Assembly (NCBI RefSeq): GCF_003347515.1
Contig: NZ_QEII01000318.1
Span: forward strand, 1-64,000
Direction: 5' to 3'
DNA length: 64,000 nt
Source of the DNA: Rhodoferax ferrireducens
GTDB lineage: Bacteria; Pseudomonadota; Gammaproteobacteria; Burkholderiales; Burkholderiaceae_C
In this document: in pieces, positions 1 through 64,000 of the stretch
Layout: each line of letters begins with the position of its first letter
How positions within the stretch are numbered: position 1 is the stretch's first letter
Made by a program: the position numbers and the translations under genes
The notes under the pieces: model-generated
What the model saw: only the letters and a program-made list of their open reading frames with translations
The model's database searches: none
What the model was told of the DNA's origin: nothing

Positions 1-108
1 AGAACACGCATTTCTTCGAGCGTGTTGTGGGCCAATTTGCGTCCGTCCCGTTTCATGCGAATTTGGAGAAAACTCAAACAAATAAGTTCAGAGAATTTGT
101 CCGCTAAA
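1..108. other. Non-coding left edge with a small inverted repeat
   Basis: No gene is visible here. AACACGC at 3-9 pairs with GCGTGTT at 20-26 to form a 7-bp hairpin with a 10-nt loop. It lies past the 3' end of the integrase gene and has no T tract on that strand, so it is not a typical terminator. The window edge prevents judging whether it belongs to a neighbouring gene. Confidence 0.3.
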
Positions 109-1284
109 TTACTGACTTATGAGTAAGTCTGAGTTGCTTGACTTCGCTGATACCGCTGGAGTCGGTACCTTTGTGCGCATAACAACTGACTTTCCACAAT
201 ACGCCCCCGAAGCTCGAATGCGCGCATGTCCTGCCAGTTCGGACACGGCCTGTCTGGCCGTCCGGTCCAGATCCGGTGGCAGCGGCCCACCGCCTCGCAC
301 CGGCGGCGGTTCACCGGTCTGGTCGCCGAAGAACTGGATCAAGGCTTCATGGCGTAGCCCGTGCGCCGTCACGCCCAGTTCCCGAAACGTGATCCCGAAT
401 TTCTCCAATACGTAGTCAAAGCGCCGCAGGTTCTGCTTCAGGTCATTGGCGGGGTCTCCCAAATAGGCATCCCGGTTGCACACAAGGCCTTGGGCGAGAT
501 CGACCGCCGCCAATCTGGCAGGGCTGTCCAGCGGGACAAAACGCACCCTTCCGCCCTTGCCCTTGATCCTCACATACCGATCCGCTGTCTTGCGATCGAG
601 GGGCAGTCCCGTTTCGCTGAAAGGCAAGACGTGCTCAAAGGGCCGGAATTGGATGGACTCCTTGCGCCGCAGCCCCATGGCATTGATCAACCGCAGCGAA
701 GCGCCGACATACCGGTCGCAGGCACAGACCCGCTCGATGACTTCGTCAATGTCAACGCCAGCGGCAGACCAACTCTTGTCTCGCTGCGCATATTCATGCC
801 GCTGGTATTCCTCCACGCTCAGGCCGTAATGCGCTGGCTCCCGCACGAAGCCATGCTTGCCCATCCACATGCCCAAGCCGCGCAGGAAACTCAGGTAAGT
901 CTGAATCGTGGCCGGAGCGAGCTGCTCCCGTTGCCAGACCTGCACCATGGCATGAATGTGTTTCTGTCCCAGGTTGCGCGGATCGGGAATCGTGTTGAAC
1001 CCCGCCTTGGCTTTGAGGTCGCGAAAAAAGCGCCGCAGGAACTGGGCACGTTCATACCGTGTCTTGTGGGAAACAGTTTTCTCCAGCGAGGTGTGCAGGG
1101 TGTTGAAGAGTTCCAGCAGTACCTCCAGTACCTTGAGCGGTGGTGCTTTGCCGGGCTGATAGCCCGCCAGGATGTCTTGGGCCGTCTTGTTTGCCCACGG
1201 CTGGCGGCGCGTGGGTTCACTGGCTAACAGGCGGCCGGGGCTGACTGAGCCTTGTTGCCGCCGACGAGAAGCTTTGTTTTGCAT
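109..1284 (-). CDS. Tyrosine recombinase / phage-type integrase
   Basis: Site-specific recombinase of the type that integrates and excises mobile elements. The catalytic set is visible in the 391-aa product: Arg in GLRRKES (about residue 206), His-Gly-Leu-Arg-His (about 308-312), His in GHAR (about 353) and the nucleophile Tyr in GAYCG (about 362). The N-terminal half is a helical SAM-like DNA-binding region typical of integrases. I chose ATG 1284 because GGAAGG lies 7 nt upstream; the open frame runs further up to 1410 but without a ribosome site. It is followed upstream by 1.2 kb of non-coding DNA and then a ParM-like cassette on the other strand, which fits a mobile element end. The partner att sites are not identifiable. 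Confidence 0.9.
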   Translation of the reverse strand: MQNKASRRRQQGSVSPGRLLASEPTRRQPWANKTAQDILAGYQPGKAPPLKVLEVLLELFNTLHTSLEKTVSHKTRYERAQFLRRFFRDLKAKAGFNTIPDPRNLGQKHIHAMVQVWQREQLAPATIQTYLSFLRGLGMWMGKHGFVREPAHYGLSVEEYQRHEYAQRDKSWSAAGVDIDEVIERVCACDRYVGASLRLINAMGLRRKESIQFRPFEHVLPFSETGLPLDRKTADRYVRIKGKGGRVRFVPLDSPARLAAVDLAQGLVCNRDAYLGDPANDLKQNLRRFDYVLEKFGITFRELGVTAHGLRHEALIQFFGDQTGEPPPVRGGGPLPPDLDRTARQAVSELAGHARIRASGAYCGKSVVMRTKVPTPAVSAKSSNSDLLISQ

Positions 1285-2516
1285 GGTGTTGCCTTCCATT
1301 TGGTGGATGTCTGCCCGCCGCCCGAATGGCGGGCAAGTGTTGAAAAAACGTGGAATCACAAAGCAGTCACCTGCCGGGTGGATTCCGTCGCCTGGCAGGT
1401 CAGTGGTCAAAAACTCCGGTGCAGCACGCGACCACCGAGGTGCGGCACCGACCCAATGTTTTGCCAGCCAGCGCGTCAGCGCTTGCCAGCTCGGTCTTCC
1501 TTAAAAATGAAACATGTGATCCGTCCCATCTGTGCATTTCTGCAACCATGGGGTTGGTGATGCCGGTCCGCCTCAAGGGCGTGCCAAAGGGCATCCGTGA
1601 CAAGGTCAGGCCTTGCACGTACTGATGGATCAGTTCTGGATTCGTAGCGCCATCCACTCGCATGGGTCCACCCCTGACCGAAAGTCCAGGGCGGTGCCGA
1701 GTTTGTGAGCGGGAACGCGCGGGGAGCCAAAAAATGGCAAACACAACCGCGCGCTGCGTGTAACGCGTGCTCAAAGGATGGCGGGAACAGGGGTGCGGCA
1801 TCAGGTGCCGACCGAGTGCTCGAAAGCCGTGGCGCGTTTCAGGGAACGCCCAGCGAAAAGTGCTGGCAAAGCCACAAGGGGTTGCACTACAAAAAAAACC
1901 ACGAGGCCATCACCTCAGGGGGCGATGGCCAATTCCGGTTCAAGGACCGGAGTTTGGGGCAGGTAACGACTGCGACGCCTTGCGCTCCTCGATGGAGCAG
2001 GGCCAGGACGGCCCTCGGGAACCTGTAGTTGACGCCGACCCAGAGGAAGAGTCAAGCAGGCTTGCCGGAAATGGTGTCGATTTCCCGGTGGTTTTGGGTG
2101 GCGATTGAACGACCGGGATGTGCCCGTGAGCCGAGTTTATTGTCCCGAAGGGATTGAAAGTGAGGCTGCATGCGGGCTTGACAAGGGAAATTGCTGCCTC
2201 TGGTCCCGGACGGGACCTTGACCGGGTTGGTGGCCGGTTCGCAGGCCTGGGCCGCAGAAATAGCACAAATCGGCGTGATCCACGCAAATCGCGCCCTTGA
2301 CAGCTCGGTTTGCGGTGAGACCTTAGTTTGACACGCAGAGCTTTTCCGCATGCCCGATGAAATCGGTCTCGTTTCAATGTGACCTGACAAGGTTGTATCG
2401 GGACCCAAGTCAGAGCCGATCCCGAAATCAGGTGGTTTGAAGGGGATTTCTGCGTGGATAGACAGTATTGGGCCACCGATGCTGATCGTTCTGCAACCCT
2501 GATTTGGAGTCCTCTC
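1285..2516. other. 1.2-kb non-coding region between integrase and ParM-like gene
   Basis: Several open frames cross this stretch but none has a convincing start, a recognisable motif or protein-like composition. Structured elements are visible: a 7-bp hairpin GGCCATC/GATGGCC at 1905-1930, followed on the minus strand by eight T residues (1898-1891), which resembles a terminator for a leftward transcript; a perfect palindrome GGTCCCG-GA-CGGGACC at 2202-2217; and CCGAT-GAA-ATCGG near 2353-2365. Next to a segregation-type ATPase, such sites could be a centromere-like region or an untranslated RNA, but I see no clear iteron array. Confidence 0.35.
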
Positions 2517-3563
2517 ATGGAATTGATCATTCGAGCCGTAGACGTTGGCTACGGCAACACCAAGTACGTCGCTGGTATCTCCGGTGACGAAATCCGCTGC
2601 GCCAGCTTTCCTTCACTGGCTTATCCCTTTCCGCGCGACCCATCCACCACCCTGGGCGCAGATCGGCGCAAAACCGTCGCCATCCCGATTGGCGGCATGT
2701 TTTACGAGGTGGGGCCGGACGTGATGCTGGCCGCCGACGCTTTTCGTGCCACGCAGATCCACGACAACTTTATTGATACCCCGGAATACCTGGCCCTGGC
2801 ACGCGGGGCACTGCGGATGATGAAGGTCGACACCATCGACCTGCTGGTGGTGGGGCTACCGGTGGCCATGTTTGCCTTGAAGAAGGCAGCGTTGGAGAAA
2901 TTGATGACTGGCACCCACGACGTAGGCAATGGCAAGACCGTGCTGGTGCGCAAGGCACTGGCCATGGCCCAGCCTAACGGAGCGTTGATCGACTATGCCT
3001 CACAGCATGACAAAGTGGTGGCGATGGAAAACGAGCACAGTCTGGTGATTGATCCAGGTTCGCGTACCTTCGACTGGCTGGTGGCGCGGGGTATGAAGTT
3101 GTCGTACAAGCGCAGCCATTCGGTGAATCGAGGGGTGTCCGACATCCTGCAGGTGATCGCGGATGACATCAGCGCGGAAATTGGCCGACCTTACAACCAG
3201 TTGGACGCCATCGACCTGGCCTTGCGCACCAACAAGAATCTGACGATCTTTCAGCGGACCTACAGTCTGGCGCGCATGAAGCCGGTGGTGGAAAGCGTTA
3301 CCAAGCAGGCCGTGGGGGCGATGATGCGCCGGATCGGTGAGTTTTACGATGTCCAGCATGTCATTCTGGTCGGTGGCGGCGCCTTTTTGTTCAAAAAGGC
3401 GGTGAAGGAGGCGTTCGCGACGCATCAGATTCTGGAGGTCAAGGAGCCGATGTTCTCGAATCTGCGGGGCTACCAGATCGCCGGCACGAATTACGCCGCC
3501 ACTGCGATGCAAAGTCCCGGTCGTGCGGCCCGCACATCGCGGCAGGAAGGAGAGGGCGCATGA
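2517..3563 (+). CDS. Actin-like ATPase, ParM/StbA type (PRTRC protein D-like)
   Basis: The 348-aa product has the actin-fold signatures of plasmid segregation ATPases: the phosphate-1 motif VDVGYGNTKYV near the N-terminus, a second phosphate motif DPGSRTFDW about two fifths of the way along, and the adenosine motif VGGGAFLF near the C-terminus. Such proteins polymerise on ATP binding and move DNA via a small adaptor bound to a centromere. ATG 2517 is chosen because GGAG lies 7 nt upstream and the conserved domain begins three residues in. The next gene overlaps it by 4 nt, so the two are translationally coupled. On a chromosome it suggests an integrated plasmid or a mobile element with its own maintenance function. 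Assignment to the PRTRC system is by resemblance only; the other PRTRC genes are absent. Confidence 0.85.
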   Translation: MELIIRAVDVGYGNTKYVAGISGDEIRCASFPSLAYPFPRDPSTTLGADRRKTVAIPIGGMFYEVGPDVMLAADAFRATQIHDNFIDTPEYLALARGALRMMKVDTIDLLVVGLPVAMFALKKAALEKLMTGTHDVGNGKTVLVRKALAMAQPNGALIDYASQHDKVVAMENEHSLVIDPGSRTFDWLVARGMKLSYKRSHSVNRGVSDILQVIADDISAEIGRPYNQLDAIDLALRTNKNLTIFQRTYSLARMKPVVESVTKQAVGAMMRRIGEFYDVQHVILVGGGAFLFKKAVKEAFATHQILEVKEPMFSNLRGYQIAGTNYAATAMQSPGRAARTSRQEGEGA

Positions 3564-3862
3564 GCCGGGACCAAGAAACAAACAGCGAGCCAGTGCGTTT
3601 GCTGTTTGAGATGACGCGGGAGGACAACCCGCGCCTCTACGATGACCTGATCCGGTTCAACAAAGGCACGAAGCGGGTGAACCGCTTGCGCTTTCTGGCT
3701 CATGAGGGCTTGTTGGCACAGAACTGGATGCTGGTGCCGTCTGCGGGTACCTTATCTCAAGGGACTGTATCCGCGTTGCCGACCCCCTCGAAGGTCAATC
3801 CGGCCGTTGCTGGGCATGTCGTCCAGGCGTTCGATGCACCAATGGTCGATGGGGAGGACTGA
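3560..3862 (+). CDS. Small protein partnered with ParM-like ATPase (candidate ParR/StbB adaptor)
   Basis: A 100-aa protein whose ATG overlaps the ParM-like stop codon (ATGA), the arrangement expected of an adaptor made in step with the filament protein. The central part (about residues 10-50) is basic and helical, including the stretch RFNKGTKRVNRL, and could bind DNA. The C-terminal 45 residues are low in complexity and rich in Pro, Ala and Val, probably disordered, as in adaptors that grip an actin-like filament with a flexible tail. No named domain is recognised with certainty; the role as segregation adaptor is inferred from position and size. Confidence 0.65.
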   Translation: MSRDQETNSEPVRLLFEMTREDNPRLYDDLIRFNKGTKRVNRLRFLAHEGLLAQNWMLVPSAGTLSQGTVSALPTPSKVNPAVAGHVVQAFDAPMVDGED

Positions 3863-3864
3863 TC

Positions 3865-4164
3865 ATGGCACCCGTGAAGAAGCATGGACGCCGGAGGGCG
3901 TCTGTCAGCGCGTCAGAACTGGCGCAGATGGGCGTGTGCGAACGGCTGGTGGTGTTTGAGCATCGCTATGGCAAGCGACTGACCGTTGAACAGCAGCAGG
4001 CAATCAAGCGTGGACGACGGGCGCACGCGCGCTTCTATCGGGATCGGTACATGAAATTGACTCGCCAGTGGCGTCATTTCGTTGTTTTTCTGGTATTTTG
4101 GCGCAGGCTAGCTTTGTGTGTCGCGAAGTGGTTTCAAGCCAGGAAACCGCGTCATGAGACTTGA
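3865..4164 (+). CDS. Small protein resembling the N-terminal part of a Cas4/RecB-like nuclease
   Basis: A 99-aa product with a good ribosome site (GGAGGA, 6 nt before ATG). Residues about 20-60 contain MGVCERLVVFEHRYG and then QQQAIKRGRRAHARFYRD. A lone Cys followed by a basic QxAxxRGxxxHxxF helix is the pattern found at the start of Cas4 and AddB-type nucleases, where that Cys is the first iron-sulfur ligand. The C-terminus has a short hydrophobic stretch (FVVFLVFW) that may be a membrane anchor. The gene overlaps the next by 11 nt, and the next protein supplies the nuclease core and the remaining Cys cluster. The two may act as a heteromer. Function is inferred from motifs only. Confidence 0.6.
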   Translation: MAPVKKHGRRRASVSASELAQMGVCERLVVFEHRYGKRLTVEQQQAIKRGRRAHARFYRDRYMKLTRQWRHFVVFLVFWRRLALCVAKWFQARKPRHET

Positions 4165-4687
4165 CCCTGCAGCCGTTATTGGCGTGGGTGCACTCGCGGT
4201 CATCCTCCTTTGGTGGTGGCGCAGCAGGTCAGATCTACGTCGGGCAAGGTTACCTCCGGAATTGAGAAGCGCCTGCCTGGTCTATGCGGAATGCTTGTTC
4301 CAATCCACCGGGCCAGTGTCAATTTCTGCCAGGGTGGATAGGGTTTATCGCAATGCGGCAGGTGTGTTGGTGCTGGTTGAGCTGAAAACCAGGGAGACGA
4401 ATCGGATGTATCAGTCGGATGTCATTGAATTGTCGGCGCAGCGCGTGGCCTTGATGGCGCACACGGGAGATGTTGTCGCGGATTACGCCTATATTGTGAC
4501 TGAGCGGCCAGATGGCTTCCGAATGGGTTGTCATCAAGTGAGGCTCATGGCGCATGCTGATGTGATTTCGCTGGCGACGAGGCGGGGGAAACTGTTTGTT
4601 GAGAGAGTTGAGCCTCAGACCACCTGTTCATCGGGCGTATGTCGGAAATGTGCGTTCGTTCAGTCATGCGATTTGCCTTGGGTGTGA
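4154..4687 (+). CDS. PD-(D/E)XK nuclease, Cas4-like core with C-terminal Cys cluster
   Basis: A 177-aa protein starting with one membrane helix (residues about 5-20, ending WWWRSRSD). The nuclease core shows ARVDRVYR followed by VLVLVELKTR, the Asp and Glu-x-Lys of the PD-(D/E)XK fold, then a Gln/Leu-rich helix. The C-terminus has CSSGVCRKCAFVQSC, the three-to-four Cys pattern that binds an iron-sulfur cluster in Cas4 and AddB. It overlaps the preceding gene by 11 nt. No CRISPR array or other cas gene is present, so a CRISPR role is not supported; DNA-end processing in maintenance or transfer of the element is more likely. Start at ATG 4154 rather than 4118 because the latter lies deep in the upstream gene. 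Confidence 0.65.
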   Translation: MRLDPAAVIGVGALAVILLWWWRSRSDLRRARLPPELRSACLVYAECLFQSTGPVSISARVDRVYRNAAGVLVLVELKTRETNRMYQSDVIELSAQRVALMAHTGDVVADYAYIVTERPDGFRMGCHQVRLMAHADVISLATRRGKLFVERVEPQTTCSSGVCRKCAFVQSCDLPWV

Positions 4688-5107
4688 TCCGCTCAACGAG
4701 CCGCACGAACAGATCACAGCGAGATACATTTCCGATTTGGTTGACTGGATGCACCTGTATTTGCAGACCACCTGGCACCAATGTTTTTGTGGCAACCAAT
4801 GCCACTGTTGGTAAGGCTATTGATGGCTGTGCTTGCGCCAGCTCAGGACAGCTGAGACTGGATCGAGGCGCCACCGACGTGAGCAGTTTGCACGGCTATC
4901 GACGAGTGTGCGCTTGTTAAAGACTCGTGCAGCGGCCAGATGCGGACATCTGTGCAATTTGAAGGAGGGATCGGGCAGGCGTTACCAGTTGCTTCCGGTA
5001 CCCACGAAAAAGGCCGCTAGGCCACGTGCCGACGTGTGGCATGTGAAGTCAGGTGCCGCACCTAAATACAGATACAGCAACGAAATTCGTTAACTTATGC
5101 TATCAAT
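4688..5107. other. Non-coding stretch after the nuclease pair
   Basis: No convincing gene. A perfect hairpin CAGATG-CGGA-CATCTG lies at 4937-4952 without a following T tract. Short open frames here lack ribosome sites and conserved motifs. The sequence becomes AT-richer towards its right end. Confidence 0.3.
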
Positions 5108-5176
5108 TGCAGTAAAATGATAGCCAGTCTGTTTAGGGTAATGGGTGCCAGTATGGGTTCAAATCCCGCTGCTGCG
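5108..5176 (+). other. tRNA 3'-end-like sequence (T-arm and acceptor-like), probably a relic
   Basis: GGGTTCAAATCCC at 5155-5167 is a standard T-arm core, and TGCTGCG right after it (5170-5176) can pair with TGCAGTA at 5108-5114 as a 7-bp acceptor stem with two G-U pairs. The interval is about three nucleotides too short for both a D arm and an anticodon arm, and I cannot place an anticodon, so it is not a working tRNA. Tyrosine recombinases often use tRNA 3' ends as attachment sites, so this could be an att relic; chance is also possible. Confidence 0.25.
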
Positions 5177-5391
5177 GCTTCACTAATCCTGTGGATGCTT
5201 GTATCGTTTCTTTTGGGATTCTTAAAAGTCATTTTTACAACGCTCGCAGCCACTCTTTCGGGAGTAGAAAAGGAAGGTATGCCTATGATCTCTAAAATTA
5301 ACAAGTCAGACAGTTTCGCAGCAGCATTCTTCGATACGATGCACGCGATTTGTGTTGGCGCAGTAGCAGTGGTAGCAGTACCCTAAACAGA
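5128..5391. repeat. 264-bp unit bounded by perfect 13-bp inverted repeats
   Basis: TCTGTTTAGGGTA at 5128-5140 is exactly inverted at 5379-5391 (TACCCTAAACAGA). The interval is AT-richer than the flanks and is filled by an open frame that begins right after the left repeat (ATG 5141) and stops inside the right repeat (TAA 5384-5386). I see no target-site duplication next to the repeats. It could be a tiny MITE-like element, or an RNA with paired ends. Confidence 0.5.
5285..5386 (+). CDS. Possible 33-residue hydrophobic small protein
   Basis: ATG 5285 follows a strong ribosome site AAGGAAGG with 7 nt spacing. The 33-aa product has a charged start (MISKINKSD) and a hydrophobic second half ending AVAVVAVP, like a short membrane peptide. 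The same frame is open upstream to 5141 or 5117, giving 81 or 89 residues with an additional membrane helix, but those starts lack ribosome sites. The stop codon sits inside the right 13-bp inverted repeat. Its role is unknown; a type I toxin-like or signalling peptide is only a guess. Confidence 0.3.
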   Translation: MISKINKSDSFAAAFFDTMHAICVGAVAVVAVP

Positions 5392-5692
5392 TTGAAGAAA
5401 GCTGACTCTAAGCGAGCCTTTTTACTAGATTAATAGTCTAAATCTCAAAAATGGCAGGTCGTCGATTCCTGCTGGACTTTGAGTGAAGCCCGAACTCTCG
5501 ACGGTGGCGACCGCCCGAGGCTCCAAAGCCTAATCGCTGTTCGGCAATCGATTTCTCACGACACCGTGGATCCGTTTCAGATTCCCCCCAGCTTTTCCGA
5601 AGACCCATGAATATCTTCGCGTTAACTTGCTCTCGTCATCAACTCCGAGTCGGGCTTCTTGATTTCGATAATTGCAAGTTTGAGGCAAGGGG
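5392..5692. other. Non-coding stretch with a two-stage hairpin
   Basis: No gene recognised. CTCAAA (5444-5449) pairs with TTTGAG (5478-5483) and, inside it, GCAGG pairs with CCTGC around a T-loop-like TCGTCGATT. The inner part looks like a tRNA T arm with two extra loop bases. The rest holds nothing I can assign. Confidence 0.3.
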
Positions 5693-5719
5693 TTGACAGC
5701 GCTTTGTCCGTGTTAAAGT
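5693..5719 (+). promoter_or_regulatory. Possible sigma-70 promoter
   Basis: A perfect -35 box TTGACA at 5693-5698 is followed after 15 nt by TAAAGT at 5714-5719. The spacer is shorter than the usual 17 nt. Transcription would start near 5726 and run to the strong terminator at 5943-5979. Confidence 0.4.
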
Positions 5720-5725
5720 AATTGT

Positions 5726-5979
5726 GGCTCTTCGGAGCTATGGCCGTATGGGCTATGGGCGACGCGCACGGCACTGTCTCACGATGGCTAATCTGAAGTT
5801 AGGGCAATTGTGAGGAAGTCGGGCGCGTTCAAAACACAGACACGTTGACTGGCGTGGGCTACAGCCTGATTTACATGTAATGATCGACCATATGTGATCG
5901 CAGATTGACTGTTTCCGGCGAGCGCATACCTCGCCGGTATCCAAACCGCTCTGGCCCGATGGTTTTGAGCGGTTTTTTT
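5726..5979 (+). ncRNA. Candidate orphan untranslated RNA of about 250 nt
   Basis: The interval lies between a promoter-like sequence and an intrinsic terminator and carries no convincing protein frame. It begins with a TTCG-capped hairpin (GGCTC/GAGCT) and contains a perfect 8-bp hairpin CCGGCGAG/CTCGCCGG at 5915-5937 just before the terminator. I tried 6S RNA, RNase P RNA and a cold-shock gene and none fits. It may instead be the 3' remnant of a gene disrupted by the mobile element. Confidence 0.25.
5943..5979 (+). terminator. Strong intrinsic terminator upstream of clpS
   Basis: AAACCGCTC at 5943-5951 pairs with GAGCGGTTT at 5967-5975, followed by a run of seven T residues (5973-5979). It ends whatever is transcribed upstream and insulates clpS-clpA from the accessory region. 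Confidence 0.85.
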
Positions 5980-6050
5980 GTTTGCGTCGCTTGAATGTTG
6001 AAAAATTGTCACCAATTTCTGATGACGCTGCAGTGCTTCGGTACGCTCGA

Positions 6051-6062
6051 TAGAATGAAAGC
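6051..6062 (+). promoter_or_regulatory. -10-like box placed for a leaderless clpS transcript
   Basis: TAGAAT at 6051-6056 lies six bases before the clpS ATG, and there is no Shine-Dalgarno sequence in front of that ATG. If this is the -10 box, transcription would begin at or next to the start codon. The -35 region is weak (CTGCAG at 17 nt). Confidence 0.35.
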
Positions 6063-6425
6063 ATGGCAACCAAATCTCCCGTAATTCCACCAGTTCCACC
6101 GGCTCACCAACCTCAGCGGGATGACGGCGACTCCGTCGTGCTTGAGAGGCGAACCCAGAAGGTTCAGCCGCCGCAGATGTACCAGGTCGTCATGCTCAAT
6201 GATGACTACACGCCGATGGAATTTGTCGTCGTGGTGATTCAGGAGTTTTTTGGCAAGGATCTGGAGGCGGCGACGCAGATCATGCTCAAGATTCATCTGG
6301 ACGGGAAGGGCATTTGTGGCGTTTATTCCAAAGATGTGGCGGCCACCAAGGTGGATCAGGTCCTCGATGCTGCAGCGAAGGCTGGGCACCCGCTGAAGTG
6401 CATCAGTGAGCCCGTTGATTTTTAG
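6063..6425 (+). CDS. clpS: ATP-dependent Clp protease adaptor ClpS
   Basis: A 120-aa cytoplasmic adaptor that binds N-degron substrates and delivers them to ClpAP. The N-terminal 35 residues are Pro-rich and disordered; the folded domain contains the family's [18 protein letters not shown] segment (about residues 39-56), and the substrate-pocket region is followed by the conserved [14 protein letters not shown]. Length is usual. It lies 82 nt upstream of clpA on the same strand, the normal pairing. The preceding DNA is accessory, so this gene probably marks the return to core chromosome. No ribosome site is visible, which may mean a leaderless message. Confidence 0.95.
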
Positions 6426-6507
6426 GCAGATGATGGCATCTGTACAGAATTGAAATTGAAATCGGATTACAGTTAAACATCAAAGCAAGGCTTAAAAAGG
6501 AAATCAC

Positions 6508-8835
6508 ATGATTGCCCAAGAATTGGAAGTCAGCCTTCATATGGCGTTTGTTGAGGCGCGGCAGCAGCGTCATGAGTTCATCACGGTCGAGCACTTGCTG
6601 CTTGCCCTGCTGGACAACCCCAGCGCGGCCGAAGTGCTGCGGGCTTGTTCGGCCAATATCGACGACTTGCGAAAGTCGCTGGCGAATTTCATCAAGGACA
6701 ACACACCTCAGGTTGCCGGGTCGGATGATGTGGACACGCAGCCTACCTTGGGGTTTCAGCGTGTGATTCAGCGCGCCATCATGCATGTGCAGTCGACGGG
6801 CAGTGGTAAAAAAGAAGTCACCGGGGCAAACGTGCTGGTCGCCATCTTTGGCGAGAAGGACTCCCATGCGGTGTACTACCTGCATCAGCAAGGCGTGACA
6901 CGCCTGGATGTGGTGAACTTCATTGCGCACGGCATCAAGAAGAGCGATCCGCCGGAGTCGACCAAGTCGGGCGAGAGTCAGGCCGAAAGCGAAGAAGGTG
7001 TAGCTGAGAAAAATGAGAAGGCCTCGCCTCTTGAGCAGTACACCGTGAATCTCAACCAACTGGCCAAGGACGGCAAGATTGACCCGCTGATCGGACGCGA
7101 ATATGAAGTCGAGCGCGTGATTCAGATCTTGTGCCGACGCCGCAAGAATAACCCGCTGCTTGTGGGTGAGGCCGGTGTCGGCAAGACGGCCATTGCTGAG
7201 GGGCTGGCTTGGCGCATTACGCAAAAGGATGTACCTGAAATTCTGGCCGACTCCATCGTCTACTCGCTCGACATGGGTGCGCTGCTGGCCGGTACCAAAT
7301 ACCGGGGTGATTTCGAGCAGCGACTCAAAGGTGTGTTGAAGTCCCTGAAGGACAAGCCCAATGCTGTCTTGTTCATCGACGAAATCCACACCTTGATTGG
7401 CGCCGGTGCGGCCTCGGGTGGAACGCTGGATGCATCCAATCTGCTTAAGCCTGGTTTGAGTTCAGGCGCACTTAAATGCATTGGTGCAACGACGTTTACC
7501 GAGTACCGTGGCATCTTCGAGAAGGACGCTGCGCTGTCACGCCGCTTCCAGAAGGTCGATGTCGTTGAGCCGACCATCGAGCAGACTGTGGAAATCCTCA
7601 AGGGTCTTAAGTCGCGATTTGAAGAGCATCACAATGTCAAATACGCGGTAGCGGCCCTGCAGGCTGCGGCCGAGTTGAGCGCCAAATACATCAATGACCG
7701 CCATCTGCCGGACAAGGCCATTGATGTGATCGACGAGGCGGGTGCCGCACAACGTATTCTGCCGCCGTCCAAGCGCAAGAAAATCATCAGCAAGACGGAA
7801 GTGGAAGAAATTGTGGCGAAGATAGCCCGAATTCCTCCCGCCAATGTGTCCAATGATGATCGGGGCAAACTCAAGACGCTGGAACGGGATCTTAAGAACG
7901 TTGTGTTCGGTCAAGACAAGGCGATTGACATGCTGGCGTCGGCCGTGAAAATGGCGCGTTCCGGCTTGGGCAAGGGCGACAAGCCAATTGGTTCCTTCCT
8001 GTTCAGTGGCCCCACGGGCGTTGGCAAGACCGAGGCGGCCAAACAGCTGGCCTACATCATGGGGATTGACCTCATTCGCTTTGACATGAGTGAGTACATG
8101 GAGCGCCATGCGGTGAGCCGCCTGATTGGCGCGCCACCGGGTTACGTGGGGTTTGATCAGGGCGGTCTGCTTACCGAAGCTGTGACCAAGAAGCCGCATT
8201 GTGTGCTCTTGCTCGATGAAATCGAAAAGGCGCATCCGGACATCTTCAACGTGCTGCTGCAGGTCATGGACCATGGCACGCTGACCGATAACAACGGACG
8301 CAAGGCCGATTTCCGCAACGTCATCATCATCATGACGACCAACGCCGGTGCCGAGACCATGAACAAGACCGTCATGGGATTTACCAATGTGCGCGAATCG
8401 GGTGATGAGATGGCGGACATCAAACGCCTGTTTACGCCGGAATTCCGAAACCGGCTGGATGCTGTTGTCAGTTTCAAGGCGCTGGACGAAGTTGTCATCA
8501 TGCGCGTGGTCGATAAGTTCTTGCTGCAGTTGGAAGCCCAGTTGGCCGATAAGAAGGTCGATGTCACCTTCACCGACAAGCTGCGCAAACACCTGGCCAA
8601 AAAGGGATTTGATCCTCTCATGGGTGCACGTCCAATGCAGCGTCTGATTCAGGATACGATTCGCCGCGCACTGGCCGACGAATTACTCTTTGGGCGCTTA
8701 ACCGACGGAGGCCGCCTGACGGTCGATCTGGATGACACGGACGAAAGCAAGACGGAGGTCTTGCTGGACATTCAACCCTTGCCCAAGAAAGAAGGCAAGC
8801 CCAAACCTGAGGCGCAAGAAGCGACAGCTGGCTAA
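6508..8835 (+). CDS. clpA: ATP-dependent Clp protease ATP-binding subunit ClpA
   Basis: A 775-aa hexameric AAA+ unfoldase that feeds substrates to ClpP. The sequence shows the N-terminal Clp repeat domain ([10 protein letters not shown] onward, about residues 1-140), a charged linker, the first AAA module with Walker [10 protein letters not shown] (about 225) and Walker [10 protein letters not shown], and the second with Walker [10 protein letters not shown] (about 507) and Walker [15 protein letters not shown] good ribosome site (AAAAAGGAAA) precedes ATG 6508. The stop codon overlaps that of the convergent DUF1499 gene (CTAA). ClpP is not in the window. Confidence 0.97.
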
Positions 8836-9317
8836 GACAAGAATTGGGCGCGGATGGACTCCACCCGCGCCCTGTTGACGCCAAAGTCATTTCGCCCCAA
8901 ACGGCTGGCCGAGCGTACTTGAATGACGCTGTTTGGCTTGTCAAGCCAGAACTCTATGTCGTCGGTAAATTTGAGTAGCGGAGTGGTTGATTGCGCGTAG
9001 ATATAGCTAGGCTGCTGCGTGACAACAACCGTTCGTTCTGATTTCTGCAGCAGTACCGTGAGTCGTGCCATCGCGACGTCACCGTCACCCGTGTAGGCCA
9101 ACGGCGCAATGCTGGCGTAGGCTCTTTGCGGGTGCTCGGGATAGAGTGTGGCTTGGCTGCTCACGCTGTTGGGGGTTCTGGACGGAGGCCTGAGCCGCCC
9201 GTCCGTCACACCCAGCTCCTGTGGCACCGTTCCAGACAGGAATCCGAGTTGCCCGGCAAGCACCAAGCCTGCGACTAACAGCGTCACCAGCAGAGTGAAA
9301 TACCAGAGGGTTTTCAT
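8832..9317 (-). CDS. DUF1499 family protein
   Basis: A 161-aa protein with an N-terminal hydrophobic segment (residues about 3-26), probably a membrane anchor or uncleaved signal. The C-terminal half carries the family pattern with FTDDIEFWLD and then VIQVRSASRLGRNDFGVNRARVE. The domain's biochemical role is not known. ATG 9317 is chosen because GGAAGGA precedes it; the open frame extends further upstream without support. It is convergent with clpA, overlapping it by 4 nt, so it is not in that operon. The gene upstream on the same strand, an iron-binding protein, is 80 nt away. Confidence 0.85.
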   Translation of the reverse strand: MKTLWYFTLLVTLLVAGLVLAGQLGFLSGTVPQELGVTDGRLRPPSRTPNSVSSQATLYPEHPQRAYASIAPLAYTGDGDVAMARLTVLLQKSERTVVVTQQPSYIYAQSTTPLLKFTDDIEFWLDKPNSVIQVRSASRLGRNDFGVNRARVESIRAQFLS

Positions 9318-9397
9318 TGCTTGTCCTTCCTTGAAGGGTCTCTCTTCCATAAGAAAAGGAGAAAAACAAGAATACCCGATTGCAGGAACTGCTGACT

Positions 9398-10441
9398 TTA
9401 CTTGAACCCGACACGGTCGAGCATTTGCTGGACCTTGACCTGATTCATTCCGATCACATTGATGGGAATGGTCTCGCTCTTGAAGCTGCCACCCGTCATG
9501 GCCTGCAAGGCCGGGTTGTTGATTTTCACGCCTTTGGCCACAGGCCACTCGTTATTGCCATTGGCAAAATGATCTTGTGCCGGTGCGCTGGCTAAATACT
9601 CCAGAAACTTCACTGCGTTGGCCGGATTCTTGGCATTCTTAGCTACAGCGCCACCGGCGATGTTGACGTGCGTACCCCACGATGCCTGGTTCGGAAAGAC
9701 AACGCCCACGCGGTCCATGATCGCTTTATCTTCGGGTTTATCCGAGCGCATGATGCGCGCAAGGTAATAAGTGTTGGTCACCGCAATGCCGCATTCGCCG
9801 GCAGCAACGCCCTTGATCTGGTCGGTGTCGCCGCCCTTGGGCGCGCGAGCCATGTTGTCGACCATGCCTTTGAGCCAGCTTTCAGCTTTTTGCTCACCTA
9901 GGTGCTCAAGTACCGCGCCGAACAAAGACAGGTTATAGGGGTGTGAGCCTGAGCGGATGCACAGTTTGCCCTTGTTTTTTGGGTCGCCCAATTCTTCGTA
10001 CGTATCAACGTCGTCTTTCTGAATCTTTACCTTGTTGTACACAATGACTCGGGCGCGCGTTGAGAAGCCAAACCACGGCGAGGCACCGTCGCCAGTCGCC
10101 TTGCCGCGTAGTTGGACGGGAATGGCGTCGTTCAGTAACTTGGAATTTACGGGCTGAAACAGTCCCTCAGCTTCACCCTTCCACAAACGTGCAGCGTCCA
10201 CCAGCAAAATCACGTCGGCGGGTGATGCTGTACCTTCTGCTTTGAGCCGGGCAAGGATGCCGGCGTCGTCAGCATCGACTCGATTGATCGCGATGCCGGT
10301 CGCTTTCGTGAAGTTTGTGTACAGCGCCTCATCCGTCGGGTAGTGACGCGCTGAGTAGATGTTGAGAACCTGATCTTGCGCTGCCGCAGCAGTGCAGGCG
10401 AGCAAAATAGCGCATGCGGCGGGGATGTGTTTCTTGAACAT
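9398..10441 (-). CDS. Ferric iron ABC transporter substrate-binding protein (FbpA/FutA-like)
   Basis: A 347-aa periplasmic protein with a signal peptide ending around TAAAAQ. It begins its mature part VLNIYSARHYPTDEALY and contains TNTYYLARIM, whose Tyr pair matches the iron ligands of ferric-binding proteins. It would carry Fe(III) to an inner-membrane permease, but no permease or ATPase gene is nearby, so its partners are encoded elsewhere. ATG 10441 is preceded by AAGGA. The upstream region, shared with a divergent patatin gene, is AT-rich and contains GATAAT and GATT elements that could be part of a Fur-controlled promoter; this is weak. Confidence 0.88.
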   Translation of the reverse strand: MFKKHIPAACAILLACTAAAAQDQVLNIYSARHYPTDEALYTNFTKATGIAINRVDADDAGILARLKAEGTASPADVILLVDAARLWKGEAEGLFQPVNSKLLNDAIPVQLRGKATGDGASPWFGFSTRARVIVYNKVKIQKDDVDTYEELGDPKNKGKLCIRSGSHPYNLSLFGAVLEHLGEQKAESWLKGMVDNMARAPKGGDTDQIKGVAAGECGIAVTNTYYLARIMRSDKPEDKAIMDRVGVVFPNQASWGTHVNIAGGAVAKNAKNPANAVKFLEYLASAPAQDHFANGNNEWPVAKGVKINNPALQAMTGGSFKSETIPINVIGMNQVKVQQMLDRVGFK

Positions 10442-10507
10442 TGTCCTTGTGCTTTCCAGAAAATAGAGTGTTTTTATATTATCACAAACGCGAATCATTC
10501 CTATTAA

Positions 10508-11425
10508 ATGAGTAATGTAAATCTCAAGTTCAAGCATATTTTCATGATCTTAGTCAGCATATGCCTGATCGGGTGTGCCACCCGGCCGGTGCCGACGATA
10601 GTCCCTGATGCATCACCCGCAGTACAGACGCTCTCCAAAAAGTCTCTCAAAGTTGGTTTGGTCCTGGGTGGTGGCGCAGCACGGGGCTTTGCGCACATTG
10701 GCGTAATTCAGGTGCTGGAGGAGGCGGGCATTCGCCCCAGCCTCGTGGTGGGGACCTCTGCAGGCAGTCTTGTTGCTGCGTTTTATGCCAGTGGCAAGAC
10801 TGGGGCGCAGTTGCAGCAAATTGCCGAAACCATGGAAGAGGCGGCTTTTGCAGACTGGACTTTGCCGATATTCAGCCGTGGCATGTTGCGCGGCGAGGCA
10901 CTGGCGCGCTATGTAAGTGCACAGGTCAATGGTCGCCCGATTGAGAGCATGTCTTTGCCTTTGGGTATTGTGGCGACGGATCTCAACAGTGGTCAGGGAA
11001 TGCTGTTCCAGCGTGGGGACACGGCCACGGCGGTGCGTGCCTCGAGCGCCGTACCCGCCCTGTTTCAGCCCGTCAAAATATTGGGTCGTGAATATGTGGA
11101 TGGTGGACTTGTGTCGCCGGTGCCCGTGCGGTATGCGCGCCAAATGGGTGCAGAAGTGATAATTGCCGTCGATATCTCCAACGCGCCTGAAGGCAACGGC
11201 GCCAGCGATACTTTGAAGATTCTGCTGCAAACTTTTGCCATCATGGGCAAAAGCATCAACAGTTTTGAGCTGCGCGAAGCCGATGTGGTGGTGCGGCCCT
11301 CACTGCTGGGCGTGGCCAGCTCGGATTTTGGTGCGCGGCGCCGCGCCATTCAAGCGGGCCGGGTGGCCATGCAGGCATTGTTGCCACAACTGCGGGCTGC
11401 CTTGAATGGGGAAAAGCATCAGTAG
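10508..11425 (+). CDS. Patatin-like phospholipase lipoprotein (RssA-like)
   Basis: A 305-aa serine hydrolase with a lipoprotein signal: hydrophobic core then LIGC at about residues 20-23, so it is probably anchored in a membrane. The patatin domain shows the oxyanion loop GGGAARGFAH (about 54-63), the nucleophile motif GTSAG (about 82-86) and the catalytic Asp in DGG (about 198). It would hydrolyse phospholipid or acyl esters. It stands alone, divergent from the iron-binding protein gene and convergent with the next gene. ATG 10544 is an alternative start, but it would shorten the signal peptide. Confidence 0.88.
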   Translation: MSNVNLKFKHIFMILVSICLIGCATRPVPTIVPDASPAVQTLSKKSLKVGLVLGGGAARGFAHIGVIQVLEEAGIRPSLVVGTSAGSLVAAFYASGKTGAQLQQIAETMEEAAFADWTLPIFSRGMLRGEALARYVSAQVNGRPIESMSLPLGIVATDLNSGQGMLFQRGDTATAVRASSAVPALFQPVKILGREYVDGGLVSPVPVRYARQMGAEVIIAVDISNAPEGNGASDTLKILLQTFAIMGKSINSFELREADVVVRPSLLGVASSDFGARRRAIQAGRVAMQALLPQLRAALNGEKHQ

Positions 11426-11427
11426 GC

Positions 11428-12573
11428 TCAGCCGACAAGTCGACCGTCGCGTGTGATCATGCTTTGAGTGACGTAAGAGCCACTTCGCCTTTGTGCATTG
11501 AAGCTGACGCGAAAACCGCCCACGTCAATTGTCTGACGCTGCTGGAACGCCCGTAAAGTATTTTGACGTGTGGGCGCGCCTTCGACCGTACTCAACACTT
11601 CGCTGGTATATCGTGCGGCGATGTATCCGGCCAAACTTTGGGGCGTTGGGGGCTCGTCATACAGGCGAGCCAGCGTCTCACGATAGGCTTTGACGATGGG
11701 CAATGCGGAGTTGACCATGGGGACCACCTGAGTGGCCATGACGGGAGTGTTGCGCGCAGCACCCATTTGCATCAGGGTTGGCAGACTGACATCGGCCATG
11801 GCCACGATGTAGCGTTGCTGGGATTGCTTGTCAATGCCCTGTGTGAACTGCACCAACTCAGGCGTCCCCCCGATGAATAGCAGAATTCGTGGTGTGTCAG
11901 CTGCCAGGCTTTTTCCTACCCTTGCCAAATCACCAGTCGGTTCGTAGGACTTCAGCTTGATTTTCAGGGTTGTACTGGCACGCTCCACGTCATCGCGATA
12001 CTGGGCATATTCCTGCCGGGACGCATAGATGGCCCCAACTTCTGGAACGCCCATGGTTGACAGTGATTTCAATGCCTGTGCTATTTGGTCCTGTCGGGAT
12101 GCGAATATCGGAAACGTAAAATTGTCCCCATCCAGATCCGAGTTTTGGAGCCATGGCGCAACGTGGGCGATGTCATGCTGATCTTGTTGTAGCAACGCGA
12201 CCAGCTGACTCGCTGTACGGTCCCCGGCCGTGCCGGAGAGGGCAACGCAGTTGGGCGTTCTTTTTATCGAATCAAGCGCTGTGCGCAGGCTGCCGGCGCT
12301 GCCGTCGACCTCTATAGTCAAATGTTGGATCGGACGCCCGTTGACGCCACCTCTGGTATTGATATCTTGCCAGGCAGCGCGAGACCCGATCAAGAAGTCT
12401 CTGGAAACATCCAGCTGGCCAGCGGTGCTGTCTACGATCTGGGCTACCACCGCCGTACGTGCGCCACTGGATGCCTTTCCAGGCTGAGCCCAAGCAGGAG
12501 CCACCGCGAACGCGACCAGCCCCATCGTGCCGCTCAACAGGCTGCGGCGCGACCCGGTTGGTGGATAGATCAT
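11428..12573 (-). CDS. Periplasmic ligand-binding protein, branched-chain amino acid type
   Basis: A 381-aa protein of the type I periplasmic-binding fold used by Liv-type ABC transporters. The N-terminus has a signal with SRRSLLSG, close to a twin-arginine motif, ending near PAWAQ. The pattern DINTRGGVNGR, about residue 70, is typical of this family's first ligand segment. No transporter genes are adjacent, so it may serve a remote ABC system or act in sensing. It ends two bases from the convergent patatin gene. Confidence 0.8.
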   Translation of the reverse strand: MIYPPTGSRRSLLSGTMGLVAFAVAPAWAQPGKASSGARTAVVAQIVDSTAGQLDVSRDFLIGSRAAWQDINTRGGVNGRPIQHLTIEVDGSAGSLRTALDSIKRTPNCVALSGTAGDRTASQLVALLQQDQHDIAHVAPWLQNSDLDGDNFTFPIFASRQDQIAQALKSLSTMGVPEVGAIYASRQEYAQYRDDVERASTTLKIKLKSYEPTGDLARVGKSLAADTPRILLFIGGTPELVQFTQGIDKQSQQRYIVAMADVSLPTLMQMGAARNTPVMATQVVPMVNSALPIVKAYRETLARLYDEPPTPQSLAGYIAARYTSEVLSTVEGAPTRQNTLRAFQQRQTIDVGGFRVSFNAQRRSGSYVTQSMITRDGRLVG

Positions 12574-12736
12574 TTATTGGTGTCCGCTGAACTGGTGGTT
12601 GGAACCGACGCACACGTGGTTACTGCAATGGTGACAGGTACGAAGCGCAGTACGCGACGATTCAATATGTTTTTTGTATGCTTCATGGCGACGCGAGCAT
12701 AGCTGACACTCATGACGCCTTCGTGACGATCGACGA

Positions 12737-13654
12737 TCAATAGACATCGGGCACCAGTATTTCTTGGGATACGGGCTGACGAACATAATTCTCATGGCGT
12801 TCCCGCGGCGGCAACACAACAGCCGCATGCGTAATTTCTCCATAGGGAATTTCGCCCAACAGGTGGTGAATGCAGTTGAGCCGGGCCTTTTTCTTGTCAT
12901 CCGCCTGCACGACCCACCACGGGGCTTCGGGGATGTGAGTGCGTTCCAGCATGACTTCTTTTGCCTTGGTGTATTCTTCCCAGCGTCGACGTGACTCCAG
13001 ATCCATGGGGCTCAATTTCCACTGTTTCAGCGGGTCATGGATGCGCCCAAGAAAGCGCAGATGTTGCTCGTCATCCGATATGGAGAACCAGTACTTGATT
13101 AACTGGATGCCGGAGCGCACCAGCATTTTTTCGAATTCTGGAACGGACCTGAAAAACTCCTCGTACTGTTCATCGGAACAAAAGCCCATCACCCGCTCAA
13201 CGCCAGCCCGGTTGTACCAGCTGCGATCAAACAGGATAATTTCTCCCGCGCCGGGCAGGTGCGACACATAGCGTTGGAAATACCACTGGGTTTGTTCCCG
13301 TGCGTTCGGGGCAGGCAATGCCGCCACCCGGCACACGCGAGGGTTGAGTCGCTGGGTAATGCGTTTGATCACGCCGCCCTTGCCCGCGGCGTCTCGCCCT
13401 TCAAACAGGATCACCACCTTATGCCCGGTCTTGACAACCCAATCCTGCAGCTTGACCAACTCCGCCTGCATACGAAACAACTCACGGAAATATTGGCGCC
13501 GACTATCTTTGTATTGCGCTGATGAGGTATCCATTGTGCTGTCGGCGAGCTCATCCAGATTGCGGTCTTCCAACTCCAGTTCGAGCTCTTCATCGTAGCT
13601 GTCGGCCAAATCCCGTCTGATTCGCTGGACCAATTCGTCGTCATTTGAGTTCAA
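12737..13654 (-). CDS. ppk2: Polyphosphate kinase 2
   Basis: A 305-aa cytoplasmic kinase that moves phosphate between polyphosphate and nucleotides. It shows Walker A GRDAAGKGG, the lid and Walker B region FDRSWYNRAGVERVMGF, and the conserved IKYWFSIS. Length and acidic N-terminal helix match single-domain PPK2. I choose a TTG start at 13654 because AGGAG sits 7 nt upstream; the in-frame ATG at 13675 lies upstream of that ribosome site and has none of its own. It is divergent from pstS, so polyphosphate metabolism and phosphate uptake share one regulatory region. A weak Pho-like half site (TTGTCAC, minus strand, 13720-13726) lies upstream. Confidence 0.92.
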   Translation of the reverse strand: MNSNDDELVQRIRRDLADSYDEELELELEDRNLDELADSTMDTSSAQYKDSRRQYFRELFRMQAELVKLQDWVVKTGHKVVILFEGRDAAGKGGVIKRITQRLNPRVCRVAALPAPNAREQTQWYFQRYVSHLPGAGEIILFDRSWYNRAGVERVMGFCSDEQYEEFFRSVPEFEKMLVRSGIQLIKYWFSISDDEQHLRFLGRIHDPLKQWKLSPMDLESRRRWEEYTKAKEVMLERTHIPEAPWWVVQADDKKKARLNCIHHLLGEIPYGEITHAAVVLPPRERHENYVRQPVSQEILVPDVY

Positions 13655-13785
13655 GGGGGGACTCCTGCATAGCATTTTTTAAACAATTTGTAACGATAAG
13701 AATTTATTGTGTCCTTTTTGTGACAAATGTCCTGCGAATGCGACTGTGGCACTGACTGGGATGATTGGCTTGGCCACTTGAAAGA

Positions 13786-13803
13786 ATGTCACGTTACTGT
13801 CAC
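13786..13803 (+). promoter_or_regulatory. Pho box of the pst operon
   Basis: ATGTCAC (13786-13792), a 4-nt GTTA spacer and CTGTCAC (13797-13803) match the two 7-bp direct repeats bound by PhoB. A -10 box TATATT at 13814-13819 follows after 10 nt, the standard layout in which the Pho box replaces the -35 element. Its regulator gene, phoB, lies in the same cluster, implying positive autoregulation under phosphate limitation. Confidence 0.85.
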
Positions 13804-13868
13804 ATAAGCTTCTTATATTCCCTAAGTCGTTTAGACGTCATATTTCATTTAACTCAAAAGGTATAGCG

Positions 13869-14912
13869 ATGAGAACTGGTTTCAAATTAGCCCTGATCAG
13901 CATGGCTGGCGTCGCCTCCATGTCGTGCGTGAATTTGGCAAGTGCCCAAGAGATCACCGGCGCTGGGGCAAGCTTCCCGGCCCCCCTGTATTCAAAATGG
14001 GCGGCGGAATATAACAAGGCTACGGGTGTCAAGATCAACTACCAGTCGGTTGGTTCTGGCGCCGGCATCAAACAGATCGATTCCAAAACGGTTGATTTTG
14101 GTGCCTCAGACATGCCGCAAACCGATGAGGTACTCAAGTCAAAAGGACAGTTGCAGTTTCCCACCGTGATCGGCGGTACTGTGCCGGTGATCAATATCAA
14201 GGGTATTGCACCAGGTCAAATGAAGCTTGACGGCCAGGTTTTGGGTGACATTTACCTTGGCAAGATTACCAAGTGGAATGACGCTGCCATCAAAGCGCTG
14301 AACCCTGGCCTGGAACTGCCTGATGCCGCCATTGCCCCAGTGCGTCGCGCTGATGGTTCGGGTACCACATTCAATTTCACCAATTATCTGAGCCGCGTTC
14401 ATCCTGAATGGAAGACCAAGGTCGGTGAGGGCACTGCGGTCAACTGGCCCGTAGGTGCCGGTGGCAAGGGCAACGAAGGTGTCGCTGCATTTGTAAACCG
14501 TTTGCCCAACTCCATTGGCTATGTCGAGTACTCGTATGTCAAGCAAAACAAGATGACGTACACGCTGTTGAAGAACAGGGATGGCGCATTTGTGGCGCCT
14601 GATGATGAAACGTTCAAAGCGGCAGCCGCCGGCGCAGACTGGAACAAGTCTTTTTATCAGCTCATTACCGATCAGCCTGGTAAGAACGCATGGCCTATTT
14701 CAACGGCAACCTTCATCTTGATGCATGTCAAGCAGGACAAGCCAGCCAATGCCACTGAAACCTTCAAGTTCTTCACTTGGGCCTACAAAAACGGCGGCAA
14801 GAGCGCCACTGATCTGGATTACGTACCCATGCCTAGCAACGTGATCGGGGCAATTGAAAAGGCGTGGGGCCAGGTGACAGACGCAGCTGGCAAACCCGTG
14901 GCCTTGAAGTAA
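13869..14912 (+). CDS. pstS: Phosphate ABC transporter substrate-binding protein PstS
   Basis: A 347-aa periplasmic phosphate receptor. The signal peptide ends near NLASAQ and the mature protein begins EITGAGASFPAPLY, the family hallmark whose Ser and backbone amides bind phosphate. The segment RRADGSGTTFNFT (about residues 158-170) provides the second set of phosphate contacts. It heads the pst-pho cluster and has its own Pho box 66 nt upstream of the ATG. Length is usual. Confidence 0.97.
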   Translation: MRTGFKLALISMAGVASMSCVNLASAQEITGAGASFPAPLYSKWAAEYNKATGVKINYQSVGSGAGIKQIDSKTVDFGASDMPQTDEVLKSKGQLQFPTVIGGTVPVINIKGIAPGQMKLDGQVLGDIYLGKITKWNDAAIKALNPGLELPDAAIAPVRRADGSGTTFNFTNYLSRVHPEWKTKVGEGTAVNWPVGAGGKGNEGVAAFVNRLPNSIGYVEYSYVKQNKMTYTLLKNRDGAFVAPDDETFKAAAAGADWNKSFYQLITDQPGKNAWPISTATFILMHVKQDKPANATETFKFFTWAYKNGGKSATDLDYVPMPSNVIGAIEKAWGQVTDAAGKPVALK

Positions 14913-14953
14913 GTAGCTTGTAGATAACGAAAACCTTTCAAAGGAGCAGGCGC

Positions 14954-15985
14954 GTGTCCACTACACTTCCGGCGAACCAGATACCGATTAACCAGTCTGC
15001 TAAGTCTTCCGGACGTGCTATGACCAATCCTCCCCCGTTGAAAGCGGCCCGTTCGGGTCCCATGGCGGATCGCATCTTCGGCTGGCTGGCCAAGGGTGCG
15101 GCCCTCTTTACGCTAGGCATGCTGATCGCCATATTGGCGTCGCTGACCATCAGTGCTTGGCCTGCCATCAGCAAATACGGCCTTGGCTTTCTTACCAGCA
15201 CGACCTGGGATCCGGTTAAGGAAGAGTTCGGTGGCCTGGTCATGATCTATGGCACCTTGATGACATCCTTCATCGCATTGCTGATTGCCGTGCCAGTGAG
15301 CTTTGGCATCGCGCTGTTTCTCACGGAGCTCTCACCCGCTTGGCTGAAACGTCCTTTGGGCACGGCCATTGAATTGCTCGCGGCGATCCCCTCCATTGTG
15401 TACGGCATGTGGGGCTTGCTGGTGTTTGGCCCCCTTTTGGCCACCTACGTGCAGCAGCCCCTGCAGGCCATGTTTTCCGACGTACCCTATTTAGGGGCCT
15501 TCTTTTCAGGTCCACCGGTTGGCATTGGCATACTGTCCGCTGGCATCATTCTGGCGATCATGATCATTCCGTTCATTGCGGCGGTGATGCGCGACGTGTT
15601 TGAAGTTACGCCGACTCTCCTCAAGGAATCGGCCTATGGCTTGGGGGCCACGACCTGGGAGGTGGTGTCAACCGTGGTGTTGCCCTACACCAAGGCAGGT
15701 GTCATCGGCGGCATCATGTTGGGGTTGGGTCGTGCGATTGGTGAAACCATGGCGGTCACCTTTGTCATTGGCAACTTCAACCAACTGGATTCACTCAGCC
15801 TGTTTCAGGCCGCCAACAGCATCACATCGGCCTTGGCGAATGAGTTTGCAGAGGCTGGCGAAGGTCTGCACCAGGCTTCGCTGATGTACCTTGGATTGGT
15901 GCTTTTCTTTATCACCTTTGTGGTGTTGACCCTGTCGAAAATACTGCTCTTGCAACTCAAAAAGAACGAAGGAGCCAAGACATGA
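14954..15985 (+). CDS. pstC: Phosphate ABC transporter permease PstC
   Basis: A 343-aa inner-membrane permease with six or more hydrophobic helices. The cytoplasmic ABC-docking loop is visible as [14 protein letters not shown] (about residues 225-238). The start is GTG 14954, supported by AAGGAG 7-8 nt upstream. The N-terminal 40 residues are hydrophilic and probably cytoplasmic. It lies 41 nt after pstS and overlaps pstA by 4 nt. Confidence 0.95.
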
Positions 15986-16866
15986 CCACCGGTGAACTCT
16001 TGCTGCAGTCGGCAGCTCAGGAACAGGCGCGACAGGCTCGATATGCGCATCGAAAGTTTGTTAATCGTGTTGCGCTGACGCTGTCTTTGATGGCCATGGC
16101 CTTTGGTCTTTTCTGGTTGTGCTGGATCTTGATTGAGACCATTATTTTGGGCGTCGAAGGGCTCACGCTTGATACCCTGACCCAGATGACGCCACCACCA
16201 AACGACGCGGGTGGTTTGGCCAATGCCATTTACGGATCGTTTTTGATGGTGTTGCTGGCAACATTCGTGGGGACCCCCATCGGCGTCATGGCCGGTATCT
16301 ACCTGGCTGAATTCGACACCAAGGGCTGGCTCGCTTCATTGACGCGTTTTGTCAACGACATCTTGTTGTCTGCCCCATCTATCGTCATTGGTCTGTTTGT
16401 CTATGCCGTGATTGTGTCCCGCTTCAAATCGTTTTCGGGCTACGCAGGTGTCGCGGCACTTGCCCTGATAGTGATTCCAGTGGTGATTCGCACCACTGAA
16501 AACATGCTTCAACTGGTGCCGCCCGGTTTGCGTGAGGCTGCATATGCGCTGGGTGCCCCAAAATGGAAAGTTATTTTGAGCATCACTTTGAAGGCGGCCA
16601 AGTCAGGTGTGGTTACGGGCGTTCTGTTGGCCGTAGCGCGAATTGCGGGCGAAACTGCCCCCTTGCTGTTCACCGCACTGAGTAATCAGTTCTGGACATC
16701 CAGTCTGAGTTCGCCGATGGCGAGTCTGCCGGTGACGATTTTCAAGTTTGCCATGAGTCCTTATGAAAACTGGCAAAAACTGGCCTGGGCGGGTGTGTTC
16801 ATCATCACGGTTGCGGTCTTGGGCCTCAACATACTGGCCCGGTTTTTGACCCGAAGCAAGACCTGA
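15982..16866 (+). CDS. pstA: Phosphate ABC transporter permease PstA
   Basis: A 294-aa inner-membrane permease, partner of PstC. The docking loop reads [15 protein letters not shown] (about residues 183-197), and several hydrophobic helices surround it. The start codon overlaps the pstC stop (ATGA), so the two permeases are translationally coupled, which fits their equal stoichiometry. Confidence 0.95.
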
Positions 16867-16902
16867 GCGAATCACAGTTAGAGATACGAGAAAAGGTTAA
16901 AC

Positions 16903-17682
16903 ATGAGTACTGCTATCGCGACGAGTGAGAAGACGAAGATTTCTGTCAAGAATCTTGATTTTTACTACGGCAAGTTCCACGCCCTCAAAGGCATCAATCT
17001 GGAAATTCCGGAGAACAAAGTAACTGCTTTTATCGGTCCCTCCGGATGTGGTAAATCGACGCTTTTGCGTGTTTTCAATCGCATGTTCGAGCTGTATCCG
17101 GAGCAGCGCGCCGAAGGTGAAATTATTCTGGATGGTGAAAATCTGTTGACCAGCAAGAAAGACGTGGCGCTCTTGCGTGCCAAGGTGGGCATGGTGTTCC
17201 AGAAGCCAACGCCGTTTCCCATGTCCATCTTTGACAATATTGCTTTTGGCGTCAAATTGTTCGAGTCGCTCAATACTACCGACATGGAAGAGCGTGTTGA
17301 GTGGGCCTTGCGCAAAGCGGCCCTGTGGACCGAGGTAAAAGACAAGCTGAGCCAGAGTGGCTCCAGCCTCTCGGGTGGACAGCAGCAGCGCCTGTGCATT
17401 GCGCGTGGCATTGCGATCAAGCCAGAGGTCTTGTTGCTGGACGAACCCTGCTCCGCACTCGATCCCATCTCCACAGCCAAAGTCGAAGAGTTGATCACTG
17501 AACTAAAGAGCGACTATACGGTGGTCATCGTGACCCACAACATGCAGCAGGCGGCGCGTTGCAGTGACTACACCGCTTACATGTACCTTGGAGACCTGAT
17601 GGAGTTTGGCTCGACAGAACAGATGTTCTTCAAGCCCACCCGCAAGGAAACAGAAGATTACATTACCGGCCGTTTTGGTTAA
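16903..17682 (+). CDS. pstB: Phosphate ABC transporter ATP-binding protein PstB
   Basis: A 259-aa cytoplasmic ATPase that powers phosphate import through PstCA. It has Walker [10 protein letters not shown] (about residues 45-53), the ABC signature LSGGQQQRL, Walker [13 protein letters not shown] and the switch His in VTHNMQQA. The C-terminal [13 protein letters not shown] region is typical of PstB. It is 36 nt downstream of pstA and 9 nt upstream of phoU. Confidence 0.97.
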
Positions 17683-17691
17683 GGAGACGAT

Positions 17692-18393
17692 ATGCCTGAA
17701 AAACATCTTTCTACCCAGTTCGACAGCGAACTCAACGCGGTGTCAAACCGGGTCATGGAACTCGGAGGACTGGTTGAGTCACAGATCCGCCAAGCAATTT
17801 ATGCCTTGTCACAGTTCAGCGTTGAGGTGGCAAACCAGGTCACAGAAACTGAAGCCCGCGTGAACGCGATGGAAGTTGATATTGACCGTGAACTGTCCAG
17901 CATCATTGCGCGTCGCCAGCCAACGGCACGAGACCTTCGCTTGTTGATTGCCATCTCCAAGACGACTGCCAATCTGGAACGTGTGGGCGACGAGGCCGAG
18001 AAGATCGCTCGCATGGTGCGTTCCATTATTCAGAGCGGTTCACCCCGTTCGCTGCCATCCCTTGAGTTGAGAGTCTCGGCGGATATGGCCTCTGGTTTGC
18101 TGCGAAAAGCGCTCGATGCCTTTGCGCGATTGGATACGGCGGCGGCAGTGTCTATCCTGAAAGAAGATGATCTGATTGACAAGGAGTTCGACGGTTTTGT
18201 CCGAAAGCTGATTACGTACATGATGGAAGATCCGCGCATGATCTCGCCCAGTCTCGACTTGCTTTTTCTGGCGAAAGCCATTGAGCGAATTGGCGACCAC
18301 GCCAAGAACATCGCCGAGTTCATCATCTATGTGGTCAAGGGTGCCGACGTTCGCCACACCTCAATAGAACAGATTGAATCGGTGGTGAAATGA
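17692..18393 (+). CDS. phoU: Phosphate signalling regulator PhoU
   Basis: A 233-aa helical cytoplasmic protein that links the Pst transporter to PhoR and turns off the Pho response when phosphate is plentiful. The two repeated helical modules each carry a metal-binding pattern: the first has ANLERVGDEAEKIA (about residues 84-97), the second AIERIGDHAKNIAEF. AAGGAGACG precedes the ATG. Its stop overlaps phoB by 4 nt. Confidence 0.95.
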   Translation: MPEKHLSTQFDSELNAVSNRVMELGGLVESQIRQAIYALSQFSVEVANQVTETEARVNAMEVDIDRELSSIIARRQPTARDLRLLIAISKTTANLERVGDEAEKIARMVRSIIQSGSPRSLPSLELRVSADMASGLLRKALDAFARLDTAAAVSILKEDDLIDKEFDGFVRKLITYMMEDPRMISPSLDLLFLAKAIERIGDHAKNIAEFIIYVVKGADVRHTSIEQIESVVK

Positions 18394-19112
18394 GGCATCA
18401 ACCGGGCGTCCTGATTGTTGAAGATGAACCGGCCATTGCGGAGCTCATCGCAGTCAATCTGCGCCACAATGGATTTCGGCCCACGTGGGCCATGGACAGC
18501 GCGTCAGCGCAGCTTGAGCTTGATGCGGTGCTACCGGACGTCATTCTGCTGGACTGGATGCTGCCTGGTGAGAGTGGTTTGGTGCTGGCCAAGCGCTGGC
18601 GTGCGAACCCACGCACCAAAGAAGTTCCCATCATCATGCTGACTGCTCGCGGCGATGAGATGGATCGGGTCGCGGGTCTGGACGCCGGCGCTGACGACTA
18701 CATCGCCAAACCATTTTCGACCAAAGAACTGCTGGCCAGGGTTCGTGCCGTCCTGCGGCGGCGAGCCCCCGAACAAGTGGGTGGCGTTGTTGCTATCGGT
18801 GCTTTGTTGCTTGATGCGTCAACCTACCGTGTGTCGTTCAACGATCAGATGTTGAAACTAGGCCCCACCGAGTTCAAGTTGCTTCATTACCTGATGAATC
18901 ATGCCGAGCGCGTTCACAGCCGTTCGCAATTGCTGGACAAGGTTTGGGGAGATCATGTATTCATTGAAGAGCGCACAGTTGACGTACATGTCAAAAGACT
19001 AAGGGAGGCCTTGGGCAGCGGTGCGGGGCAAATGATAGAAACGGTGCGCGGGGCGGGCTATCGCCTATCGGCTCAATCCATGCAGGCCTCGTCTTCGCAG
19101 GCCAACGCTTGA
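18390..19112 (+). CDS. phoB: Phosphate regulon response regulator PhoB
   Basis: A 240-aa OmpR-type regulator. The receiver domain has acidic residues VEDEPA at the start, the phosphorylated Asp in ILLDWMLPG (about residue 55), LTARGDE and the Lys of AKPF. The C-terminal winged helix contains LGPTEFKLLHYL and RTVDVHVKRLREAL. It would bind the Pho box upstream of pstS. It overlaps phoU by 4 nt and precedes phoR, so sensor and regulator are in one operon. Confidence 0.96.
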   Translation: MRHQPGVLIVEDEPAIAELIAVNLRHNGFRPTWAMDSASAQLELDAVLPDVILLDWMLPGESGLVLAKRWRANPRTKEVPIIMLTARGDEMDRVAGLDAGADDYIAKPFSTKELLARVRAVLRRRAPEQVGGVVAIGALLLDASTYRVSFNDQMLKLGPTEFKLLHYLMNHAERVHSRSQLLDKVWGDHVFIEERTVDVHVKRLREALGSGAGQMIETVRGAGYRLSAQSMQASSSQANA

Positions 19113-19128
19113 CTCGCGAAAAAAAGCG

Positions 19129-19148
19129 CGCTGCCAATTGTCGGCAGC
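19129..19148 (+). other. Hairpin between phoB and phoR
   Basis: GCTGCC at 19130-19135 pairs with GGCAGC at 19143-19148 around a 7-nt loop. No T tract follows. It may slow or reduce transcription or stabilise the upstream message, keeping PhoR below PhoB. Confidence 0.4.
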
Positions 19149-19160
19149 ACTGACCTGACC

Positions 19161-20546
19161 ATGTTTTTGCGATTTGTTTCTTTTGTTGCGCTCCAGCTTG
19201 TCGGAGGATTCGCGGGTTGGTACGCAGCGTCATACATCTACGTCACGACCAGTGCACTGGTGGGTGTTGTTGCTGGAGTTGTGCTGGGTGGGGTGGGCTG
19301 GTTTCTGATTGACTTGTCCCGCGGTGTGCGCTTGTTGCGCTGGTTGCGTGTGGGTGACGCGTCCGATGTGGCAATGCGCACAGGCTTGTGGGGCGAAATC
19401 TCTGATCGTGCAAGGCGTCTGATTCGGGCCAGGGAACAGTTGACGCGCGACAGCCAAAATCGCCTGCAGGACTTTCTTGCAGCGCTTCAGGCTTCCCCGA
19501 ATGGCGTGGTTTTGCTGGATTCAGAGGGTCGGATTGAGTGGTTCAACCAGATGGCTGCCGCACATTTCGGCTTCGATGCTCAGCGAGACATGCTTCAGCA
19601 TTTTGGCAATCTGGTTCGGGACCCCGGTTTTGCAGCTTATTTTTCAAGTCACGATTACCTGAGTGAACTCGTTATGCCAGGCCGGGAGAGCACGCCCGCC
19701 AGGCCGGTCAAGCTGTCGGTCCATCTTCACCCCTATGGTGAGGGGCGGCTACTGTTGTTATCGCACGATGTCACCGCCCTGGAGCAGGCAGAAGCCATGC
19801 GCCGTGATTTTGTTGCCAATGTCTCCCACGAAATTCGTACACCATTGACGGTGTTGGGCGGATTTGTGGAGACCCTGCAGACCTTGCCCTTGACTGATCA
19901 GGAGCGCGAGCGCTATTTGGCTTTGATGGCGCAGCAGGCAGACCGCATGCAGACGCTCGTCAGCGATCTGCTGACGCTGTCGCGCCTGGAGGGCAGTCCG
20001 CTACCCGGTGCCTTGGATTGGGTGTCCATACCGGCGCTTATGCGCCAGCTTGAGCAGGACGGACGTGCCTTGTCCGCGGTGTTGCACCCCTCATCGGATC
20101 GTTTGCATAAGCTTGAATTCAGTTGCTTGCTGGACGGGGAAATAGCCGGCTCCTCCATTGAATTGCTCAGCGCCATGAGTAATTTGGTGAACAATGCCAT
20201 TCGCTACACGCCATCTGGAGGTGAAATTCATGTGCGGGCACTTTTGTTGCCCGACGCCCGGGCCGAGTTTTCGGTGTCGGACACGGGTCCCGGTATTGCC
20301 CCCGAACATATCCCCCGCTTGACGGAGCGTTTCTACCGGGTTGATCGCAGTCGTTCGCGCGACAGCGGTGGCACCGGGCTTGGCTTGGCCATCGTCAAGC
20401 ATGTGTCACAGCGCCATGGTGCTGAGCTGAAAATTGAGAGCACACCGGGTAAGGGCTCTGTATTCACCGTCATCTTTCCGGCCAGCCGCGTGCGATCTGA
20501 GAGCCCATCGTCTCGCCAAGCCGCCGGGATTGCTGTCAACGGGTAG
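19161..20546 (+). CDS. phoR: Phosphate regulon sensor histidine kinase PhoR
   Basis: A 461-aa membrane kinase. Two N-terminal helices (about residues 1-50) are followed by a PAS region with LLDSEGRIEWFNQMAA, the dimerisation helix with the phosphorylated His in NVSHEIRTPLTVLGG (about 223), and the ATPase domain with NLVNNAIRYTPSGG, DTGPGIAPEH and GTGLGLAIVKH. It lacks a sizeable periplasmic domain, as usual for PhoR, which senses through Pst and PhoU. Its 3' end overlaps the convergent hydrolase gene by 11 bp. Confidence 0.95.
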   Translation: MFLRFVSFVALQLVGGFAGWYAASYIYVTTSALVGVVAGVVLGGVGWFLIDLSRGVRLLRWLRVGDASDVAMRTGLWGEISDRARRLIRAREQLTRDSQNRLQDFLAALQASPNGVVLLDSEGRIEWFNQMAAAHFGFDAQRDMLQHFGNLVRDPGFAAYFSSHDYLSELVMPGRESTPARPVKLSVHLHPYGEGRLLLLSHDVTALEQAEAMRRDFVANVSHEIRTPLTVLGGFVETLQTLPLTDQERERYLALMAQQADRMQTLVSDLLTLSRLEGSPLPGALDWVSIPALMRQLEQDGRALSAVLHPSSDRLHKLEFSCLLDGEIAGSSIELLSAMSNLVNNAIRYTPSGGEIHVRALLLPDARAEFSVSDTGPGIAPEHIPRLTERFYRVDRSRSRDSGGTGLGLAIVKHVSQRHGAELKIESTPGKGSVFTVIFPASRVRSESPSSRQAAGIAVNG

Positions 20547-21456
20547 AGACTATTTCAACGGAGTTGTCATAGACGTCGATCCGCTTGTCGTACAGGGGAA
20601 TGGTGGTGCCATTGACACGGTTGCTCACGAGCTTACCCAGATCGACATCCGCTATGACGATCTGCTCCATGTTCATCACTCCTTCGGCCGCGATGCCATC
20701 GCGCGCAAATGGGAAATCAGATGGCGTGATGATTGCTGCTTGTCCAAAATGCAGGCCCAGTCCTTCAACTGCAAGATTGCCCACGGTTCCGGTGACGGCG
20801 ACGTAGACTTGATTCTCGATGGCCCGGGCATGGCAGCAGTAGCGCACCCGCCAGAAACCCTGTCGGTCATCGGTACATGAGGGGACGAAAATGATGTCGG
20901 CGCCTTGTTCGCACACCATGCGCGATAACTCTGGAAACTCGATGTCATAGCAGATCAGGATGCTGATACGGCCATACGGCGTGTCAAACACCCTCAGGTG
21001 ATGGCCAGGATCTCCTTTCCACTTTTCCTTTTCCCAGCGGGTCAGGTGAATTTTGTCCTGGGTAAATACGCCACCCTCTGGCGTGAAAAGGTAGGCGGTA
21101 TTCAGCAATTTCCCATCAGTGATGGTGGGGTGACTGCCACCAATAATGTGCACATTCCAATGCGCCGCGAGTTCGCGAAACAGCGCGACATAGCGCGCCG
21201 TGTAATCGTGCATGCTGCGCACGGCGCGCCCCAGGTCGCTGGTGTCCATGAATGACAGCAACTGCGTTGTGAAGATTTCCGGAAACATCACAAACTGGGG
21301 CTTGTACTCTCCGGACGCCTTCATCACGAAGCGGACCTGGTTTTCGAAACCTTCCCAGTCATTGATGGCGCGTAGCAGGTACTGCACAGCAGCAATGCGC
21401 ACCGTGGTCTGTTTGGGCTTGTGCGCCGGCTCCGAGGCGAGGTTGGTGGCGTTCAT
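20536..21456 (-). CDS. Carbon-nitrogen hydrolase (nitrilase superfamily)
   Basis: A 306-aa amidase-like enzyme with the Glu-Lys-Cys triad: Glu in FPEIF (about residue 60), Lys in DKIHLTRWEKEKW (about 134-146) and Cys in LICYDIEFPE (about 169). Substrate is unknown. Its start overlaps the stop of the upstream acetyltransferase gene by 4 nt. In several bacteria these two domains occur as one polypeptide with GNAT first and nitrilase second, so this is the unfused form of that pair. Confidence 0.9.
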   Translation of the reverse strand: MNATNLASEPAHKPKQTTVRIAAVQYLLRAINDWEGFENQVRFVMKASGEYKPQFVMFPEIFTTQLLSFMDTSDLGRAVRSMHDYTARYVALFRELAAHWNVHIIGGSHPTITDGKLLNTAYLFTPEGGVFTQDKIHLTRWEKEKWKGDPGHHLRVFDTPYGRISILICYDIEFPELSRMVCEQGADIIFVPSCTDDRQGFWRVRYCCHARAIENQVYVAVTGTVGNLAVEGLGLHFGQAAIITPSDFPFARDGIAAEGVMNMEQIVIADVDLGKLVSNRVNGTTIPLYDKRIDVYDNSVEIVSTR

Positions 21457-22127
21457 GGCGTGGGTTCAGGTAAGACATGGGCAGGGCGCTGCAAGGCGGT
21501 ACTCTGTGTCGGGTCATAGTCCGGGTTGATCCAGGCAATCAGCGACGCGTGGCCGCAAGACTCGCGGTCTTCAGGCAAGTAGTCCTCCATGATTCCGCAG
21601 TAACGAAAGCCCTCCCGCAGCTGAAAACTGAGTACCGGGTCAACGAGATCACCCCACAGTATTTTTTTTGCATACAGCTCCACAGACATCTGCTTTGAGA
21701 AGGCGTGATAGCCCGGCAGCCTTCCGCAGGCAATGATGCGGCGTAAATTCAGCTGTTTGCAAATTTTCCGCCGACCTTCGTAAAGGGCGTGCCCCAAACG
21801 TTTGCCACGCAACCGAGGGTCGACAAAAACCTCGGCGCCATAAAGGGTGAACCCTGCCGGGTTGTGCGTATTGAACGTGCCTGCGGCAGTGATCTGCTTC
21901 CAGGTGTGTTCGTCTGCCCACTCATCCCACAAAACAACCAGTGAGCTTGCGCATCCTACGAGCCGCCCGCTCAATACGGCGACGAGTTGCCCCTCTGGAA
22001 AAACCTCCAGTTGATGTACCAACTGATCACGCTTCCAGGGCGCGATCGTCGGATAGACGTGCGCCTGCAGTTTCAGGAGGGCATCAATGTCGGAGGGTGC
22101 GGTAGGGCGGACGAGTAGCTTGGACAT
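21453..22127 (-). CDS. GNAT-family acetyltransferase
   Basis: A 224-aa enzyme expected to use acetyl-CoA. The CoA-binding motif region reads VDPRLRGKRLGHALYEGRRK (about residues 100-119). I choose ATG 22127, where the domain starts LLVRPTAPSDIDALL; the in-frame ATG 22151 adds eight unlikely residues. It overlaps the nitrilase gene by 4 nt, implying joint production, and the pair probably acts as a complex or on consecutive steps. The acceptor is unknown. Confidence 0.85.
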   Translation of the reverse strand: MSKLLVRPTAPSDIDALLKLQAHVYPTIAPWKRDQLVHQLEVFPEGQLVAVLSGRLVGCASSLVVLWDEWADEHTWKQITAAGTFNTHNPAGFTLYGAEVFVDPRLRGKRLGHALYEGRRKICKQLNLRRIIACGRLPGYHAFSKQMSVELYAKKILWGDLVDPVLSFQLREGFRYCGIMEDYLPEDRESCGHASLIAWINPDYDPTQSTALQRPAHVLPEPTP

Positions 22128-22218
22128 GTGGGCATTATGGGCGCGCAGCACTCATCTCTCACTATTCCCTACAGCGCGTCCCCTTGCCCGCAAATTGACG
22201 ATCGGTCCGGCGCACGAA

Positions 22219-23934
22219 TTACGACCCAGGCGGGGCCGTACGTTTGTAGACCAGCAAGTCCTCATTCCGATCGGAGGGGTGGCGCATGGAGCTGTGAAAA
22301 GTCCACTGCGACGGGTCAATCCCTGCGCGCAGCATTGTCAACGCATCCTTGTCCACAATCAGCCACGGGCAATTGTTATTGGAGTCCATGGGCCGTATCA
22401 CCAAGCGACCATGGAATTGAAAGGCGGCGATCTGGCCACGACTCAGGCCAAGCGCCTCGACGCAGCGTGGTTGATGCTGCATGATGACCATCGTGCGCCG
22501 GACCAGCGGCGCATAGCTTCGGGCGAAATCAAGCAATGGCAGCCACAAGGTCATGAGCAGCAACCAGCACAAGGCCGCTCCACCTGCCGGTAAAACCAGG
22601 CTTTTCCAGATTGCGGCGCGGTGCCGACCTACACGCCATTTCACGAGCCAGGCCCATGCCAATGTTGCGGCAATGGCTATTAAAAACGGAGCAAAAGAAA
22701 AACTGGGCTCAAATCCCGGGGCCAACCGTGCGACGTTGGCTGCGGGTTGCCTTGGTACCCCGGTCTGCATGGCAATCCAGATGACCCAGATGGTAAAAGC
22801 GCAACCCGAGAAGAATATCAGCGTGAACCAATCGATCAGTGCGGCAACGCTTCGCCCCAGCGTGGGCAGGGCAAACGCCGCAAGGGTCGCCAGTGCGGGC
22901 AGAGCTAGCAACAAGGAGCGGTCGGCGGACGCGGTCGTCAGCGTGGCAGCTACGGAGATGCCGGCGAACCACAAGGGCAGCGCCAGATGGCGGCTGGGCG
23001 CACCGCCGCGAATCAATTGGTGACGCCAGCGCCACAAGGTCCACAGCACCAGTGGCCAGGCCGGCCAGGTGAACCACAGCAGCAAGCGCCCCAGGCTTTG
23101 CCATTCCGTCCAACTGGCCTCGGGCAACTCAATGCGCCAGCGCCACAAATTCAGCCACGCCGAAAGCAAGGCCACAAGGAGAGTCAGGAGCGCAATGCCC
23201 CCAGCCTCTAAAGCCTTGCGGCGCATGGCGTCTGGCTCAGAGGAACGGTCCAGCAGGTGAATCATGGCACTGCCCGTGCCGAACAGGACAGCCAGGGTCG
23301 GGGCGCCCGACAGGGCCAGTCCCGTCAGTCCGAGCACGCCGCAGAAGGCGGGTGCTGCCGATTTGTAAGGCAGGACCGCGAACGCATAGAAAGACAGAGC
23401 CGTAAAACACAGCTGGGCCAAGGCCGGCGTGGTTTCGTGTGACAGCTGGGCCAGGCCCAGACAGGCAATAAAGGCCAGCAAGCCTCCGTCTGCCATGGCT
23501 CGCGCATAGTCAGGCGGCAGCGCCTCCCCACCGAAAGCAAATGCCACGGGTTGGGCCTCGGGGCTGCGCGCCAGGTAATAGGTGCCGTACCAGACGGCAA
23601 ATAGCGTCAAAGTCAGCAGCAAGACATAAGGGATGCGCGCTGCAAAATCCGGCGCGATCCACGCGGGTGCCAGCTGCATGGCCCAGGCGCCTAACCAATA
23701 GGGAAGCAAGGCGTCACCTTCGGGCGGGAAGCCCATGATTTGCGGTGAAAACCATTGTGTGGCACCGCGAGCGAGTTCTGCCATGTAGCCAAAGGCCGTC
23801 ATGTCGGCGCTTTTCCAGGGCACGCGACCCAGGAAGCCTGGCAGCACGTAGGCGATACAGAAAAGCAGCAGTGCGACGCGTGGCAGGCGGCGCACGGCAC
23901 CTTGGGCAACGATGGCGGGGGTCGGTTGATTCAC
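22219..23934 (-). CDS. ArnT-like integral membrane glycosyltransferase
   Basis: A 571-aa protein with about a dozen hydrophobic helices and a soluble C-terminal portion of about 100 residues. The first periplasmic loop contains PWKSADMTAFGYM, with an acidic residue at the position where GT-C fold enzymes such as ArnT and PMT carry their catalytic Asp, and then FPPEGDALLPYW. Such enzymes move a sugar from a lipid carrier to lipid A, protein or another glycolipid. The acceptor cannot be read from sequence. Confidence 0.7.
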   Translation of the reverse strand: MNQPTPAIVAQGAVRRLPRVALLLFCIAYVLPGFLGRVPWKSADMTAFGYMAELARGATQWFSPQIMGFPPEGDALLPYWLGAWAMQLAPAWIAPDFAARIPYVLLLTLTLFAVWYGTYYLARSPEAQPVAFAFGGEALPPDYARAMADGGLLAFIACLGLAQLSHETTPALAQLCFTALSFYAFAVLPYKSAAPAFCGVLGLTGLALSGAPTLAVLFGTGSAMIHLLDRSSEPDAMRRKALEAGGIALLTLLVALLSAWLNLWRWRIELPEASWTEWQSLGRLLLWFTWPAWPLVLWTLWRWRHQLIRGGAPSRHLALPLWFAGISVAATLTTASADRSLLLALPALATLAAFALPTLGRSVAALIDWFTLIFFSGCAFTIWVIWIAMQTGVPRQPAANVARLAPGFEPSFSFAPFLIAIAATLAWAWLVKWRVGRHRAAIWKSLVLPAGGAALCWLLLMTLWLPLLDFARSYAPLVRRTMVIMQHQPRCVEALGLSRGQIAAFQFHGRLVIRPMDSNNNCPWLIVDKDALTMLRAGIDPSQWTFHSSMRHPSDRNEDLLVYKRTAPPGS

Positions 23935-23982
23935 GCGGAGATGCCGAAGATGAGTAGTGAGGCTGGTCGCAATGCTAAATCA

Positions 23983-24020
23983 AAGAAAAAAGGCAGCGCG
24001 GTAACCCGGGCTGCCTTTTA
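23983..24020 (-). terminator. Intrinsic terminator of rpmE2
   Basis: On the minus strand AAAAGGCAGC pairs with GCTGCCTTTT, then a T-rich run follows (complement of 23983-23990). It is 22 bp past the L31 stop codon. Confidence 0.85.
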
Positions 24021-24041
24021 GACAAGAAGCGTTTTGTCGGT

Positions 24042-24326
24042 TTATTCGGCTGCTGCTGGTGCTGCAACTTCTGCTGCCTTCGCCTTGCCGAAGCGATTGC
24101 GGAAGCGCTCCACGCGGCCACCCATGTTGTCCACGGATTTTTGTGTGCCTGTGTAGAAAGGATGTGATTCGCTGGACGTGTCCAGTTTGTACAACGGCAG
24201 TTCGCGGCCGTCTTCCATCTTGATCATCTCTTTGGTGTTTGCACAAGAGCGGGTCACGAATTTGAAGCCATTGGACAGGTCCTGGAAGCAAATTTCGCGG
24301 TAATTGGGGTGAATGCCTTCTTTCAT
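24042..24326 (-). CDS. rpmE2: 50S ribosomal protein L31 type B
   Basis: A 94-aa ribosomal protein. It starts [14 protein letters not shown] and contains [11 protein letters not shown] and [12 protein letters not shown], the pattern of L31. It lacks the CxxC zinc pair of type A, so it belongs to the zinc-independent type B. ATG 24326 has GGAGAAG upstream; the longer frame to 24380 is not supported. A TATAAT box on the minus strand (24419-24424) may be its promoter. The C-terminal tail is Ala-rich. Confidence 0.93.
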
Positions 24327-24435
24327 ATCTTCTCCATCAGTTGCGCTAGCCGCGTCAGGCCCTTGAGCAAACCATTGCACAATTCAAAGCCCGTCGTACT
24401 TGTCGTGTAAAACCGTAAATTATAGCTTAGCCGCT

Positions 24436-24500
24436 GTGCCGGGCCGCCCCAAGCGAGGCAGACCCCTCGGGGGGCAGCGCAGCACACAAAGTGGCAAGCG
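24436..24500. repeat. GC-rich intergenic repeat-like block with dyad symmetry
   Basis: The stretch contains GCCGCCCCAAGCGAGGCAG followed by CCCCTCGGGGGGCAGCGC, which can fold through GCCGCCCC and GGGGGGCAGC type arms. I recognise this as similar to a short repeat common between genes in Comamonadaceae. It sits past the 3' end of rho and may help end that transcript. Confidence 0.4.
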
Positions 24501-24511
24501 TGGGGGCCAGT

Positions 24512-25777
24512 TCAACCGCCCCGGCGCATCATGTCAAAGAACTCGCTGTTGGTCTTGGTGGCGCGCATTTGCTTGAGCACCATCTCCATGGATTCGATCT
24601 CGTCCATGTTGTACAGAAACTGGCGCAGGATGCGGGTTTTTTGCAGGATTTCAGGGGCCAGCAACAACTCTTCACGGCGGGTGCCGCTGCGGTTGAGTTG
24701 GATCGACGGAAACACGCGTTTTTCGTACAGGCGACGGTCCAGGTGAATTTCAGAGTTGCCGGTGCCTTTGAACTCTTCGAAAATCACTTCATCCATGCGA
24801 CTACCGGTGTCGACCAACGCGGTGGCGATGATGGTCAACGAGCCGCCTTCTTCGACGTTGCGGGCTGCACCCAGGAAGCGCTTGGGACGTTGCAGGGCGT
24901 TCGAGTCCACGCCGCCGGTCAGAACTTTGCCGGAAGAAGGCACAACATTGTTGTAGGCCCGTGCCAGGCGGGTGATGGAGTCCAGCAGAATCACCACGTC
25001 TTTTTTCAGCTCAACCAGGCGCTTGGCCCGCTCAATCACCATCTCGGCCACATGGACGTGACGGGCGGCGGGTTCGTCAAACGTGGAGGCAATCACTTCG
25101 CCCTTCACGGTGCGTTGCATCTCGGTCACTTCTTCCGGCCGCTCGTCCACCAGCAACACCATCATGTGGATGTCAGGGTAGTTGGCACTGATCGCATGAG
25201 CGATGTGCTGCATCATCACGGTCTTGCCGCTCTTGGGCGGGGCGACGAGCAGCGCACGCTGGCCTTTGCCGATCGGCGCAATGATGTCGATCACGCGCGC
25301 GGTGATGTTCTCTTCAGACTTGTTGTTATCGCGTTCCAGGCGCATCTGCACGTTGGGGAACAGGGGCGTCAGATTCTCAAACATCACCTTGTGCTTGTTG
25401 TCCTCCGGCCCGCCGCCGTTGACCTTGTCCAGCTTGTTCAGTGCAAAGTAACGCTCGCCATCTTTAGGGGTGCGCACTTCGCCTTCAATCATGTCGCCGG
25501 TGTGCAGATTGAAGCGGCGCACCTGGCTGGGGCTGATGTAGATGTCGTCGGTGCTGGCGGTATAGCTGGTGTCGGGGCTGCGCAGAAAGCCAAAACCATC
25601 GGGCAAAATTTCCAGCACGCCGTCAGCGATGATTTGCTCGCCGGTGCGGGCGCGCTTTTTGATGATGGCGAACATCAGCTCCTGCTTGCGCATGCGGCCG
25701 GTGTTTTCAATCTCAAGCTCTTCAGCTTGCTTGAGGACTTCCGACACGTGCAGTGCCTTGAGTTCGTTTAAGTGCAT
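24512..25777 (-). CDS. rho: Transcription termination factor Rho
   Basis: A 421-aa hexameric RNA helicase. It has the N-terminal helix bundle ([15 protein letters not shown]), the RNA-binding cold-shock-like domain with [12 protein letters not shown], Walker [12 protein letters not shown] (about residues 178-188), Walker [17 protein letters not shown], and the Q and R loops further on. ATG 25777 is the family start. The 240-nt upstream region is long enough for Rho's usual autoregulated leader. Confidence 0.98.
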
Positions 25778-25986
25778 GGAATGGCCCAAATGGGTGTTGA
25801 ACGAAATACGGGGGGAGGTTTGGGGGTGAGGCGGGTAGGTAGCCGCAACCTCAAGGTTTTAAACCTGGAACTCGAACCAACTCGGGATGGGAGTCAGCGA
25901 ACTGAAGTGATTATGACAGGAAAAATTGAAAAAATACCAATTGGGGCTTGGCCCCGCGTCCACCCCGACGCGACAGGGTGGCGTGG

Positions 25987-26007
25987 CTACCGGGTTAAGC
26001 CCGGTAG
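25987..26007 (-). terminator. Hairpin after trxA, possible terminator
   Basis: CTACCGGG (25987-25994) and CCCGGTAG (26000-26007) form a perfect 8-bp stem with a 5-nt loop, just past the trxA stop codon. No T tract follows on the minus strand, so any termination would probably need Rho, or the hairpin may only protect the message end. Confidence 0.45.
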
Positions 26008-26018
26008 GCCGCAGGCCA

Positions 26019-26351
26019 TCAGGCCAATTGCTGATCGATAAAGGCGGTCATCTGGGCTTTGCTCATGGCGCCGACCTTGGTGGCGGCCAGCTGGCCGTCC
26101 TTGAACAACATCAGCGTGGGGATGCCGCGAATGCCGAATTTGGCCGGGATGTCACGGTTTTCGTCCACGTTCATTTTGGCAACCTGCAACTTGCCTTCGT
26201 AAGCGGTGGACACTTCATCCAGAATGGGCGCGATCATCTTGCAGGGACCGCACCACTCAGCCCAATAGTCCACCAGCACGGGCTGGGCGGATTGCAGAAC
26301 ATCGACTTCGAAAGACGCGTCGGACACATGTTTGATAAGTTCGCTGGCCAT
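26019..26351 (-). CDS. trxA: Thioredoxin
   Basis: A 110-aa cytoplasmic disulfide reductant. The active site is WCGPC (about residues 33-37), preceded by VLVDYWAEW, and the cis-Pro loop reads [14 protein letters not shown] 26351 is the family start; the frame extends upstream only as noise. It is divergent from the AddB-like gene, 85 bp away, and lies downstream of rho in the opposite sense of reading order, giving the common trxA-rho neighbourhood. Confidence 0.97.
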
Positions 26352-26436
26352 GGATTTTCCTAGAAGAATAGTCGGTACAGGTAAAGTGGGGAAATTGTGA
26401 CAGAAACCAAGCCCCTCCACCGATCGGCCTTTTGCT

Positions 26437-28953
26437 ATGGCTGAAATAGCAATAAAACATCATGCCGACAGGGCGTGGGACCGTGTCATGGGCCAGCTCC
26501 GTGCCGAGATCGCACAACGCAAGGTGCATCCTTCGCGTGTCGTGGTGCTGGTGCCGTATGCCCAGCTGATACAGGAAGCCCGCAGTGCCTGGTCGCGGGG
26601 GCTTGACCGTTCCCTTGCCCCGGGGACGGGGCAAGCGCATTTTCTGCCACGTTTCGAAACCACCATGAACTGGACCCGCAGCCTGGGCGGTTTCGAGCCG
26701 GGCGGGGACGATGTGCGCCTGGACGCCGCGCGGGACGTGCTGACAGCCGCCTCCATGCTGGCGCGCACCGGGCTGGCCGCGCATCAAAACGTGTTGGCCG
26801 CTCGCTTGATGGAAGCCACCTGGAGCCTGGCCCGGATTGCCGCTGCTGTGCCACCGGCGGCGCGTGCGCAGTGGGGTGCGGACCTGGGCGCCACGCTGAT
26901 CACCGGCATGGATTCCCCGGTGTTGGCCCTGGAAGCTGCGACGGCGCGGATCGCGCTGGCGTGGGCCGCAAGTTCGAGTTACCCGACCGATCCGGTTTTT
27001 TCGGCGACGCCGGACTTGCTGGTGGTGCTGGAAGGTTTTCAGGGCGAACCCATGACGCAGGCCTTGCAGCAGCGCCTGGGTGAGCGGGCGATGGCCCTGC
27101 CGCTGGATGTGGATCTGGAAGGTGCGCCCGGCCGCGTCTCCTTGCATGCCGCGCGCGACGCCGAAGACGAGGCGCATCGTGCTGCCGCCTGTGTGCTGGT
27201 GCATCTGGCAGCCGGTCGCAGTCCGGTCGCCCTGGTCGCGCAGGACCGGGTGTTGACGCGTCGGGTACGCGCCATGCTGGGAGAGCGCGGCGTGGCTTTG
27301 CGCGATGAGACCGGCTGGAAGCTGTCCACAAGCCGCGCCGCCGCGTCGCTGATGAGCCTGCTGCGCGCGCTGGTCTGGGACGCCGCAACCGACGCGGTGC
27401 TGGACTGGCTCAAAAATGCGCCGGCTTTTGATCAAGACGCTCTGGCCCAGGCCGAGACGAGTTGGCGCCGCCTGGGTGCGCGCGACTGGCGTTCGGTGCC
27501 CACGGGCGACACGGTCGCGCTGCAGGTGAAAGCCCTGCGCGACGGCCTGCAATCCGGGCGGCCGCTGGCGCGCTGGCTGGCGGATTTGCGCGGCACTCTG
27601 CAAAGCGCGGGGCAATGGCCGGGCTTGTTGCGCGACCCTGCCGGCATGGCGATGTTGGACGCGCTGCGGCTGCGCGAAGGCGCTGAACTGGAGTTTGCCG
27701 ATGTACCGGCGCGCATGAGCCTGAGCGAGTTCACGTCGTGGGTCAGCCAGACACTGGAGGCGGCCAGCTTTTCGCCCGTGCACCCTGCGCAAACGCAGGT
27801 CGTGATTCTCCCCTTAAGCCAGTTGCTGGGCCGGCCGCTGGCGGCGGTGGTGCTGCCCGGCTGTGATGAGGTTCGATTGCCGGTGTCGCCCGAGCCGCCC
27901 GGCCAGTGGACGCCCGCCCAGCGCGTGCTGCTCGGCCTGCCTTCGCGCGAGCAACTGGCTGAAGCGACGCGCGCTTCCTGGCATTACGCCCTGCAGTTTC
28001 CGCATGTCGACGTGCTGTGGCGCCTGAGCGAAGGCGGCGAGCACCTGATGGCCAGCGGTTTTGTGCAAGAGCTGCAGCTGCAGCAGGCCCCCGAGCTGGC
28101 CGCCGACCCCAGCGTGCTGCGGGCCGTGACGCCACAGCCCGGTTTCATGCCCCAGCCGCACGGCGATGCGCTACCACTGACCCGGCTCTCCAGCACGGCC
28201 TACGAAGACCTGCGCCGCTGCCCGTATCGCTTTTTTGCGCTACGCCAGCTCAAGCTGCAGGAGTCGGACGAGCTGGACACGGAACTCGGCAAGCGCGATT
28301 TCGGCAACTGGCTGCACAGCGTGCTCAAACTCTTTCATGAAGCATTGCACGAGGCGCCAGCCCCCGAACTGATTGCGCGAATAGCTATGATTAATGTAGC
28401 GGCCGAACAGGCCACAGTCGAGCTGGGTTTGTCGAAGAGCGAATTCCTGCCCTTCGCTGCTGCCTGGCCGCGCGTGCGCGAGGGCTACCTGGAATGGCTG
28501 GCCGGGCATGAGGCCGGTGGCGCCATGTTCAGTGAAGCCGAGGCCTGGAAAGAAACCCCGCTGGGTCACTTGACCTTGATCGGCAAGATCGACCGAATCG
28601 ATCGGCTGGCGGACGGCAGCCCGATGGTGATGGACTACAAAACCGAAAATCGCAACACCACGGCGCAGCGCATCAAGGAGTCGCTGGAGGACACCCAGCT
28701 CGCGTTTTACGCGGCCCTGCTGACGGACGATACGCTGGCCGCGGCCTACGTGAATGTGGGCGAAAAAGACGCCACCAAAAGCTTCTCGCAACCGGACATC
28801 GTGGGCTTACGTGATCAATTGCTGGAGGGCATTGCCCATGACATGGCCCGCATTGCGGCGGGCGCACCGATGCCGGCCCTGGGCGAGGGCAAGGCCTGCG
28901 ATTTTTGCGCGGCGCGCGGCCTGTGCCGCAAAGATTTCTGGGAAACGACGTGA
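26437..28953 (+). CDS. addB: AddB-like nuclease subunit (PD-(D/E)XK)
   Basis: An 838-aa partner of an AddA-type helicase-nuclease in double-strand break repair. The helicase-like N-terminal part lacks a Walker A motif. The C-terminal nuclease shows [19 protein letters not shown] (first Cys of the cluster, about residue 588), [12 protein letters not shown] then MVMDYKT (catalytic Asp and Asp-x-Lys), and the last Cys group [15 protein letters not shown]. The stop codon TGA shares a base with the ATG of addA. A copy of the dispersed repeat is read through at 28357-28400. No ribosome site is seen before ATG 26437. Confidence 0.85.
28357..28400 (+). repeat. Dispersed repeat copy 1, in addB
   Basis: CCAGCCCCCG, then TGCGCGAATAGCTAT and a terminal GTAGC match the family core. 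It is translated as [15 protein letters not shown], the same codon phase as copies 4, 7, 8 and 12. Confidence 0.6.
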
Positions 28954-31900
28954 TGGAACTGCAAGCCGCTTACGAACACAACGGCCAACTCGTCAGTGCT
29001 GAAGCCTTTTACAAAATAGCCTGCGACCCGCGTCGCAGCGTCGCGGTGGAAGCCTGCGCCGGCGCCGGTAAAACCTGGATGCTGGTGTCGCGCATCGTGC
29101 GCGCCTTGCTCGATGGCGTGGACGCGCAAACGGGCAAGCTCAAGGTGCAGCCGCACGAAATTCTGGCCATCACCTTCACCAAACGCGCGGCCAGCGAGAT
29201 GCGCGAGCGCCTGTACAAATGGCTGTCTGACTTTGCGACTGCCGACCATGAGACTCTGACCAAAGAACTGCGGGATCGTGGTGTTTTGATTAAAAACGAC
29301 CTCCAGCCCCCGTCTGTCCTGCCTGAGCAGCTATCAAATCTGTATCAAAAAATTCTCGCCAGTGGGCGTCAGGTGCAGGTCCGTACCTTTCACAGCTGGT
29401 TTGCCGCCTTGCTGCGCACGGCGCCGCTGGCCACGCTGCAGGCGATGGAGTTGCCGGCCAACTACGAGTTGCTGGAAGACGACGCACCGGCCAAGGCGCT
29501 GGTGTGGCGGCGCTTTTATGCGGCGCTGGTGGCGGAGGGTGAACTGAACGCGGGCCTCAAGGCCGATTTCGAGGCGGTGGTGTTCGAGCATGGCCGCTCG
29601 CAGACTGAAAAAGCCCTGCAGACTGCGCTGGACAAGCGCACCGAGTTCGCCCTGGCCGATGCCCAGGGCGTGGTGGACCAATCCGTCACCCACTTCTGCG
29701 ACCAGTTCCCCGACTTTGCCTGGCTGGCCGAGCCGGATGACTTTCTGCGCGCCGAGCCGCAGCGCTGGCAAACCCTGCTGGACGCAGCCAAAGCCCTGGG
29801 CGGCGCCAGCGCCAAAACCTTCTCAGCCAAAGGGGTCGAGCTTGAGATGGCCCTGACGGCGGGCGATATCTCCGCCGCCTTCGCCGCCTTGCTGACCGCC
29901 ACCGGCACGCCGCGCAAGTTTGGCGAAAAGATTGCCGGCATTGAGTCGGTGCGCGAGGCGCAAGACCTGGTGTTGCGCGTGGTGGACGCCCGGGCGCAAC
30001 ACGCGGCCTGGACTTACCAGCAACGCATGGCGCGGCTCAGCCGGCTACTGCTCAAGGAATTCTCCAAGCTCAAGCGCGAGCAGGGCTGGGTCGACATGAA
30101 TGACGTGGAGCGCGCCGCCCTGGTGATGCTGAGCGACCCCGTACTCTCGGGCTGGGTGCAGGAGCGCCTGGATGCGCGCGTCAAACACCTGCTGATTGAC
30201 GAATTCCAGGACACCAACCCGCTGCAGTGGCAGGCACTGCGCTCGTGGCTTAGCGGCTACGCCGGCGCGGGCGGCGGGTCGAGCGGCGGTGCCGGTGCCA
30301 CGGCGCCCAGCGTGTTCATCGTGGGTGACCCCAAGCAAAGCATTTACCGCTTTCGCCGGGCCGAACCCCAGGTGTTCAAGGCGGCCAAAGCCTTCGTGCG
30401 CGATGGCCTGGGTGGTGATTTGCTGAGTTGTGACCACACCCGGCGCAACGCCACCGGCGTCATTGCGGCCGTGAATGCCGCCATGGGTGAGGCGGCCGAG
30501 GCCGACGGTTACGACGGCTTCCGCCCTCACACCACCAGTTCGACCGAAGCCGGTCTGGTGTGCCAACTGCCGCCCATCCCGAGGTCGGCAGGCCCGGCTG
30601 GTGCCGGCGGGGAAGAGGGTTCGGGCGAAGGCGCATGGCGCGACAGCCTCAGCACCCCGCGCGAAATCCCCGAGGAAACCCTGCGCACGCTGGAAGCGCG
30701 CCAGGCGGCCCGTTGGATCACGCAACAGTTGACCAGGGTCGATGCCGAAGGCATGCCTCAAGGTGGCAGCGCGGGGGTCGGCACCGGTTTGCAGCCCTCG
30801 GACGTCATGGTGCTGTCGCGCAAGCGCGCCGGCCTGATGCCCTTGCAGGACGAGTTGCGCAAGCTGCACATCGCCGCCCAGATTGGCGAAAAAACCGAGC
30901 TCATCGATTGCTGCGAAGTGCAGGACATTGTCGCCCTGCTCGATGTGCTGGTCTCGCCCCAGCACGACCTGTCGCTGGCGCGGGTGCTCAAGTCGCCCTT
31001 GTTCAGTTTGCCGGACGAATCACTGGTGCAACTTGCGCTGGCACAACGCGAAGCGAACCAACCCTGGTTTGAGTTACTACAAAAAACAGAGCTACTTGCG
31101 CAGGACGGACGTGGGCTAGCGGCCACTTTGACTCAATGGAAAGGCTGGCTCGACGAACTGCCGCCGCACGACGCCCTGCAGGCCATCTACACCCACGGCG
31201 ACGTGCTGGCGCGCTTTGCGGCCGCAGTGCCGGCGAACCAGCGCGATGCCGTGCTGGCGAACCTGAGCGCCTTGCTGGGCGTGTCGCTGCAACTCGGTGG
31301 CGGGCGTTTCACCACGCCTTATGCGTTTGTGCGCGCCCTCAAAGCCGGTGGCGTGCTGGCGCCGGCGGCGGTCAACCCGCATGCCGTGCGCCTGCTCACC
31401 ATCCACGGCGCCAAGGGCCTGGAGGCGAAGGCCGTGCTCTTGCTGGACACCGACACACCGGAGCGCAACGCCGACACCATGGGTGTGCTGGTGGACTGGC
31501 CGGGCGAGGCCGAGTGGCCGAACCGGTTTGTCTTTCTGGCCAGCGAAAGCCATCCTCCAACCTGTGCCGTGCCCACGCTGGAGGCCGAACGGGTGGAGCG
31601 TCTGCGTGAGGAACTCAACGCCTTGTATGTGGCCCTGACCCGGGCCCGGCACACGTTGGCCATTTCCAGCATCGAGCCCTACCGCGCCGCCGAACGCAGC
31701 TGGTGGCTGCGCCTCGCCGATCTGGCGACACCGATCACACTGTCCGGGCAGGCTGCGCCAGCCATTAGCAGCGCGCCGGCGTCTCAAGACGTGTTTTATT
31801 TGAAAGAACTGCCGCTAGCCCCCGTGGAACATGCGCAATCCGCTATAAAAACTGAAGCGATTTCAGCGTCGGCCACGCCCCGGGCTGATTCGACTGACAC

Positions 31901-32387
31901 TCTGCCCGGCGGCACCGAGGAAGACGCGGATTCCCCCTCCGCCCGCATCGGCAAAGCCATGCACCGCCTGCTGGAATGGGGCGATGCATCAGGCAACAAC
32001 ACGGCCGCAGCGGCCCGCGAGTTTGAGCTGACGCCCGAGCAGGGTGTCCAGGCGGCGGCCATGGCCGGGCGCATTTTGCAGGGCGAGGGCGCCTGGGCGT
32101 GGGACAAGGCGGTGCTGGACTGGCAGGGCAACGAAGTCGAGCTGATGTACCAGGGCGAACTGCTGCGCCTGGACCGCCTGGTGCAGCGCAAGGACGGCGC
32201 ACAGGCAGGCCACTGGTGGGTGCTGGATTACAAATCGGCCCAATCGCCACAAAACCAGCCGGAGCTGGTGGCGCAACTGCGCGGCTACCAGGCTGCGGTG
32301 CAAGCCATTTATCCGGATGACGTGGTCAGGGCGGCGTTTTTGACGCCGCAAGGGGCTTTGATAGAAATGATGGGCACCCCTGCATAA
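28953..32387 (+). CDS. addA: AddA-like helicase-nuclease (UvrD family)
   Basis: A 1144-aa superfamily 1 helicase with a C-terminal RecB-type nuclease. Visible motifs are Walker A EACAGAGKTWML (about residues 29-40), TFTKRAASEMRERL (Ia), LLIDEFQDTNP (II), VGDPKQSIYRFRRAEP (III), LLTIHGAKGLEAKAVLL (V) and YVALTRARHTL (VI). The nuclease end has WVLDYKSAQ (Asp-x-Lys). With AddB it would unwind and trim broken DNA ends before RecA loading. Three copies of the dispersed repeat lie inside the gene, in segments between motifs, together with Gly/Ser-rich inserts (near residue 440). ATG 28953 overlaps the addB stop by one base. Confidence 0.9.
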   Translation: MELQAAYEHNGQLVSAEAFYKIACDPRRSVAVEACAGAGKTWMLVSRIVRALLDGVDAQTGKLKVQPHEILAITFTKRAASEMRERLYKWLSDFATADHETLTKELRDRGVLIKNDLQPPSVLPEQLSNLYQKILASGRQVQVRTFHSWFAALLRTAPLATLQAMELPANYELLEDDAPAKALVWRRFYAALVAEGELNAGLKADFEAVVFEHGRSQTEKALQTALDKRTEFALADAQGVVDQSVTHFCDQFPDFAWLAEPDDFLRAEPQRWQTLLDAAKALGGASAKTFSAKGVELEMALTAGDISAAFAALLTATGTPRKFGEKIAGIESVREAQDLVLRVVDARAQHAAWTYQQRMARLSRLLLKEFSKLKREQGWVDMNDVERAALVMLSDPVLSGWVQERLDARVKHLLIDEFQDTNPLQWQALRSWLSGYAGAGGGSSGGAGATAPSVFIVGDPKQSIYRFRRAEPQVFKAAKAFVRDGLGGDLLSCDHTRRNATGVIAAVNAAMGEAAEADGYDGFRPHTTSSTEAGLVCQLPPIPRSAGPAGAGGEEGSGEGAWRDSLSTPREIPEETLRTLEARQAARWITQQLTRVDAEGMPQGGSAGVGTGLQPSDVMVLSRKRAGLMPLQDELRKLHIAAQIGEKTELIDCCEVQDIVALLDVLVSPQHDLSLARVLKSPLFSLPDESLVQLALAQREANQPWFELLQKTELLAQDGRGLAATLTQWKGWLDELPPHDALQAIYTHGDVLARFAAAVPANQRDAVLANLSALLGVSLQLGGGRFTTPYAFVRALKAGGVLAPAAVNPHAVRLLTIHGAKGLEAKAVLLLDTDTPERNADTMGVLVDWPGEAEWPNRFVFLASESHPPTCAVPTLEAERVERLREELNALYVALTRARHTLAISSIEPYRAAERSWWLRLADLATPITLSGQAAPAISSAPASQDVFYLKELPLAPVEHAQSAIKTEAISASATPRADSTDTLPGGTEEDADSPSARIGKAMHRLLEWGDASGNNTAAAAREFELTPEQGVQAAAMAGRILQGEGAWAWDKAVLDWQGNEVELMYQGELLRLDRLVQRKDGAQAGHWWVLDYKSAQSPQNQPELVAQLRGYQAAVQAIYPDDVVRAAFLTPQGALIEMMGTPA
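29303..29352 (+). repeat. Dispersed repeat copy 2, in addA
   Basis: CCAGCCCCCGT and GCAGCTATCAAAT are recognisable, but the TGCGCA core is degenerate. It is translated as QPPSVLPEQLSNLYQKI, a different phase from copy 1. Confidence 0.5.
31071..31122 (-). repeat. Dispersed repeat copy 3, in addA, antisense
   Basis: On the minus strand GCTAGCCCACGTCCGTC is followed by TGCGCAAGTAGCT and a terminal GTAGTAA. The gene reads its complement as LLQKTELLAQDGRGLA. Confidence 0.6.
31814..31864 (+). repeat. Dispersed repeat copy 4, in addA
   Basis: GCTAGCCCCCGTGGA, ATGCGCAA and GCTATAAAA are a close match. It is read as LAPVEHAQSAIK between the last helicase motif and the nuclease domain, a linker that tolerates insertion. 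Confidence 0.7.
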
Positions 32388-32439
32388 ATTCGCCGTTGCC
32401 AGCGCAGCCAAATTCGCCATGATGAGTGTCGTGGTCCAA

Positions 32440-32470
32440 TTCGTCATTGCGAGCGCAGCGCGGCAATCCA
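32440..32470 (+). repeat. Single copy of a 31-bp REP-like unit
   Basis: The segment begins TTCGTCATTGCGAGCGCAGC and differs at one base from each arm of the perfect inverted pair at 37504-37572. It lies between addA and the flavoprotein gene. The GTCATTGCGAGCG opening is a short repeat seen in many bacteria. Confidence 0.7.
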
Positions 32471-32555
32471 GGCGGTTGCTTCTGTCATGGCGAGGCGCGA
32501 CAGCGACGCGTGCGCTTGCAGATGACGCTTCAATTAACAATGGAATAGAGATTCG

Positions 32556-33917
32556 ATGAAAAAAGTGATTGTGGTCGGTGGCGGGCCGGCTGGCCTGATG
32601 GCCGCTGATGTGTTGTCCCGCTCCGGTGTGGAGGTCCATGTGTATGACGCCATGCCCTCGGTGGGGCGCAAGTTCTTGCTGGCGGGCAAGGGCGGGTTGA
32701 ATCTGACGCACTCGGAACCGGTGGATATTTTTGCCTCGCGTTTTGGCGCCCGGCGTACCCAGATCGCGGCCTTGCTGCAGGGTTTTGACGGCACACAAGT
32801 GCGGGAATGGGCCAAGGGATTGGGGGTGGACACTTTTGTCGGTACCTCGGGCCGCGTGTTTCCGGCGGACATGAAGGCCGCGCCTTTGCTGCGCGCCTGG
32901 TTGTCCCGCCTGCGCCATCCGGCGGCGGGACCGGGCGTGCAGTTTCACATGCGCCATCGCTGGACCGGCTGGAGCGCCGACAGCGCGGAGGGCACCCATT
33001 TGAATTTCGACACCCCGCAAGGCCCGGTGCAAGTGCAAGCCGACGCCGTGGTGCTGGCATTGGGCGGCGGCAGTTGGGCGCGACTGGGCAGCAACGGCGC
33101 CTGGGTGCCGTGGCTGCAAGCGCGGGGCGTGGCGGTCGCGCCGCTGTTGCCTGCCAACTGCGGCTTTGATGTGGCCGCAAGTCAGGCCCGTGAAGCGCAG
33201 CAGGCTGCTGGGCATCCCGCCATGCAGGGTGAAACCCGTCGTGAATTTTTGAAAGAACTGATAGGCCAAAGCCCCGTGGTGCCAAGGGGCTGGAGCGAAC
33301 ATTTCTCCAGCCGTTTTGCCGGTCAGCCCTTCAAGTCTGTGGCGATTCATTTCACCACCTCGCAAGGCATGAGTTTTCAGCGCAAGGGCGAATTCGTCGC
33401 CACCGAAACGGGCGTCGAGGGCAGCCTGATTTACGCCGCCTCCAGCCTCTTGCGCGACGACATCATCCGTCAGGGTCACGCCAGCTTCTCTCTTGATTTA
33501 CTGCCTGATATGTCGGCAGAAAAGGTGCTGGCCGAAGTGCGCCACCCGCGCGGCTCCCGTTCGCTCTCCAGCCACCTGAAAAGCCGCCTGAACATCGAAG
33601 GCATCAAAGCCGCCATCCTGCATGAGTTACTGAGCAAAGAGCAGATGAACGACCCGGCCCAGCTCGCCGCCGCCATCAAGGCCCTGCCCATCACGCTGAT
33701 GGCCGCCCGGCCTCTCGACGAAGCCATCAGCACCGCTGGCGGTGTGTTGTTTGAAGCCATCGACCCCAACCTGATGCTGGAACAATTGCCCGGCGTGTTT
33801 TGCGCCGGCGAGATGCTGGATTGGGAAGCGCCGACGGGCGGGTATTTGCTGACGGCTTGCTTTGCCAGCGGCAAACGGGCGGGTGAGGGGGCTCTGGCGT
33901 ACCTTGGAGGTAAATAG
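32556..33917 (+). CDS. NAD(P)/FAD-dependent flavoprotein, HI0933/BaiN-like (TIGR03862-type)
   Basis: A 453-aa Rossmann-fold flavoprotein. The FAD-binding motif VVGGGPAGLMAADVL is at residues about 5-19, followed by VGRKFLLAGKGGLNLTHSE, the fingerprint of this family, and a C-terminal FAD segment with FCAGEMLDWEAPTGGYLL. The physiological substrate is unknown; relatives act as reductases of uncertain role. It stands alone between repeat-bearing intergenic regions. Confidence 0.85.
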   Translation: MKKVIVVGGGPAGLMAADVLSRSGVEVHVYDAMPSVGRKFLLAGKGGLNLTHSEPVDIFASRFGARRTQIAALLQGFDGTQVREWAKGLGVDTFVGTSGRVFPADMKAAPLLRAWLSRLRHPAAGPGVQFHMRHRWTGWSADSAEGTHLNFDTPQGPVQVQADAVVLALGGGSWARLGSNGAWVPWLQARGVAVAPLLPANCGFDVAASQAREAQQAAGHPAMQGETRREFLKELIGQSPVVPRGWSEHFSSRFAGQPFKSVAIHFTTSQGMSFQRKGEFVATETGVEGSLIYAASSLLRDDIIRQGHASFSLDLLPDMSAEKVLAEVRHPRGSRSLSSHLKSRLNIEGIKAAILHELLSKEQMNDPAQLAAAIKALPITLMAARPLDEAISTAGGVLFEAIDPNLMLEQLPGVFCAGEMLDWEAPTGGYLLTACFASGKRAGEGALAYLGGK

Positions 33918-33919
33918 GG

Positions 33920-33966
33920 CTGTAGCCCCCGTGGATAGTGCGCAGGAAGCTATTTAAATAATAGTG
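33920..33966 (+). repeat. Dispersed repeat copy 5, intergenic
   Basis: TGTAGCCCCCGTGGATAGTG, then CGCAGGAAGCTATT and AATAGTGA. It lies directly after the flavoprotein stop codon and upstream of the toxin-antitoxin promoter. Confidence 0.7.
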
Positions 33967-33980
33967 ATCAAGGGGTGTTA

Positions 33981-34009
33981 TTCATTGCATTCTGCTGATT
34001 GTCTAAAAT
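33981..34009 (+). promoter_or_regulatory. Probable promoter of the Xre-RES operon
   Basis: TTCATT at 33981-33986 and TAAAAT at 34004-34009 are separated by 17 nt. The -10 element lies inside the first operator repeat, so repressor binding would block it. Confidence 0.5.
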
Positions 34010-34036
34010 AAGACTAACATTAGTCTAGATTAAGAC
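34001..34036 (+). promoter_or_regulatory. Double operator upstream of the antitoxin gene
   Basis: GTCTAAAATAAGAC (34001-34014) and GTCTAGATTAAGAC (34023-34036) are near-identical palindromic 14-mers spaced 22 bp start to start, two helical turns. An internal palindrome AGACTAACATTAGTCT links them. This suits cooperative binding of two antitoxin dimers or a toxin-antitoxin complex that represses its own operon. Confidence 0.7.
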
Positions 34037-34055
34037 ATTCTCCAGGAGCCGCACC

Positions 34056-34616
34056 ATGTCCACCTTAGCGTCCAGCACTGAAACCCTTACCCGTCGCACG
34101 CCACAGCGCAGATCCACGAAGGGCGCCGAGGCCTATTTGGGTGACACGCCTCTGGTCTACCACCCCGGCAAGGGGGCGATCAAGACCTTTACCGATTCCG
34201 TTTCCCGCGCCTCGCCACTCACGCTGGTGGAGCTGGAGCGCCAAGGCGTATCCGCCCGTCTGTTCAACGATCTGCGCGCTGAAATGGGCTTGTCTTCCGC
34301 GCGCATGGGCGAGATTTTCAAGTTCCCGCGTTCCACCCTGGCCAGCAAAATCAAGTCCAAAGCCGCCCTCACAGGCCGTGAGGGATTGGCCACCATCAAG
34401 ATGGTGAAGCTGCTCGCCCAAGCGCAACGCATCGTGGACAACAGCACCAGCGACAAGGCCGAAGACTTTGATACCGCACTGTGGCTTGGCCAGTGGTTGG
34501 AGCAAGCCCAGCCGGCCCTCAACGGCCTGCGCCCCTCGGATCTTTTGGACACCGAGACCGGCACGCAAATGGTGCATCAACTGCTGGGTGCGATGGAGAG
34601 CGGAGCCTATCTGTGA
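34056..34616 (+). CDS. Xre/MbcA/ParS-type antitoxin (DUF2384)
   Basis: A 186-aa antitoxin of the RES-Xre systems. The N-terminal 55 residues are basic and probably flexible. The middle is a helix-turn-helix region with GLSSARMGEIFKFPRSTLASK (about residues 89-109 in part), and the C-terminal DUF2384 domain contains DFDTALWLGQWLEQAQPALNG, which would plug the toxin active site. AGGAG lies 7-8 nt before ATG. The double operator upstream implies autorepression. The toxin start overlaps its stop by 4 nt. Confidence 0.9.
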   Translation: MSTLASSTETLTRRTPQRRSTKGAEAYLGDTPLVYHPGKGAIKTFTDSVSRASPLTLVELERQGVSARLFNDLRAEMGLSSARMGEIFKFPRSTLASKIKSKAALTGREGLATIKMVKLLAQAQRIVDNSTSDKAEDFDTALWLGQWLEQAQPALNGLRPSDLLDTETGTQMVHQLLGAMESGAYL

Positions 34617-35083
34617 GGTTGTGGCGCATTGCCACCGAAACGCGCGAGTTCACCGCCCTAGACCTTAGTGGCAAGGGGGCGGCCAAGAGTCCCGGCCGGT
34701 GGAACGGTCCTGGCCAGCCCGTGATCTATGCCGCGCCGACAGTCGCCTTGGCCATGCTGGAGACGGCGGCGCATATCCACGCCCTGGGTTTGCCCATGAA
34801 CCGGTTTCTGGTCGCCATCGAGATACCCGACGAGCTGTGGGCGCAACGCCAGCAAATGACAGCTGAGGAACTCCCGGTGGGCTGGGCGGCCATCCCGGCG
34901 GGGTTTACCAGTGTGGAGATCGGGTCGCAGTGGCTGGCTCGCCAGAGCAGTCTGGTGCTGTGCGTTCCGTCGGTGATTGTTCCGGAAGAATTGGTGGCAC
35001 TGGTCAACCCCGCCCACCCGCTGGCCAACAGGGTTTCCGCGGTCAAGATGCGGCCGGTCACTTACGGTGCGGTGTTCCGATAG
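34613..35083 (+). CDS. RES-domain toxin (NAD+ phosphorylase/ADP-ribosyl type)
   Basis: A 156-aa toxin. RES proteins of this kind degrade NAD+ or modify a cellular target. The conserved Arg is in RLWRIATE near the start, followed by GRWNGPGQPVIYAA (about residues 27-40), the ALAMLET helix, and a Ser-rich strand near SLVLCVPSVIV. The start is GTG 34613, overlapping the antitoxin stop as GTGA, with GGAG 7 nt upstream. The ATG upstream in this frame lies deep inside the antitoxin gene and is unlikely. The pair forms a complete toxin-antitoxin module. Confidence 0.88.
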   Translation: MRLWRIATETREFTALDLSGKGAAKSPGRWNGPGQPVIYAAPTVALAMLETAAHIHALGLPMNRFLVAIEIPDELWAQRQQMTAEELPVGWAAIPAGFTSVEIGSQWLARQSSLVLCVPSVIVPEELVALVNPAHPLANRVSAVKMRPVTYGAVFR

Positions 35084-35108
35084 GTGGTTGGGGTATTTTG
35101 AGGGGTTT

Positions 35109-35161
35109 TAGGCCGCTAGCCCTTGATGGGCCAGCGCAGGCAGCTATCAAGATAATAGCCG
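35109..35161 (+). repeat. Dispersed repeat copy 6, intergenic
   Basis: GCCGCTAGCCC, AGCGCAGGCAGCTATC and AATAGCC are present, with the C run shortened. It sits between the RES toxin gene and ffs. Confidence 0.6.
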
Positions 35162-35175
35162 TTGAAAGAATGAGG

Positions 35176-35273
35176 TTGACGGACCTTGACCCCGGCACTG
35201 GCTTTGCAGTTAGGGCTGCTTGGTTCCCCATCTGACCCGGTTGGCCGCTCCACCATGCGGGAAGGCCCGTCAA
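35176..35273 (-). ncRNA. ffs: Signal recognition particle 4.5S RNA
   Basis: Read on the minus strand this 98-nt segment closes with a 10-bp terminal stem (TTGACGGGCC with GGTCCGTCAA, one G-U pair). The centre holds GGGTCAGATGGGGAACCAAG followed by CAGCCC: a GGAA tetraloop on a short stem and the asymmetric CAG/AGCAGC loop that binds Ffh. A TATAAT box lies 5-6 bp upstream of its 5' end (35279-35284). Next to dnaX is a usual location for ffs in betaproteobacteria. Exact ends are inferred from the stem. Confidence 0.88.
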
Positions 35274-35278
35274 GCTGA

Positions 35279-35284
35279 ATTATA
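35279..35284 (-). promoter_or_regulatory. -10 box of ffs
   Basis: A perfect TATAAT on the minus strand, placed so that transcription would begin at about 35273, the 5' base of the 4.5S RNA terminal stem. The -35 element is poor. Confidence 0.6.
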
Positions 35285-35414
35285 AATGCTTTGCGAGCTT
35301 TATTGCCGGACGCACGGATTCACCCTGGTAACCGGGCGTGATGCGCCTGCAGTGGCGGAGATCGGCATCGCACTTGAGGCGCTCGTGCAGGAAATAAGCC
35401 CCAGCCCCACACCT

Positions 35415-35426
35415 TAGAATTGACCC
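35415..35426 (+). promoter_or_regulatory. -10-like box placed for a leaderless dnaX transcript
   Basis: TAGAAT at 35415-35420 lies six bases before the dnaX ATG and no Shine-Dalgarno sequence is present. The same hexamer at the same distance precedes clpS. Confidence 0.3.
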
Positions 35427-37490
35427 ATGTCCTATCTCGTGCTCGCCCGTAAGTACCGCCCCCGCAACTTCACTGAAATGGTGGGGCAGGACCATGTGGT
35501 GCAGGCGCTGAGCAACGCGCTCACCACGCAACGTTTACACCATGCCTATCTGTTCACCGGCACGCGCGGTGTCGGCAAGACCACGGTGTCGCGCATTCTG
35601 GCCAAATCGCTCAATTGCCAAGGGCCGGACGGGCAAGGCGGCATCACCGCCACGCCGTGCGGCGTCTGCCAGGCCTGTACCGACATTGATTCCGGCCGCT
35701 TTGTTGACTACACCGAGCTCGATGCCGCGTCCAACCGGGGTGTGGACGAGGTGCAGGCCCTGCTGGAGCAGGCGGTTTACAAGCCGGTGCAGGGTCGCTT
35801 CAAGGTCTTCATGATCGATGAGGTGCACATGCTCACCAACACGGCCTTCAACGCCATGTTGAAGACGCTGGAAGAGCCGCCCGAGTACCTGAAATTTGTG
35901 CTGGCCACGACCGACCCGCAAAAAGTGCCGGTTACCGTGCTGTCGCGCTGTCTGCAGTTCAATCTACGGCCCATGGCGCCCGAGACCATTCGCGAGCATC
36001 TGCAAAAAGTCCTGCAGACCGAGAACGTGTCGGCCGATCTGCAGGCGCTGCGCTTGCTGGCCCGTGCGGCGCGCGGCTCCATGCGCGATGCCCTGAGTCT
36101 CTCCGATCAAGCCATTGCCTTCGGCGCCGGCCAGCTGACGGAGGCCACGGTGCGCCAGATGCTGGGCAGCGTGGACCGCTCCTATGTATTTCGCCTGCTG
36201 GAAGCCCTGGCCCTGGGTGATGGCAAGACCGTGGTCGAAACCTCCGAGGCCTTGCGTCTGAACGGATTGAGTGCCGCCTCCACGCTGGAAGAAATGAGTT
36301 CGGTGCTGCAACGCATGGCCGTATTGCAGGCCGTGCCGACTGCCGCTGCCGAAGCCGATGAGACGGACCCGGAAGCGGCGGATATGGCTCGCCTGGCTGA
36401 TCTGATGCCGGCCGACGAAACCCAGTTGCTCTACAGCATTTGCCTGCACGGACGCGGCGAACTGGGCCTGGCCCCAGACGAATACGCGGCGCTGACCATG
36501 GTATTGCTGCGATTGCTGGCATTCAAGCCCCAAGCTGGCCATCAGGTACGAGCGGAAAAAAAAACTCTGATTGAGACGCGGCAGGCGGTAGTCGCCCCCG
36601 CGTTGCAAGCCTTGCCTGCGTCGGCACCCCCAGCACCTGTCGAAAAGCCAGTCGCAACATCAGCGATACCTGCGCCTGTTGCCCCGGCGCCCGCCGTGGT
36701 TGCGCCAGTGGCTCCGGTAGCGCCTACCGCCGCTGCTACCACCACGCCGATGCCAGCCATGGCGCCTGCTGCGGCTCCATCCGCACCCGCATCCAGCCCG
36801 GCGCGCGTTCAACCGTGGGAGGACGAGCCAAATCGGCCTCCAGCCCCCGTACCACCTGCACAAGTTGCTATAAAAAATGCAGCAAACGAAGCGCCAACGC
36901 CCACACGGCCATCGGGTCAGCAGGTTCCCGTCGTCAGCATGTCGATGACCGCGCCACCTCTTCGTTCTATTGAATCAAATAAGCCTCTAGCCCCTGTAGA
37001 TACTGCGCAAGAAGCTACTAATATAGTAGCAATTCCGGTGCGCGTACAGGCCGATTCACGCGTTGAGTCGGCGGCGGGCCAGGCCGCGGCAACGGTGTTG
37101 GTGCCTACGGAAGAGGGTGACTTCTGGTACCGCACGGTGCAGCAGTTGATTGCGGCAGACGCCATCACCGCCCTGGTGCGCGTGCTGGCGCTGCAGTCGC
37201 AATTGGTGGCGCGTGATACCGATCAGTGGATTTTGCGGGTGGAGAGTGCATCGCTAAACCAGTCCGGCACCCGTGAGCGCTTGACCACGGCCTTGCAGGC
37301 CGCTGGCCACGATGTGCGCCTGGTGGTGGAGATCGGCCGCGTCACGGACTGTCCGGCCCGGCGCAATACCGTTGCGGCAGAGGAGCTTCAGCTGGCGGCC
37401 GAAAAAATCATTTTTGACGATCCGTTCGTGCAAACCATGATGCGTGATTTTGGAGCGAAAATCGTACCTGGCAGCATCAAACCCGGCTAA
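35427..37490 (+). CDS. dnaX: DNA polymerase III subunits gamma and tau
   Basis: A 687-aa clamp-loader ATPase. The AAA+ module has VGQDHVVQALSNAL, Walker A GTRGVGKTTVSRILAK (about residues 45-60), a four-Cys zinc module (CGVCQAC plus one earlier Cys), Walker B VFMIDEVHML and sensor 1 LATTDPQKVPVT. Domain III ends near residue 370. A Pro/Ala-rich linker follows and the C-terminal tau domain resumes around residue 560. At codons 377-379 a run of nine A precedes a hairpin, so a shorter gamma form of 382 aa probably arises by -1 frameshifting. Two dispersed repeats are inside the linker. Immediately upstream is ffs on the other strand. Confidence 0.97.
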   Translation: MSYLVLARKYRPRNFTEMVGQDHVVQALSNALTTQRLHHAYLFTGTRGVGKTTVSRILAKSLNCQGPDGQGGITATPCGVCQACTDIDSGRFVDYTELDAASNRGVDEVQALLEQAVYKPVQGRFKVFMIDEVHMLTNTAFNAMLKTLEEPPEYLKFVLATTDPQKVPVTVLSRCLQFNLRPMAPETIREHLQKVLQTENVSADLQALRLLARAARGSMRDALSLSDQAIAFGAGQLTEATVRQMLGSVDRSYVFRLLEALALGDGKTVVETSEALRLNGLSAASTLEEMSSVLQRMAVLQAVPTAAAEADETDPEAADMARLADLMPADETQLLYSICLHGRGELGLAPDEYAALTMVLLRLLAFKPQAGHQVRAEKKTLIETRQAVVAPALQALPASAPPAPVEKPVATSAIPAPVAPAPAVVAPVAPVAPTAAATTTPMPAMAPAAAPSAPASSPARVQPWEDEPNRPPAPVPPAQVAIKNAANEAPTPTRPSGQQVPVVSMSMTAPPLRSIESNKPLAPVDTAQEATNIVAIPVRVQADSRVESAAGQAAATVLVPTEEGDFWYRTVQQLIAADAITALVRVLALQSQLVARDTDQWILRVESASLNQSGTRERLTTALQAAGHDVRLVVEIGRVTDCPARRNTVAAEELQLAAEKIIFDDPFVQTMMRDFGAKIVPGSIKPG
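36544..36603 (+). promoter_or_regulatory. Programmed -1 frameshift signal in dnaX
   Basis: Nine A residues (36556-36564) form the slippery A-AAA-AAA in frame after GAA. A shift of -1 gives AAC TCT GAT and then TGA at 36572-36574, so the short product has 382 residues. A hairpin starts 12 nt after the slip site: ACGCGG (36576-36581) with CCGCGT (36598-36603) and GGCG with CGCC inside. AGGT at 36544-36547 could act as the upstream Shine-Dalgarno-like stimulator. The layout mirrors that in E. coli dnaX. Confidence 0.75.
36838..36883 (+). repeat. Dispersed repeat copy 7, in dnaX linker
   Basis: CCAGCCCCCGTACC, TGCACAAGTTGCTAT and AAAAAATGCAGCAAA. Read as PAPVPPAQVAIKNAA. Confidence 0.65.
36981..37034 (+). 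repeat. Dispersed repeat copy 8, in dnaX linker
   Basis: CCTCTAGCCCCTGTAGATAC, TGCGCAAGAAGCTACTA and TAGTAGCAA. Read as LAPVDTAQEATNIVA. Its right half is a hairpin, GCTACTA with TAGTAGC. Confidence 0.75.
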
Positions 37491-37503
37491 GGCATTGTTG
37501 ATT

Positions 37504-37572
37504 TTCGTCATTGCGAGCGCAGCGTGGCAATCCATGCCCCCTGGATTGCCACGCTGCGCTCGCAATGACGAA
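37504..37572. repeat. Perfect 31-bp inverted repeat of a REP-like unit
   Basis: The arm at 37504-37534, opening TTCGTCATTGCGAGCGCAGC, is exactly inverted at 37542-37572 with a 7-nt loop (TGCCCCC). As RNA this is a very stable hairpin 13 bp after the dnaX stop codon and 50 bp before ybaB. It may end the dnaX transcript or protect its 3' end. The same unit occurs singly at 32440-32470. Confidence 0.9.
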
Positions 37573-37622
37573 GGCGCTCTCAGTTCAAACATTTCTATTT
37601 AAACCCAAACCAAGGAATAACC

Positions 37623-37955
37623 ATGTTCAATAAAGGACAACTCGCCGGCCTCATGAAACAAGCCCAGGCGATGCAGGAAAACATGAAGAAAGCCCAGGAC
37701 GAACTGGGCAACGTCGAAGTCTCCGGTGAGTCCGGCGCCGGCCTGGTCAAAGTCACCATGACCTGCAAGCACGACGTGCGCCGCGTCACCATCGACCCCA
37801 GCTTGCTGGCGGAAGACAAAGACATGCTGGAAGATCTGGTGGCTGCTGCTTTCAATGCCGCCGTGCGCAAAGCCGAAGAAACCTCGGCCGAGAAGATGGG
37901 CAAGCTCACGGCCGGCATGCCAGGCCTGCCCGGCGGCATGAAGTTCCCCTTCTGA
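37623..37955 (+). CDS. ybaB: Nucleoid-associated protein YbaB/EbfC
   Basis: A 110-aa DNA-binding protein that forms small tweezer-like dimers. It shows the family pattern [19 protein letters not shown] (about residues 11-29), then [19 protein letters not shown]. It lies between dnaX and recR, the classic dnaX-ybaB-recR order, and is 6 bp upstream of the recR start. Confidence 0.96.
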
Positions 37956-37961
37956 TCCTGC

Positions 37962-38552
37962 GTGGCTGATCTCAACTCACTTGACGTGCTGATCCAGGCG
38001 CTGCGCCGTTTGCCGGGGGTGGGCGTGAAGTCGGCGCAGCGCATGGCGTTTCACCTGCTGCAGCATGACCGGCCGGGTGCGCTGGCGCTGTCGCGGGCCT
38101 TGCAAGTGGCGACCGATAGCGTGCGCCATTGCGAGCGCTGCCATACGTTCACGCAGGCGGAGGTGTGCGCCACCTGTCTCGACCCGCGGCGGGACGCCTC
38201 CAAGCTGTGCGTGGTGGAGACGCCGGCCGACCAGTCGGCCATCGAGCGAACCGGGGCCTACAAGGGCCTGTATTTTGTGTTAATGGGCAAGCTCAGCCCG
38301 CTGGACGGCATCGGCCCCAACGACATCGGCCTCAAAAAGCTGTTTGACCGGGCCTGCGACGGCATCGTGCAGGAAGTGATTCTGGCCACCAATTTCACGG
38401 CCGAAGGCGAAGCCACAGCCCATGTCATCAGCGAGGGTCTCAAGGCCCGGGGACTGCGTCTGACCCGCTTGGCGCGTGGCGTGCCGGTGGGCAGCGAGCT
38501 GGAGTATGTGGACCTGGGCACCATCGCACACGCACTGGTGGACCGGCGCTGA
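37962..38552 (+). CDS. recR: Recombination protein RecR
   Basis: A 196-aa protein that acts with RecO to load RecA on gapped DNA. It has the helix-hairpin-helix [16 protein letters not shown] (about residues 15-30), the four-Cys zinc finger [16 protein letters not shown], then the Toprim domain with [14 protein letters not shown]. The start is GTG 37962. It follows ybaB by 6 bp and is probably co-transcribed. Confidence 0.96.
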
Positions 38553-38641
38553 ACTAAGTACAAACCCGCGCGGGATGTTCCCGATGCGGTTTTCCATCTG
38601 CCCGACTAAGCTCAAGGCTGGTCAAACGCAGAGAAAGAATC

Positions 38642-39688
38642 ATGGACAACATCAGGCTTAATCGTCGCACCTTTGCTGCTGTCACGGCATTGTCGGCAGC
38701 GTCTGTGGTCGTGCCCGCCCTGTGGGCGCAGCCGCAGCCGGAGAAAACCCGAATTTCCATCGCCGTGGGCGGCAAGGCGGCCTTTTATTACCTGCCGCTG
38801 ACCATCGCCGAACAGCTGGGTTATTTCAAGGCTGAAGGCCTGGACGTTGAGATCACTGATTTTTCGGGTGGCTCGCGCGCCATGCAGGCCGTCGTGGGCG
38901 GCTTGGCAGATGTGGTGTCGGGTGCCTTTGAGCACACCATCGACCTGCAGTCCAAGGGACATAAATTCCAGGCTTTTGTGCTGCAGGGCCGCGCGCCGGC
39001 CATTTCCATGGGTGTATCGCCCAAAACCATGCCCCATTACAAGACGGTGGCCGACCTCCGGGGCAGGAAGATCGGCATATCGGCGCCTGGCTCGTCAACC
39101 AACATGATGGCCAATCTGATCCTGTCGCGTGCCGGTCTCAAGGCCGGTGATGTCAGCTTTGTTGAGGTAGGCACTGTTGCAGGTGCCTTGACGGCTTTTC
39201 GATCCGGTCAGATTGACGCCATGAGCAATGTCGACCCGGTCATGACCATGCTGGAGCAAAAGGGCGATATCCGCATCATTGCCGATACGCGTACTCTCAA
39301 AGGGGCGTCGGATGTCTTTGGCGGTCCCATGCCAGCGGGTTGCCTGTACGCGCCCGTCGAGTTCATCCAGAAGAACCCCAAGACTGTACAGGCCCTCACC
39401 CATGCCATTGCGCACAGCCTGAAGTGGTTGCAGACGGCAGGCCCGGGCGACATCATCAAGACCGTCCCCGAATCCTACTTGCTGGGGGACCGGGCTTTGT
39501 ACCTGGCTGCGTTCAACAAGGTACGTGAGGCGATCTCTCCTGATGGCATGTTCGCCGAGGAGGGCCCGCGCACCGCGGCCAAGGTGCTGGCCAGTTTCGA
39601 TCCGACGATCAAAGTCGACAAAATCGAGCTTTCAAAAACCTATACCAACGAGTTTGCCAAGAAGGCCAAGGAACGCTTCAAAGCCTGA
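38642..39688 (+). CDS. NMT1/SsuA-type ABC transporter substrate-binding protein
   Basis: A 348-aa periplasmic protein with a twin-arginine-like signal (LNRRTFAAVTALSAA) ending near ALWAQP. The mature part begins with a strand leading to AFYYLPLTIAEQLGYFKAEGLDVEI, the family pattern of binding proteins for nitrate, sulfonates, taurine or thiamine precursors. No permease or ATPase gene adjoins it, so the ligand cannot be inferred from context. Confidence 0.82.
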   Translation: MDNIRLNRRTFAAVTALSAASVVVPALWAQPQPEKTRISIAVGGKAAFYYLPLTIAEQLGYFKAEGLDVEITDFSGGSRAMQAVVGGLADVVSGAFEHTIDLQSKGHKFQAFVLQGRAPAISMGVSPKTMPHYKTVADLRGRKIGISAPGSSTNMMANLILSRAGLKAGDVSFVEVGTVAGALTAFRSGQIDAMSNVDPVMTMLEQKGDIRIIADTRTLKGASDVFGGPMPAGCLYAPVEFIQKNPKTVQALTHAIAHSLKWLQTAGPGDIIKTVPESYLLGDRALYLAAFNKVREAISPDGMFAEEGPRTAAKVLASFDPTIKVDKIELSKTYTNEFAKKAKERFKA

Positions 39689-39705
39689 AGCCGCTCCCGT
39701 CGCGT

Positions 39706-41232
39706 TCAGTGTTTGGCAACCCGTGTTGCCTTGGCCACTTTGCGCCGGGCTTGCTGGGGGCTGGCTTTGCGCGTGCCGTTACCCCTGCCTTGAACCAACG
39801 CTCGGGTCTGCATGGGCAGGAACAGCACGATCTGCTGCCCGACCTTGAAGGCGGAGGAGGCGCTGACCTTGTTCCAGTCCGCGACGCTGGCGGGGCTGAT
39901 CCGGTAGCGTTTGGCGAGGCTGGCCACCGAGTCTTTTTTACCGGCTTTGAGCACGGTTCGTTTCAGGATGACATCGGGTGCGAAGGACACCTGACCGTTG
40001 TCGGCCACATGTTCTGTCACATCGGTTTCAAGGTGTTTGGCGCGCGTCACCAGCAGGCTGGACCCCGCCTTGATCAACATACGCGCCGGGATGTTGTTGA
40101 CACTGCGCAACTCATCCTCATTCATGCCCACGCGCTTGGCGGCATCGGCTGCTTTCATGGTCGTGGGCGCCAGCCAGACCGTCCAGCTGGCCAGACGGCC
40201 ACCGCCGTAGGCTTCGAGATTGCTTTGAAAGACGGCTGCGTTGTCCCAGGGTAGCAATATTTGGGGTATGCCAGCCGCAAAGATGACGGGGCGACTGATC
40301 GACGGATTGAGTGCCTTGAAGTCGGCCAGCGGAATCTCGGCCAGCTTGGCCGCCAGTGCCACATCAATGTCGCGCGTGATATCGACCGTCTGGAAGTAAG
40401 GATGGTTTTCGATCAGGGGCAGACTGGAATCGAACGCGGCCGGATTGGCCACGATGTTTTTCATGGCCTGCAGCTTGGGCACATAAAAACGGGTTTCCAT
40501 GGGCATGTTGAGATCGGTGTAAGCGGTGCCCAAGCCAGCACGCTTGTTCTTGGCGATGGCCCGGCCCACGCTGCCTTCGCCCCAGTTGTAGGCGGCCAGC
40601 GCCAGATGCCAATCGCCAAACATGCCATAGAGTTTTTGCAGGTAATCCAGCGCCGCGCGGGTCGAGGCCAGCACATCCCGCCGGTCATCGCGGAAGACGT
40701 TTTGCTTGAGTTCAAAATGTTTGCCGGTGGCCGGCATGAATTGCCACATGCCGGCGGCCTTGGCGCTGGAGACGGCCTGCGGGTTGAAGGCGCTCTCGAC
40801 GAAAGGCAGCAGCGCCAGCTCGGTCGGCATGTTGCGCCGCTCCAGTTCCTCAACAATGTGAAACAGGTACTTGTTGGAGCGCTCGGTCATGCGAAGGATG
40901 TAATCCGGCCGAGCGCTGTACCACTGCTCGCGGTCGTGTACAAGATCATTTTCCAGATCGGGCATGGCAAACCCGAGCCGCATGCGCTCCCACAGATTGG
41001 CGGGTGGCGCCAATTGGGCAACGCCCAGTGAGGCTGCTTGTGTCGGTGTGATGGCTTGTAAAGCGCCGCCCGGGGTGACGGGTTTGCGCGAGTTTGCGGA
41101 AAATATCCCGGATGTGGTGGTCGACCCGGCTGGATTGACGGCGGCGTTCGGGTCTGATGGGGTGCTTACGCCGGTGGCGCAGCCTGCCAGTAAAGCCAGG
41201 CAGGACAGGCATGCAATAGTTAAAAATTTCAT
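39706..41232 (-). CDS. mltD: Membrane-bound lytic murein transglycosylase D
   Basis: A 508-aa lipoprotein that cleaves peptidoglycan glycan strands. The lipobox is LLAGC (about residues 13-17). The lysozyme-like domain has the catalytic Glu in PFVESAFNPQAVSSAKAAG and then GMWQFMPATG, followed by YNWGEGSVGRAI. LysM-type repeats occupy the C-terminal third, for example SVASLAKRYRISPASVADW. The start at 41232 begins the signal peptide; the frame continues upstream into relics of gloB. Confidence 0.92.
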   Translation of the reverse strand: MKFLTIACLSCLALLAGCATGVSTPSDPNAAVNPAGSTTTSGIFSANSRKPVTPGGALQAITPTQAASLGVAQLAPPANLWERMRLGFAMPDLENDLVHDREQWYSARPDYILRMTERSNKYLFHIVEELERRNMPTELALLPFVESAFNPQAVSSAKAAGMWQFMPATGKHFELKQNVFRDDRRDVLASTRAALDYLQKLYGMFGDWHLALAAYNWGEGSVGRAIAKNKRAGLGTAYTDLNMPMETRFYVPKLQAMKNIVANPAAFDSSLPLIENHPYFQTVDITRDIDVALAAKLAEIPLADFKALNPSISRPVIFAAGIPQILLPWDNAAVFQSNLEAYGGGRLASWTVWLAPTTMKAADAAKRVGMNEDELRSVNNIPARMLIKAGSSLLVTRAKHLETDVTEHVADNGQVSFAPDVILKRTVLKAGKKDSVASLAKRYRISPASVADWNKVSASSAFKVGQQIVLFLPMQTRALVQGRGNGTRKASPQQARRKVAKATRVAKH

Positions 41233-41482
41233 TGGAACTCGTTGTTTCCACTGGCGAAGCGCCGCAAAGCGGCTCACCTCGACAGGGGCTGATACGTCAC
41301 GCCGCCACTCCGGCCGTGGGCTGGTGGGGCGTGACTAGAATGGTCTCAAGTTGCCCACCCGACGGTTGCAGTGCCTCAAGCATGGCTTGTTCATCACCGG
41401 GGGCAACCACCAAGGCTTGATGTCCATCAAGCAACATCGAAGTGTAGTTATCGGCAAAGGCGGGTTGTGGGATTAACTTCAT
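41233..41482 (-). pseudogene. gloB: Decayed hydroxyacylglutathione hydrolase (glyoxalase II)
   Basis: The minus strand begins with [20 protein letters not shown] and ALVVAPGD, the start of glyoxalase II. After about 50 residues it reads ILVTPHQPTAGVAA and stops, where the metal-binding THHHxDH motif should be. In another frame, just upstream of mltD, APVEVSRFAALRQWKQ matches the usual C-terminal end of GloB. About 180 internal codons are missing, so the enzyme cannot work. The gloB-mltD order and the divergent methyltransferase are the normal arrangement in this group, so this is an internal deletion in place. Confidence 0.8.
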
Positions 41483-42272
41483 GAGCGATCAAATTATAGG
41501 TTTGCATGACTGGTTTGCGACACCCCCGGGGCGCTACCTGCTGGCGTGGGAGCGTACCCAACTCGATCTGGCCGTGGCCGATATGTTTGGATTTCATGCC
41601 TTGCAGCTGGGTTTGCCCGAGCTTGAAGCGCTGGCCGCCAACCGCATGCCGCACCGCTGGCTGGCAACGCAAACCCCCATGCCGGGCGCGGCTTTTGCCG
41701 CCGATTTTTCGGCTCTACCGTTCCCGGCCAGCAGCCTGGACCTGGTCGTGCTGCCGCACTCGCTGGAGCTCGCGCCCGATCCCCACGCCACGCTGCGAGA
41801 GGTGGAGCGGGTGCTGGTGCCCGAGGGCCGGGTCGTGATTTGTGGCTTGAACCCGGCATCGCTGTGGGGTTTGCGCCAGCGGCGCGCGCACCTGTACCAT
41901 CGGCTCGGTTTTGGGCACATGTTCTTGCCCGAGGCGGGTGAGTTCATCGGCTATTGGCGTCTGCGCGACTGGCTGCGGCTGCTGGGTTTTGAGGTGGAGG
42001 TGGGGCGGTTTGGCTGCTACCGGCCGGCACTCTCCAGCCCTAAATGGCTGCAGCGCTTTGAGTGGATGGACCGGGCCGGCGACCGCTGGTGGCCGATTCT
42101 GGGAGCCGTTTACTTCCTGGTGGCCGTCAAGCGTGTGCGGGGCATGACACTGCTGAGCCCGGCCTGGAAATCCTCCAGAATGCTGGTTAATACACCTGTT
42201 TCTGTGGCAAATAATTCAACATTGACAAGGGCTACGACCCTGAATGACATCGAGATTGGGAGATTGGATTGA
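41481..42272 (+). CDS. Class I SAM-dependent methyltransferase
   Basis: A 263-aa protein. The Rossmann-type core is divergent: the strand and loop [23 protein letters not shown] (about residues 74-96 in part) and [19 protein letters not shown] are the later motifs of methyltransferases, while the first SAM-binding GxGxG is not evident. Homologues are usually annotated as methyltransferase next to gloB and rnhA. The ATG overlaps the gloB relic start codon in the palindrome CATG. The stop overlaps the rnhA start by 4 nt. Confidence 0.75.
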
Positions 42273-42718
42273 ATACGATTGAAATTTACACCGATGGCGC
42301 CTGCAAGGGCAATCCGGGGCCGGGCGGCTGGGGTGCGCTGCTCAAATCGCCGGACTCGCAAAAAGAGCTGTTCGGTGGCGAAATGGGCACCACCAATAAC
42401 CGCATGGAAATGATGGCGGTGATTGAGGCCTTGTCGGCCTTGAAACGCCCCTGCCATGTGACCCTGCATGTGGACAGTCAGTATGTGCTGAAGGGAATGA
42501 CTGAATGGATTTCAGGCTGGAAAGCCCGGGGCTGGAAGACCGCCGCCAAGCAACCAGTAAAAAATGTCGATCTCTGGCAGCGCCTGGATGAGCTGGTCAG
42601 TACGTCAGGCCACAAGATTGATTGGCGCTGGGTCCGGGGCCACAACGGCGACCCCGGCAACGAGCATGCCGACATGCTGGCCAACCGCGGTGTTGAACAG
42701 GCTTTGCGGCAGCGCTAA
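42269..42718 (+). CDS. rnhA: Ribonuclease HI
   Basis: A 149-aa enzyme that degrades RNA in RNA-DNA hybrids. The catalytic acids are visible in [16 protein letters not shown] (Asp 9), [10 protein letters not shown] (Glu, about 46), HVDSQYV (Asp, about 69) and [12 protein letters not shown] (last Asp). The start is TTG 42269, overlapping the methyltransferase stop codon, with GGGAGA upstream; no ATG would preserve the first strand. Translation is probably coupled. Confidence 0.95.
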
Positions 42719-42890
42719 GGTCGGGGACCGATGATGTAAAGAGTTTGCAAAGTAGCCTTTTTGCGGAGTTTAGTAAGGGACATTACGCAGGAAAATTCAC
42801 CTTGGTACTGCTACATTGGCGGGCTGATTTGACCGTTCCGGTTTCCTTGTCGGGTTTTCCCGATCTTCTCGCTTAAGAAAAGTCGCACTC

Positions 42891-44135
42891 ATGGCAAAAA
42901 AACTAATCTACCCGGTAGTGGCTGTCATCGGTATCGCAGCTGCCTCTGGGGCGGCGTGGTGGTACCAGTCAAAACCCAAAGGGGCTCAGGAGATCACGGG
43001 TGCACCTGTTGCTGCGCCCCGCGCCGCCGGGGTCGAGGTCGGCCGGGTTGAAAAAATCGCGTTGCGCGACGACGCCCAGTCGGTGGGCAGTCTGCAATCA
43101 CGCCAGAGCGTGATGTTGCGCCCTGAGATTGCCGGGCGCGTCAAGGCCTTGGGCTTCAGCGATGGTGCGCGCGTGCGCAAAGGCCAGGTGCTGGTGCAGC
43201 TGGACGACACCCTGCAGCAGGCCGAGGTCCAGCAGGCGCTGGCACAAGTGTCGATAGCGCAGGCCAACTTCAAACGCAACCAGGAGCTGGTGGCCGAAAA
43301 CTTCGTGGCGCGGCGGGTGCTTGACGAGAGTTTGGCCAATGTGCAGGTGGTCGAGGCCCAGCTGGCGTTGGCCCGGGCCCGCCTGTCGCGCATGGCCTTG
43401 CTGGCGCCGTTTGATGGCACCGTGGGCATACGCAGCATCAATGTAGGCGATTATGTGAAGGATGGCGCGGACCTGGTGAACCTGGAAGACATCAGCAGCA
43501 TGTACGTGGACTTTCGCTTGCCGGAGCGCTATCAAAGCAAGCTCAAACCCCAGCAAACGGTGGAACTGGTGCTGGATGCCCTTCCGGGGCGTGCCTTCCG
43601 GGCCCGCGTCGAGGCGATCAATCCGCTGCTGGACGCCAATGGCCGCTCTGTCGGTGTGCGCGCCATACTGCCCAATACATCGGGAGCGCTGGCGCCAAAT
43701 GGCAAGCCAGCCGGTGGCGCGGCTGCCAACGACGCACCGCTTCGCCCCGGCATGTTCGCGCGGGTGACGACGGTATTTTCTGTCAATGAAGCGGCCCTGG
43801 TCGTGCCTGAGGAGGCCATCGTGCCCCAGGGCGGGCGCCAATTCGTGATCAAGGTCGTGGCGCCGGCGGCGGTGCCAGCGACGGCAGCCGCCACCTTGCC
43901 GCCAGACACCCAATTTGTCTCCTTGCGCCAGGAGGTCAAGCTCGGGGTGCGCCAAAAAGGCAAAGTAGAAATCCTGGAGGGCCTGGCCGAGGGTGAGACC
44001 GTGGTGGTGGCCGGACAGCAGCGTTTGCAGCGCGATGGCACGCCGCTGCGTATCGTGGAGCTGGGGCGGCCAGCGCAGGGCGCAACCAGCGCGCCGAAGC
44101 TACCGACCTCTGCCGCCGCGGTCGCCAGTCGTTGA
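42891..44135 (+). CDS. RND efflux pump periplasmic adaptor subunit
   Basis: A 414-aa membrane fusion protein linking an RND pump to an outer-membrane channel. An N-terminal helix (about residues 5-25) anchors it. The lipoyl-like halves contain GRVKALGFSDGARVRKGQVLVQLDD and LLAPFDGTVGIRSINVGDYV, with a coiled-coil of Ala/Gln-rich heptads between them. The C-terminal beta domains end with GLAEGETVVVAGQQRL. It lies 18 bp upstream of the pump gene. No channel gene follows. Confidence 0.92.
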   Translation: MAKKLIYPVVAVIGIAAASGAAWWYQSKPKGAQEITGAPVAAPRAAGVEVGRVEKIALRDDAQSVGSLQSRQSVMLRPEIAGRVKALGFSDGARVRKGQVLVQLDDTLQQAEVQQALAQVSIAQANFKRNQELVAENFVARRVLDESLANVQVVEAQLALARARLSRMALLAPFDGTVGIRSINVGDYVKDGADLVNLEDISSMYVDFRLPERYQSKLKPQQTVELVLDALPGRAFRARVEAINPLLDANGRSVGVRAILPNTSGALAPNGKPAGGAAANDAPLRPGMFARVTTVFSVNEAALVVPEEAIVPQGGRQFVIKVVAPAAVPATAAATLPPDTQFVSLRQEVKLGVRQKGKVEILEGLAEGETVVVAGQQRLQRDGTPLRIVELGRPAQGATSAPKLPTSAAAVASR

Positions 44136-44153
44136 TGAATACAGGAGCCCTCC

Positions 44154-47100
44154 ATGCAGCTCGCTGAAACCTCCATCCGTCGGCCGGTCCTGGCCACCGT
44201 GATCTCCCTGCTGATCGTGCTGATCGGCGCGGTGTCCTTCAACCGGCTCACCGTACGCGAGTACCCCAAGATCGACGAGCCCGTGGTGTCCGTCACCACC
44301 ATATTCACCGGGGCATCCAGTGAAGTGATCGAGGGCCAGGTGACCAAGGTGCTGGAAGACTCGCTCGCCGGCATTGAGGGGGTGGATGTGATCACCTCCA
44401 CCAGCCGCCAGGAGCGCAGTCAGATATCGGTCCGGTTTGCGCTGACCCGGGATGCCGATTCGGCCGCCGCGGACGTGCGGGACAAGGTCACGCGCGTGCG
44501 CCAGCGACTGCCCCAGGGCATTGATGAGCCGGTGATTGCGAAGGTGGAAGCCGATTCGTTCCCGGTGATTTTCCTGGCGCTGAGCTCGGACACGCACAAT
44601 GCCCTGCAACTTTCGGAGATGGCCAACACGCTGGTCAAGCCGGTGTTGCAGACCGCGCCCGGTGCGGCGGATGTCACCATATTTGGCGAACGCAAGTTTT
44701 CGATGCGCATATGGGTTGACCCTGACAAGCTGGCGGCCTACCGCCTGACCATTCAGGATGTGGAGGACGCTTTGCGGCGTTCCAACCTGGAGGTGCCCGC
44801 CGGGCGCATTGAGAGCAACCAGCGTGAGTTCAATGTCACCGCCGCCACCGACTTGCAGCGCCCGCAGGAGTTTTCTCAGGTGGTGATTCGCACCGTCAAC
44901 GGTATGCCGGTGCGCATTGCCGACGTGGCCCGTGTGCAGCAGGGTCCAGCGGATGAGCGCTCCAGCGTCCGCCTGAATGGGCGCGACTCGGTCGGCGTAG
45001 GCGTCATTCGTCAGGCCACCGCCAACCCGCTGGACCTCTCCGCCGGGGTGCGCCAGCTGATGGGCAAGGTGCAGCGGGACTTGCCGCCGGGCGTGCAGGT
45101 TGAAGTGGCCAATGACAACTCGGTGTTCATCGACCGGTCGATCAATGCGGTGTTCCACACCATCGTGGAGGCCTCCGTGCTGGTGGCGCTGGTCATTTTT
45201 GTGTTTCTGCGCACGCTGCGGGCCTCGCTCATTCCACTGATCACCATTCCGGTGGCGCTGATTGGCTCGTTTGCCCTGATGGCCCTGGCCGGGTTCAGCG
45301 TGAATACGCTCACCCTGCTGGCGCTGGTGCTGGCCATTGGTCTGGTGGTGGATGACGCCATCGTGATGCTGGAGAACATCTACCGCCATATCGAGGAAGG
45401 CATGGTGCCGTTCCAGGCCGCCATCAAGGGTGCGCGCGAGGTGGGTTTTGCGATTGTGGCCATGACCATGACCCTGGTGGCGGTGTACGCGCCGCTGGCG
45501 TTCGCACCCGGACGCACCGGGCGGCTGTTCACGGAATTTGCGTTGGCCCTGGCGGGGGCGGTGGTGGTGTCGGGCATCGTCGCGCTGACGCTGTCACCGA
45601 TGATGTCGTCCCTGCTGCTCAAACACAACCCCACGCCCGGCCGTTTTGACCGCGGCATGGAACGCGTGTTGCAGGCGGTGACCCGCGGCTATGGCCACGT
45701 ATTGGACTGGACGCTCAAGCGGCGCTGGCTGGTGCTGGTGGTGATGGTGGGCAGCGGCGTGGTCTCGTGGGTCGTGCTGGCCGACATCAAGCGCGAACTG
45801 GCCCCGATCGAGGACCGTGGGGTGATACTGGCGCAGGTGAACGGGCCGGACGGCGCGACGCTGGACTACACCAACCGTTATGCCCGCGCGATCGAAAGCA
45901 TCGGCCAGAGTTTTCCCGAGTTTGACCGCGTATTCGCCACCATCGGCAACCCGACGGTGGCGCAGGGCAATATCTTCTTTCGAGCCAAGCCTTGGGAAGA
46001 ACGCACCCGCACGACCCAGGAGATGGCGCGTGAGATGACGCCGCGGGTGTCGGGGTTGTCCGGGGTGACGGCCTTTCCGATCACGCCACCCTCCTTGGGA
46101 CAGGGCTTTACCCAGCGACCGATCAACTACGTGATCATCACCTCGGACAGCTACCAGAACCTGGCCAAGACGGTGCGCGAGTTTCAGGATGAACTCGCCA
46201 AGAACCCCGGTTTTGTGCAGGTGGACACGGATTTGCGGCTGAACAAGCCCGAAATCAAGCTAGAAGTGGACCGCGAGCGCGCCGCCGACATGGGCGTGGG
46301 CGTGGACCTGATCGCCCGCGCGGTTGAAACCATGCTGGGCGGGCGCAAGGTCACGCGTTACAAACGCGAAGGCGAGCAATACGACGTGATCGTGCAGACC
46401 AACCCGAGCGGGCGCGAAACCCCGGACGATATCGAGAAGATCTTTGTGCGTGGCAAGAATGACGCCATGATTCCCCTCTCTGCCCTGGTCAAAATTCAGG
46501 AGGTGGTGGTGCCGCGCGAGCTCAATCACTTCGGGCAGCGCCGCTCTGCGTCGATCACCGCCAATCTGTCGGCTGATTACTCCCTGGGCCAGGCCCTGGA
46601 CTTCATGGACGCCACGGCCAAGAAGGTGCTCAAGCCGGGTTATGCCACGGACTTGAATGGCACCAGCCGCGAATTCCGCAAGTCGGCGGATTCCTTGTCA
46701 CTGGTGTTTGTACTGGCGCTGGTGTTTATTTTTCTGGTGCTGGCCGCGCAGTTTGAAAGCTTTGTCGACCCGTTCGTCATTCTGCTCAGTGTGCCGCTGT
46801 CCATGGCGGGGGCTTTGCTGGCCTTGAAATGGTCCGGTGGTACGCTCAATGTGTTCAGCCAGATCGGCTTGATCACGCTGGTGGGGCTGATCACCAAACA
46901 CGGGATTTTGATCGTGGAGTTTGCCAACCAGTTGCGTGAGCAGGGGCTGGGCACACTCGCAGCTATCAAGCGTTCGGCCTCGCAGCGGCTGCGCCCGATC
47001 ATGATGACGACGGGTGCCATGGTGCTGGGCGCCTTGCCGCTGGCCCTGGCCACCGGGGCCGGTGCCGAAAGCCGGCGTCAGATTGGCTGGGTCATTGTGG

Positions 47101-47237
47101 GGGGCATGAGTCTGGGCACCTTGCTCACGATTTTTGTGGTGCCCACCATGTACACGCTGCTGGCGCGCCGGCATGCACCGGGCGCCAAGAAGGAAGCAAC
47201 GCTGGCGACCCCGCTGGCTGCCTCCGACGTGACCTGA
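44154..47237 (+). CDS. RND multidrug efflux transporter (AcrB/MexB type)
   Basis: A 1027-aa inner-membrane proton-driven pump with 12 helices and two large periplasmic loops. The N-terminus AETSIRRPVLATVISLLIVL is typical, and the proton-relay Asp pair is in GLVVDDAIVMLENIYRHI (about residues 400-417). The second half carries FVLALVFIFLVLAAQFES. It forms an operon with the preceding adaptor. Substrates cannot be read from sequence. Confidence 0.95.
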   Translation: MQLAETSIRRPVLATVISLLIVLIGAVSFNRLTVREYPKIDEPVVSVTTIFTGASSEVIEGQVTKVLEDSLAGIEGVDVITSTSRQERSQISVRFALTRDADSAAADVRDKVTRVRQRLPQGIDEPVIAKVEADSFPVIFLALSSDTHNALQLSEMANTLVKPVLQTAPGAADVTIFGERKFSMRIWVDPDKLAAYRLTIQDVEDALRRSNLEVPAGRIESNQREFNVTAATDLQRPQEFSQVVIRTVNGMPVRIADVARVQQGPADERSSVRLNGRDSVGVGVIRQATANPLDLSAGVRQLMGKVQRDLPPGVQVEVANDNSVFIDRSINAVFHTIVEASVLVALVIFVFLRTLRASLIPLITIPVALIGSFALMALAGFSVNTLTLLALVLAIGLVVDDAIVMLENIYRHIEEGMVPFQAAIKGAREVGFAIVAMTMTLVAVYAPLAFAPGRTGRLFTEFALALAGAVVVSGIVALTLSPMMSSLLLKHNPTPGRFDRGMERVLQAVTRGYGHVLDWTLKRRWLVLVVMVGSGVVSWVVLADIKRELAPIEDRGVILAQVNGPDGATLDYTNRYARAIESIGQSFPEFDRVFATIGNPTVAQGNIFFRAKPWEERTRTTQEMAREMTPRVSGLSGVTAFPITPPSLGQGFTQRPINYVIITSDSYQNLAKTVREFQDELAKNPGFVQVDTDLRLNKPEIKLEVDRERAADMGVGVDLIARAVETMLGGRKVTRYKREGEQYDVIVQTNPSGRETPDDIEKIFVRGKNDAMIPLSALVKIQEVVVPRELNHFGQRRSASITANLSADYSLGQALDFMDATAKKVLKPGYATDLNGTSREFRKSADSLSLVFVLALVFIFLVLAAQFESFVDPFVILLSVPLSMAGALLALKWSGGTLNVFSQIGLITLVGLITKHGILIVEFANQLREQGLGTLAAIKRSASQRLRPIMMTTGAMVLGALPLALATGAGAESRRQIGWVIVGGMSLGTLLTIFVVPTMYTLLARRHAPGAKKEATLATPLAASDVT

Positions 47238-47337
47238 TTCCGTTTCCAAATCATTCGTGTCTAGGCGCGAAGCCGCAGGCAGTGCTGTAGCACGACAAGG
47301 CGAAGCAACAACGACACGGATGATTTAGAAATGGAAT
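47237..47337. repeat. Imperfect long inverted repeat between convergent genes
   Basis: The arms at 47237-47261 and 47313-47337 match at 22 of 25 positions when inverted (ATTCCGTTTCCAAATCATTC against ATTCCATTTCTAAATCATCC). The interior has GCGCGAAGCCGCAGGCAG and CGACAAGGCGAAGCAAC, which also look repetitive. It separates the RND pump gene and moeA and can serve as a terminator for both. Confidence 0.7.
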
Positions 47338-47340
47338 GAT

Positions 47341-48723
<1,383 letters not shown>

Positions 48724-49353
48724 TCAGCTGCTTTCCAGTTGGCGCAACTCGGCCAGCGTATTGGTGTTGCAGAACGCCCGGGCGTCGTCACCGGGCAAAT
48801 CAAACGGCACGAGCACCGTCTTGTGCAGCGCGGTCCAGGCGTCAATCTTGCGGCCGCCGTCTTGGGTGAACTTCACCAGGCTCTCCAGCAACTCGACGCG
48901 CAGCAGACAAAACACTGGCTGGGCGCGCAGTTGCACCTGCCCATTCTTGTCAACTTCGGGTGCTGCGACCATGGCGATCTCTGCATCCCCGGCTTCCAGC
49001 GCCGCGGCGAGACGGGGTACCAGGTCGAGCGGCAACAGCGGCGTGTCGCAGGGCACCGTCACCATAAAAGGGGTTTCACAGCGCTCCAGCCCGGTTAGAA
49101 AACCCGCCAGCGGCCCGGCATAGTCAGCCAGACCATCGGGCCAAACCGAGGCGCCAAACGATTCATAAGCCGCCAGATTGCGGTTGGCATTGATCATGAT
49201 CTGACCCACGCCGCCACCCATCTGCAGGCGCGTCAGCGTGTGCAGCGCCAGCGGCATGCCGTTGAAGGTTTGTAGGCCCTTGTCCACGCCGCCCATGCGG
49301 GAACCGCGGCCACCGGCCAGGATCAAGCCGGTAATGTCGTGTGGGTTGATCAA
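48724..49353 (-). CDS. mobA: Molybdenum cofactor guanylyltransferase MobA
   Basis: A 209-aa nucleotidyltransferase that adds GMP to the molybdenum cofactor. The GTP-binding loop [18 protein letters not shown] is at residues about 10-27, and [17 protein letters not shown] provides the metal site. The start is TTG 49353, supported by AGGAGG 6 nt upstream, which lies inside the last codons of moaA. It sits between moaA and moeA in one operon. Confidence 0.94.
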
Positions 49354-49354
49354 C

Positions 49355-50527
49355 TCACCCTCCTATGTAGCTCATTTCAACCCGGCGACCGCCCGTGCCG
49401 GCGTCAGGTGCCATGGCGCTGCGCAGCTCGGAATAGCGGTCGGTGCGGCCGGTCCAGATGTGCGCAATGGCGGATGCCAGATTGGCGTCCGAGGCTTCCG
49501 ATGTGGGCGCCCGCACGAGTGAACGCAGATCGTAACCCTGGGCCGCAAACAGGCACAGGAACAGCTTGCCTTCGGTGGACAGGCGGGCGCGGTTGCAGTC
49601 GCCGCAAAAAGCCTGGGTGACGCTGCTGATGACGCCGATTTCCCCCATGGCCTTGTCATGCTGGCCCGAGGCGTCGGCGTAACCCCAGCGCTCGGCAGTC
49701 TCACCGGGTGCGGCGGGGTCGAGCTGCACCAGCGGCAACTCGGCGTGTATCAGCTTGACCACCTCGCTGGAGGCCAGCACTTCGTTCATGCGCCAGCCGT
49801 TAGTGGCGCCCACGTCCATGTACTCGATGAAGCGCAGCACAATGCCGCTGCCCCTGAAGCGCCGTGCCATGGGCAGAATCTCATGCTCGTTGGTGCCGCG
49901 CTTGACCACCATATTGATCTTGATCGGACCCAGGCCGGCCTCCTGCGCCGCCTCAATCCCGGCCAGCACATCGGCCACCGGGAAGTCCACATCGTTCATG
50001 CTGCGAAACACGGCGTCATCCAGTCCGTCCAGGCTGACGGTCACGCGCTGCAGGCCGGCCGCCTTGAGGGCGCGCGCCTTGCGCGCCAGCAGCGAGCCAT
50101 TGGTGGTGAGCGTCAGGTCCAGCGGGCGACCTTCCACCGTGCGCAGGGCGGACAACTGTTCAATCAGCCGTTCAATGTTTTTGCGCAAGAGCGGCTCGCC
50201 GCCGGTGAGGCGGATTTTTTGCACGCCGTGAGCGACAAACACCTTGGCGATGCGGGTGATTTCCTCAAACGAGAGCAGGGCGCTGTGTGGCAGATAGGCG
50301 TAGTCCTTGTCAAAGACTTCCTTGGGCATGCAGTAGTTGCAGCGGAAGTTGCAGCGGTCCGTCACGCTGATGCGCAAATCGCGCAAGGGGCGCCCTCGCG
50401 TGTCGGACAGCAGGCCGCTGGCGGCCACGCGGGTGTCGGGTGAGAAGGCCGCGGCCGGGGTGACCAGCGACGCCGAGCGTTGGTCAATCAAGGGCACGAC
50501 ACGGGGTGGCATAAGGCGTTCGGTCAT
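49355..50527 (-). CDS. moaA: GTP 3',8-cyclase MoaA
   Basis: A 390-aa radical SAM enzyme for the first step of molybdenum cofactor synthesis. The SAM cluster motif is [10 protein letters not shown] (about residues 58-67), followed by [12 protein letters not shown]. The C-terminal second cluster has [20 protein letters not shown]. The end SYIGG is the usual double-Gly tail. The first 40 residues are extra compared with minimal MoaA, so a later start is possible. It is followed by mobA and moeA. Confidence 0.95.
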
Positions 50528-50554
50528 GGTGTGTGAAGGTGTGCGGTTGGCGCG

Positions 50555-51316
50555 TCAGACACAGCGTGCGCCGTCAACCTCAAGGCACACGCCACTGATG
50601 AAGGCGGCTTCGTCGCTGGCCAGGTAGAGCGCGGCATTGGCGACATCGAGCGCGGTGGAGAAGCGCCCCAGTGGAATACTGGCGCGAAATTGGGCCTTGC
50701 GTTCGTCAGTCAGGGCACCGCCCGCAAATTCGGCGGCCAGACCGGTGTCCGGGTTAAACACCGGATTGATGCAGTTCACGCGGATGTTGTCCGGCCCCAA
50801 TTCGGCGGCCAGCGACTTGGAGGTGGTGATCACCGCGCCCTTGGAGCCGTTGTACCAGGTCAGGCCAGGGCGGGGACGCACGCCAGCCGTTGAGGCGATG
50901 TTGATGAAGCTGCCACCGCCTTGGGCACGGAACACCGGCGTGGCGTGAATGGTGGCGAGGTAAATGCTTTTCACGTTCACCGCGTAGCACTTGTCAAACT
51001 CTTCTTCGGTGACTTCAAGTGCCGGGCGGTTGCGGTGCGTCCAGCCGGCATTGTTGATCATCACGTCCAGCGTGCCGTAACGTTCAACCGCAGCGGCTAC
51101 CAGGGCGCGCACGTCGTCGGATCGGGTCACGTCAGCGGCAAAAAACGAGGCCGTGCCACCTGCGGCCACGATCTCGGCCACGACTTGCTCGCCCAGAGTG
51201 GCGTTGATGTCGTTGACGATGACCCTGGCGCCCTCAGCGGCCAGTCGTTTGGCGATGCCCGCGCCAATGCCTCCGCCGGAGCCGGTCACGATGATGGATT
51301 TGTTGCTTACGCGCAT
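50555..51316 (-). CDS. Short-chain dehydrogenase/reductase
   Basis: A 253-aa NAD(P)-dependent oxidoreductase. Cofactor motif TGSGGGIGAGIA (about residues 11-22), NNAG, active-site Ser in NIASTAGV and Tyr/Lys in WYNGSKGAV are all present, and NCINPV follows. The Asp at the end of the second strand (VNDIN) favours NAD. ATG 51316 is the family start; the longer frame is noise. The substrate is unknown. It is 27 nt upstream of moaA and could be read together with it. Confidence 0.9.
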   Translation of the reverse strand: MRVSNKSIIVTGSGGGIGAGIAKRLAAEGARVIVNDINATLGEQVVAEIVAAGGTASFFAADVTRSDDVRALVAAAVERYGTLDVMINNAGWTHRNRPALEVTEEEFDKCYAVNVKSIYLATIHATPVFRAQGGGSFINIASTAGVRPRPGLTWYNGSKGAVITTSKSLAAELGPDNIRVNCINPVFNPDTGLAAEFAGGALTDERKAQFRASIPLGRFSTALDVANAALYLASDEAAFISGVCLEVDGARCV

Positions 51317-51418
51317 GGTCAGGTACCTGGAATCCAGCCGATTTTGGCACGTTTTCAGAGGTTGGGGCTGGCGGATAATGACCCTCATTTTCCAATTCCG
51401 AACACGGGGCCATCCTTG

Positions 51419-52243
51419 ATGACACTCACCGAATTGCTTGCCTCCAACGGGGCGCTCCCCAGCATCCCGAAAGTCGTTGCCTTGCTGCTCAATGAACTGG
51501 ATCGACCCGAGCCCGATCTCAGAAAAATAAGCCAGCTGATCAATACCGACCCGGTGCTGGCAACGCGCCTGCTGCAACTGGCCAACTCCGCCCAGTTTCA
51601 GTTTGCCAGCAAGATCAGTAGCGTGTCGGAGGCCTTGGCGCTCATGGGGCTTGACCAGGTGCGATCCCTGGCCACGGCAGCGGCCGTGGTTGGTGCGTTC
51701 CGGGCGATTCCCGGGATCGATATGCACCAGTTCTGGCGCTACAGTTTGAACGTGGCCAAACTGGCGCGTATTCTGGGGGGCATGGCTCGGCAGAATCAGT
51801 CAGCGGCCTTCACTGCGGGTTTGATCCATGCCATTGGCGAACTGGTCATGCACCTGGGGCTGGCCGGAGAATTGGCCGCCCTGGACCAGAAAATTCCACC
51901 GCTCGCGTTGAAGCGCGCCGCCGCCGAGCGAAAACTGCTGGGCTTCAGCTATGCCGATGTGGGCGCCGGCTTTGCCCGCAACTGGCAGTTCCCCCAGCCT
52001 ATTGTGGATGCGCTTGAGCATCAATGCATACCGTTTGAAAACGAGGCTTATGAGCCGATGGCCGGTGTTCTTCATTTGGCGGCGTGGCGAGCCCGTGCCA
52101 AGGAGGCCAACTATGACGAGCAGGACCTGACCGACAATTTTCCGGATGTCGTCGCCTTGGCCTTGGGCATCGACATTGACATGGCGCTCCAGCAGGAGCC
52201 GATTGACTGGACCTCCAAAGCAGAGGTCGCCGTGCTGGTTTGA
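51419..52243 (+). CDS. HDOD domain signalling protein
   Basis: A 274-aa cytoplasmic protein made of one HDOD domain. It opens LPSIPKVVALLLNELD and then LRKISQLINTDPVLATRLLQLANSA, the standard start of the domain. HDOD proteins act as regulators without the full HD hydrolase metal site. There is no linked GGDEF, EAL or receiver gene. It is divergent from the dehydrogenase, 102 bp away. Confidence 0.88.
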   Translation: MTLTELLASNGALPSIPKVVALLLNELDRPEPDLRKISQLINTDPVLATRLLQLANSAQFQFASKISSVSEALALMGLDQVRSLATAAAVVGAFRAIPGIDMHQFWRYSLNVAKLARILGGMARQNQSAAFTAGLIHAIGELVMHLGLAGELAALDQKIPPLALKRAAAERKLLGFSYADVGAGFARNWQFPQPIVDALEHQCIPFENEAYEPMAGVLHLAAWRARAKEANYDEQDLTDNFPDVVALALGIDIDMALQQEPIDWTSKAEVAVLV

Positions 52244-52281
52244 GGTGTCGCAGGGCCCGCTCGGGGCAGGGGGCCGCGTGA

Positions 52282-52854
52282 TTACAGCAGAGGGGATATC
52301 TGGGTAGGCGAAAAACCGACTGGCTGCTCATGGGTGGCGGAGGGGGGTGTCGTGCCACGTAGCGGCGCCTTTGGCGGACGCCTTTTGTGGCGTCGGTCCA
52401 GGATCGGAAGCGGTTCTTCTTCGGCTTGCGGCGGGACACTTTGAAGCCAGGCGGTTTTTTCCGGCATCACGGCAAAAGGACAGCCGCAGTCGGGTGAAAA
52501 ACGCCATGAAACAATGTATTTCGAATGGTCAACCAGCGGGTCAAATCGATCCAGCCCGAGTAGCAACTGCTGTTGCATGGCAGGTGCGTAACGCAGCAGC
52601 AGCTCATTCCATTTCATCACGACCAGCTGAATATTCAGTTCTTCTTCGCCGGGCGCCCGCGCGATGATGATGACCTCGCACGCGAGCCAACCAAACGGAA
52701 TGCCGTGATGCCGAAGCGTGTCTTTCAAAACCACGCGAATGAGCTCGCGGCGAACGTCGCTGCGTTGCAGGCTGGGGATCGGCGTGACAGAGACCGGTAC
52801 CACGCTGGGCGTGTACTTGTTTTTTGAACGCTTGCTTTTTAGAAAGTCGAACAT
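52282..52854 (-). CDS. Conserved hypothetical protein
   Basis: A 190-aa soluble protein without a domain I can name. It begins FDFLKSKRSKNKY, continues with a mixed alpha/beta region (RRELIRVVLKDTLRHHGIP, then GWLACEVIIIARAPGEEELNIQL), has one CGC near residue 130, and ends in a basic, Pro-rich tail. ATG 52854 has a very strong ribosome site GGAGGAAA; the upstream ATG 52872 has none. It stands between two unrelated genes. Confidence 0.65.
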   Translation of the reverse strand: MFDFLKSKRSKNKYTPSVVPVSVTPIPSLQRSDVRRELIRVVLKDTLRHHGIPFGWLACEVIIIARAPGEEELNIQLVVMKWNELLLRYAPAMQQQLLLGLDRFDPLVDHSKYIVSWRFSPDCGCPFAVMPEKTAWLQSVPPQAEEEPLPILDRRHKRRPPKAPLRGTTPPSATHEQPVGFSPTQISPLL

Positions 52855-52916
52855 GTTATTTCCTCCCTCCACTTTGTGGACTGTTTTGTATTGAAAGCTA
52901 TGGGCCCTTGTGACGC

Positions 52917-54350
52917 TTACCCATGTTTGATTGCGACGGTTTTGAGCGTGGTAAAGCCGTAGAGCGCTTCAAACCCTTTTTCGCGACCATGGCCACTGGA
53001 CTTGACGCCGCCAAATGGCAACTCCACGCCACCGCCGGCGCCGTAGTTGTTGATGAAGACCTGGCCGCAACGCAGGCGCCGGGCCATGCGGAATTGCCGT
53101 GCACCATCCGCTGTCCAAACGCCTGCGACCAGTCCGAATTGCGTGGCGTTGGCCATCTCCACGGCCTGGTCTTCGTCGCGAAACGACATGGCGCACAGTA
53201 CCGGACCAAACACTTCTTCCTGTGCCAGGCGGTGCATCACTGGCACGTCGCGCAGCAAAGTAGGGGCCTGGTAAAACCCGGTTTCTGGCGCTTCGTCGAC
53301 GACCTTGCCCTGGGCGACCATGGCAATATTGGCGACGTGGGCGTCGCTCAAAAAATCCCAGACACGTTGTTGCTGTTGCTGGCGAATCAAGGGCCCCAGG
53401 TCCAGGTCCATGGCCGCCGGACCGACGCGCAGATTCTCGAACGCTTGTCCCAAACGCTCCAGCAGCGGCTCATAGATGGCCTGATCCACCAGCAGCCGCG
53501 AGCCGGCTGAACAGGTCTGTCCGGCGTTTTGCACAATGGCGTTGATGATCGCGGGAACCGCTGCATCCAGATCCGCATCGGCAAAAACGATTTGCGGGCT
53601 CTTGCCACCGAGCTCCAGCGTGACGGGGCAGTGGCGCTGCGCCGCGACTTGTTGAATGAGCGTGCCAACCGCCGGGCTCCCGGTGAAGCTGATGTGGTCA
53701 ATGCCGGGGTGATGCGCCAGGGCGTCGCCCACTTCGTGGCCGTACCCGGTGACGATGTTGATGACGCCTGCCGGAAACCCGACTTCCGCAGCCAGTTGCG
53801 CCACGCGGATAAGCGACAGACAGGCATCTTCTGCAGGTTTCACGACGCAAACATTGCCGGCCGCCAAGGCGCCGCCCACGCTGCGGCCAAAAATCTGCAT
53901 CGGATAGTTCCACGGAATGACATGGCCGGTGACGCCATGCGGCTCACGCCAGGTCAACACACTGTAGCCATCCATGTAGGGAAGGGTCTCACCATGCAGC
54001 TTGTCGCAAGCACCGGCGTAAAACTCGAAGTAACGGGCCAGGGCGGCGGCATCGGCCCGCGCCTGCTTGGTGGGCTTGCCACAGTCACGTTGTTCGATCG
54101 CCGCCAGCTCTTGCGCGTGTTCGGTGATAGTGAGCGAGAGGCGCATGAGCAGGCGGCCGCGCTCGGCGGCACTGAGCTTGCACCACACGGCGTCAAGCCC
54201 CTGTCGTGCAGCACGCACGGCATGGTCAATGTCCGATGCGTTGCTGCGCTGGATGTCGTCATAAGGCTGGCCATCTGATGGGTCCAGCACGGCAATGGTT
54301 CGACCGGACGATGACGGCAGTGATGCGTTGGCGATGTAGTTGAATTGCAT
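52917..54350 (-). CDS. Aldehyde dehydrogenase family protein
   Basis: A 477-aa NAD(P)-dependent dehydrogenase. It shows the structural motif PWNYPMQIFG (about residues 144-153), the cofactor loop FTGSPAVGT, the catalytic Glu in LELGGKSPQIV (about 247) and the nucleophile Cys in NAGQTCSAGSRL (about 280). Close relatives act on betaine, gamma-aminobutyrate-derived or other aldehydes, but the substrate is not readable here and neighbours do not help. Confidence 0.92.
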   Translation of the reverse strand: MQFNYIANASLPSSSGRTIAVLDPSDGQPYDDIQRSNASDIDHAVRAARQGLDAVWCKLSAAERGRLLMRLSLTITEHAQELAAIEQRDCGKPTKQARADAAALARYFEFYAGACDKLHGETLPYMDGYSVLTWREPHGVTGHVIPWNYPMQIFGRSVGGALAAGNVCVVKPAEDACLSLIRVAQLAAEVGFPAGVINIVTGYGHEVGDALAHHPGIDHISFTGSPAVGTLIQQVAAQRHCPVTLELGGKSPQIVFADADLDAAVPAIINAIVQNAGQTCSAGSRLLVDQAIYEPLLERLGQAFENLRVGPAAMDLDLGPLIRQQQQQRVWDFLSDAHVANIAMVAQGKVVDEAPETGFYQAPTLLRDVPVMHRLAQEEVFGPVLCAMSFRDEDQAVEMANATQFGLVAGVWTADGARQFRMARRLRCGQVFINNYGAGGGVELPFGGVKSSGHGREKGFEALYGFTTLKTVAIKHG

Positions 54351-54396
54351 GAATCTGATTCTTGGGTCGTAACGGAGTGTCTTTTTGCAAGGCCGT

Positions 54397-54987
54397 TTAG
54401 CGGCCGTTCACGAGGGCTGGACCCATCTCTTGCAGGGGGCCCAGGGGATTGGTGTTGACTTCAAGCTCGTTAACGCTGGGCTGTCCGCCCCAAGCCCGAT
54501 AGACCACCACATCATTCACCAACAAGATCAAAGCGTTGAAGCGCCAACCGGTGGTCTCGGAGCGACGTGAAAAGTTGGCGAAATCCGCAAAGAAATTGCC
54601 GGTTCGCTCTTTGTTAATACGTGCACCTGTGATTTCCCAGCCGCGACAGGCATCGCGCGCCTCCAGGCAGGCCAATACGCCCGGATTAAGATCTTCCCGT
54701 TTGAGCAGGGCGCTTGGAACAAATCTCCGAACAATGTCGGCGTGGGTCAGGATAAGCGTATTCGGTTGTTGCACCGGATCGATGCCTAGCCTGGTCAGCG
54801 CGGCGACATCGCTCTTCATGGGAACCAGTCCGTCAATGGCCGTGCGCGCTTCCTCAAAGCTCTTGAACGGTGACGACTCGGTGCGCGCTCGCGGCAGCAT
54901 GGAGGAGCAACCACCCATTAGCAGTGCCAGTGACAACAGGCAGCCACCATGGAGGAGATTGCGTGGGTTCAAGATAGCTTTTTTCAT
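54397..54987 (-). CDS. Hypothetical lipoprotein
   Basis: A 196-aa protein with a lipoprotein signal: hydrophobic core and lipobox LMGGCSS (Cys about residue 27). The rest contains two more Cys (LACLEARDACRGW) that could form a disulfide, and several strands such as FNALILLVNDVVVYRAWGG. No known domain is recognised. It is probably anchored in the outer membrane. The gap upstream to hppA has only a terminator. Confidence 0.65.
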   Translation of the reverse strand: MKKAILNPRNLLHGGCLLSLALLMGGCSSMLPRARTESSPFKSFEEARTAIDGLVPMKSDVAALTRLGIDPVQQPNTLILTHADIVRRFVPSALLKREDLNPGVLACLEARDACRGWEITGARINKERTGNFFADFANFSRRSETTGWRFNALILLVNDVVVYRAWGGQPSVNELEVNTNPLGPLQEMGPALVNGR

Positions 54988-55099
54988 CTGGGTATGTTTG
55001 CTGTAAATAGTAGTGGCCGTTGGTTTGCGTCAAATGACATTCATCAAGACGCTCTGTTTTTCAGGGCCTGGTGGTGCAGCTTACCAAGCCTGAATGCAG

Positions 55100-55119
55100 A
55101 AAAGCCCGCCGAAGCGGGC
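55100..55119 (-). terminator. Intrinsic terminator of hppA
   Basis: On the minus strand GCCCGC (55119-55114), loop TTCG and GCGGGC (55109-55104) are followed by TTTT. It lies 21 bp past the hppA stop codon. Confidence 0.85.
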
Positions 55120-55139
55120 CCAGAGGCGATTTTGACTGA

Positions 55140-57209
55140 TCAGGCGCCGTGAATTTTCATCATCAGCGGGACGATCAACAAGGCCACAATGTTGATGATC
55201 TTGATGAGCGGATTGATCGCCGGACCAGCGGTGTCCTTGTAGGGGTCGCCCACGGTGTCACCGGTGACGGCAGCTTTGTGCGCTTCGGAGCCTTTGCCGC
55301 CGTGGTTGCCGTCTTCGATGTATTTTTTGGCATTGTCCCAGGCACCACCGCCCGTACACATCGAGATGGCCACAAACAGGCCCGTCACGATGGTGCCCAT
55401 CAACAAGCCCCCCAGCGCAGCGGGACCCAGGACCAGGCCCACCAGAATCGGCACCACCACGGGCAGCAGTGATGGGATCATCATTTCCTTGATGGCGGCG
55501 GTGGTCAGCATGTCCACAGCCGTGTCGTACTCGGGTTTGGCCGTGCCTTCCATGATGCCCTTGATGTCGCGGAATTGGCGCCGCACTTCAACCACCACCG
55601 CACCGGCAGCCCGGCCCACGGCTTCCATCGCCATGGCGCCGAACAGGTAGGGAATCAGGCCACCGATGAACAGGCCGATGATGACCATCGGGTTGCTCAG
55701 ATCGAAGCTGATGACCTTGCCATAGGCTTCCAGTTTGTGCGTGTAGTCGGCAAATAACACCAACGCAGCCAGACCGGCAGAACCGATGGCGTAGCCTTTG
55801 GTCACGGCTTTGGTTGTGTTGCCCACGGCGTCCAGCGGGTCGGTCACGTCGCGCACACTTTTGGGCATTTCGGCCATTTCGGCAATGCCGCCGGCGTTGT
55901 CGGTGATGGGGCCATAAGCATCCAGCGCCACCACAATGCCGGCCATGCTCAGCATGGAGGTGGCCGCGACGGCGATACCGTACAAGCCTGCCAGGGTAAA
56001 GGCGGTCCAGATGGCAACACAGACAAAAATCACCGGCCAGGCGGTGGAGCGCATGGAAACACCCAGACCGGCAATGATGTTGGTGCCGTGGCCTGTGGTG
56101 GAGGCTTGCGCGATGTGTTTCACCGGCGCGTATTGGGTGCCGGTGTAGTACTCGGTCACCCACACCAAAGCGGCTGTCAGCATCAGGCCGACGGCACAGG
56201 CGCCAAACAGCGCCATCTGGCTGCCATTGGCCTTGATGGCGTTGTCGGGCATCAGCCATTTCGTCACGAAGAAGAACGCCACGAGTGACAGCAAACCTGC
56301 GACGGCCAGGCCCTTGTACAAGGCCGGCATCACATTTTTCATGCCCGGCGAGGCCTTGACGAAGAAGCAGCCGATGATGGAGGCCACGATGGACACGGCG
56401 CCCAGCGCCAGCGGATAGACCACGGCGCCGGTGCCGGCACCGGTGACCAACAGGGCGCCGAGAATCATGGTGGCAATCAGCGTCACGGCATAGGTTTCAA
56501 ACAGGTCAGCGGCCATGCCGGCACAGTCGCCCACGTTGTCGCCCACGTTGTCGGCAATCACGGCCGGGTTGCGCGGGTCGTCCTCGGGGATGCCGGCTTC
56601 AACCTTGCCCACCAGGTCGGCGCCAACGTCAGCGCCTTTGGTGAAGATGCCACCGCCCAAACGGGCAAAGATGGAGATCAGCGATGCGCCAAAGGCAAAG
56701 CCGATCAGCGGGTTGAGCAGCTTGGCCAGGTTCATGTCCGGGGTCAGGTTGCCGTTGCCCACCAGGAACCAGTAAAAGCCGGTAACACCCAACAGGCCCA
56801 GCCCGACCACCAGCATGCCGGTGATGGCGCCGCCGCGAAAGGCCACGTCCAGCGCCGGGCCAATGCCTTTGGTGGCGGCCTGCGCGGTGCGGACATTGGC
56901 GCGGACCGACACGTTCATGCCGATGAAGCCACAGGCGCCTGACAGCGTCGCGCCAATTACGAAGCCGATGGCGCTCAGGGAATCAAGAAAGAAAAAGATC
57001 AATATGGCCAGCACCACGCCCACAATGGCAATAGTCTTGTACTGTCGTGCCAGATAGGCGGCTGCGCCGGTTTGAATGGCGGCTGCAATCTCTTGCATTC
57101 GCGGGTTGCCGGCGTCCTGGGAAAGAATCCAGCTGCGGGCCCAAAAGCCGTAAGCCACGGCAATGAACCCACAAATTAGCGCCAAAATCAGCGCGTAGTT
57201 GCCTGTCAT
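55140..57209 (-). CDS. hppA: Membrane-bound proton-translocating pyrophosphatase
   Basis: A 689-aa inner-membrane enzyme with about 16 helices that couples PPi hydrolysis to ion pumping. The substrate site motifs [11 protein letters not shown] (about residue 206) and [17 protein letters not shown] are intact. [16 protein letters not shown] carries Lys where potassium-dependent enzymes have Ala, which indicates the potassium-independent, proton-pumping class. ATG 57209 is preceded by AGGAG. It is divergent from the soluble pyrophosphatase gene, so two PPi-consuming enzymes share one upstream region. Confidence 0.96.
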
Positions 57210-57434
57210 AAAAAACTCCTGTCGTTGTTTCGCTGAGTAGTGGTGCAACGCAAGCGGCACCACCGCTGCGTTGCTTCCTCGCTGCGAAACACCAATGGAA
57301 ATTGATGCAGGCGATTGGCCAACCGACTCAATGTACCGTGAAAAAAGTGGGTTTCAGGGCCCAGCAAGTGGTGAGTAAGTAAAATCAGGGTTAATCCTTA
57401 GACTTTACTGATTTAACTCAACCCAAGAACCACC

Positions 57435-57971
57435 ATGTCCCTTGACAACGTTACCCCTGGCAAAAACGCCCCCGAATCCTTCAATGTGATCATCGAAATT
57501 CCGATGAACGCCGATCCGGTGAAGTATGAAGTGGATAAAGCCACTGGCGCCATTTTTGTGGACCGCTTCATGAGCACCGCCATGCACTACCCCACCAACT
57601 ACGGATATGTGCCCAAAACCATCAGCGGCGACGGCGACCCGGTGGACGTGCTGGTGATCACGCCGGTGCCCCTCATCCCCGGCGTGGTGGTGACCTGCCG
57701 TGCCATCGGCATTTTGAAGATGACTGACGAAGCCGGTGAAGACGGCAAGGTGTTGGCGGTGCCCATCGACAAGATCCTGTCGCTGTACACCCGTTGGCAA
57801 AAGCCGGAAGACCTGAGCCCCGTGCGCCTGAAGACGATTGCCCACTTCTTTGAGCACTACAAAGACCTGGAAGAAGGCAAATGGGTCAAGATTCAAGGTT
57901 GGGAAGATGCGGAGTCGGCCAAGAAGGAAATTGTTGACGGCATGGCCAACTACAATAAAGCGCAAGAATAA
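57435..57971 (+). CDS. ppa: Soluble inorganic pyrophosphatase
   Basis: A 178-aa family I enzyme that hydrolyses PPi in the cytoplasm and drives biosynthetic reactions. It has [19 protein letters not shown] at about residues 16-34, the metal-binding signature DGDPVDVLV (about 66-74) and [11 protein letters not shown] at the end. The gene is divergent from hppA, 225 bp away. A dispersed repeat follows its stop codon. Confidence 0.97.
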
Positions 57972-57984
57972 TATTGCCATTATT

Positions 57985-58027
57985 GCTTCTAGCCCCCGTA
58001 GAATTGGCGCTAGTAGCTATTAAAAAC
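57985..58027 (+). repeat. Dispersed repeat copy 10, intergenic
   Basis: CTTCTAGCCCCCGTAGAATT, GGCGCTAGTAGCTATTAAAA. It lies just after ppa and before the convergent wax ester synthase gene. Confidence 0.75.
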
Positions 58028-58061
58028 GAAGCGCCTGCGGTGTTGCCACTAGCAGGCGTTT

Positions 58062-59528
58062 TTACTTTTGGGGCCGCGAATCGGCAGGGCGGGTCTGCAC
58101 AAAGCGCTTGCGGCCCGCCTCAAAGGCCTGCACCAATGCCTCCGTCAAATCATGAACATGGGGCACGGCCTTTTTATCCGCAATGACGCCGAAGTCCACC
58201 TCGCCAGCATAGGTCTGGATCGTGATGTTGAGCGCCAGGCCGTGAATAACGATCGACAGGGGATGAAAGGTGAGCATTTTTGCGCCCGCCATATACAAAG
58301 GCACTTGCGGCCCTGGCACATTGCTGATGACCAGATTGGCCAGCATGGGAAGGTGGTGCGACAGGCCGGTCGCGCTGTAAGCCTTGAAGGCGGCCTTGGC
58401 CACACCGCCAACGAGCCACGGCGCCAGCAAAGACGGGTAATCGGTGGGGATCACCCCTTTCAGGTCCACCCTGGCGGTCTTGACCTTGGCGGTGGAGGCC
58501 ATGATGGCTTGTAGGCGCTTCACGGGGTTGGCATAGTGGGTGCCCAGCGCCACCACGGTCATGGAGGCCTGGGTGTTGAGGTCCAGGTTGCCGGCCTCGC
58601 GCAGGCTGATCGGCATGGCGGCCAACATCGATTTCTTCGGAAGGCCGCCGTGTTTGCCCAGGTAAGTGCGCAGCGCCGTGGCGCAAATCCACAAGACGAC
58701 GTCGTTGAACGAGCCGTCTACCGCTTTGGCCATGGCGTGGCAGTCCGCGAACGGGATGCGTGCCGTGCCGAAGCTGCGCTCGCAGGTGACGGCTACGTTG
58801 AAATCAGTGATGGGCGCCAGACGCAACAGCGATGCAGGCCCTTGTCTGTCGCCAGCGCCGCTGAACGATTGTTTGATCAGCGTGCCGCCCAAGGCCTGGG
58901 CCGCGTGAGGCAGGGCCTTGATCAGTTTGACGTATTGCGCCAGTGAATTGGACAACACCGCGCCGATCATTTCCCCCCACTTGAGCTCGTGTTTTTTGGC
59001 ACCGCGGCGCACGGTTGCAGGCGGAGGGACTTTGCGCGGCTTGGCACTGATGTCCATGATGGCCTGGGTCAGGACGGTACCGCCTTTGCCGTCCAGCGCG
59101 GCATGGTGAACTTTGGAATACACGCCTGCGCACAGGCTACCATCCGGGCGCTGGATGGATTCAAAGACATGGAATTCCCACAAGGGCTGGGCGCGGTCCA
59201 TCAGCTGACTGTGCAATTCCGCGCACAACTCTTCCGCCTGGCGCACGCTCAGGGCTTTTGCCTTGACGGGGCGGATATGAAAGTCAAGGTCAACTTTGTC
59301 GACCTGGACCCAGGCCGGGTGTCCGAGGTCAAGCGGCATGAACCCGAGCTTGCGGCTGAAGATGGGCGCCAGATGCAGGCGCTGTGCAATGTGTGCTTTG
59401 AGGGCCTTGATCCAGCTGCCTTTGAATTCAGGCGGGAGTTCATAGAGACAAAACGAGCCGATGTGCATGGGCGTTTCGGGTGTCTCCAGATACAGGAAGG
59501 TGGCGTCGAGGCCGCTGAGTGTGTCCAT
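58062..59528 (-). CDS. Wax ester synthase/diacylglycerol acyltransferase (WS/DGAT)
   Basis: A 488-aa enzyme that esterifies fatty alcohols or diacylglycerol with acyl-CoA. The catalytic motif HHxxxDG reads KVHHAALDGKGG (about residues 137-148). The N-terminus LSGLDATFLYLETPETPMHIG and the later VISNVPGPQVPLYMAGAK are family signatures. ATG 59528 is preceded by GGAGAG. It implies storage of neutral lipid. No fatty acyl reductase gene is near. Confidence 0.93.
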   Translation of the reverse strand: MDTLSGLDATFLYLETPETPMHIGSFCLYELPPEFKGSWIKALKAHIAQRLHLAPIFSRKLGFMPLDLGHPAWVQVDKVDLDFHIRPVKAKALSVRQAEELCAELHSQLMDRAQPLWEFHVFESIQRPDGSLCAGVYSKVHHAALDGKGGTVLTQAIMDISAKPRKVPPPATVRRGAKKHELKWGEMIGAVLSNSLAQYVKLIKALPHAAQALGGTLIKQSFSGAGDRQGPASLLRLAPITDFNVAVTCERSFGTARIPFADCHAMAKAVDGSFNDVVLWICATALRTYLGKHGGLPKKSMLAAMPISLREAGNLDLNTQASMTVVALGTHYANPVKRLQAIMASTAKVKTARVDLKGVIPTDYPSLLAPWLVGGVAKAAFKAYSATGLSHHLPMLANLVISNVPGPQVPLYMAGAKMLTFHPLSIVIHGLALNITIQTYAGEVDFGVIADKKAVPHVHDLTEALVQAFEAGRKRFVQTRPADSRPQK

Positions 59529-59642
59529 GCATTTCTCTCCTGCCACGAGGGTAACCTGCCGCAGTCGGGTGCGCCACTGGCGTTTCGCCTTGCCCGTGTA
59601 TCATGCTTTGACCGACCCACCCGCAGCAAAGAGATCGACGCC

Positions 59643-60167
59643 ATGGATACAACGCAGAAAAAAACCTCAAACGCTTTTCAATCCGGTGGGTCCGCAACTC
59701 AAGCCGTGGCGGATGGCGGTCAATACCTCACTTTGCGGCTTGGGAGTGAGGAGTACGCCATCGATATCTTGCGCGTACAGGAAATCCGCTCCTATGAAGA
59801 GCCCACCCGCATGGTCAATGCGCCGGCATTCATCAAGGGGGTGATCAATCTGCGCGGTGTCATCGTGCCTATCGTCGACCTTCGCCTCAAGCTTAATATT
59901 GACAAGGTGGAGTACACCGAATTCACGGTCGTCATTATTCTGAACGTGCGTGGCACGGTTGTGGGCGCGGTGGTGGACGCGGTGTCGGATGTGGTCACCC
60001 TGACGTCGCAATCCATCAAGCCGGCGCCCCAGTTTGATGCCTCCAATGACGCCCGCTTCATCACGGGTCTGGCGAACGTGGGCGAGCGCATGCTGATCGT
60101 GATGAACATCGAGGCCTTGATGAGCAATGCCGAAATGGGCATGCTGTCTGCCACGCAGCATTCTTGA
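59643..60167 (+). CDS. cheW: Chemotaxis coupling protein CheW
   Basis: A 174-aa adaptor between chemoreceptors and CheA. The domain begins QYLTLRLGSEEYAIDILRVQEI (about residues 27-48 in part), continues with PAFIKGVINLRGVIVPIVDLR and ends with NVGERMLIVMNIEALM. A Gln/Ser-rich N-terminal tail precedes it. No other chemotaxis gene is in the window, so this is a detached copy. Confidence 0.93.
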   Translation: MDTTQKKTSNAFQSGGSATQAVADGGQYLTLRLGSEEYAIDILRVQEIRSYEEPTRMVNAPAFIKGVINLRGVIVPIVDLRLKLNIDKVEYTEFTVVIILNVRGTVVGAVVDAVSDVVTLTSQSIKPAPQFDASNDARFITGLANVGERMLIVMNIEALMSNAEMGMLSATQHS

Positions 60168-60214
60168 TGCCATCCGACACGCGGGCGTGACAGGCCACGA
60201 AACCCCGTAGTAGA

Positions 60215-61423
60215 TTACGTACCTGCCGGATGCCTGAAGGGGCTGCGCTGCTCCAGGACGTCAAGGTATTGGCCAATGCCCTGACCCTCACGCTCCAGAA
60301 AACGCTCTACCGCATCGGCAAACGACGGATGTGCCAGCCAGTGGGCACTGGTGGATTTGACAGGCAGCAAGGCCCTCGCCAATTTGTGCTCGCCTTGGGC
60401 CCCGCCCTCAAATCGCTGGTAACCGTGCTCAATACACCATTGCAGCGGCTGGTAGTAGCAGGCTTCAAAGTGCAGGCAGTCCACCCGCTCCAGTGCACCC
60501 CAGTAGCGTCCGTAGGCGATCGCCTCCTTGGTTTTTAAATCATTTAGGCATCTAGCCCCCGTATAGTCTGCGCTGATAGCTATCAAACTTGTAGCAATTG
60601 GCTGCCCCTGCCGCTCTGCCACGAACAGCAACCAGTTCTCCGGCATGGTGCTCGCCATGCGCCGGAAGAAGTCGCGGCTCAGGTAAGGCGCGTTGCCGTG
60701 CTCCAGGTAGGTGCGCTCGTAGCAGCGGTAGAAAAAATTCCAGTCTTCCGTCGTGATGGCCTGGCCCTGCGACCAGCGGAAGCTGACGCCGGCGTCCGCC
60801 ACCTTCCGACGTTCCTGACGGATTTTCTTGCGTTTTTCTTGCGACAGCGAGGCCAGAAAACCCTCGAAGTCCACATAGGCCGGGTCGCTGTTGGTCCAAT
60901 GAAACTGCACCGTATGGCGCAGCATCATCCCAGCCTGCTCGCATGCCAAGAGGTCGTCAACGCTGGAGAACAGCACATGCAGGGAAGACAGTTTTTCTGC
61001 TTCGCACCATTCAATCAGGGCCTTGGCCAACACGGCCCGGTCGGGCGCGGTGCGCGCCATCAAGCGCGTTCCGGGCACCGGGGTGAAGGGCACGGCCACC
61101 ACGGCTTTGGGGTAGTAGGCCAGGCCGTGTTGCCCATAGGCGTTGGCCCAAGCCTGGTCGAATACATACTCGCCGTAGGAATGGGTTTTGAGGTAGAGGG
61201 CACAGGCGCCCACCAGGGTGCCGTTCCTCTCCAAAAGAATGAAGCGGGGCGTCCAGCCGGTCGCGGGCGTAGCGCTGCCGCTGCCGTGCAAGGCAGCGAG
61301 GTACTCATGCCGCATAAAAGGGGTGATTTCTGGCTGCAAACTCAGCAATGCGTTCCAGTCGCCGGCATTCACCTCCGAGGGCGAGTTCATGACCCGGATG
61401 ACATAATCGTTCGACTCGTGCTT
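60215..61423 (-). CDS. DUF482 family N-acyltransferase (FemAB/GNAT-like)
   Basis: A protein of about 400 aa with a double GNAT-like fold. Recognisable segments are PEITPFMRHEYLAALHGSG near the start, SQEKRKKIRQERRKV, and FEACYYQPLQWCIEHGYQRFEGGAQGEHKLARAL near the end, the DUF482 signature. It probably transfers an amino acid or acyl group, exact role unknown. The start is uncertain: GTG 61423 is preferred, ATG 61390 is possible, and ATG 61459 would share CATG with nadE. A dispersed repeat copy is read antisense inside it as PIATSLIAISADYTGARCL. Confidence 0.85.
   Translation of the reverse strand, partial: KHESNDYVIRVMNSPSEVNAGDWNALLSLQPEITPFMRHEYLAALHGSGSATPATGWTPRFILLERNGTLVGACALYLKTHSYGEYVFDQAWANAYGQHGLAYYPKAVVAVPFTPVPGTRLMARTAPDRAVLAKALIEWCEAEKLSSLHVLFSSVDDLLACEQAGMMLRHTVQFHWTNSDPAYVDFEGFLASLSQEKRKKIRQERRKVADAGVSFRWSQGQAITTEDWNFFYRCYERTYLEHGNAPYLSRDFFRRMASTMPENWLLFVAERQGQPIATSLIAISADYTGARCLNDLKTKEAIAYGRYWGALERVDCLHFEACYYQPLQWCIEHGYQRFEGGAQGEHKLARALLPVKSTSAHWLAHPSFADAVERFLEREGQGIGQYLDVLEQRSPFRHPAGT
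60541..60600 (+). repeat. Dispersed repeat copy 11, in the DUF482 gene, antisense
   Basis: CATCTAGCCCCCGTATAGTC, TGCGCTGATAGCTATCAAAC and TTGTAGCAATTG. It is one of the best preserved copies. Confidence 0.75.
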
Positions 61424-61457
61424 CACTGGTTTTCCATTCCTTTTACACCTGCGGTCC

Positions 61458-63134
61458 ATGACACTCAAACTCTGCGTTGCCCAACTCAATTTCGTCGTTG
61501 GCGACTTGGCCGGCAACTCGCAAAAAATCATTGATGCGGCGCATTTGGCCTATGCCGATGGCGTGCGCCTGTTGCTGACGCCCGAACTCTCCATTTGCGG
61601 CTACGCCGCGGAAGACCTGTTCCTTCGTCACGCTTTTATTGATGCCTGCGATGATGCCGTGAAAACAGTGGCCCGAGCGCTGGCTGGGTTAAAAGACATG
61701 ACGGTGGTTGTCGGTCATCCGACCGGGGGCGACAGCCGCACCCGATCGGTGGCGGTGCAAAGCCGTTTCAACAGTGCCAGCGTCCTGTGCGAGGGGTCGG
61801 TGGTGGCTACCTACGCCAAGCGGGAGCTGCCCAACTACCAGGTGTTTGACGAACGCCGCTATTTCACCCCGGGGCAGGGTGTGTGTGTGTTTGAAGCGGG
61901 TGAGGCGGGCCACAAAGTCAAAGTCGGTCTGCTGATTTGTGAGGATGCCTGGTTTGAAGAGCCGGCACGGTTGACCCAAGCCGCCGGCGCCGACATGCTG
62001 GCGGTCATCAACGCGTCACCGTTTCATGTCGGCAAGGGCGACGAGCGCGAGCAGATGATGCGCATCCGGGTGGCGGCCTGTGGCTTGCCCTTGGTGTACG
62101 CGCATTTGGTGGGTGGTCAGGACGAAGTGATTTTTGAAGGGCATTCGTTTGCGCTCAACGCGGACGGCACGGTCGCCGGTCGCGCCCCTAGTTTTATAGA
62201 GAATGTGTTTGTAGTAGCCGTCGATCGGGCGCAGGCAGCTATTCATTTGGTAGCAAAGGTGGCGCCGCAACGATCTCCCGAGGCAGATCTGTGGGACGCA
62301 TTGGTGCTGGGCGTACGCGACTATATCGGCAAGAACGGCTTTCCCAGTGTGATTCTGGGCCTGTCGGGTGGCATTGATTCGGCGCTGGTACTGGCCGTGG
62401 CGGTGGACGCGCTGGGCAAGGACAGGGTCCGTACAGTCATGATGCCTTCGCCCTACACGGCCGACATCAGCTGGATTGACGCGCGTGACATGGCGGCTCG
62501 CCTGGGCGTGCGCTATGACGAGATTTCCATCGTGCCGGAGTTTGATGCCTTCAAAGCCTCGTTGGCAGGTGAGTTCAAGGGTCTGGCAGAGGACACGACC
62601 GAGGAGAATATCCAGGCCCGTATTCGGGGCACGCTGCTGATGGCGCTCTCCAACAAATTCGGCAGCATCGTTTTGACGACTGGCAACAAGTCTGAAATGG
62701 CAACGGGGTATTGCACACTCTACGGCGACATGGCCGGGGGTTTTGCCGTGATCAAGGATCTGGCCAAAACCACGGTGTTCAGGCTGGCGCGCTGGCGCAA
62801 CGTCAACGACCCCTACGGCACTCATCCTGAGCCGATTCCGGAGCGCATCATTACCCGTCCACCCAGTGCCGAGTTGCGCCCTGACCAGACTGATCAGGAC
62901 AGTTTGCCCCCCTATGAGGTGCTGGACGCGATTTTGGAGCGTTACATGGAGAACGACCAAGGCATGGAAGACATCATTGCCGCTGGCTTTGCCCGTGCCG
63001 ATGTGGAGAAAGTGACCCGCCTTATCAAGATCAACGAATACAAACGCCGACAGGCGCCTGTGGGCATTCGTGTAACTCACCGCAGCTTCGGCAAGGATTG
63101 GCGTTATCCTATTACCAATCGATTTCGCGCTTGA
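61458..63134 (+). CDS. nadE: Glutamine-dependent NAD+ synthetase
   Basis: A 558-aa enzyme completing NAD synthesis. The N-terminal nitrilase-type glutaminase has its triad in LTPELSICGY (Glu), YAKRELPNY (Lys) and LICEDAWFE (Cys). The synthetase domain starts near residue 270 with LGLSGGIDSALVLAVA, the PP-loop, and has TTGNKSEMATGYCTLYGDMAGG. A dispersed repeat copy lies in the linker between the domains (VAVDRAQAAIHLVAK). It is 15 bp upstream of glnB. Confidence 0.96.
   Translation: MTLKLCVAQLNFVVGDLAGNSQKIIDAAHLAYADGVRLLLTPELSICGYAAEDLFLRHAFIDACDDAVKTVARALAGLKDMTVVVGHPTGGDSRTRSVAVQSRFNSASVLCEGSVVATYAKRELPNYQVFDERRYFTPGQGVCVFEAGEAGHKVKVGLLICEDAWFEEPARLTQAAGADMLAVINASPFHVGKGDEREQMMRIRVAACGLPLVYAHLVGGQDEVIFEGHSFALNADGTVAGRAPSFIENVFVVAVDRAQAAIHLVAKVAPQRSPEADLWDALVLGVRDYIGKNGFPSVILGLSGGIDSALVLAVAVDALGKDRVRTVMMPSPYTADISWIDARDMAARLGVRYDEISIVPEFDAFKASLAGEFKGLAEDTTEENIQARIRGTLLMALSNKFGSIVLTTGNKSEMATGYCTLYGDMAGGFAVIKDLAKTTVFRLARWRNVNDPYGTHPEPIPERIITRPPSAELRPDQTDQDSLPPYEVLDAILERYMENDQGMEDIIAAGFARADVEKVTRLIKINEYKRRQAPVGIRVTHRSFGKDWRYPITNRFRA
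62211..62258 (+). repeat. Dispersed repeat copy 12, in nadE
   Basis: GTAGCCGTCGATCGG, GCGCAGGCAGCTATTCA and TTGGTAGCAAAG. The left half has decayed. It is read in the common phase as VAVDRAQAAIHLVA. Confidence 0.65.
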
Positions 63135-63140
63135 AGCTAA

Positions 63141-63488
<348 letters not shown>

Positions 63489-63500
63489 GAAATGCCGGAT

Positions 63501-63992
63501 TCACCGAGCTTGGGGACTCAGGCGTGGTTTTGACACCAGTCGGGTGCCCGCCAAGGCATCATGCCAAAACTGCTGTTGTGGATGAAAGCGGCTCAGAATG
63601 GCCCACACGGCTACCCAGCCGACAACGATAACGAGAGATTCAGCGCCCGTTAGGTTGAAGGGGGCTACTGCAGCCAGTGCCGGCAGGAACCAGAGCCAGC
63701 TCAATACGTAGCGCAGCAGCGCACGGGCCTGCGTTATCGGTTGCCCTTCAAGGTCCACGACCGTGATGTCCCAGGTTTTCATTGCAAGGGTTTGTCCCTT
63801 GGCCCAGAACCATACGAAATAGATGCCGAACACGACAAAAAGGAAGGCCTGAAGTGCGTGGCGGTTGTCCATGGCGTTGCGGGTTTGGCTCAGGGTGCCA
63901 AACAAGTAGCCGGCGATGAACACAACGCCGAACATCAACATACCTTCATAAAGCCAGCAGGCCATGCGGCGGGCCAGGCTGGGCGCCTTCAA
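63501..63992 (-). CDS. RDD family membrane protein, 5' end uncertain at the window edge
   Basis: At least 163 residues with three hydrophobic stretches. The first helix region has LARRMACWLYEGMLMFGVVF, and the second conserved part is WDITVVDLEGQPITQARALLRYVLSW. RDD proteins are small membrane proteins of unclear function, some linked to ion or drug transport. A TTG at 63992 could be the start, but the frame remains open to the window edge, so the gene may begin outside. Confidence 0.8.
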   Translation of the reverse strand: MKAPSLARRMACWLYEGMLMFGVVFIAGYLFGTLSQTRNAMDNRHALQAFLFVVFGIYFVWFWAKGQTLAMKTWDITVVDLEGQPITQARALLRYVLSWLWFLPALAAVAPFNLTGAESLVIVVGWVAVWAILSRFHPQQQFWHDALAGTRLVSKPRLSPQAR

Positions 63993-64000
63993 ATCGGGGC

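What the first reader, a model, noticed from the sequence alone, without database searches (positions are those of the whole stretch)
28357..62258. Dispersed repeat of about 45-60 bp inside conserved genes, five copies read in the same codon phase
Twelve copies share a core AGCCCCCGT, then TGCGCA, AGCTAT and a terminal GTAGC. Nine lie inside genes (addB, addA three times, dnaX twice, moeA, DUF482 gene, nadE) and three between genes. Five copies in four genes (addB, addA, dnaX, nadE) are read as xAPVxxAQxAIxxVA, the phase that avoids stops, and they fall in linkers. The right half often forms a hairpin GCTA/TAGC. No copy is seen in the first 28 kb. It looks like a short mobile or spreading repeat that can add a peptide to proteins.
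Basis: partly seen in the sequence, partly recalled or inferred. Interest (0 to 1): 0.75.

Follow-up and report, generated by a model that had tools for sequence, protein, structure and literature searches.

The report
Scattered 68-bp DNA motif in Rhodoferax
A 68-letter DNA motif is scattered hundreds of times through this bacterium's genome and, at most of the gene sites tested, was written into existing sequence rather than inserted, much like the tags that a few bacteria use to recognise DNA of their own kind.

Summary
The repeat is real and genome-wide. A 30-base pattern from it has 391 matches in the 6.87-Mb genome and none when read backwards. A matrix finds 98 copies in 864 kb and no control hit above 16 bits. 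Copies are about 68 bp, on both strands; 50 lie inside genes, 42 between.

Mobility is mostly not supported. At 9 of 13 in-gene sites, low-copy relatives have the same gene length and no motif, so it arises or decays in place. No near-identical copies were found among 87. moeA, dnaX (two) and one addA site do differ in length.

This resembles the DNA uptake sequences of Neisseriaceae and Pasteurellaceae: made in place, in tolerant sites, with lineage dialects, and with copies in dprA, addAB, recJ and rarA. A 2025 paper says only those two families are known to have such tags. Unlike theirs, this motif is long (about 59 bits). Transformation is untested, competence genes do not separate carriers from non-carriers, and a REP transposase gene ends in a copy in 12 of 12 high-copy genomes. 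Best reading: a new uptake-type self-DNA motif, not proven.

The parts
28346..28405 (+). copy inside addB, sense, 38 bits
   Evidence: same-length orthologues without it in 7 of 7 low-copy genomes compared
29292..29351 (+). copy inside addA, sense, 56 bits
31071..31130 (-). copy inside addA, antisense, 59 bits
31804..31863 (+). copy inside addA C-terminal linker, sense, 61 bits; linker length varies
33911..33970 (+). intergenic copy at an ORF end
35105..35164 (+). intergenic copy beside the SRP RNA gene
36829..36888 (+). copy inside the dnaX linker, sense
36976..37035 (+). copy inside the dnaX linker, sense, 80 bits
47708..47767 (-). copy inside moeA (minus-strand gene), sense; 78 bp absent in 9 of 13 low-copy orthologues
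57978..58037 (+). intergenic copy
60541..60600 (+). copy inside the DUF482 (FemAB_like) gene, antisense, 74 bits
62200..62259 (+). copy inside nadE, sense, 48 bits
42187..42246 (-). weak copy inside a methyltransferase-domain gene, antisense, 26 bits
22638..22697 (+). weak copy, antisense in an ORF without Pfam match, 22 bits

Best explanation
It is a genome-wide DNA recognition motif of about 68 bp (consensus TTTTAnGnCAAATnGGCCTCTAGCCC[C/T]CGTnnAnnnTGCGCAAGnAGCTATTAAATTnATAGCAA) that accumulates in place by substitution or allele replacement, most likely as an uptake-type tag. A surface DNA receptor of the natural-transformation machinery would prefer fragments bearing the motif, homologous recombination would bring in the motif-bearing allele, and the motif would so rise at every place that tolerates it. 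Shown: copy number, in-place origin or decay at most gene sites tested, both strands, stop avoidance, tolerant sites, lineage dialects, repeated gain or loss. Inferred: that the recognising protein is a DNA-uptake receptor and that recombination is the vehicle.
For: In place: of 13 in-gene sites, 9 have at least one low-copy orthologue of the same length (within 9 bp) without the motif (three of the nine, DUF482 and two genes on L181 and L182, rest on one such genome; two are weak copies). Over all site-genome cells, motif above 16 bits in 45 of 52 high-copy and 0 of 61 low-copy, the nearest a G015 cell at 16. In 11 of 17 protein comparisons the motif's 23 residues rank in the least conserved tenth of windows. 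Little sign of recent copying: closest pair 57 of 70, 200 column shuffles mean 51.8, maximum 57. Information 59 bits against about 14 needed to mark 98 sites in 864 kb, which marks drive or copying rather than plain binding. Intergenic excess 42 of 98 in 11% of sequence, p 7e-16, and stronger there (median 70.5 against 51.4 bits). Fewer copies in low-GC stretches, 9 in 8 against 75 in 32, p 0.04, cut-off chosen afterwards. Genome-maintenance hosts 7 of 46 against 1 of 40 controls, p 0.06. dprA carries it in 10 of 10 high-copy and 0 of 10 low-copy genomes fetched. Dialects: G010 reads AGCGCTTGT where this genome reads AGCCC(C/T)CGT. ComEC, DprA and HHH_3 genes are present here. Uptake sequences are described as arising without indels, in permissive core sites, absent from recently acquired genes.
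Against: No transformation data here and none found. ComEC, DprA and GspH-type pilins occur in low-copy genomes as well, so competence genes do not separate the two classes. The motif is several times longer than the 9-12 nt uptake sequences. In complete genome G036 orientation follows the replichore, 61 of 89, p 0.0006, which uptake sequences are said not to do; not so in G010 (45 of 83) or here (51 of 98). Four of 13 in-gene sites differ in length. Nearest neighbours are slightly more alike than shuffled (48.7 against 46.7). A REP-associated transposase gene ends in a copy in 12 of 12 high-copy genomes.
Confidence: 0.45

Rival explanations
1. A binding site for an intracellular chromosome-organising or replication-linked protein, kept by selection at hundreds of places.
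For: Long non-palindromic footprint with A/T tracts in which AAA and TTT replace each other as blocks; replichore polarity in G036, 61 of 89; depletion between divergent genes, 5 of 42 against 31% of bases.
Against: No polarity in G010 or here; 59 bits is far more than such sites need; several genomes of the genus do with 0 to 6 matches; the helical periodicity of A+T is weak (100 of 2000 permutations reach it).
Confidence: 0.2
2. A REP/RAYT or Rickettsia-palindromic-element-like mobile repeat that inserts, then decays.
For: moeA 78-bp in-frame difference, longer dnaX and dprA loops in carriers. A REP-associated tyrosine transposase gene (NF047646, 83.8 and 81.7 bits in the two checked, cut-off 80) has a copy whose AGCCC lies 19 bp before to 18 bp after its stop codon in 12 of 12 high-copy genomes; roughly 4% of gene ends have a copy so near.
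Against: No insertion at 9 of 13 in-gene sites; no near-identical copies among 87; no pairing covariation. A transposase of that kind is present in 11 of 13 low-copy genomes searched too, and there the spacer after its stop has no copy by this genome's matrix (0 of 11, best 1.5 bits; G006 and G048 reach 22 and 20 bits with the G010 matrix, perhaps remnants).
Confidence: 0.17
3. Some other sequence drive, for instance biased repair or ssDNA-templated conversion at partly similar sequences, without an uptake receptor.
For: Would give in-place change, dialects and the replichore bias of G036.
Against: No candidate enzyme was found; nothing here favours it over uptake.
Confidence: 0.13

Closest known systems
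DNA uptake sequences (DUS of Neisseriaceae, USS of Pasteurellaceae)
   Same: Hundreds of copies on both strands, intergenic excess, in-gene copies in tolerant sites, arising without insertion at most sites tested, dialects by lineage, fewer in low-GC stretches, present in genome-maintenance genes (literature passages).
   Different: About 68 bp and 59 bits instead of a 9-12 nt core; another family (Comamonadaceae side of Burkholderiales); uptake untested; replichore bias in one genome.
Rickettsia palindromic elements
   Same: Copies inside conserved genes read in a stop-free phase.
   Different: No insertion at 9 of 13 sites, no palindrome supported by covariation, in-gene copies on both strands. 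What Rickettsia elements do is recalled.
REP sequences with RAYT transposases
   Same: Short dispersed repeat; a RAYT gene ending in a copy.
   Different: 50 of 98 copies lie in genes, no near-identical copies among 87, no insertion at 9 of 13 sites.
Statistical motif pairs of R. ferrireducens T118 and P. naphthalenivorans (PMC5217627)
   Same: That paper reports T118 with the most motif pairs of its genomes (140) and ATAGCT(N)22CAAAAG, 125 copies, in P. naphthalenivorans (passages and section 13 read); our motif has ATAGCT(N)22CTAGAG on its reverse strand.
   Different: No mechanism or orthologue comparison in what I read; that these are the same motif is my inference from the spacing.

Membership tests
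DNA uptake sequence (DUS/USS) | Motif strongly over-represented genome-wide | tested here: met
   391 matches against 0 reversed; 98 in 864 kb against 0
DNA uptake sequence (DUS/USS) | Fragments with the motif are taken up or transform better | not testable with these tools
   No experiment; no paper found
DNA uptake sequence (DUS/USS) | Copies arise in place, not by insertion | tested here: met
   at 9 of 13 in-gene sites and NadE, MetRS, RarA against solved homologues; not at the 4 sites whose length differs
DNA uptake sequence (DUS/USS) | Sits in permissive sites of core genes, rare in acquired DNA | tested here: met
   permissive sites: 11 of 17 comparisons; acquired DNA judged only by low GC, p 0.04, and by 8 viral contigs with an exact match
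[quoted passage not shown]
   bias in G036 61/89, none in G010 45/83 or here 51/98
DNA uptake sequence (DUS/USS) | Natural-transformation genes present | tested here: met
   ComEC, DprA, HHH_3 in this genome; present in low-copy genomes too
DNA uptake sequence (DUS/USS) | Dedicated receptor (ComP-like minor pilin) | tested here: inconclusive
   GspH-family pilins in both classes, 28 of 29 genomes; none tied to the motif
Rickettsia palindromic element type | Clean insertion against orthologues | tested here: not met
   not at 9 of 13 sites; possible at moeA, dnaX (two) and addA 31817
REP/RAYT | Hairpin with covarying stem | tested here: not met
REP/RAYT | RAYT gene flanked by the repeat | tested here: inconclusive
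   12 of 12 high-copy genomes at the gene's end; 0 of 11 low-copy genomes that keep the gene, by this genome's matrix

The most novel reading that the evidence does not exclude
A third, independently evolved DNA uptake (self-recognition) sequence system, in Rhodoferax and relatives, with a far longer tag than the 9-12 nt ones described and with lineage dialects, which rewrites protein segments of conserved genes in place; possibly with a domesticated REP transposase as a part.
Probability: 0.4. Interest if true: 0.88.

Novelty: new variant of a known kind. Interest (0 to 1): 0.72.

Why it matters
[quoted passage not shown] A third case in another family would make it possible to test whether such tags evolve by selfish drive or for safe recombination: 29 of 126 genera sampled in the family have a genome with 12 or more matches, and genomes of one genus can differ by hundreds of copies, for example 234 against 1. 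It would also explain odd peptide segments in conserved proteins of these bacteria.

Tried and rejected
Hairpin or structured RNA: mutual information over 87 copies linked mainly neighbouring columns, no base-pair covariation; Rfam at gathering scores found only the SRP RNA in the window. Competence genes as the separator of high- and low-copy genomes: ComEC 33 of 35 (missing in G047, high, and G054, low), DprA 24 of 25 (missing in G054), HHH_3 25 of 25, GspH 28 of 29; none separates. Y1_Tnp (RAYT) genes: 24 of 25. Another motif in low-copy genomes: inconclusive, since spaced 5-mer pairs there score as high (up to 14.7) as the motif's own pairs do in 140 kb of this genome. Helical phasing of A/T tracts: weak. 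Later passes of the first small matrix drew in two false sites (57965 -, 48142 +) that the larger matrix dropped. A first dprA script chose wrong frames and failed, redone. The place lists of pattern searches are truncated, so the polarity counts come from fetched stretches only. The G010 matrix has 8 control hits for 83 hits at its 12-bit threshold. Gene calls are from my own codon-score script, not a published caller. On recheck the six host genes not yet scanned and the three control genes without a match were scanned at the hosts' E-value; the counts stayed 7 of 46 and 1 of 40.
Full report
What is there. The window lies on contig C318 of a 6.87-Mb assembly of 324 contigs. Its genus is very probably Rhodoferax: a same-genus genome, G032, has a contig of 1,114,430 bases, the length of a named Rhodoferax sp. 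KJN.1 contig. A 30-base pattern taken from the finding has 391 matches with up to 3 mismatches in the genome, 181 and 210 by strand, and none read backwards. A matrix trained on fetched copies finds 98 copies above 16 bits in 864 kb (window plus 40 stretches of 20 kb), none in reversed sequence. The unit runs from about -24 to +44 around the A of AGCCC. Columns 25-27 (GCT), 39 (A), 16-18 (GCG) and 1-4 (GCCC) are 90% or more conserved; columns 9, 10 and 14 vary freely.

Where it lies. By my gene copies are inside genes, 42 between, 6 overlap (coding share 0.891); intergenic excess p 7e-16. In-gene copies are 26 sense and 24 antisense. Each strand of the consensus has one frame without stops, and 20 of 26 and 17 of 24 copies use it (p 7e-6 and 3e-4). 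Intergenic copies are stronger (median 70.5 against 51.4 bits), over-represented between convergent genes (11 of 42, 11% of bases) and under-represented between divergent ones (5 of 42, 31%).

Not an insertion at most gene sites tested. I took flanks of 94 copies and looked for the orthologous place in 213 held loci of other genomes; 22 copies had one. Of these, 13 in-gene sites could be compared with genomes of known copy number. At 9 of them at least one low-copy genome (6 or fewer pattern matches) has the same length within 9 bp and no motif: addB 28359, addA 29305 and 31117, nadE 62213, DUF482 60554 (G030; G001 is 33 bp shorter), one gene each on L181 and L182 (G030 only), and the two weak copies. 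At 4 (moeA, dnaX twice, addA 31817) lengths differ. Cells: high-copy 45 of 52 with motif (36 of them at the same length), low-copy 0 of 61 (33 at the same length); a G015 cell at addA 31117 scores 16, just under the threshold. Outside the genus, NadE is longer by 3 and 1 residues than solved homologues 4f4h and 5kha at the motif; MetRS and RarA are shorter there than 6wq6 and 3pvs. The motif segments tend to be poorly conserved: nadE 0.22-0.39 identity against 0.84-0.85 overall, addB 0.30-0.48 against 0.67-0.75, addA 0.39-0.65 against 0.66-0.74. moeA: 9 of 13 low-copy orthologues lack exactly 78 bp, the other four lack 48-69 bp, and G037 (41 matches) lacks 78 bp too; G015 and perhaps G006 and G048 keep what looks like the left end of the motif, so deletion in them is as likely as insertion elsewhere.

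Little sign of recent copying. Among 87 copies the most alike pair matches at 57 of 70 positions; 200 column shuffles give 51.8 on average and 57 at most. Nearest neighbours are a little more alike than shuffled (48.7 against 46.7), which the gene/intergenic difference may cause. Between this genome and G032, 10 of 11 in-gene copies with a findable flank have a copy at the place.

Distribution. In 60 genomes of the genus the pattern has 0 to 371 matches. On a MoeA tree of 28 rows the high-copy class needs 4 changes (bootstrap 3-5; well-supported branches force 2), so it was gained or lost repeatedly. In 200 genomes of the family, 29 of 126 genera have a genome with 12 or more matches (my count on the table; backward controls reach 5); in 146 genomes of the order outside the family none exceeds 4. 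G010 has its own form, AGCGCTTGT...AAGCGCAAG; other genera show AGCGCCCGT or AGCCGCCGTATTTATTGCC. An exact, narrower pattern hits 8 viral contigs of 2.9 million.

Hosts. Among 46 host genes of this genome, all scanned against Pfam, 7 are genome maintenance (addA, addB, dnaX, a UvrA-like protein, a uracil-DNA glycosylase family member, RarA/MgsA, RecJ) against 1 of 40 length-weighted control genes (DNA ligase; a phage integrase not counted), p 0.06. Three of the seven lie together in the window. In 20 dprA loci fetched of 24 found, 10 of 10 high-copy and 0 of 10 low-copy carry a copy in one loop of varying length (37-70 bits), several with a second antisense copy.

Orientation. In complete genome G036, sampled in 26 stretches, 61 of 89 copies point with the leading strand, with origin and terminus placed by me at 3.1 and 1.1 Mb from GC skew (p 0.0006). 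In G010 45 of 83 and here 51 of 98 follow local skew. G032 and G037 (21 of 26, 15 of 19) are from one or two regions only.

The transposase. Of 25 genomes searched 24 have a Y1_Tnp-domain gene. The kind of about 240 residues is a REP-associated tyrosine transposase by NCBIfam in the two checked; it is in 12 of 12 high-copy and 11 of 13 low-copy genomes. In the 12 high-copy genomes a copy sits from 19 bp before to 18 bp after its stop codon (19-61 bits by the best of three matrices, weakest in G037 and G036). In the 11 low-copy genomes that stretch has no copy by this genome's matrix, though the next conserved block is there, with possible remnants in G006 and G048. That fits a permissive spacer as well as a link, so I leave it open.

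How it most likely works. In-place origin, information excess, tolerant sites, dialects and repeated gain or loss are what biased uptake plus homologous recombination should produce. PMC1939737 (passages) reports that uptake sequences arise by point mutation rather than insertion; PMC2397512 (abstract and passages) that many arise by recombination, in permissive places of the core genome, and are absent from recently acquired genes; PMC2346458 was read in its first of three parts. Length, missing receptor, competence genes in non-carriers and the G036 polarity speak for caution. A search for 'uptake sequence' with 'Comamonadaceae' found 0 papers, and broader ones gave no account in the rows listed; subscription journals are mostly not held. 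PMC5217627 flagged T118 and a P. naphthalenivorans motif with the same spacing, unexplained.

Noticed in passing
window 32440-32473 and 37504-37537: A 34-bp direct repeat (94% alike, TTCGTCATTGCGAGCGCAGCG.GGCAATCCA.GC), unrelated to the motif.
   Followed up: no
window 35175-35271 (-): Bacterial small SRP RNA, about 10 bases from the intergenic copy at 35105-35164.
   Followed up: no
window 1-16000: GC 0.555 and no copy, against 0.60-0.62 and 3-6 copies per 16 kb in the rest; it may be acquired DNA.
   Followed up: partly
L382 (and L383-L393), after the stop codon of the RAYT gene: Conserved non-coding block after the RAYT gene in high- and low-copy genomes..TGTCCCCAATTA..AATTGGAATCTGACCCC..; its words occur 0 or 1 times in 864 kb of this genome.
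   Followed up: partly
L093: A plasmid (pOS401 of Comamonadaceae bacterium OS-4) carries a copy.
   Followed up: no
G343: A different repeat, TGCCCCCGTCATTCCTGCGCAAGCAGGAAT, four times in another family of the order, three of them within 105 bases of a contig start.
   Followed up: no
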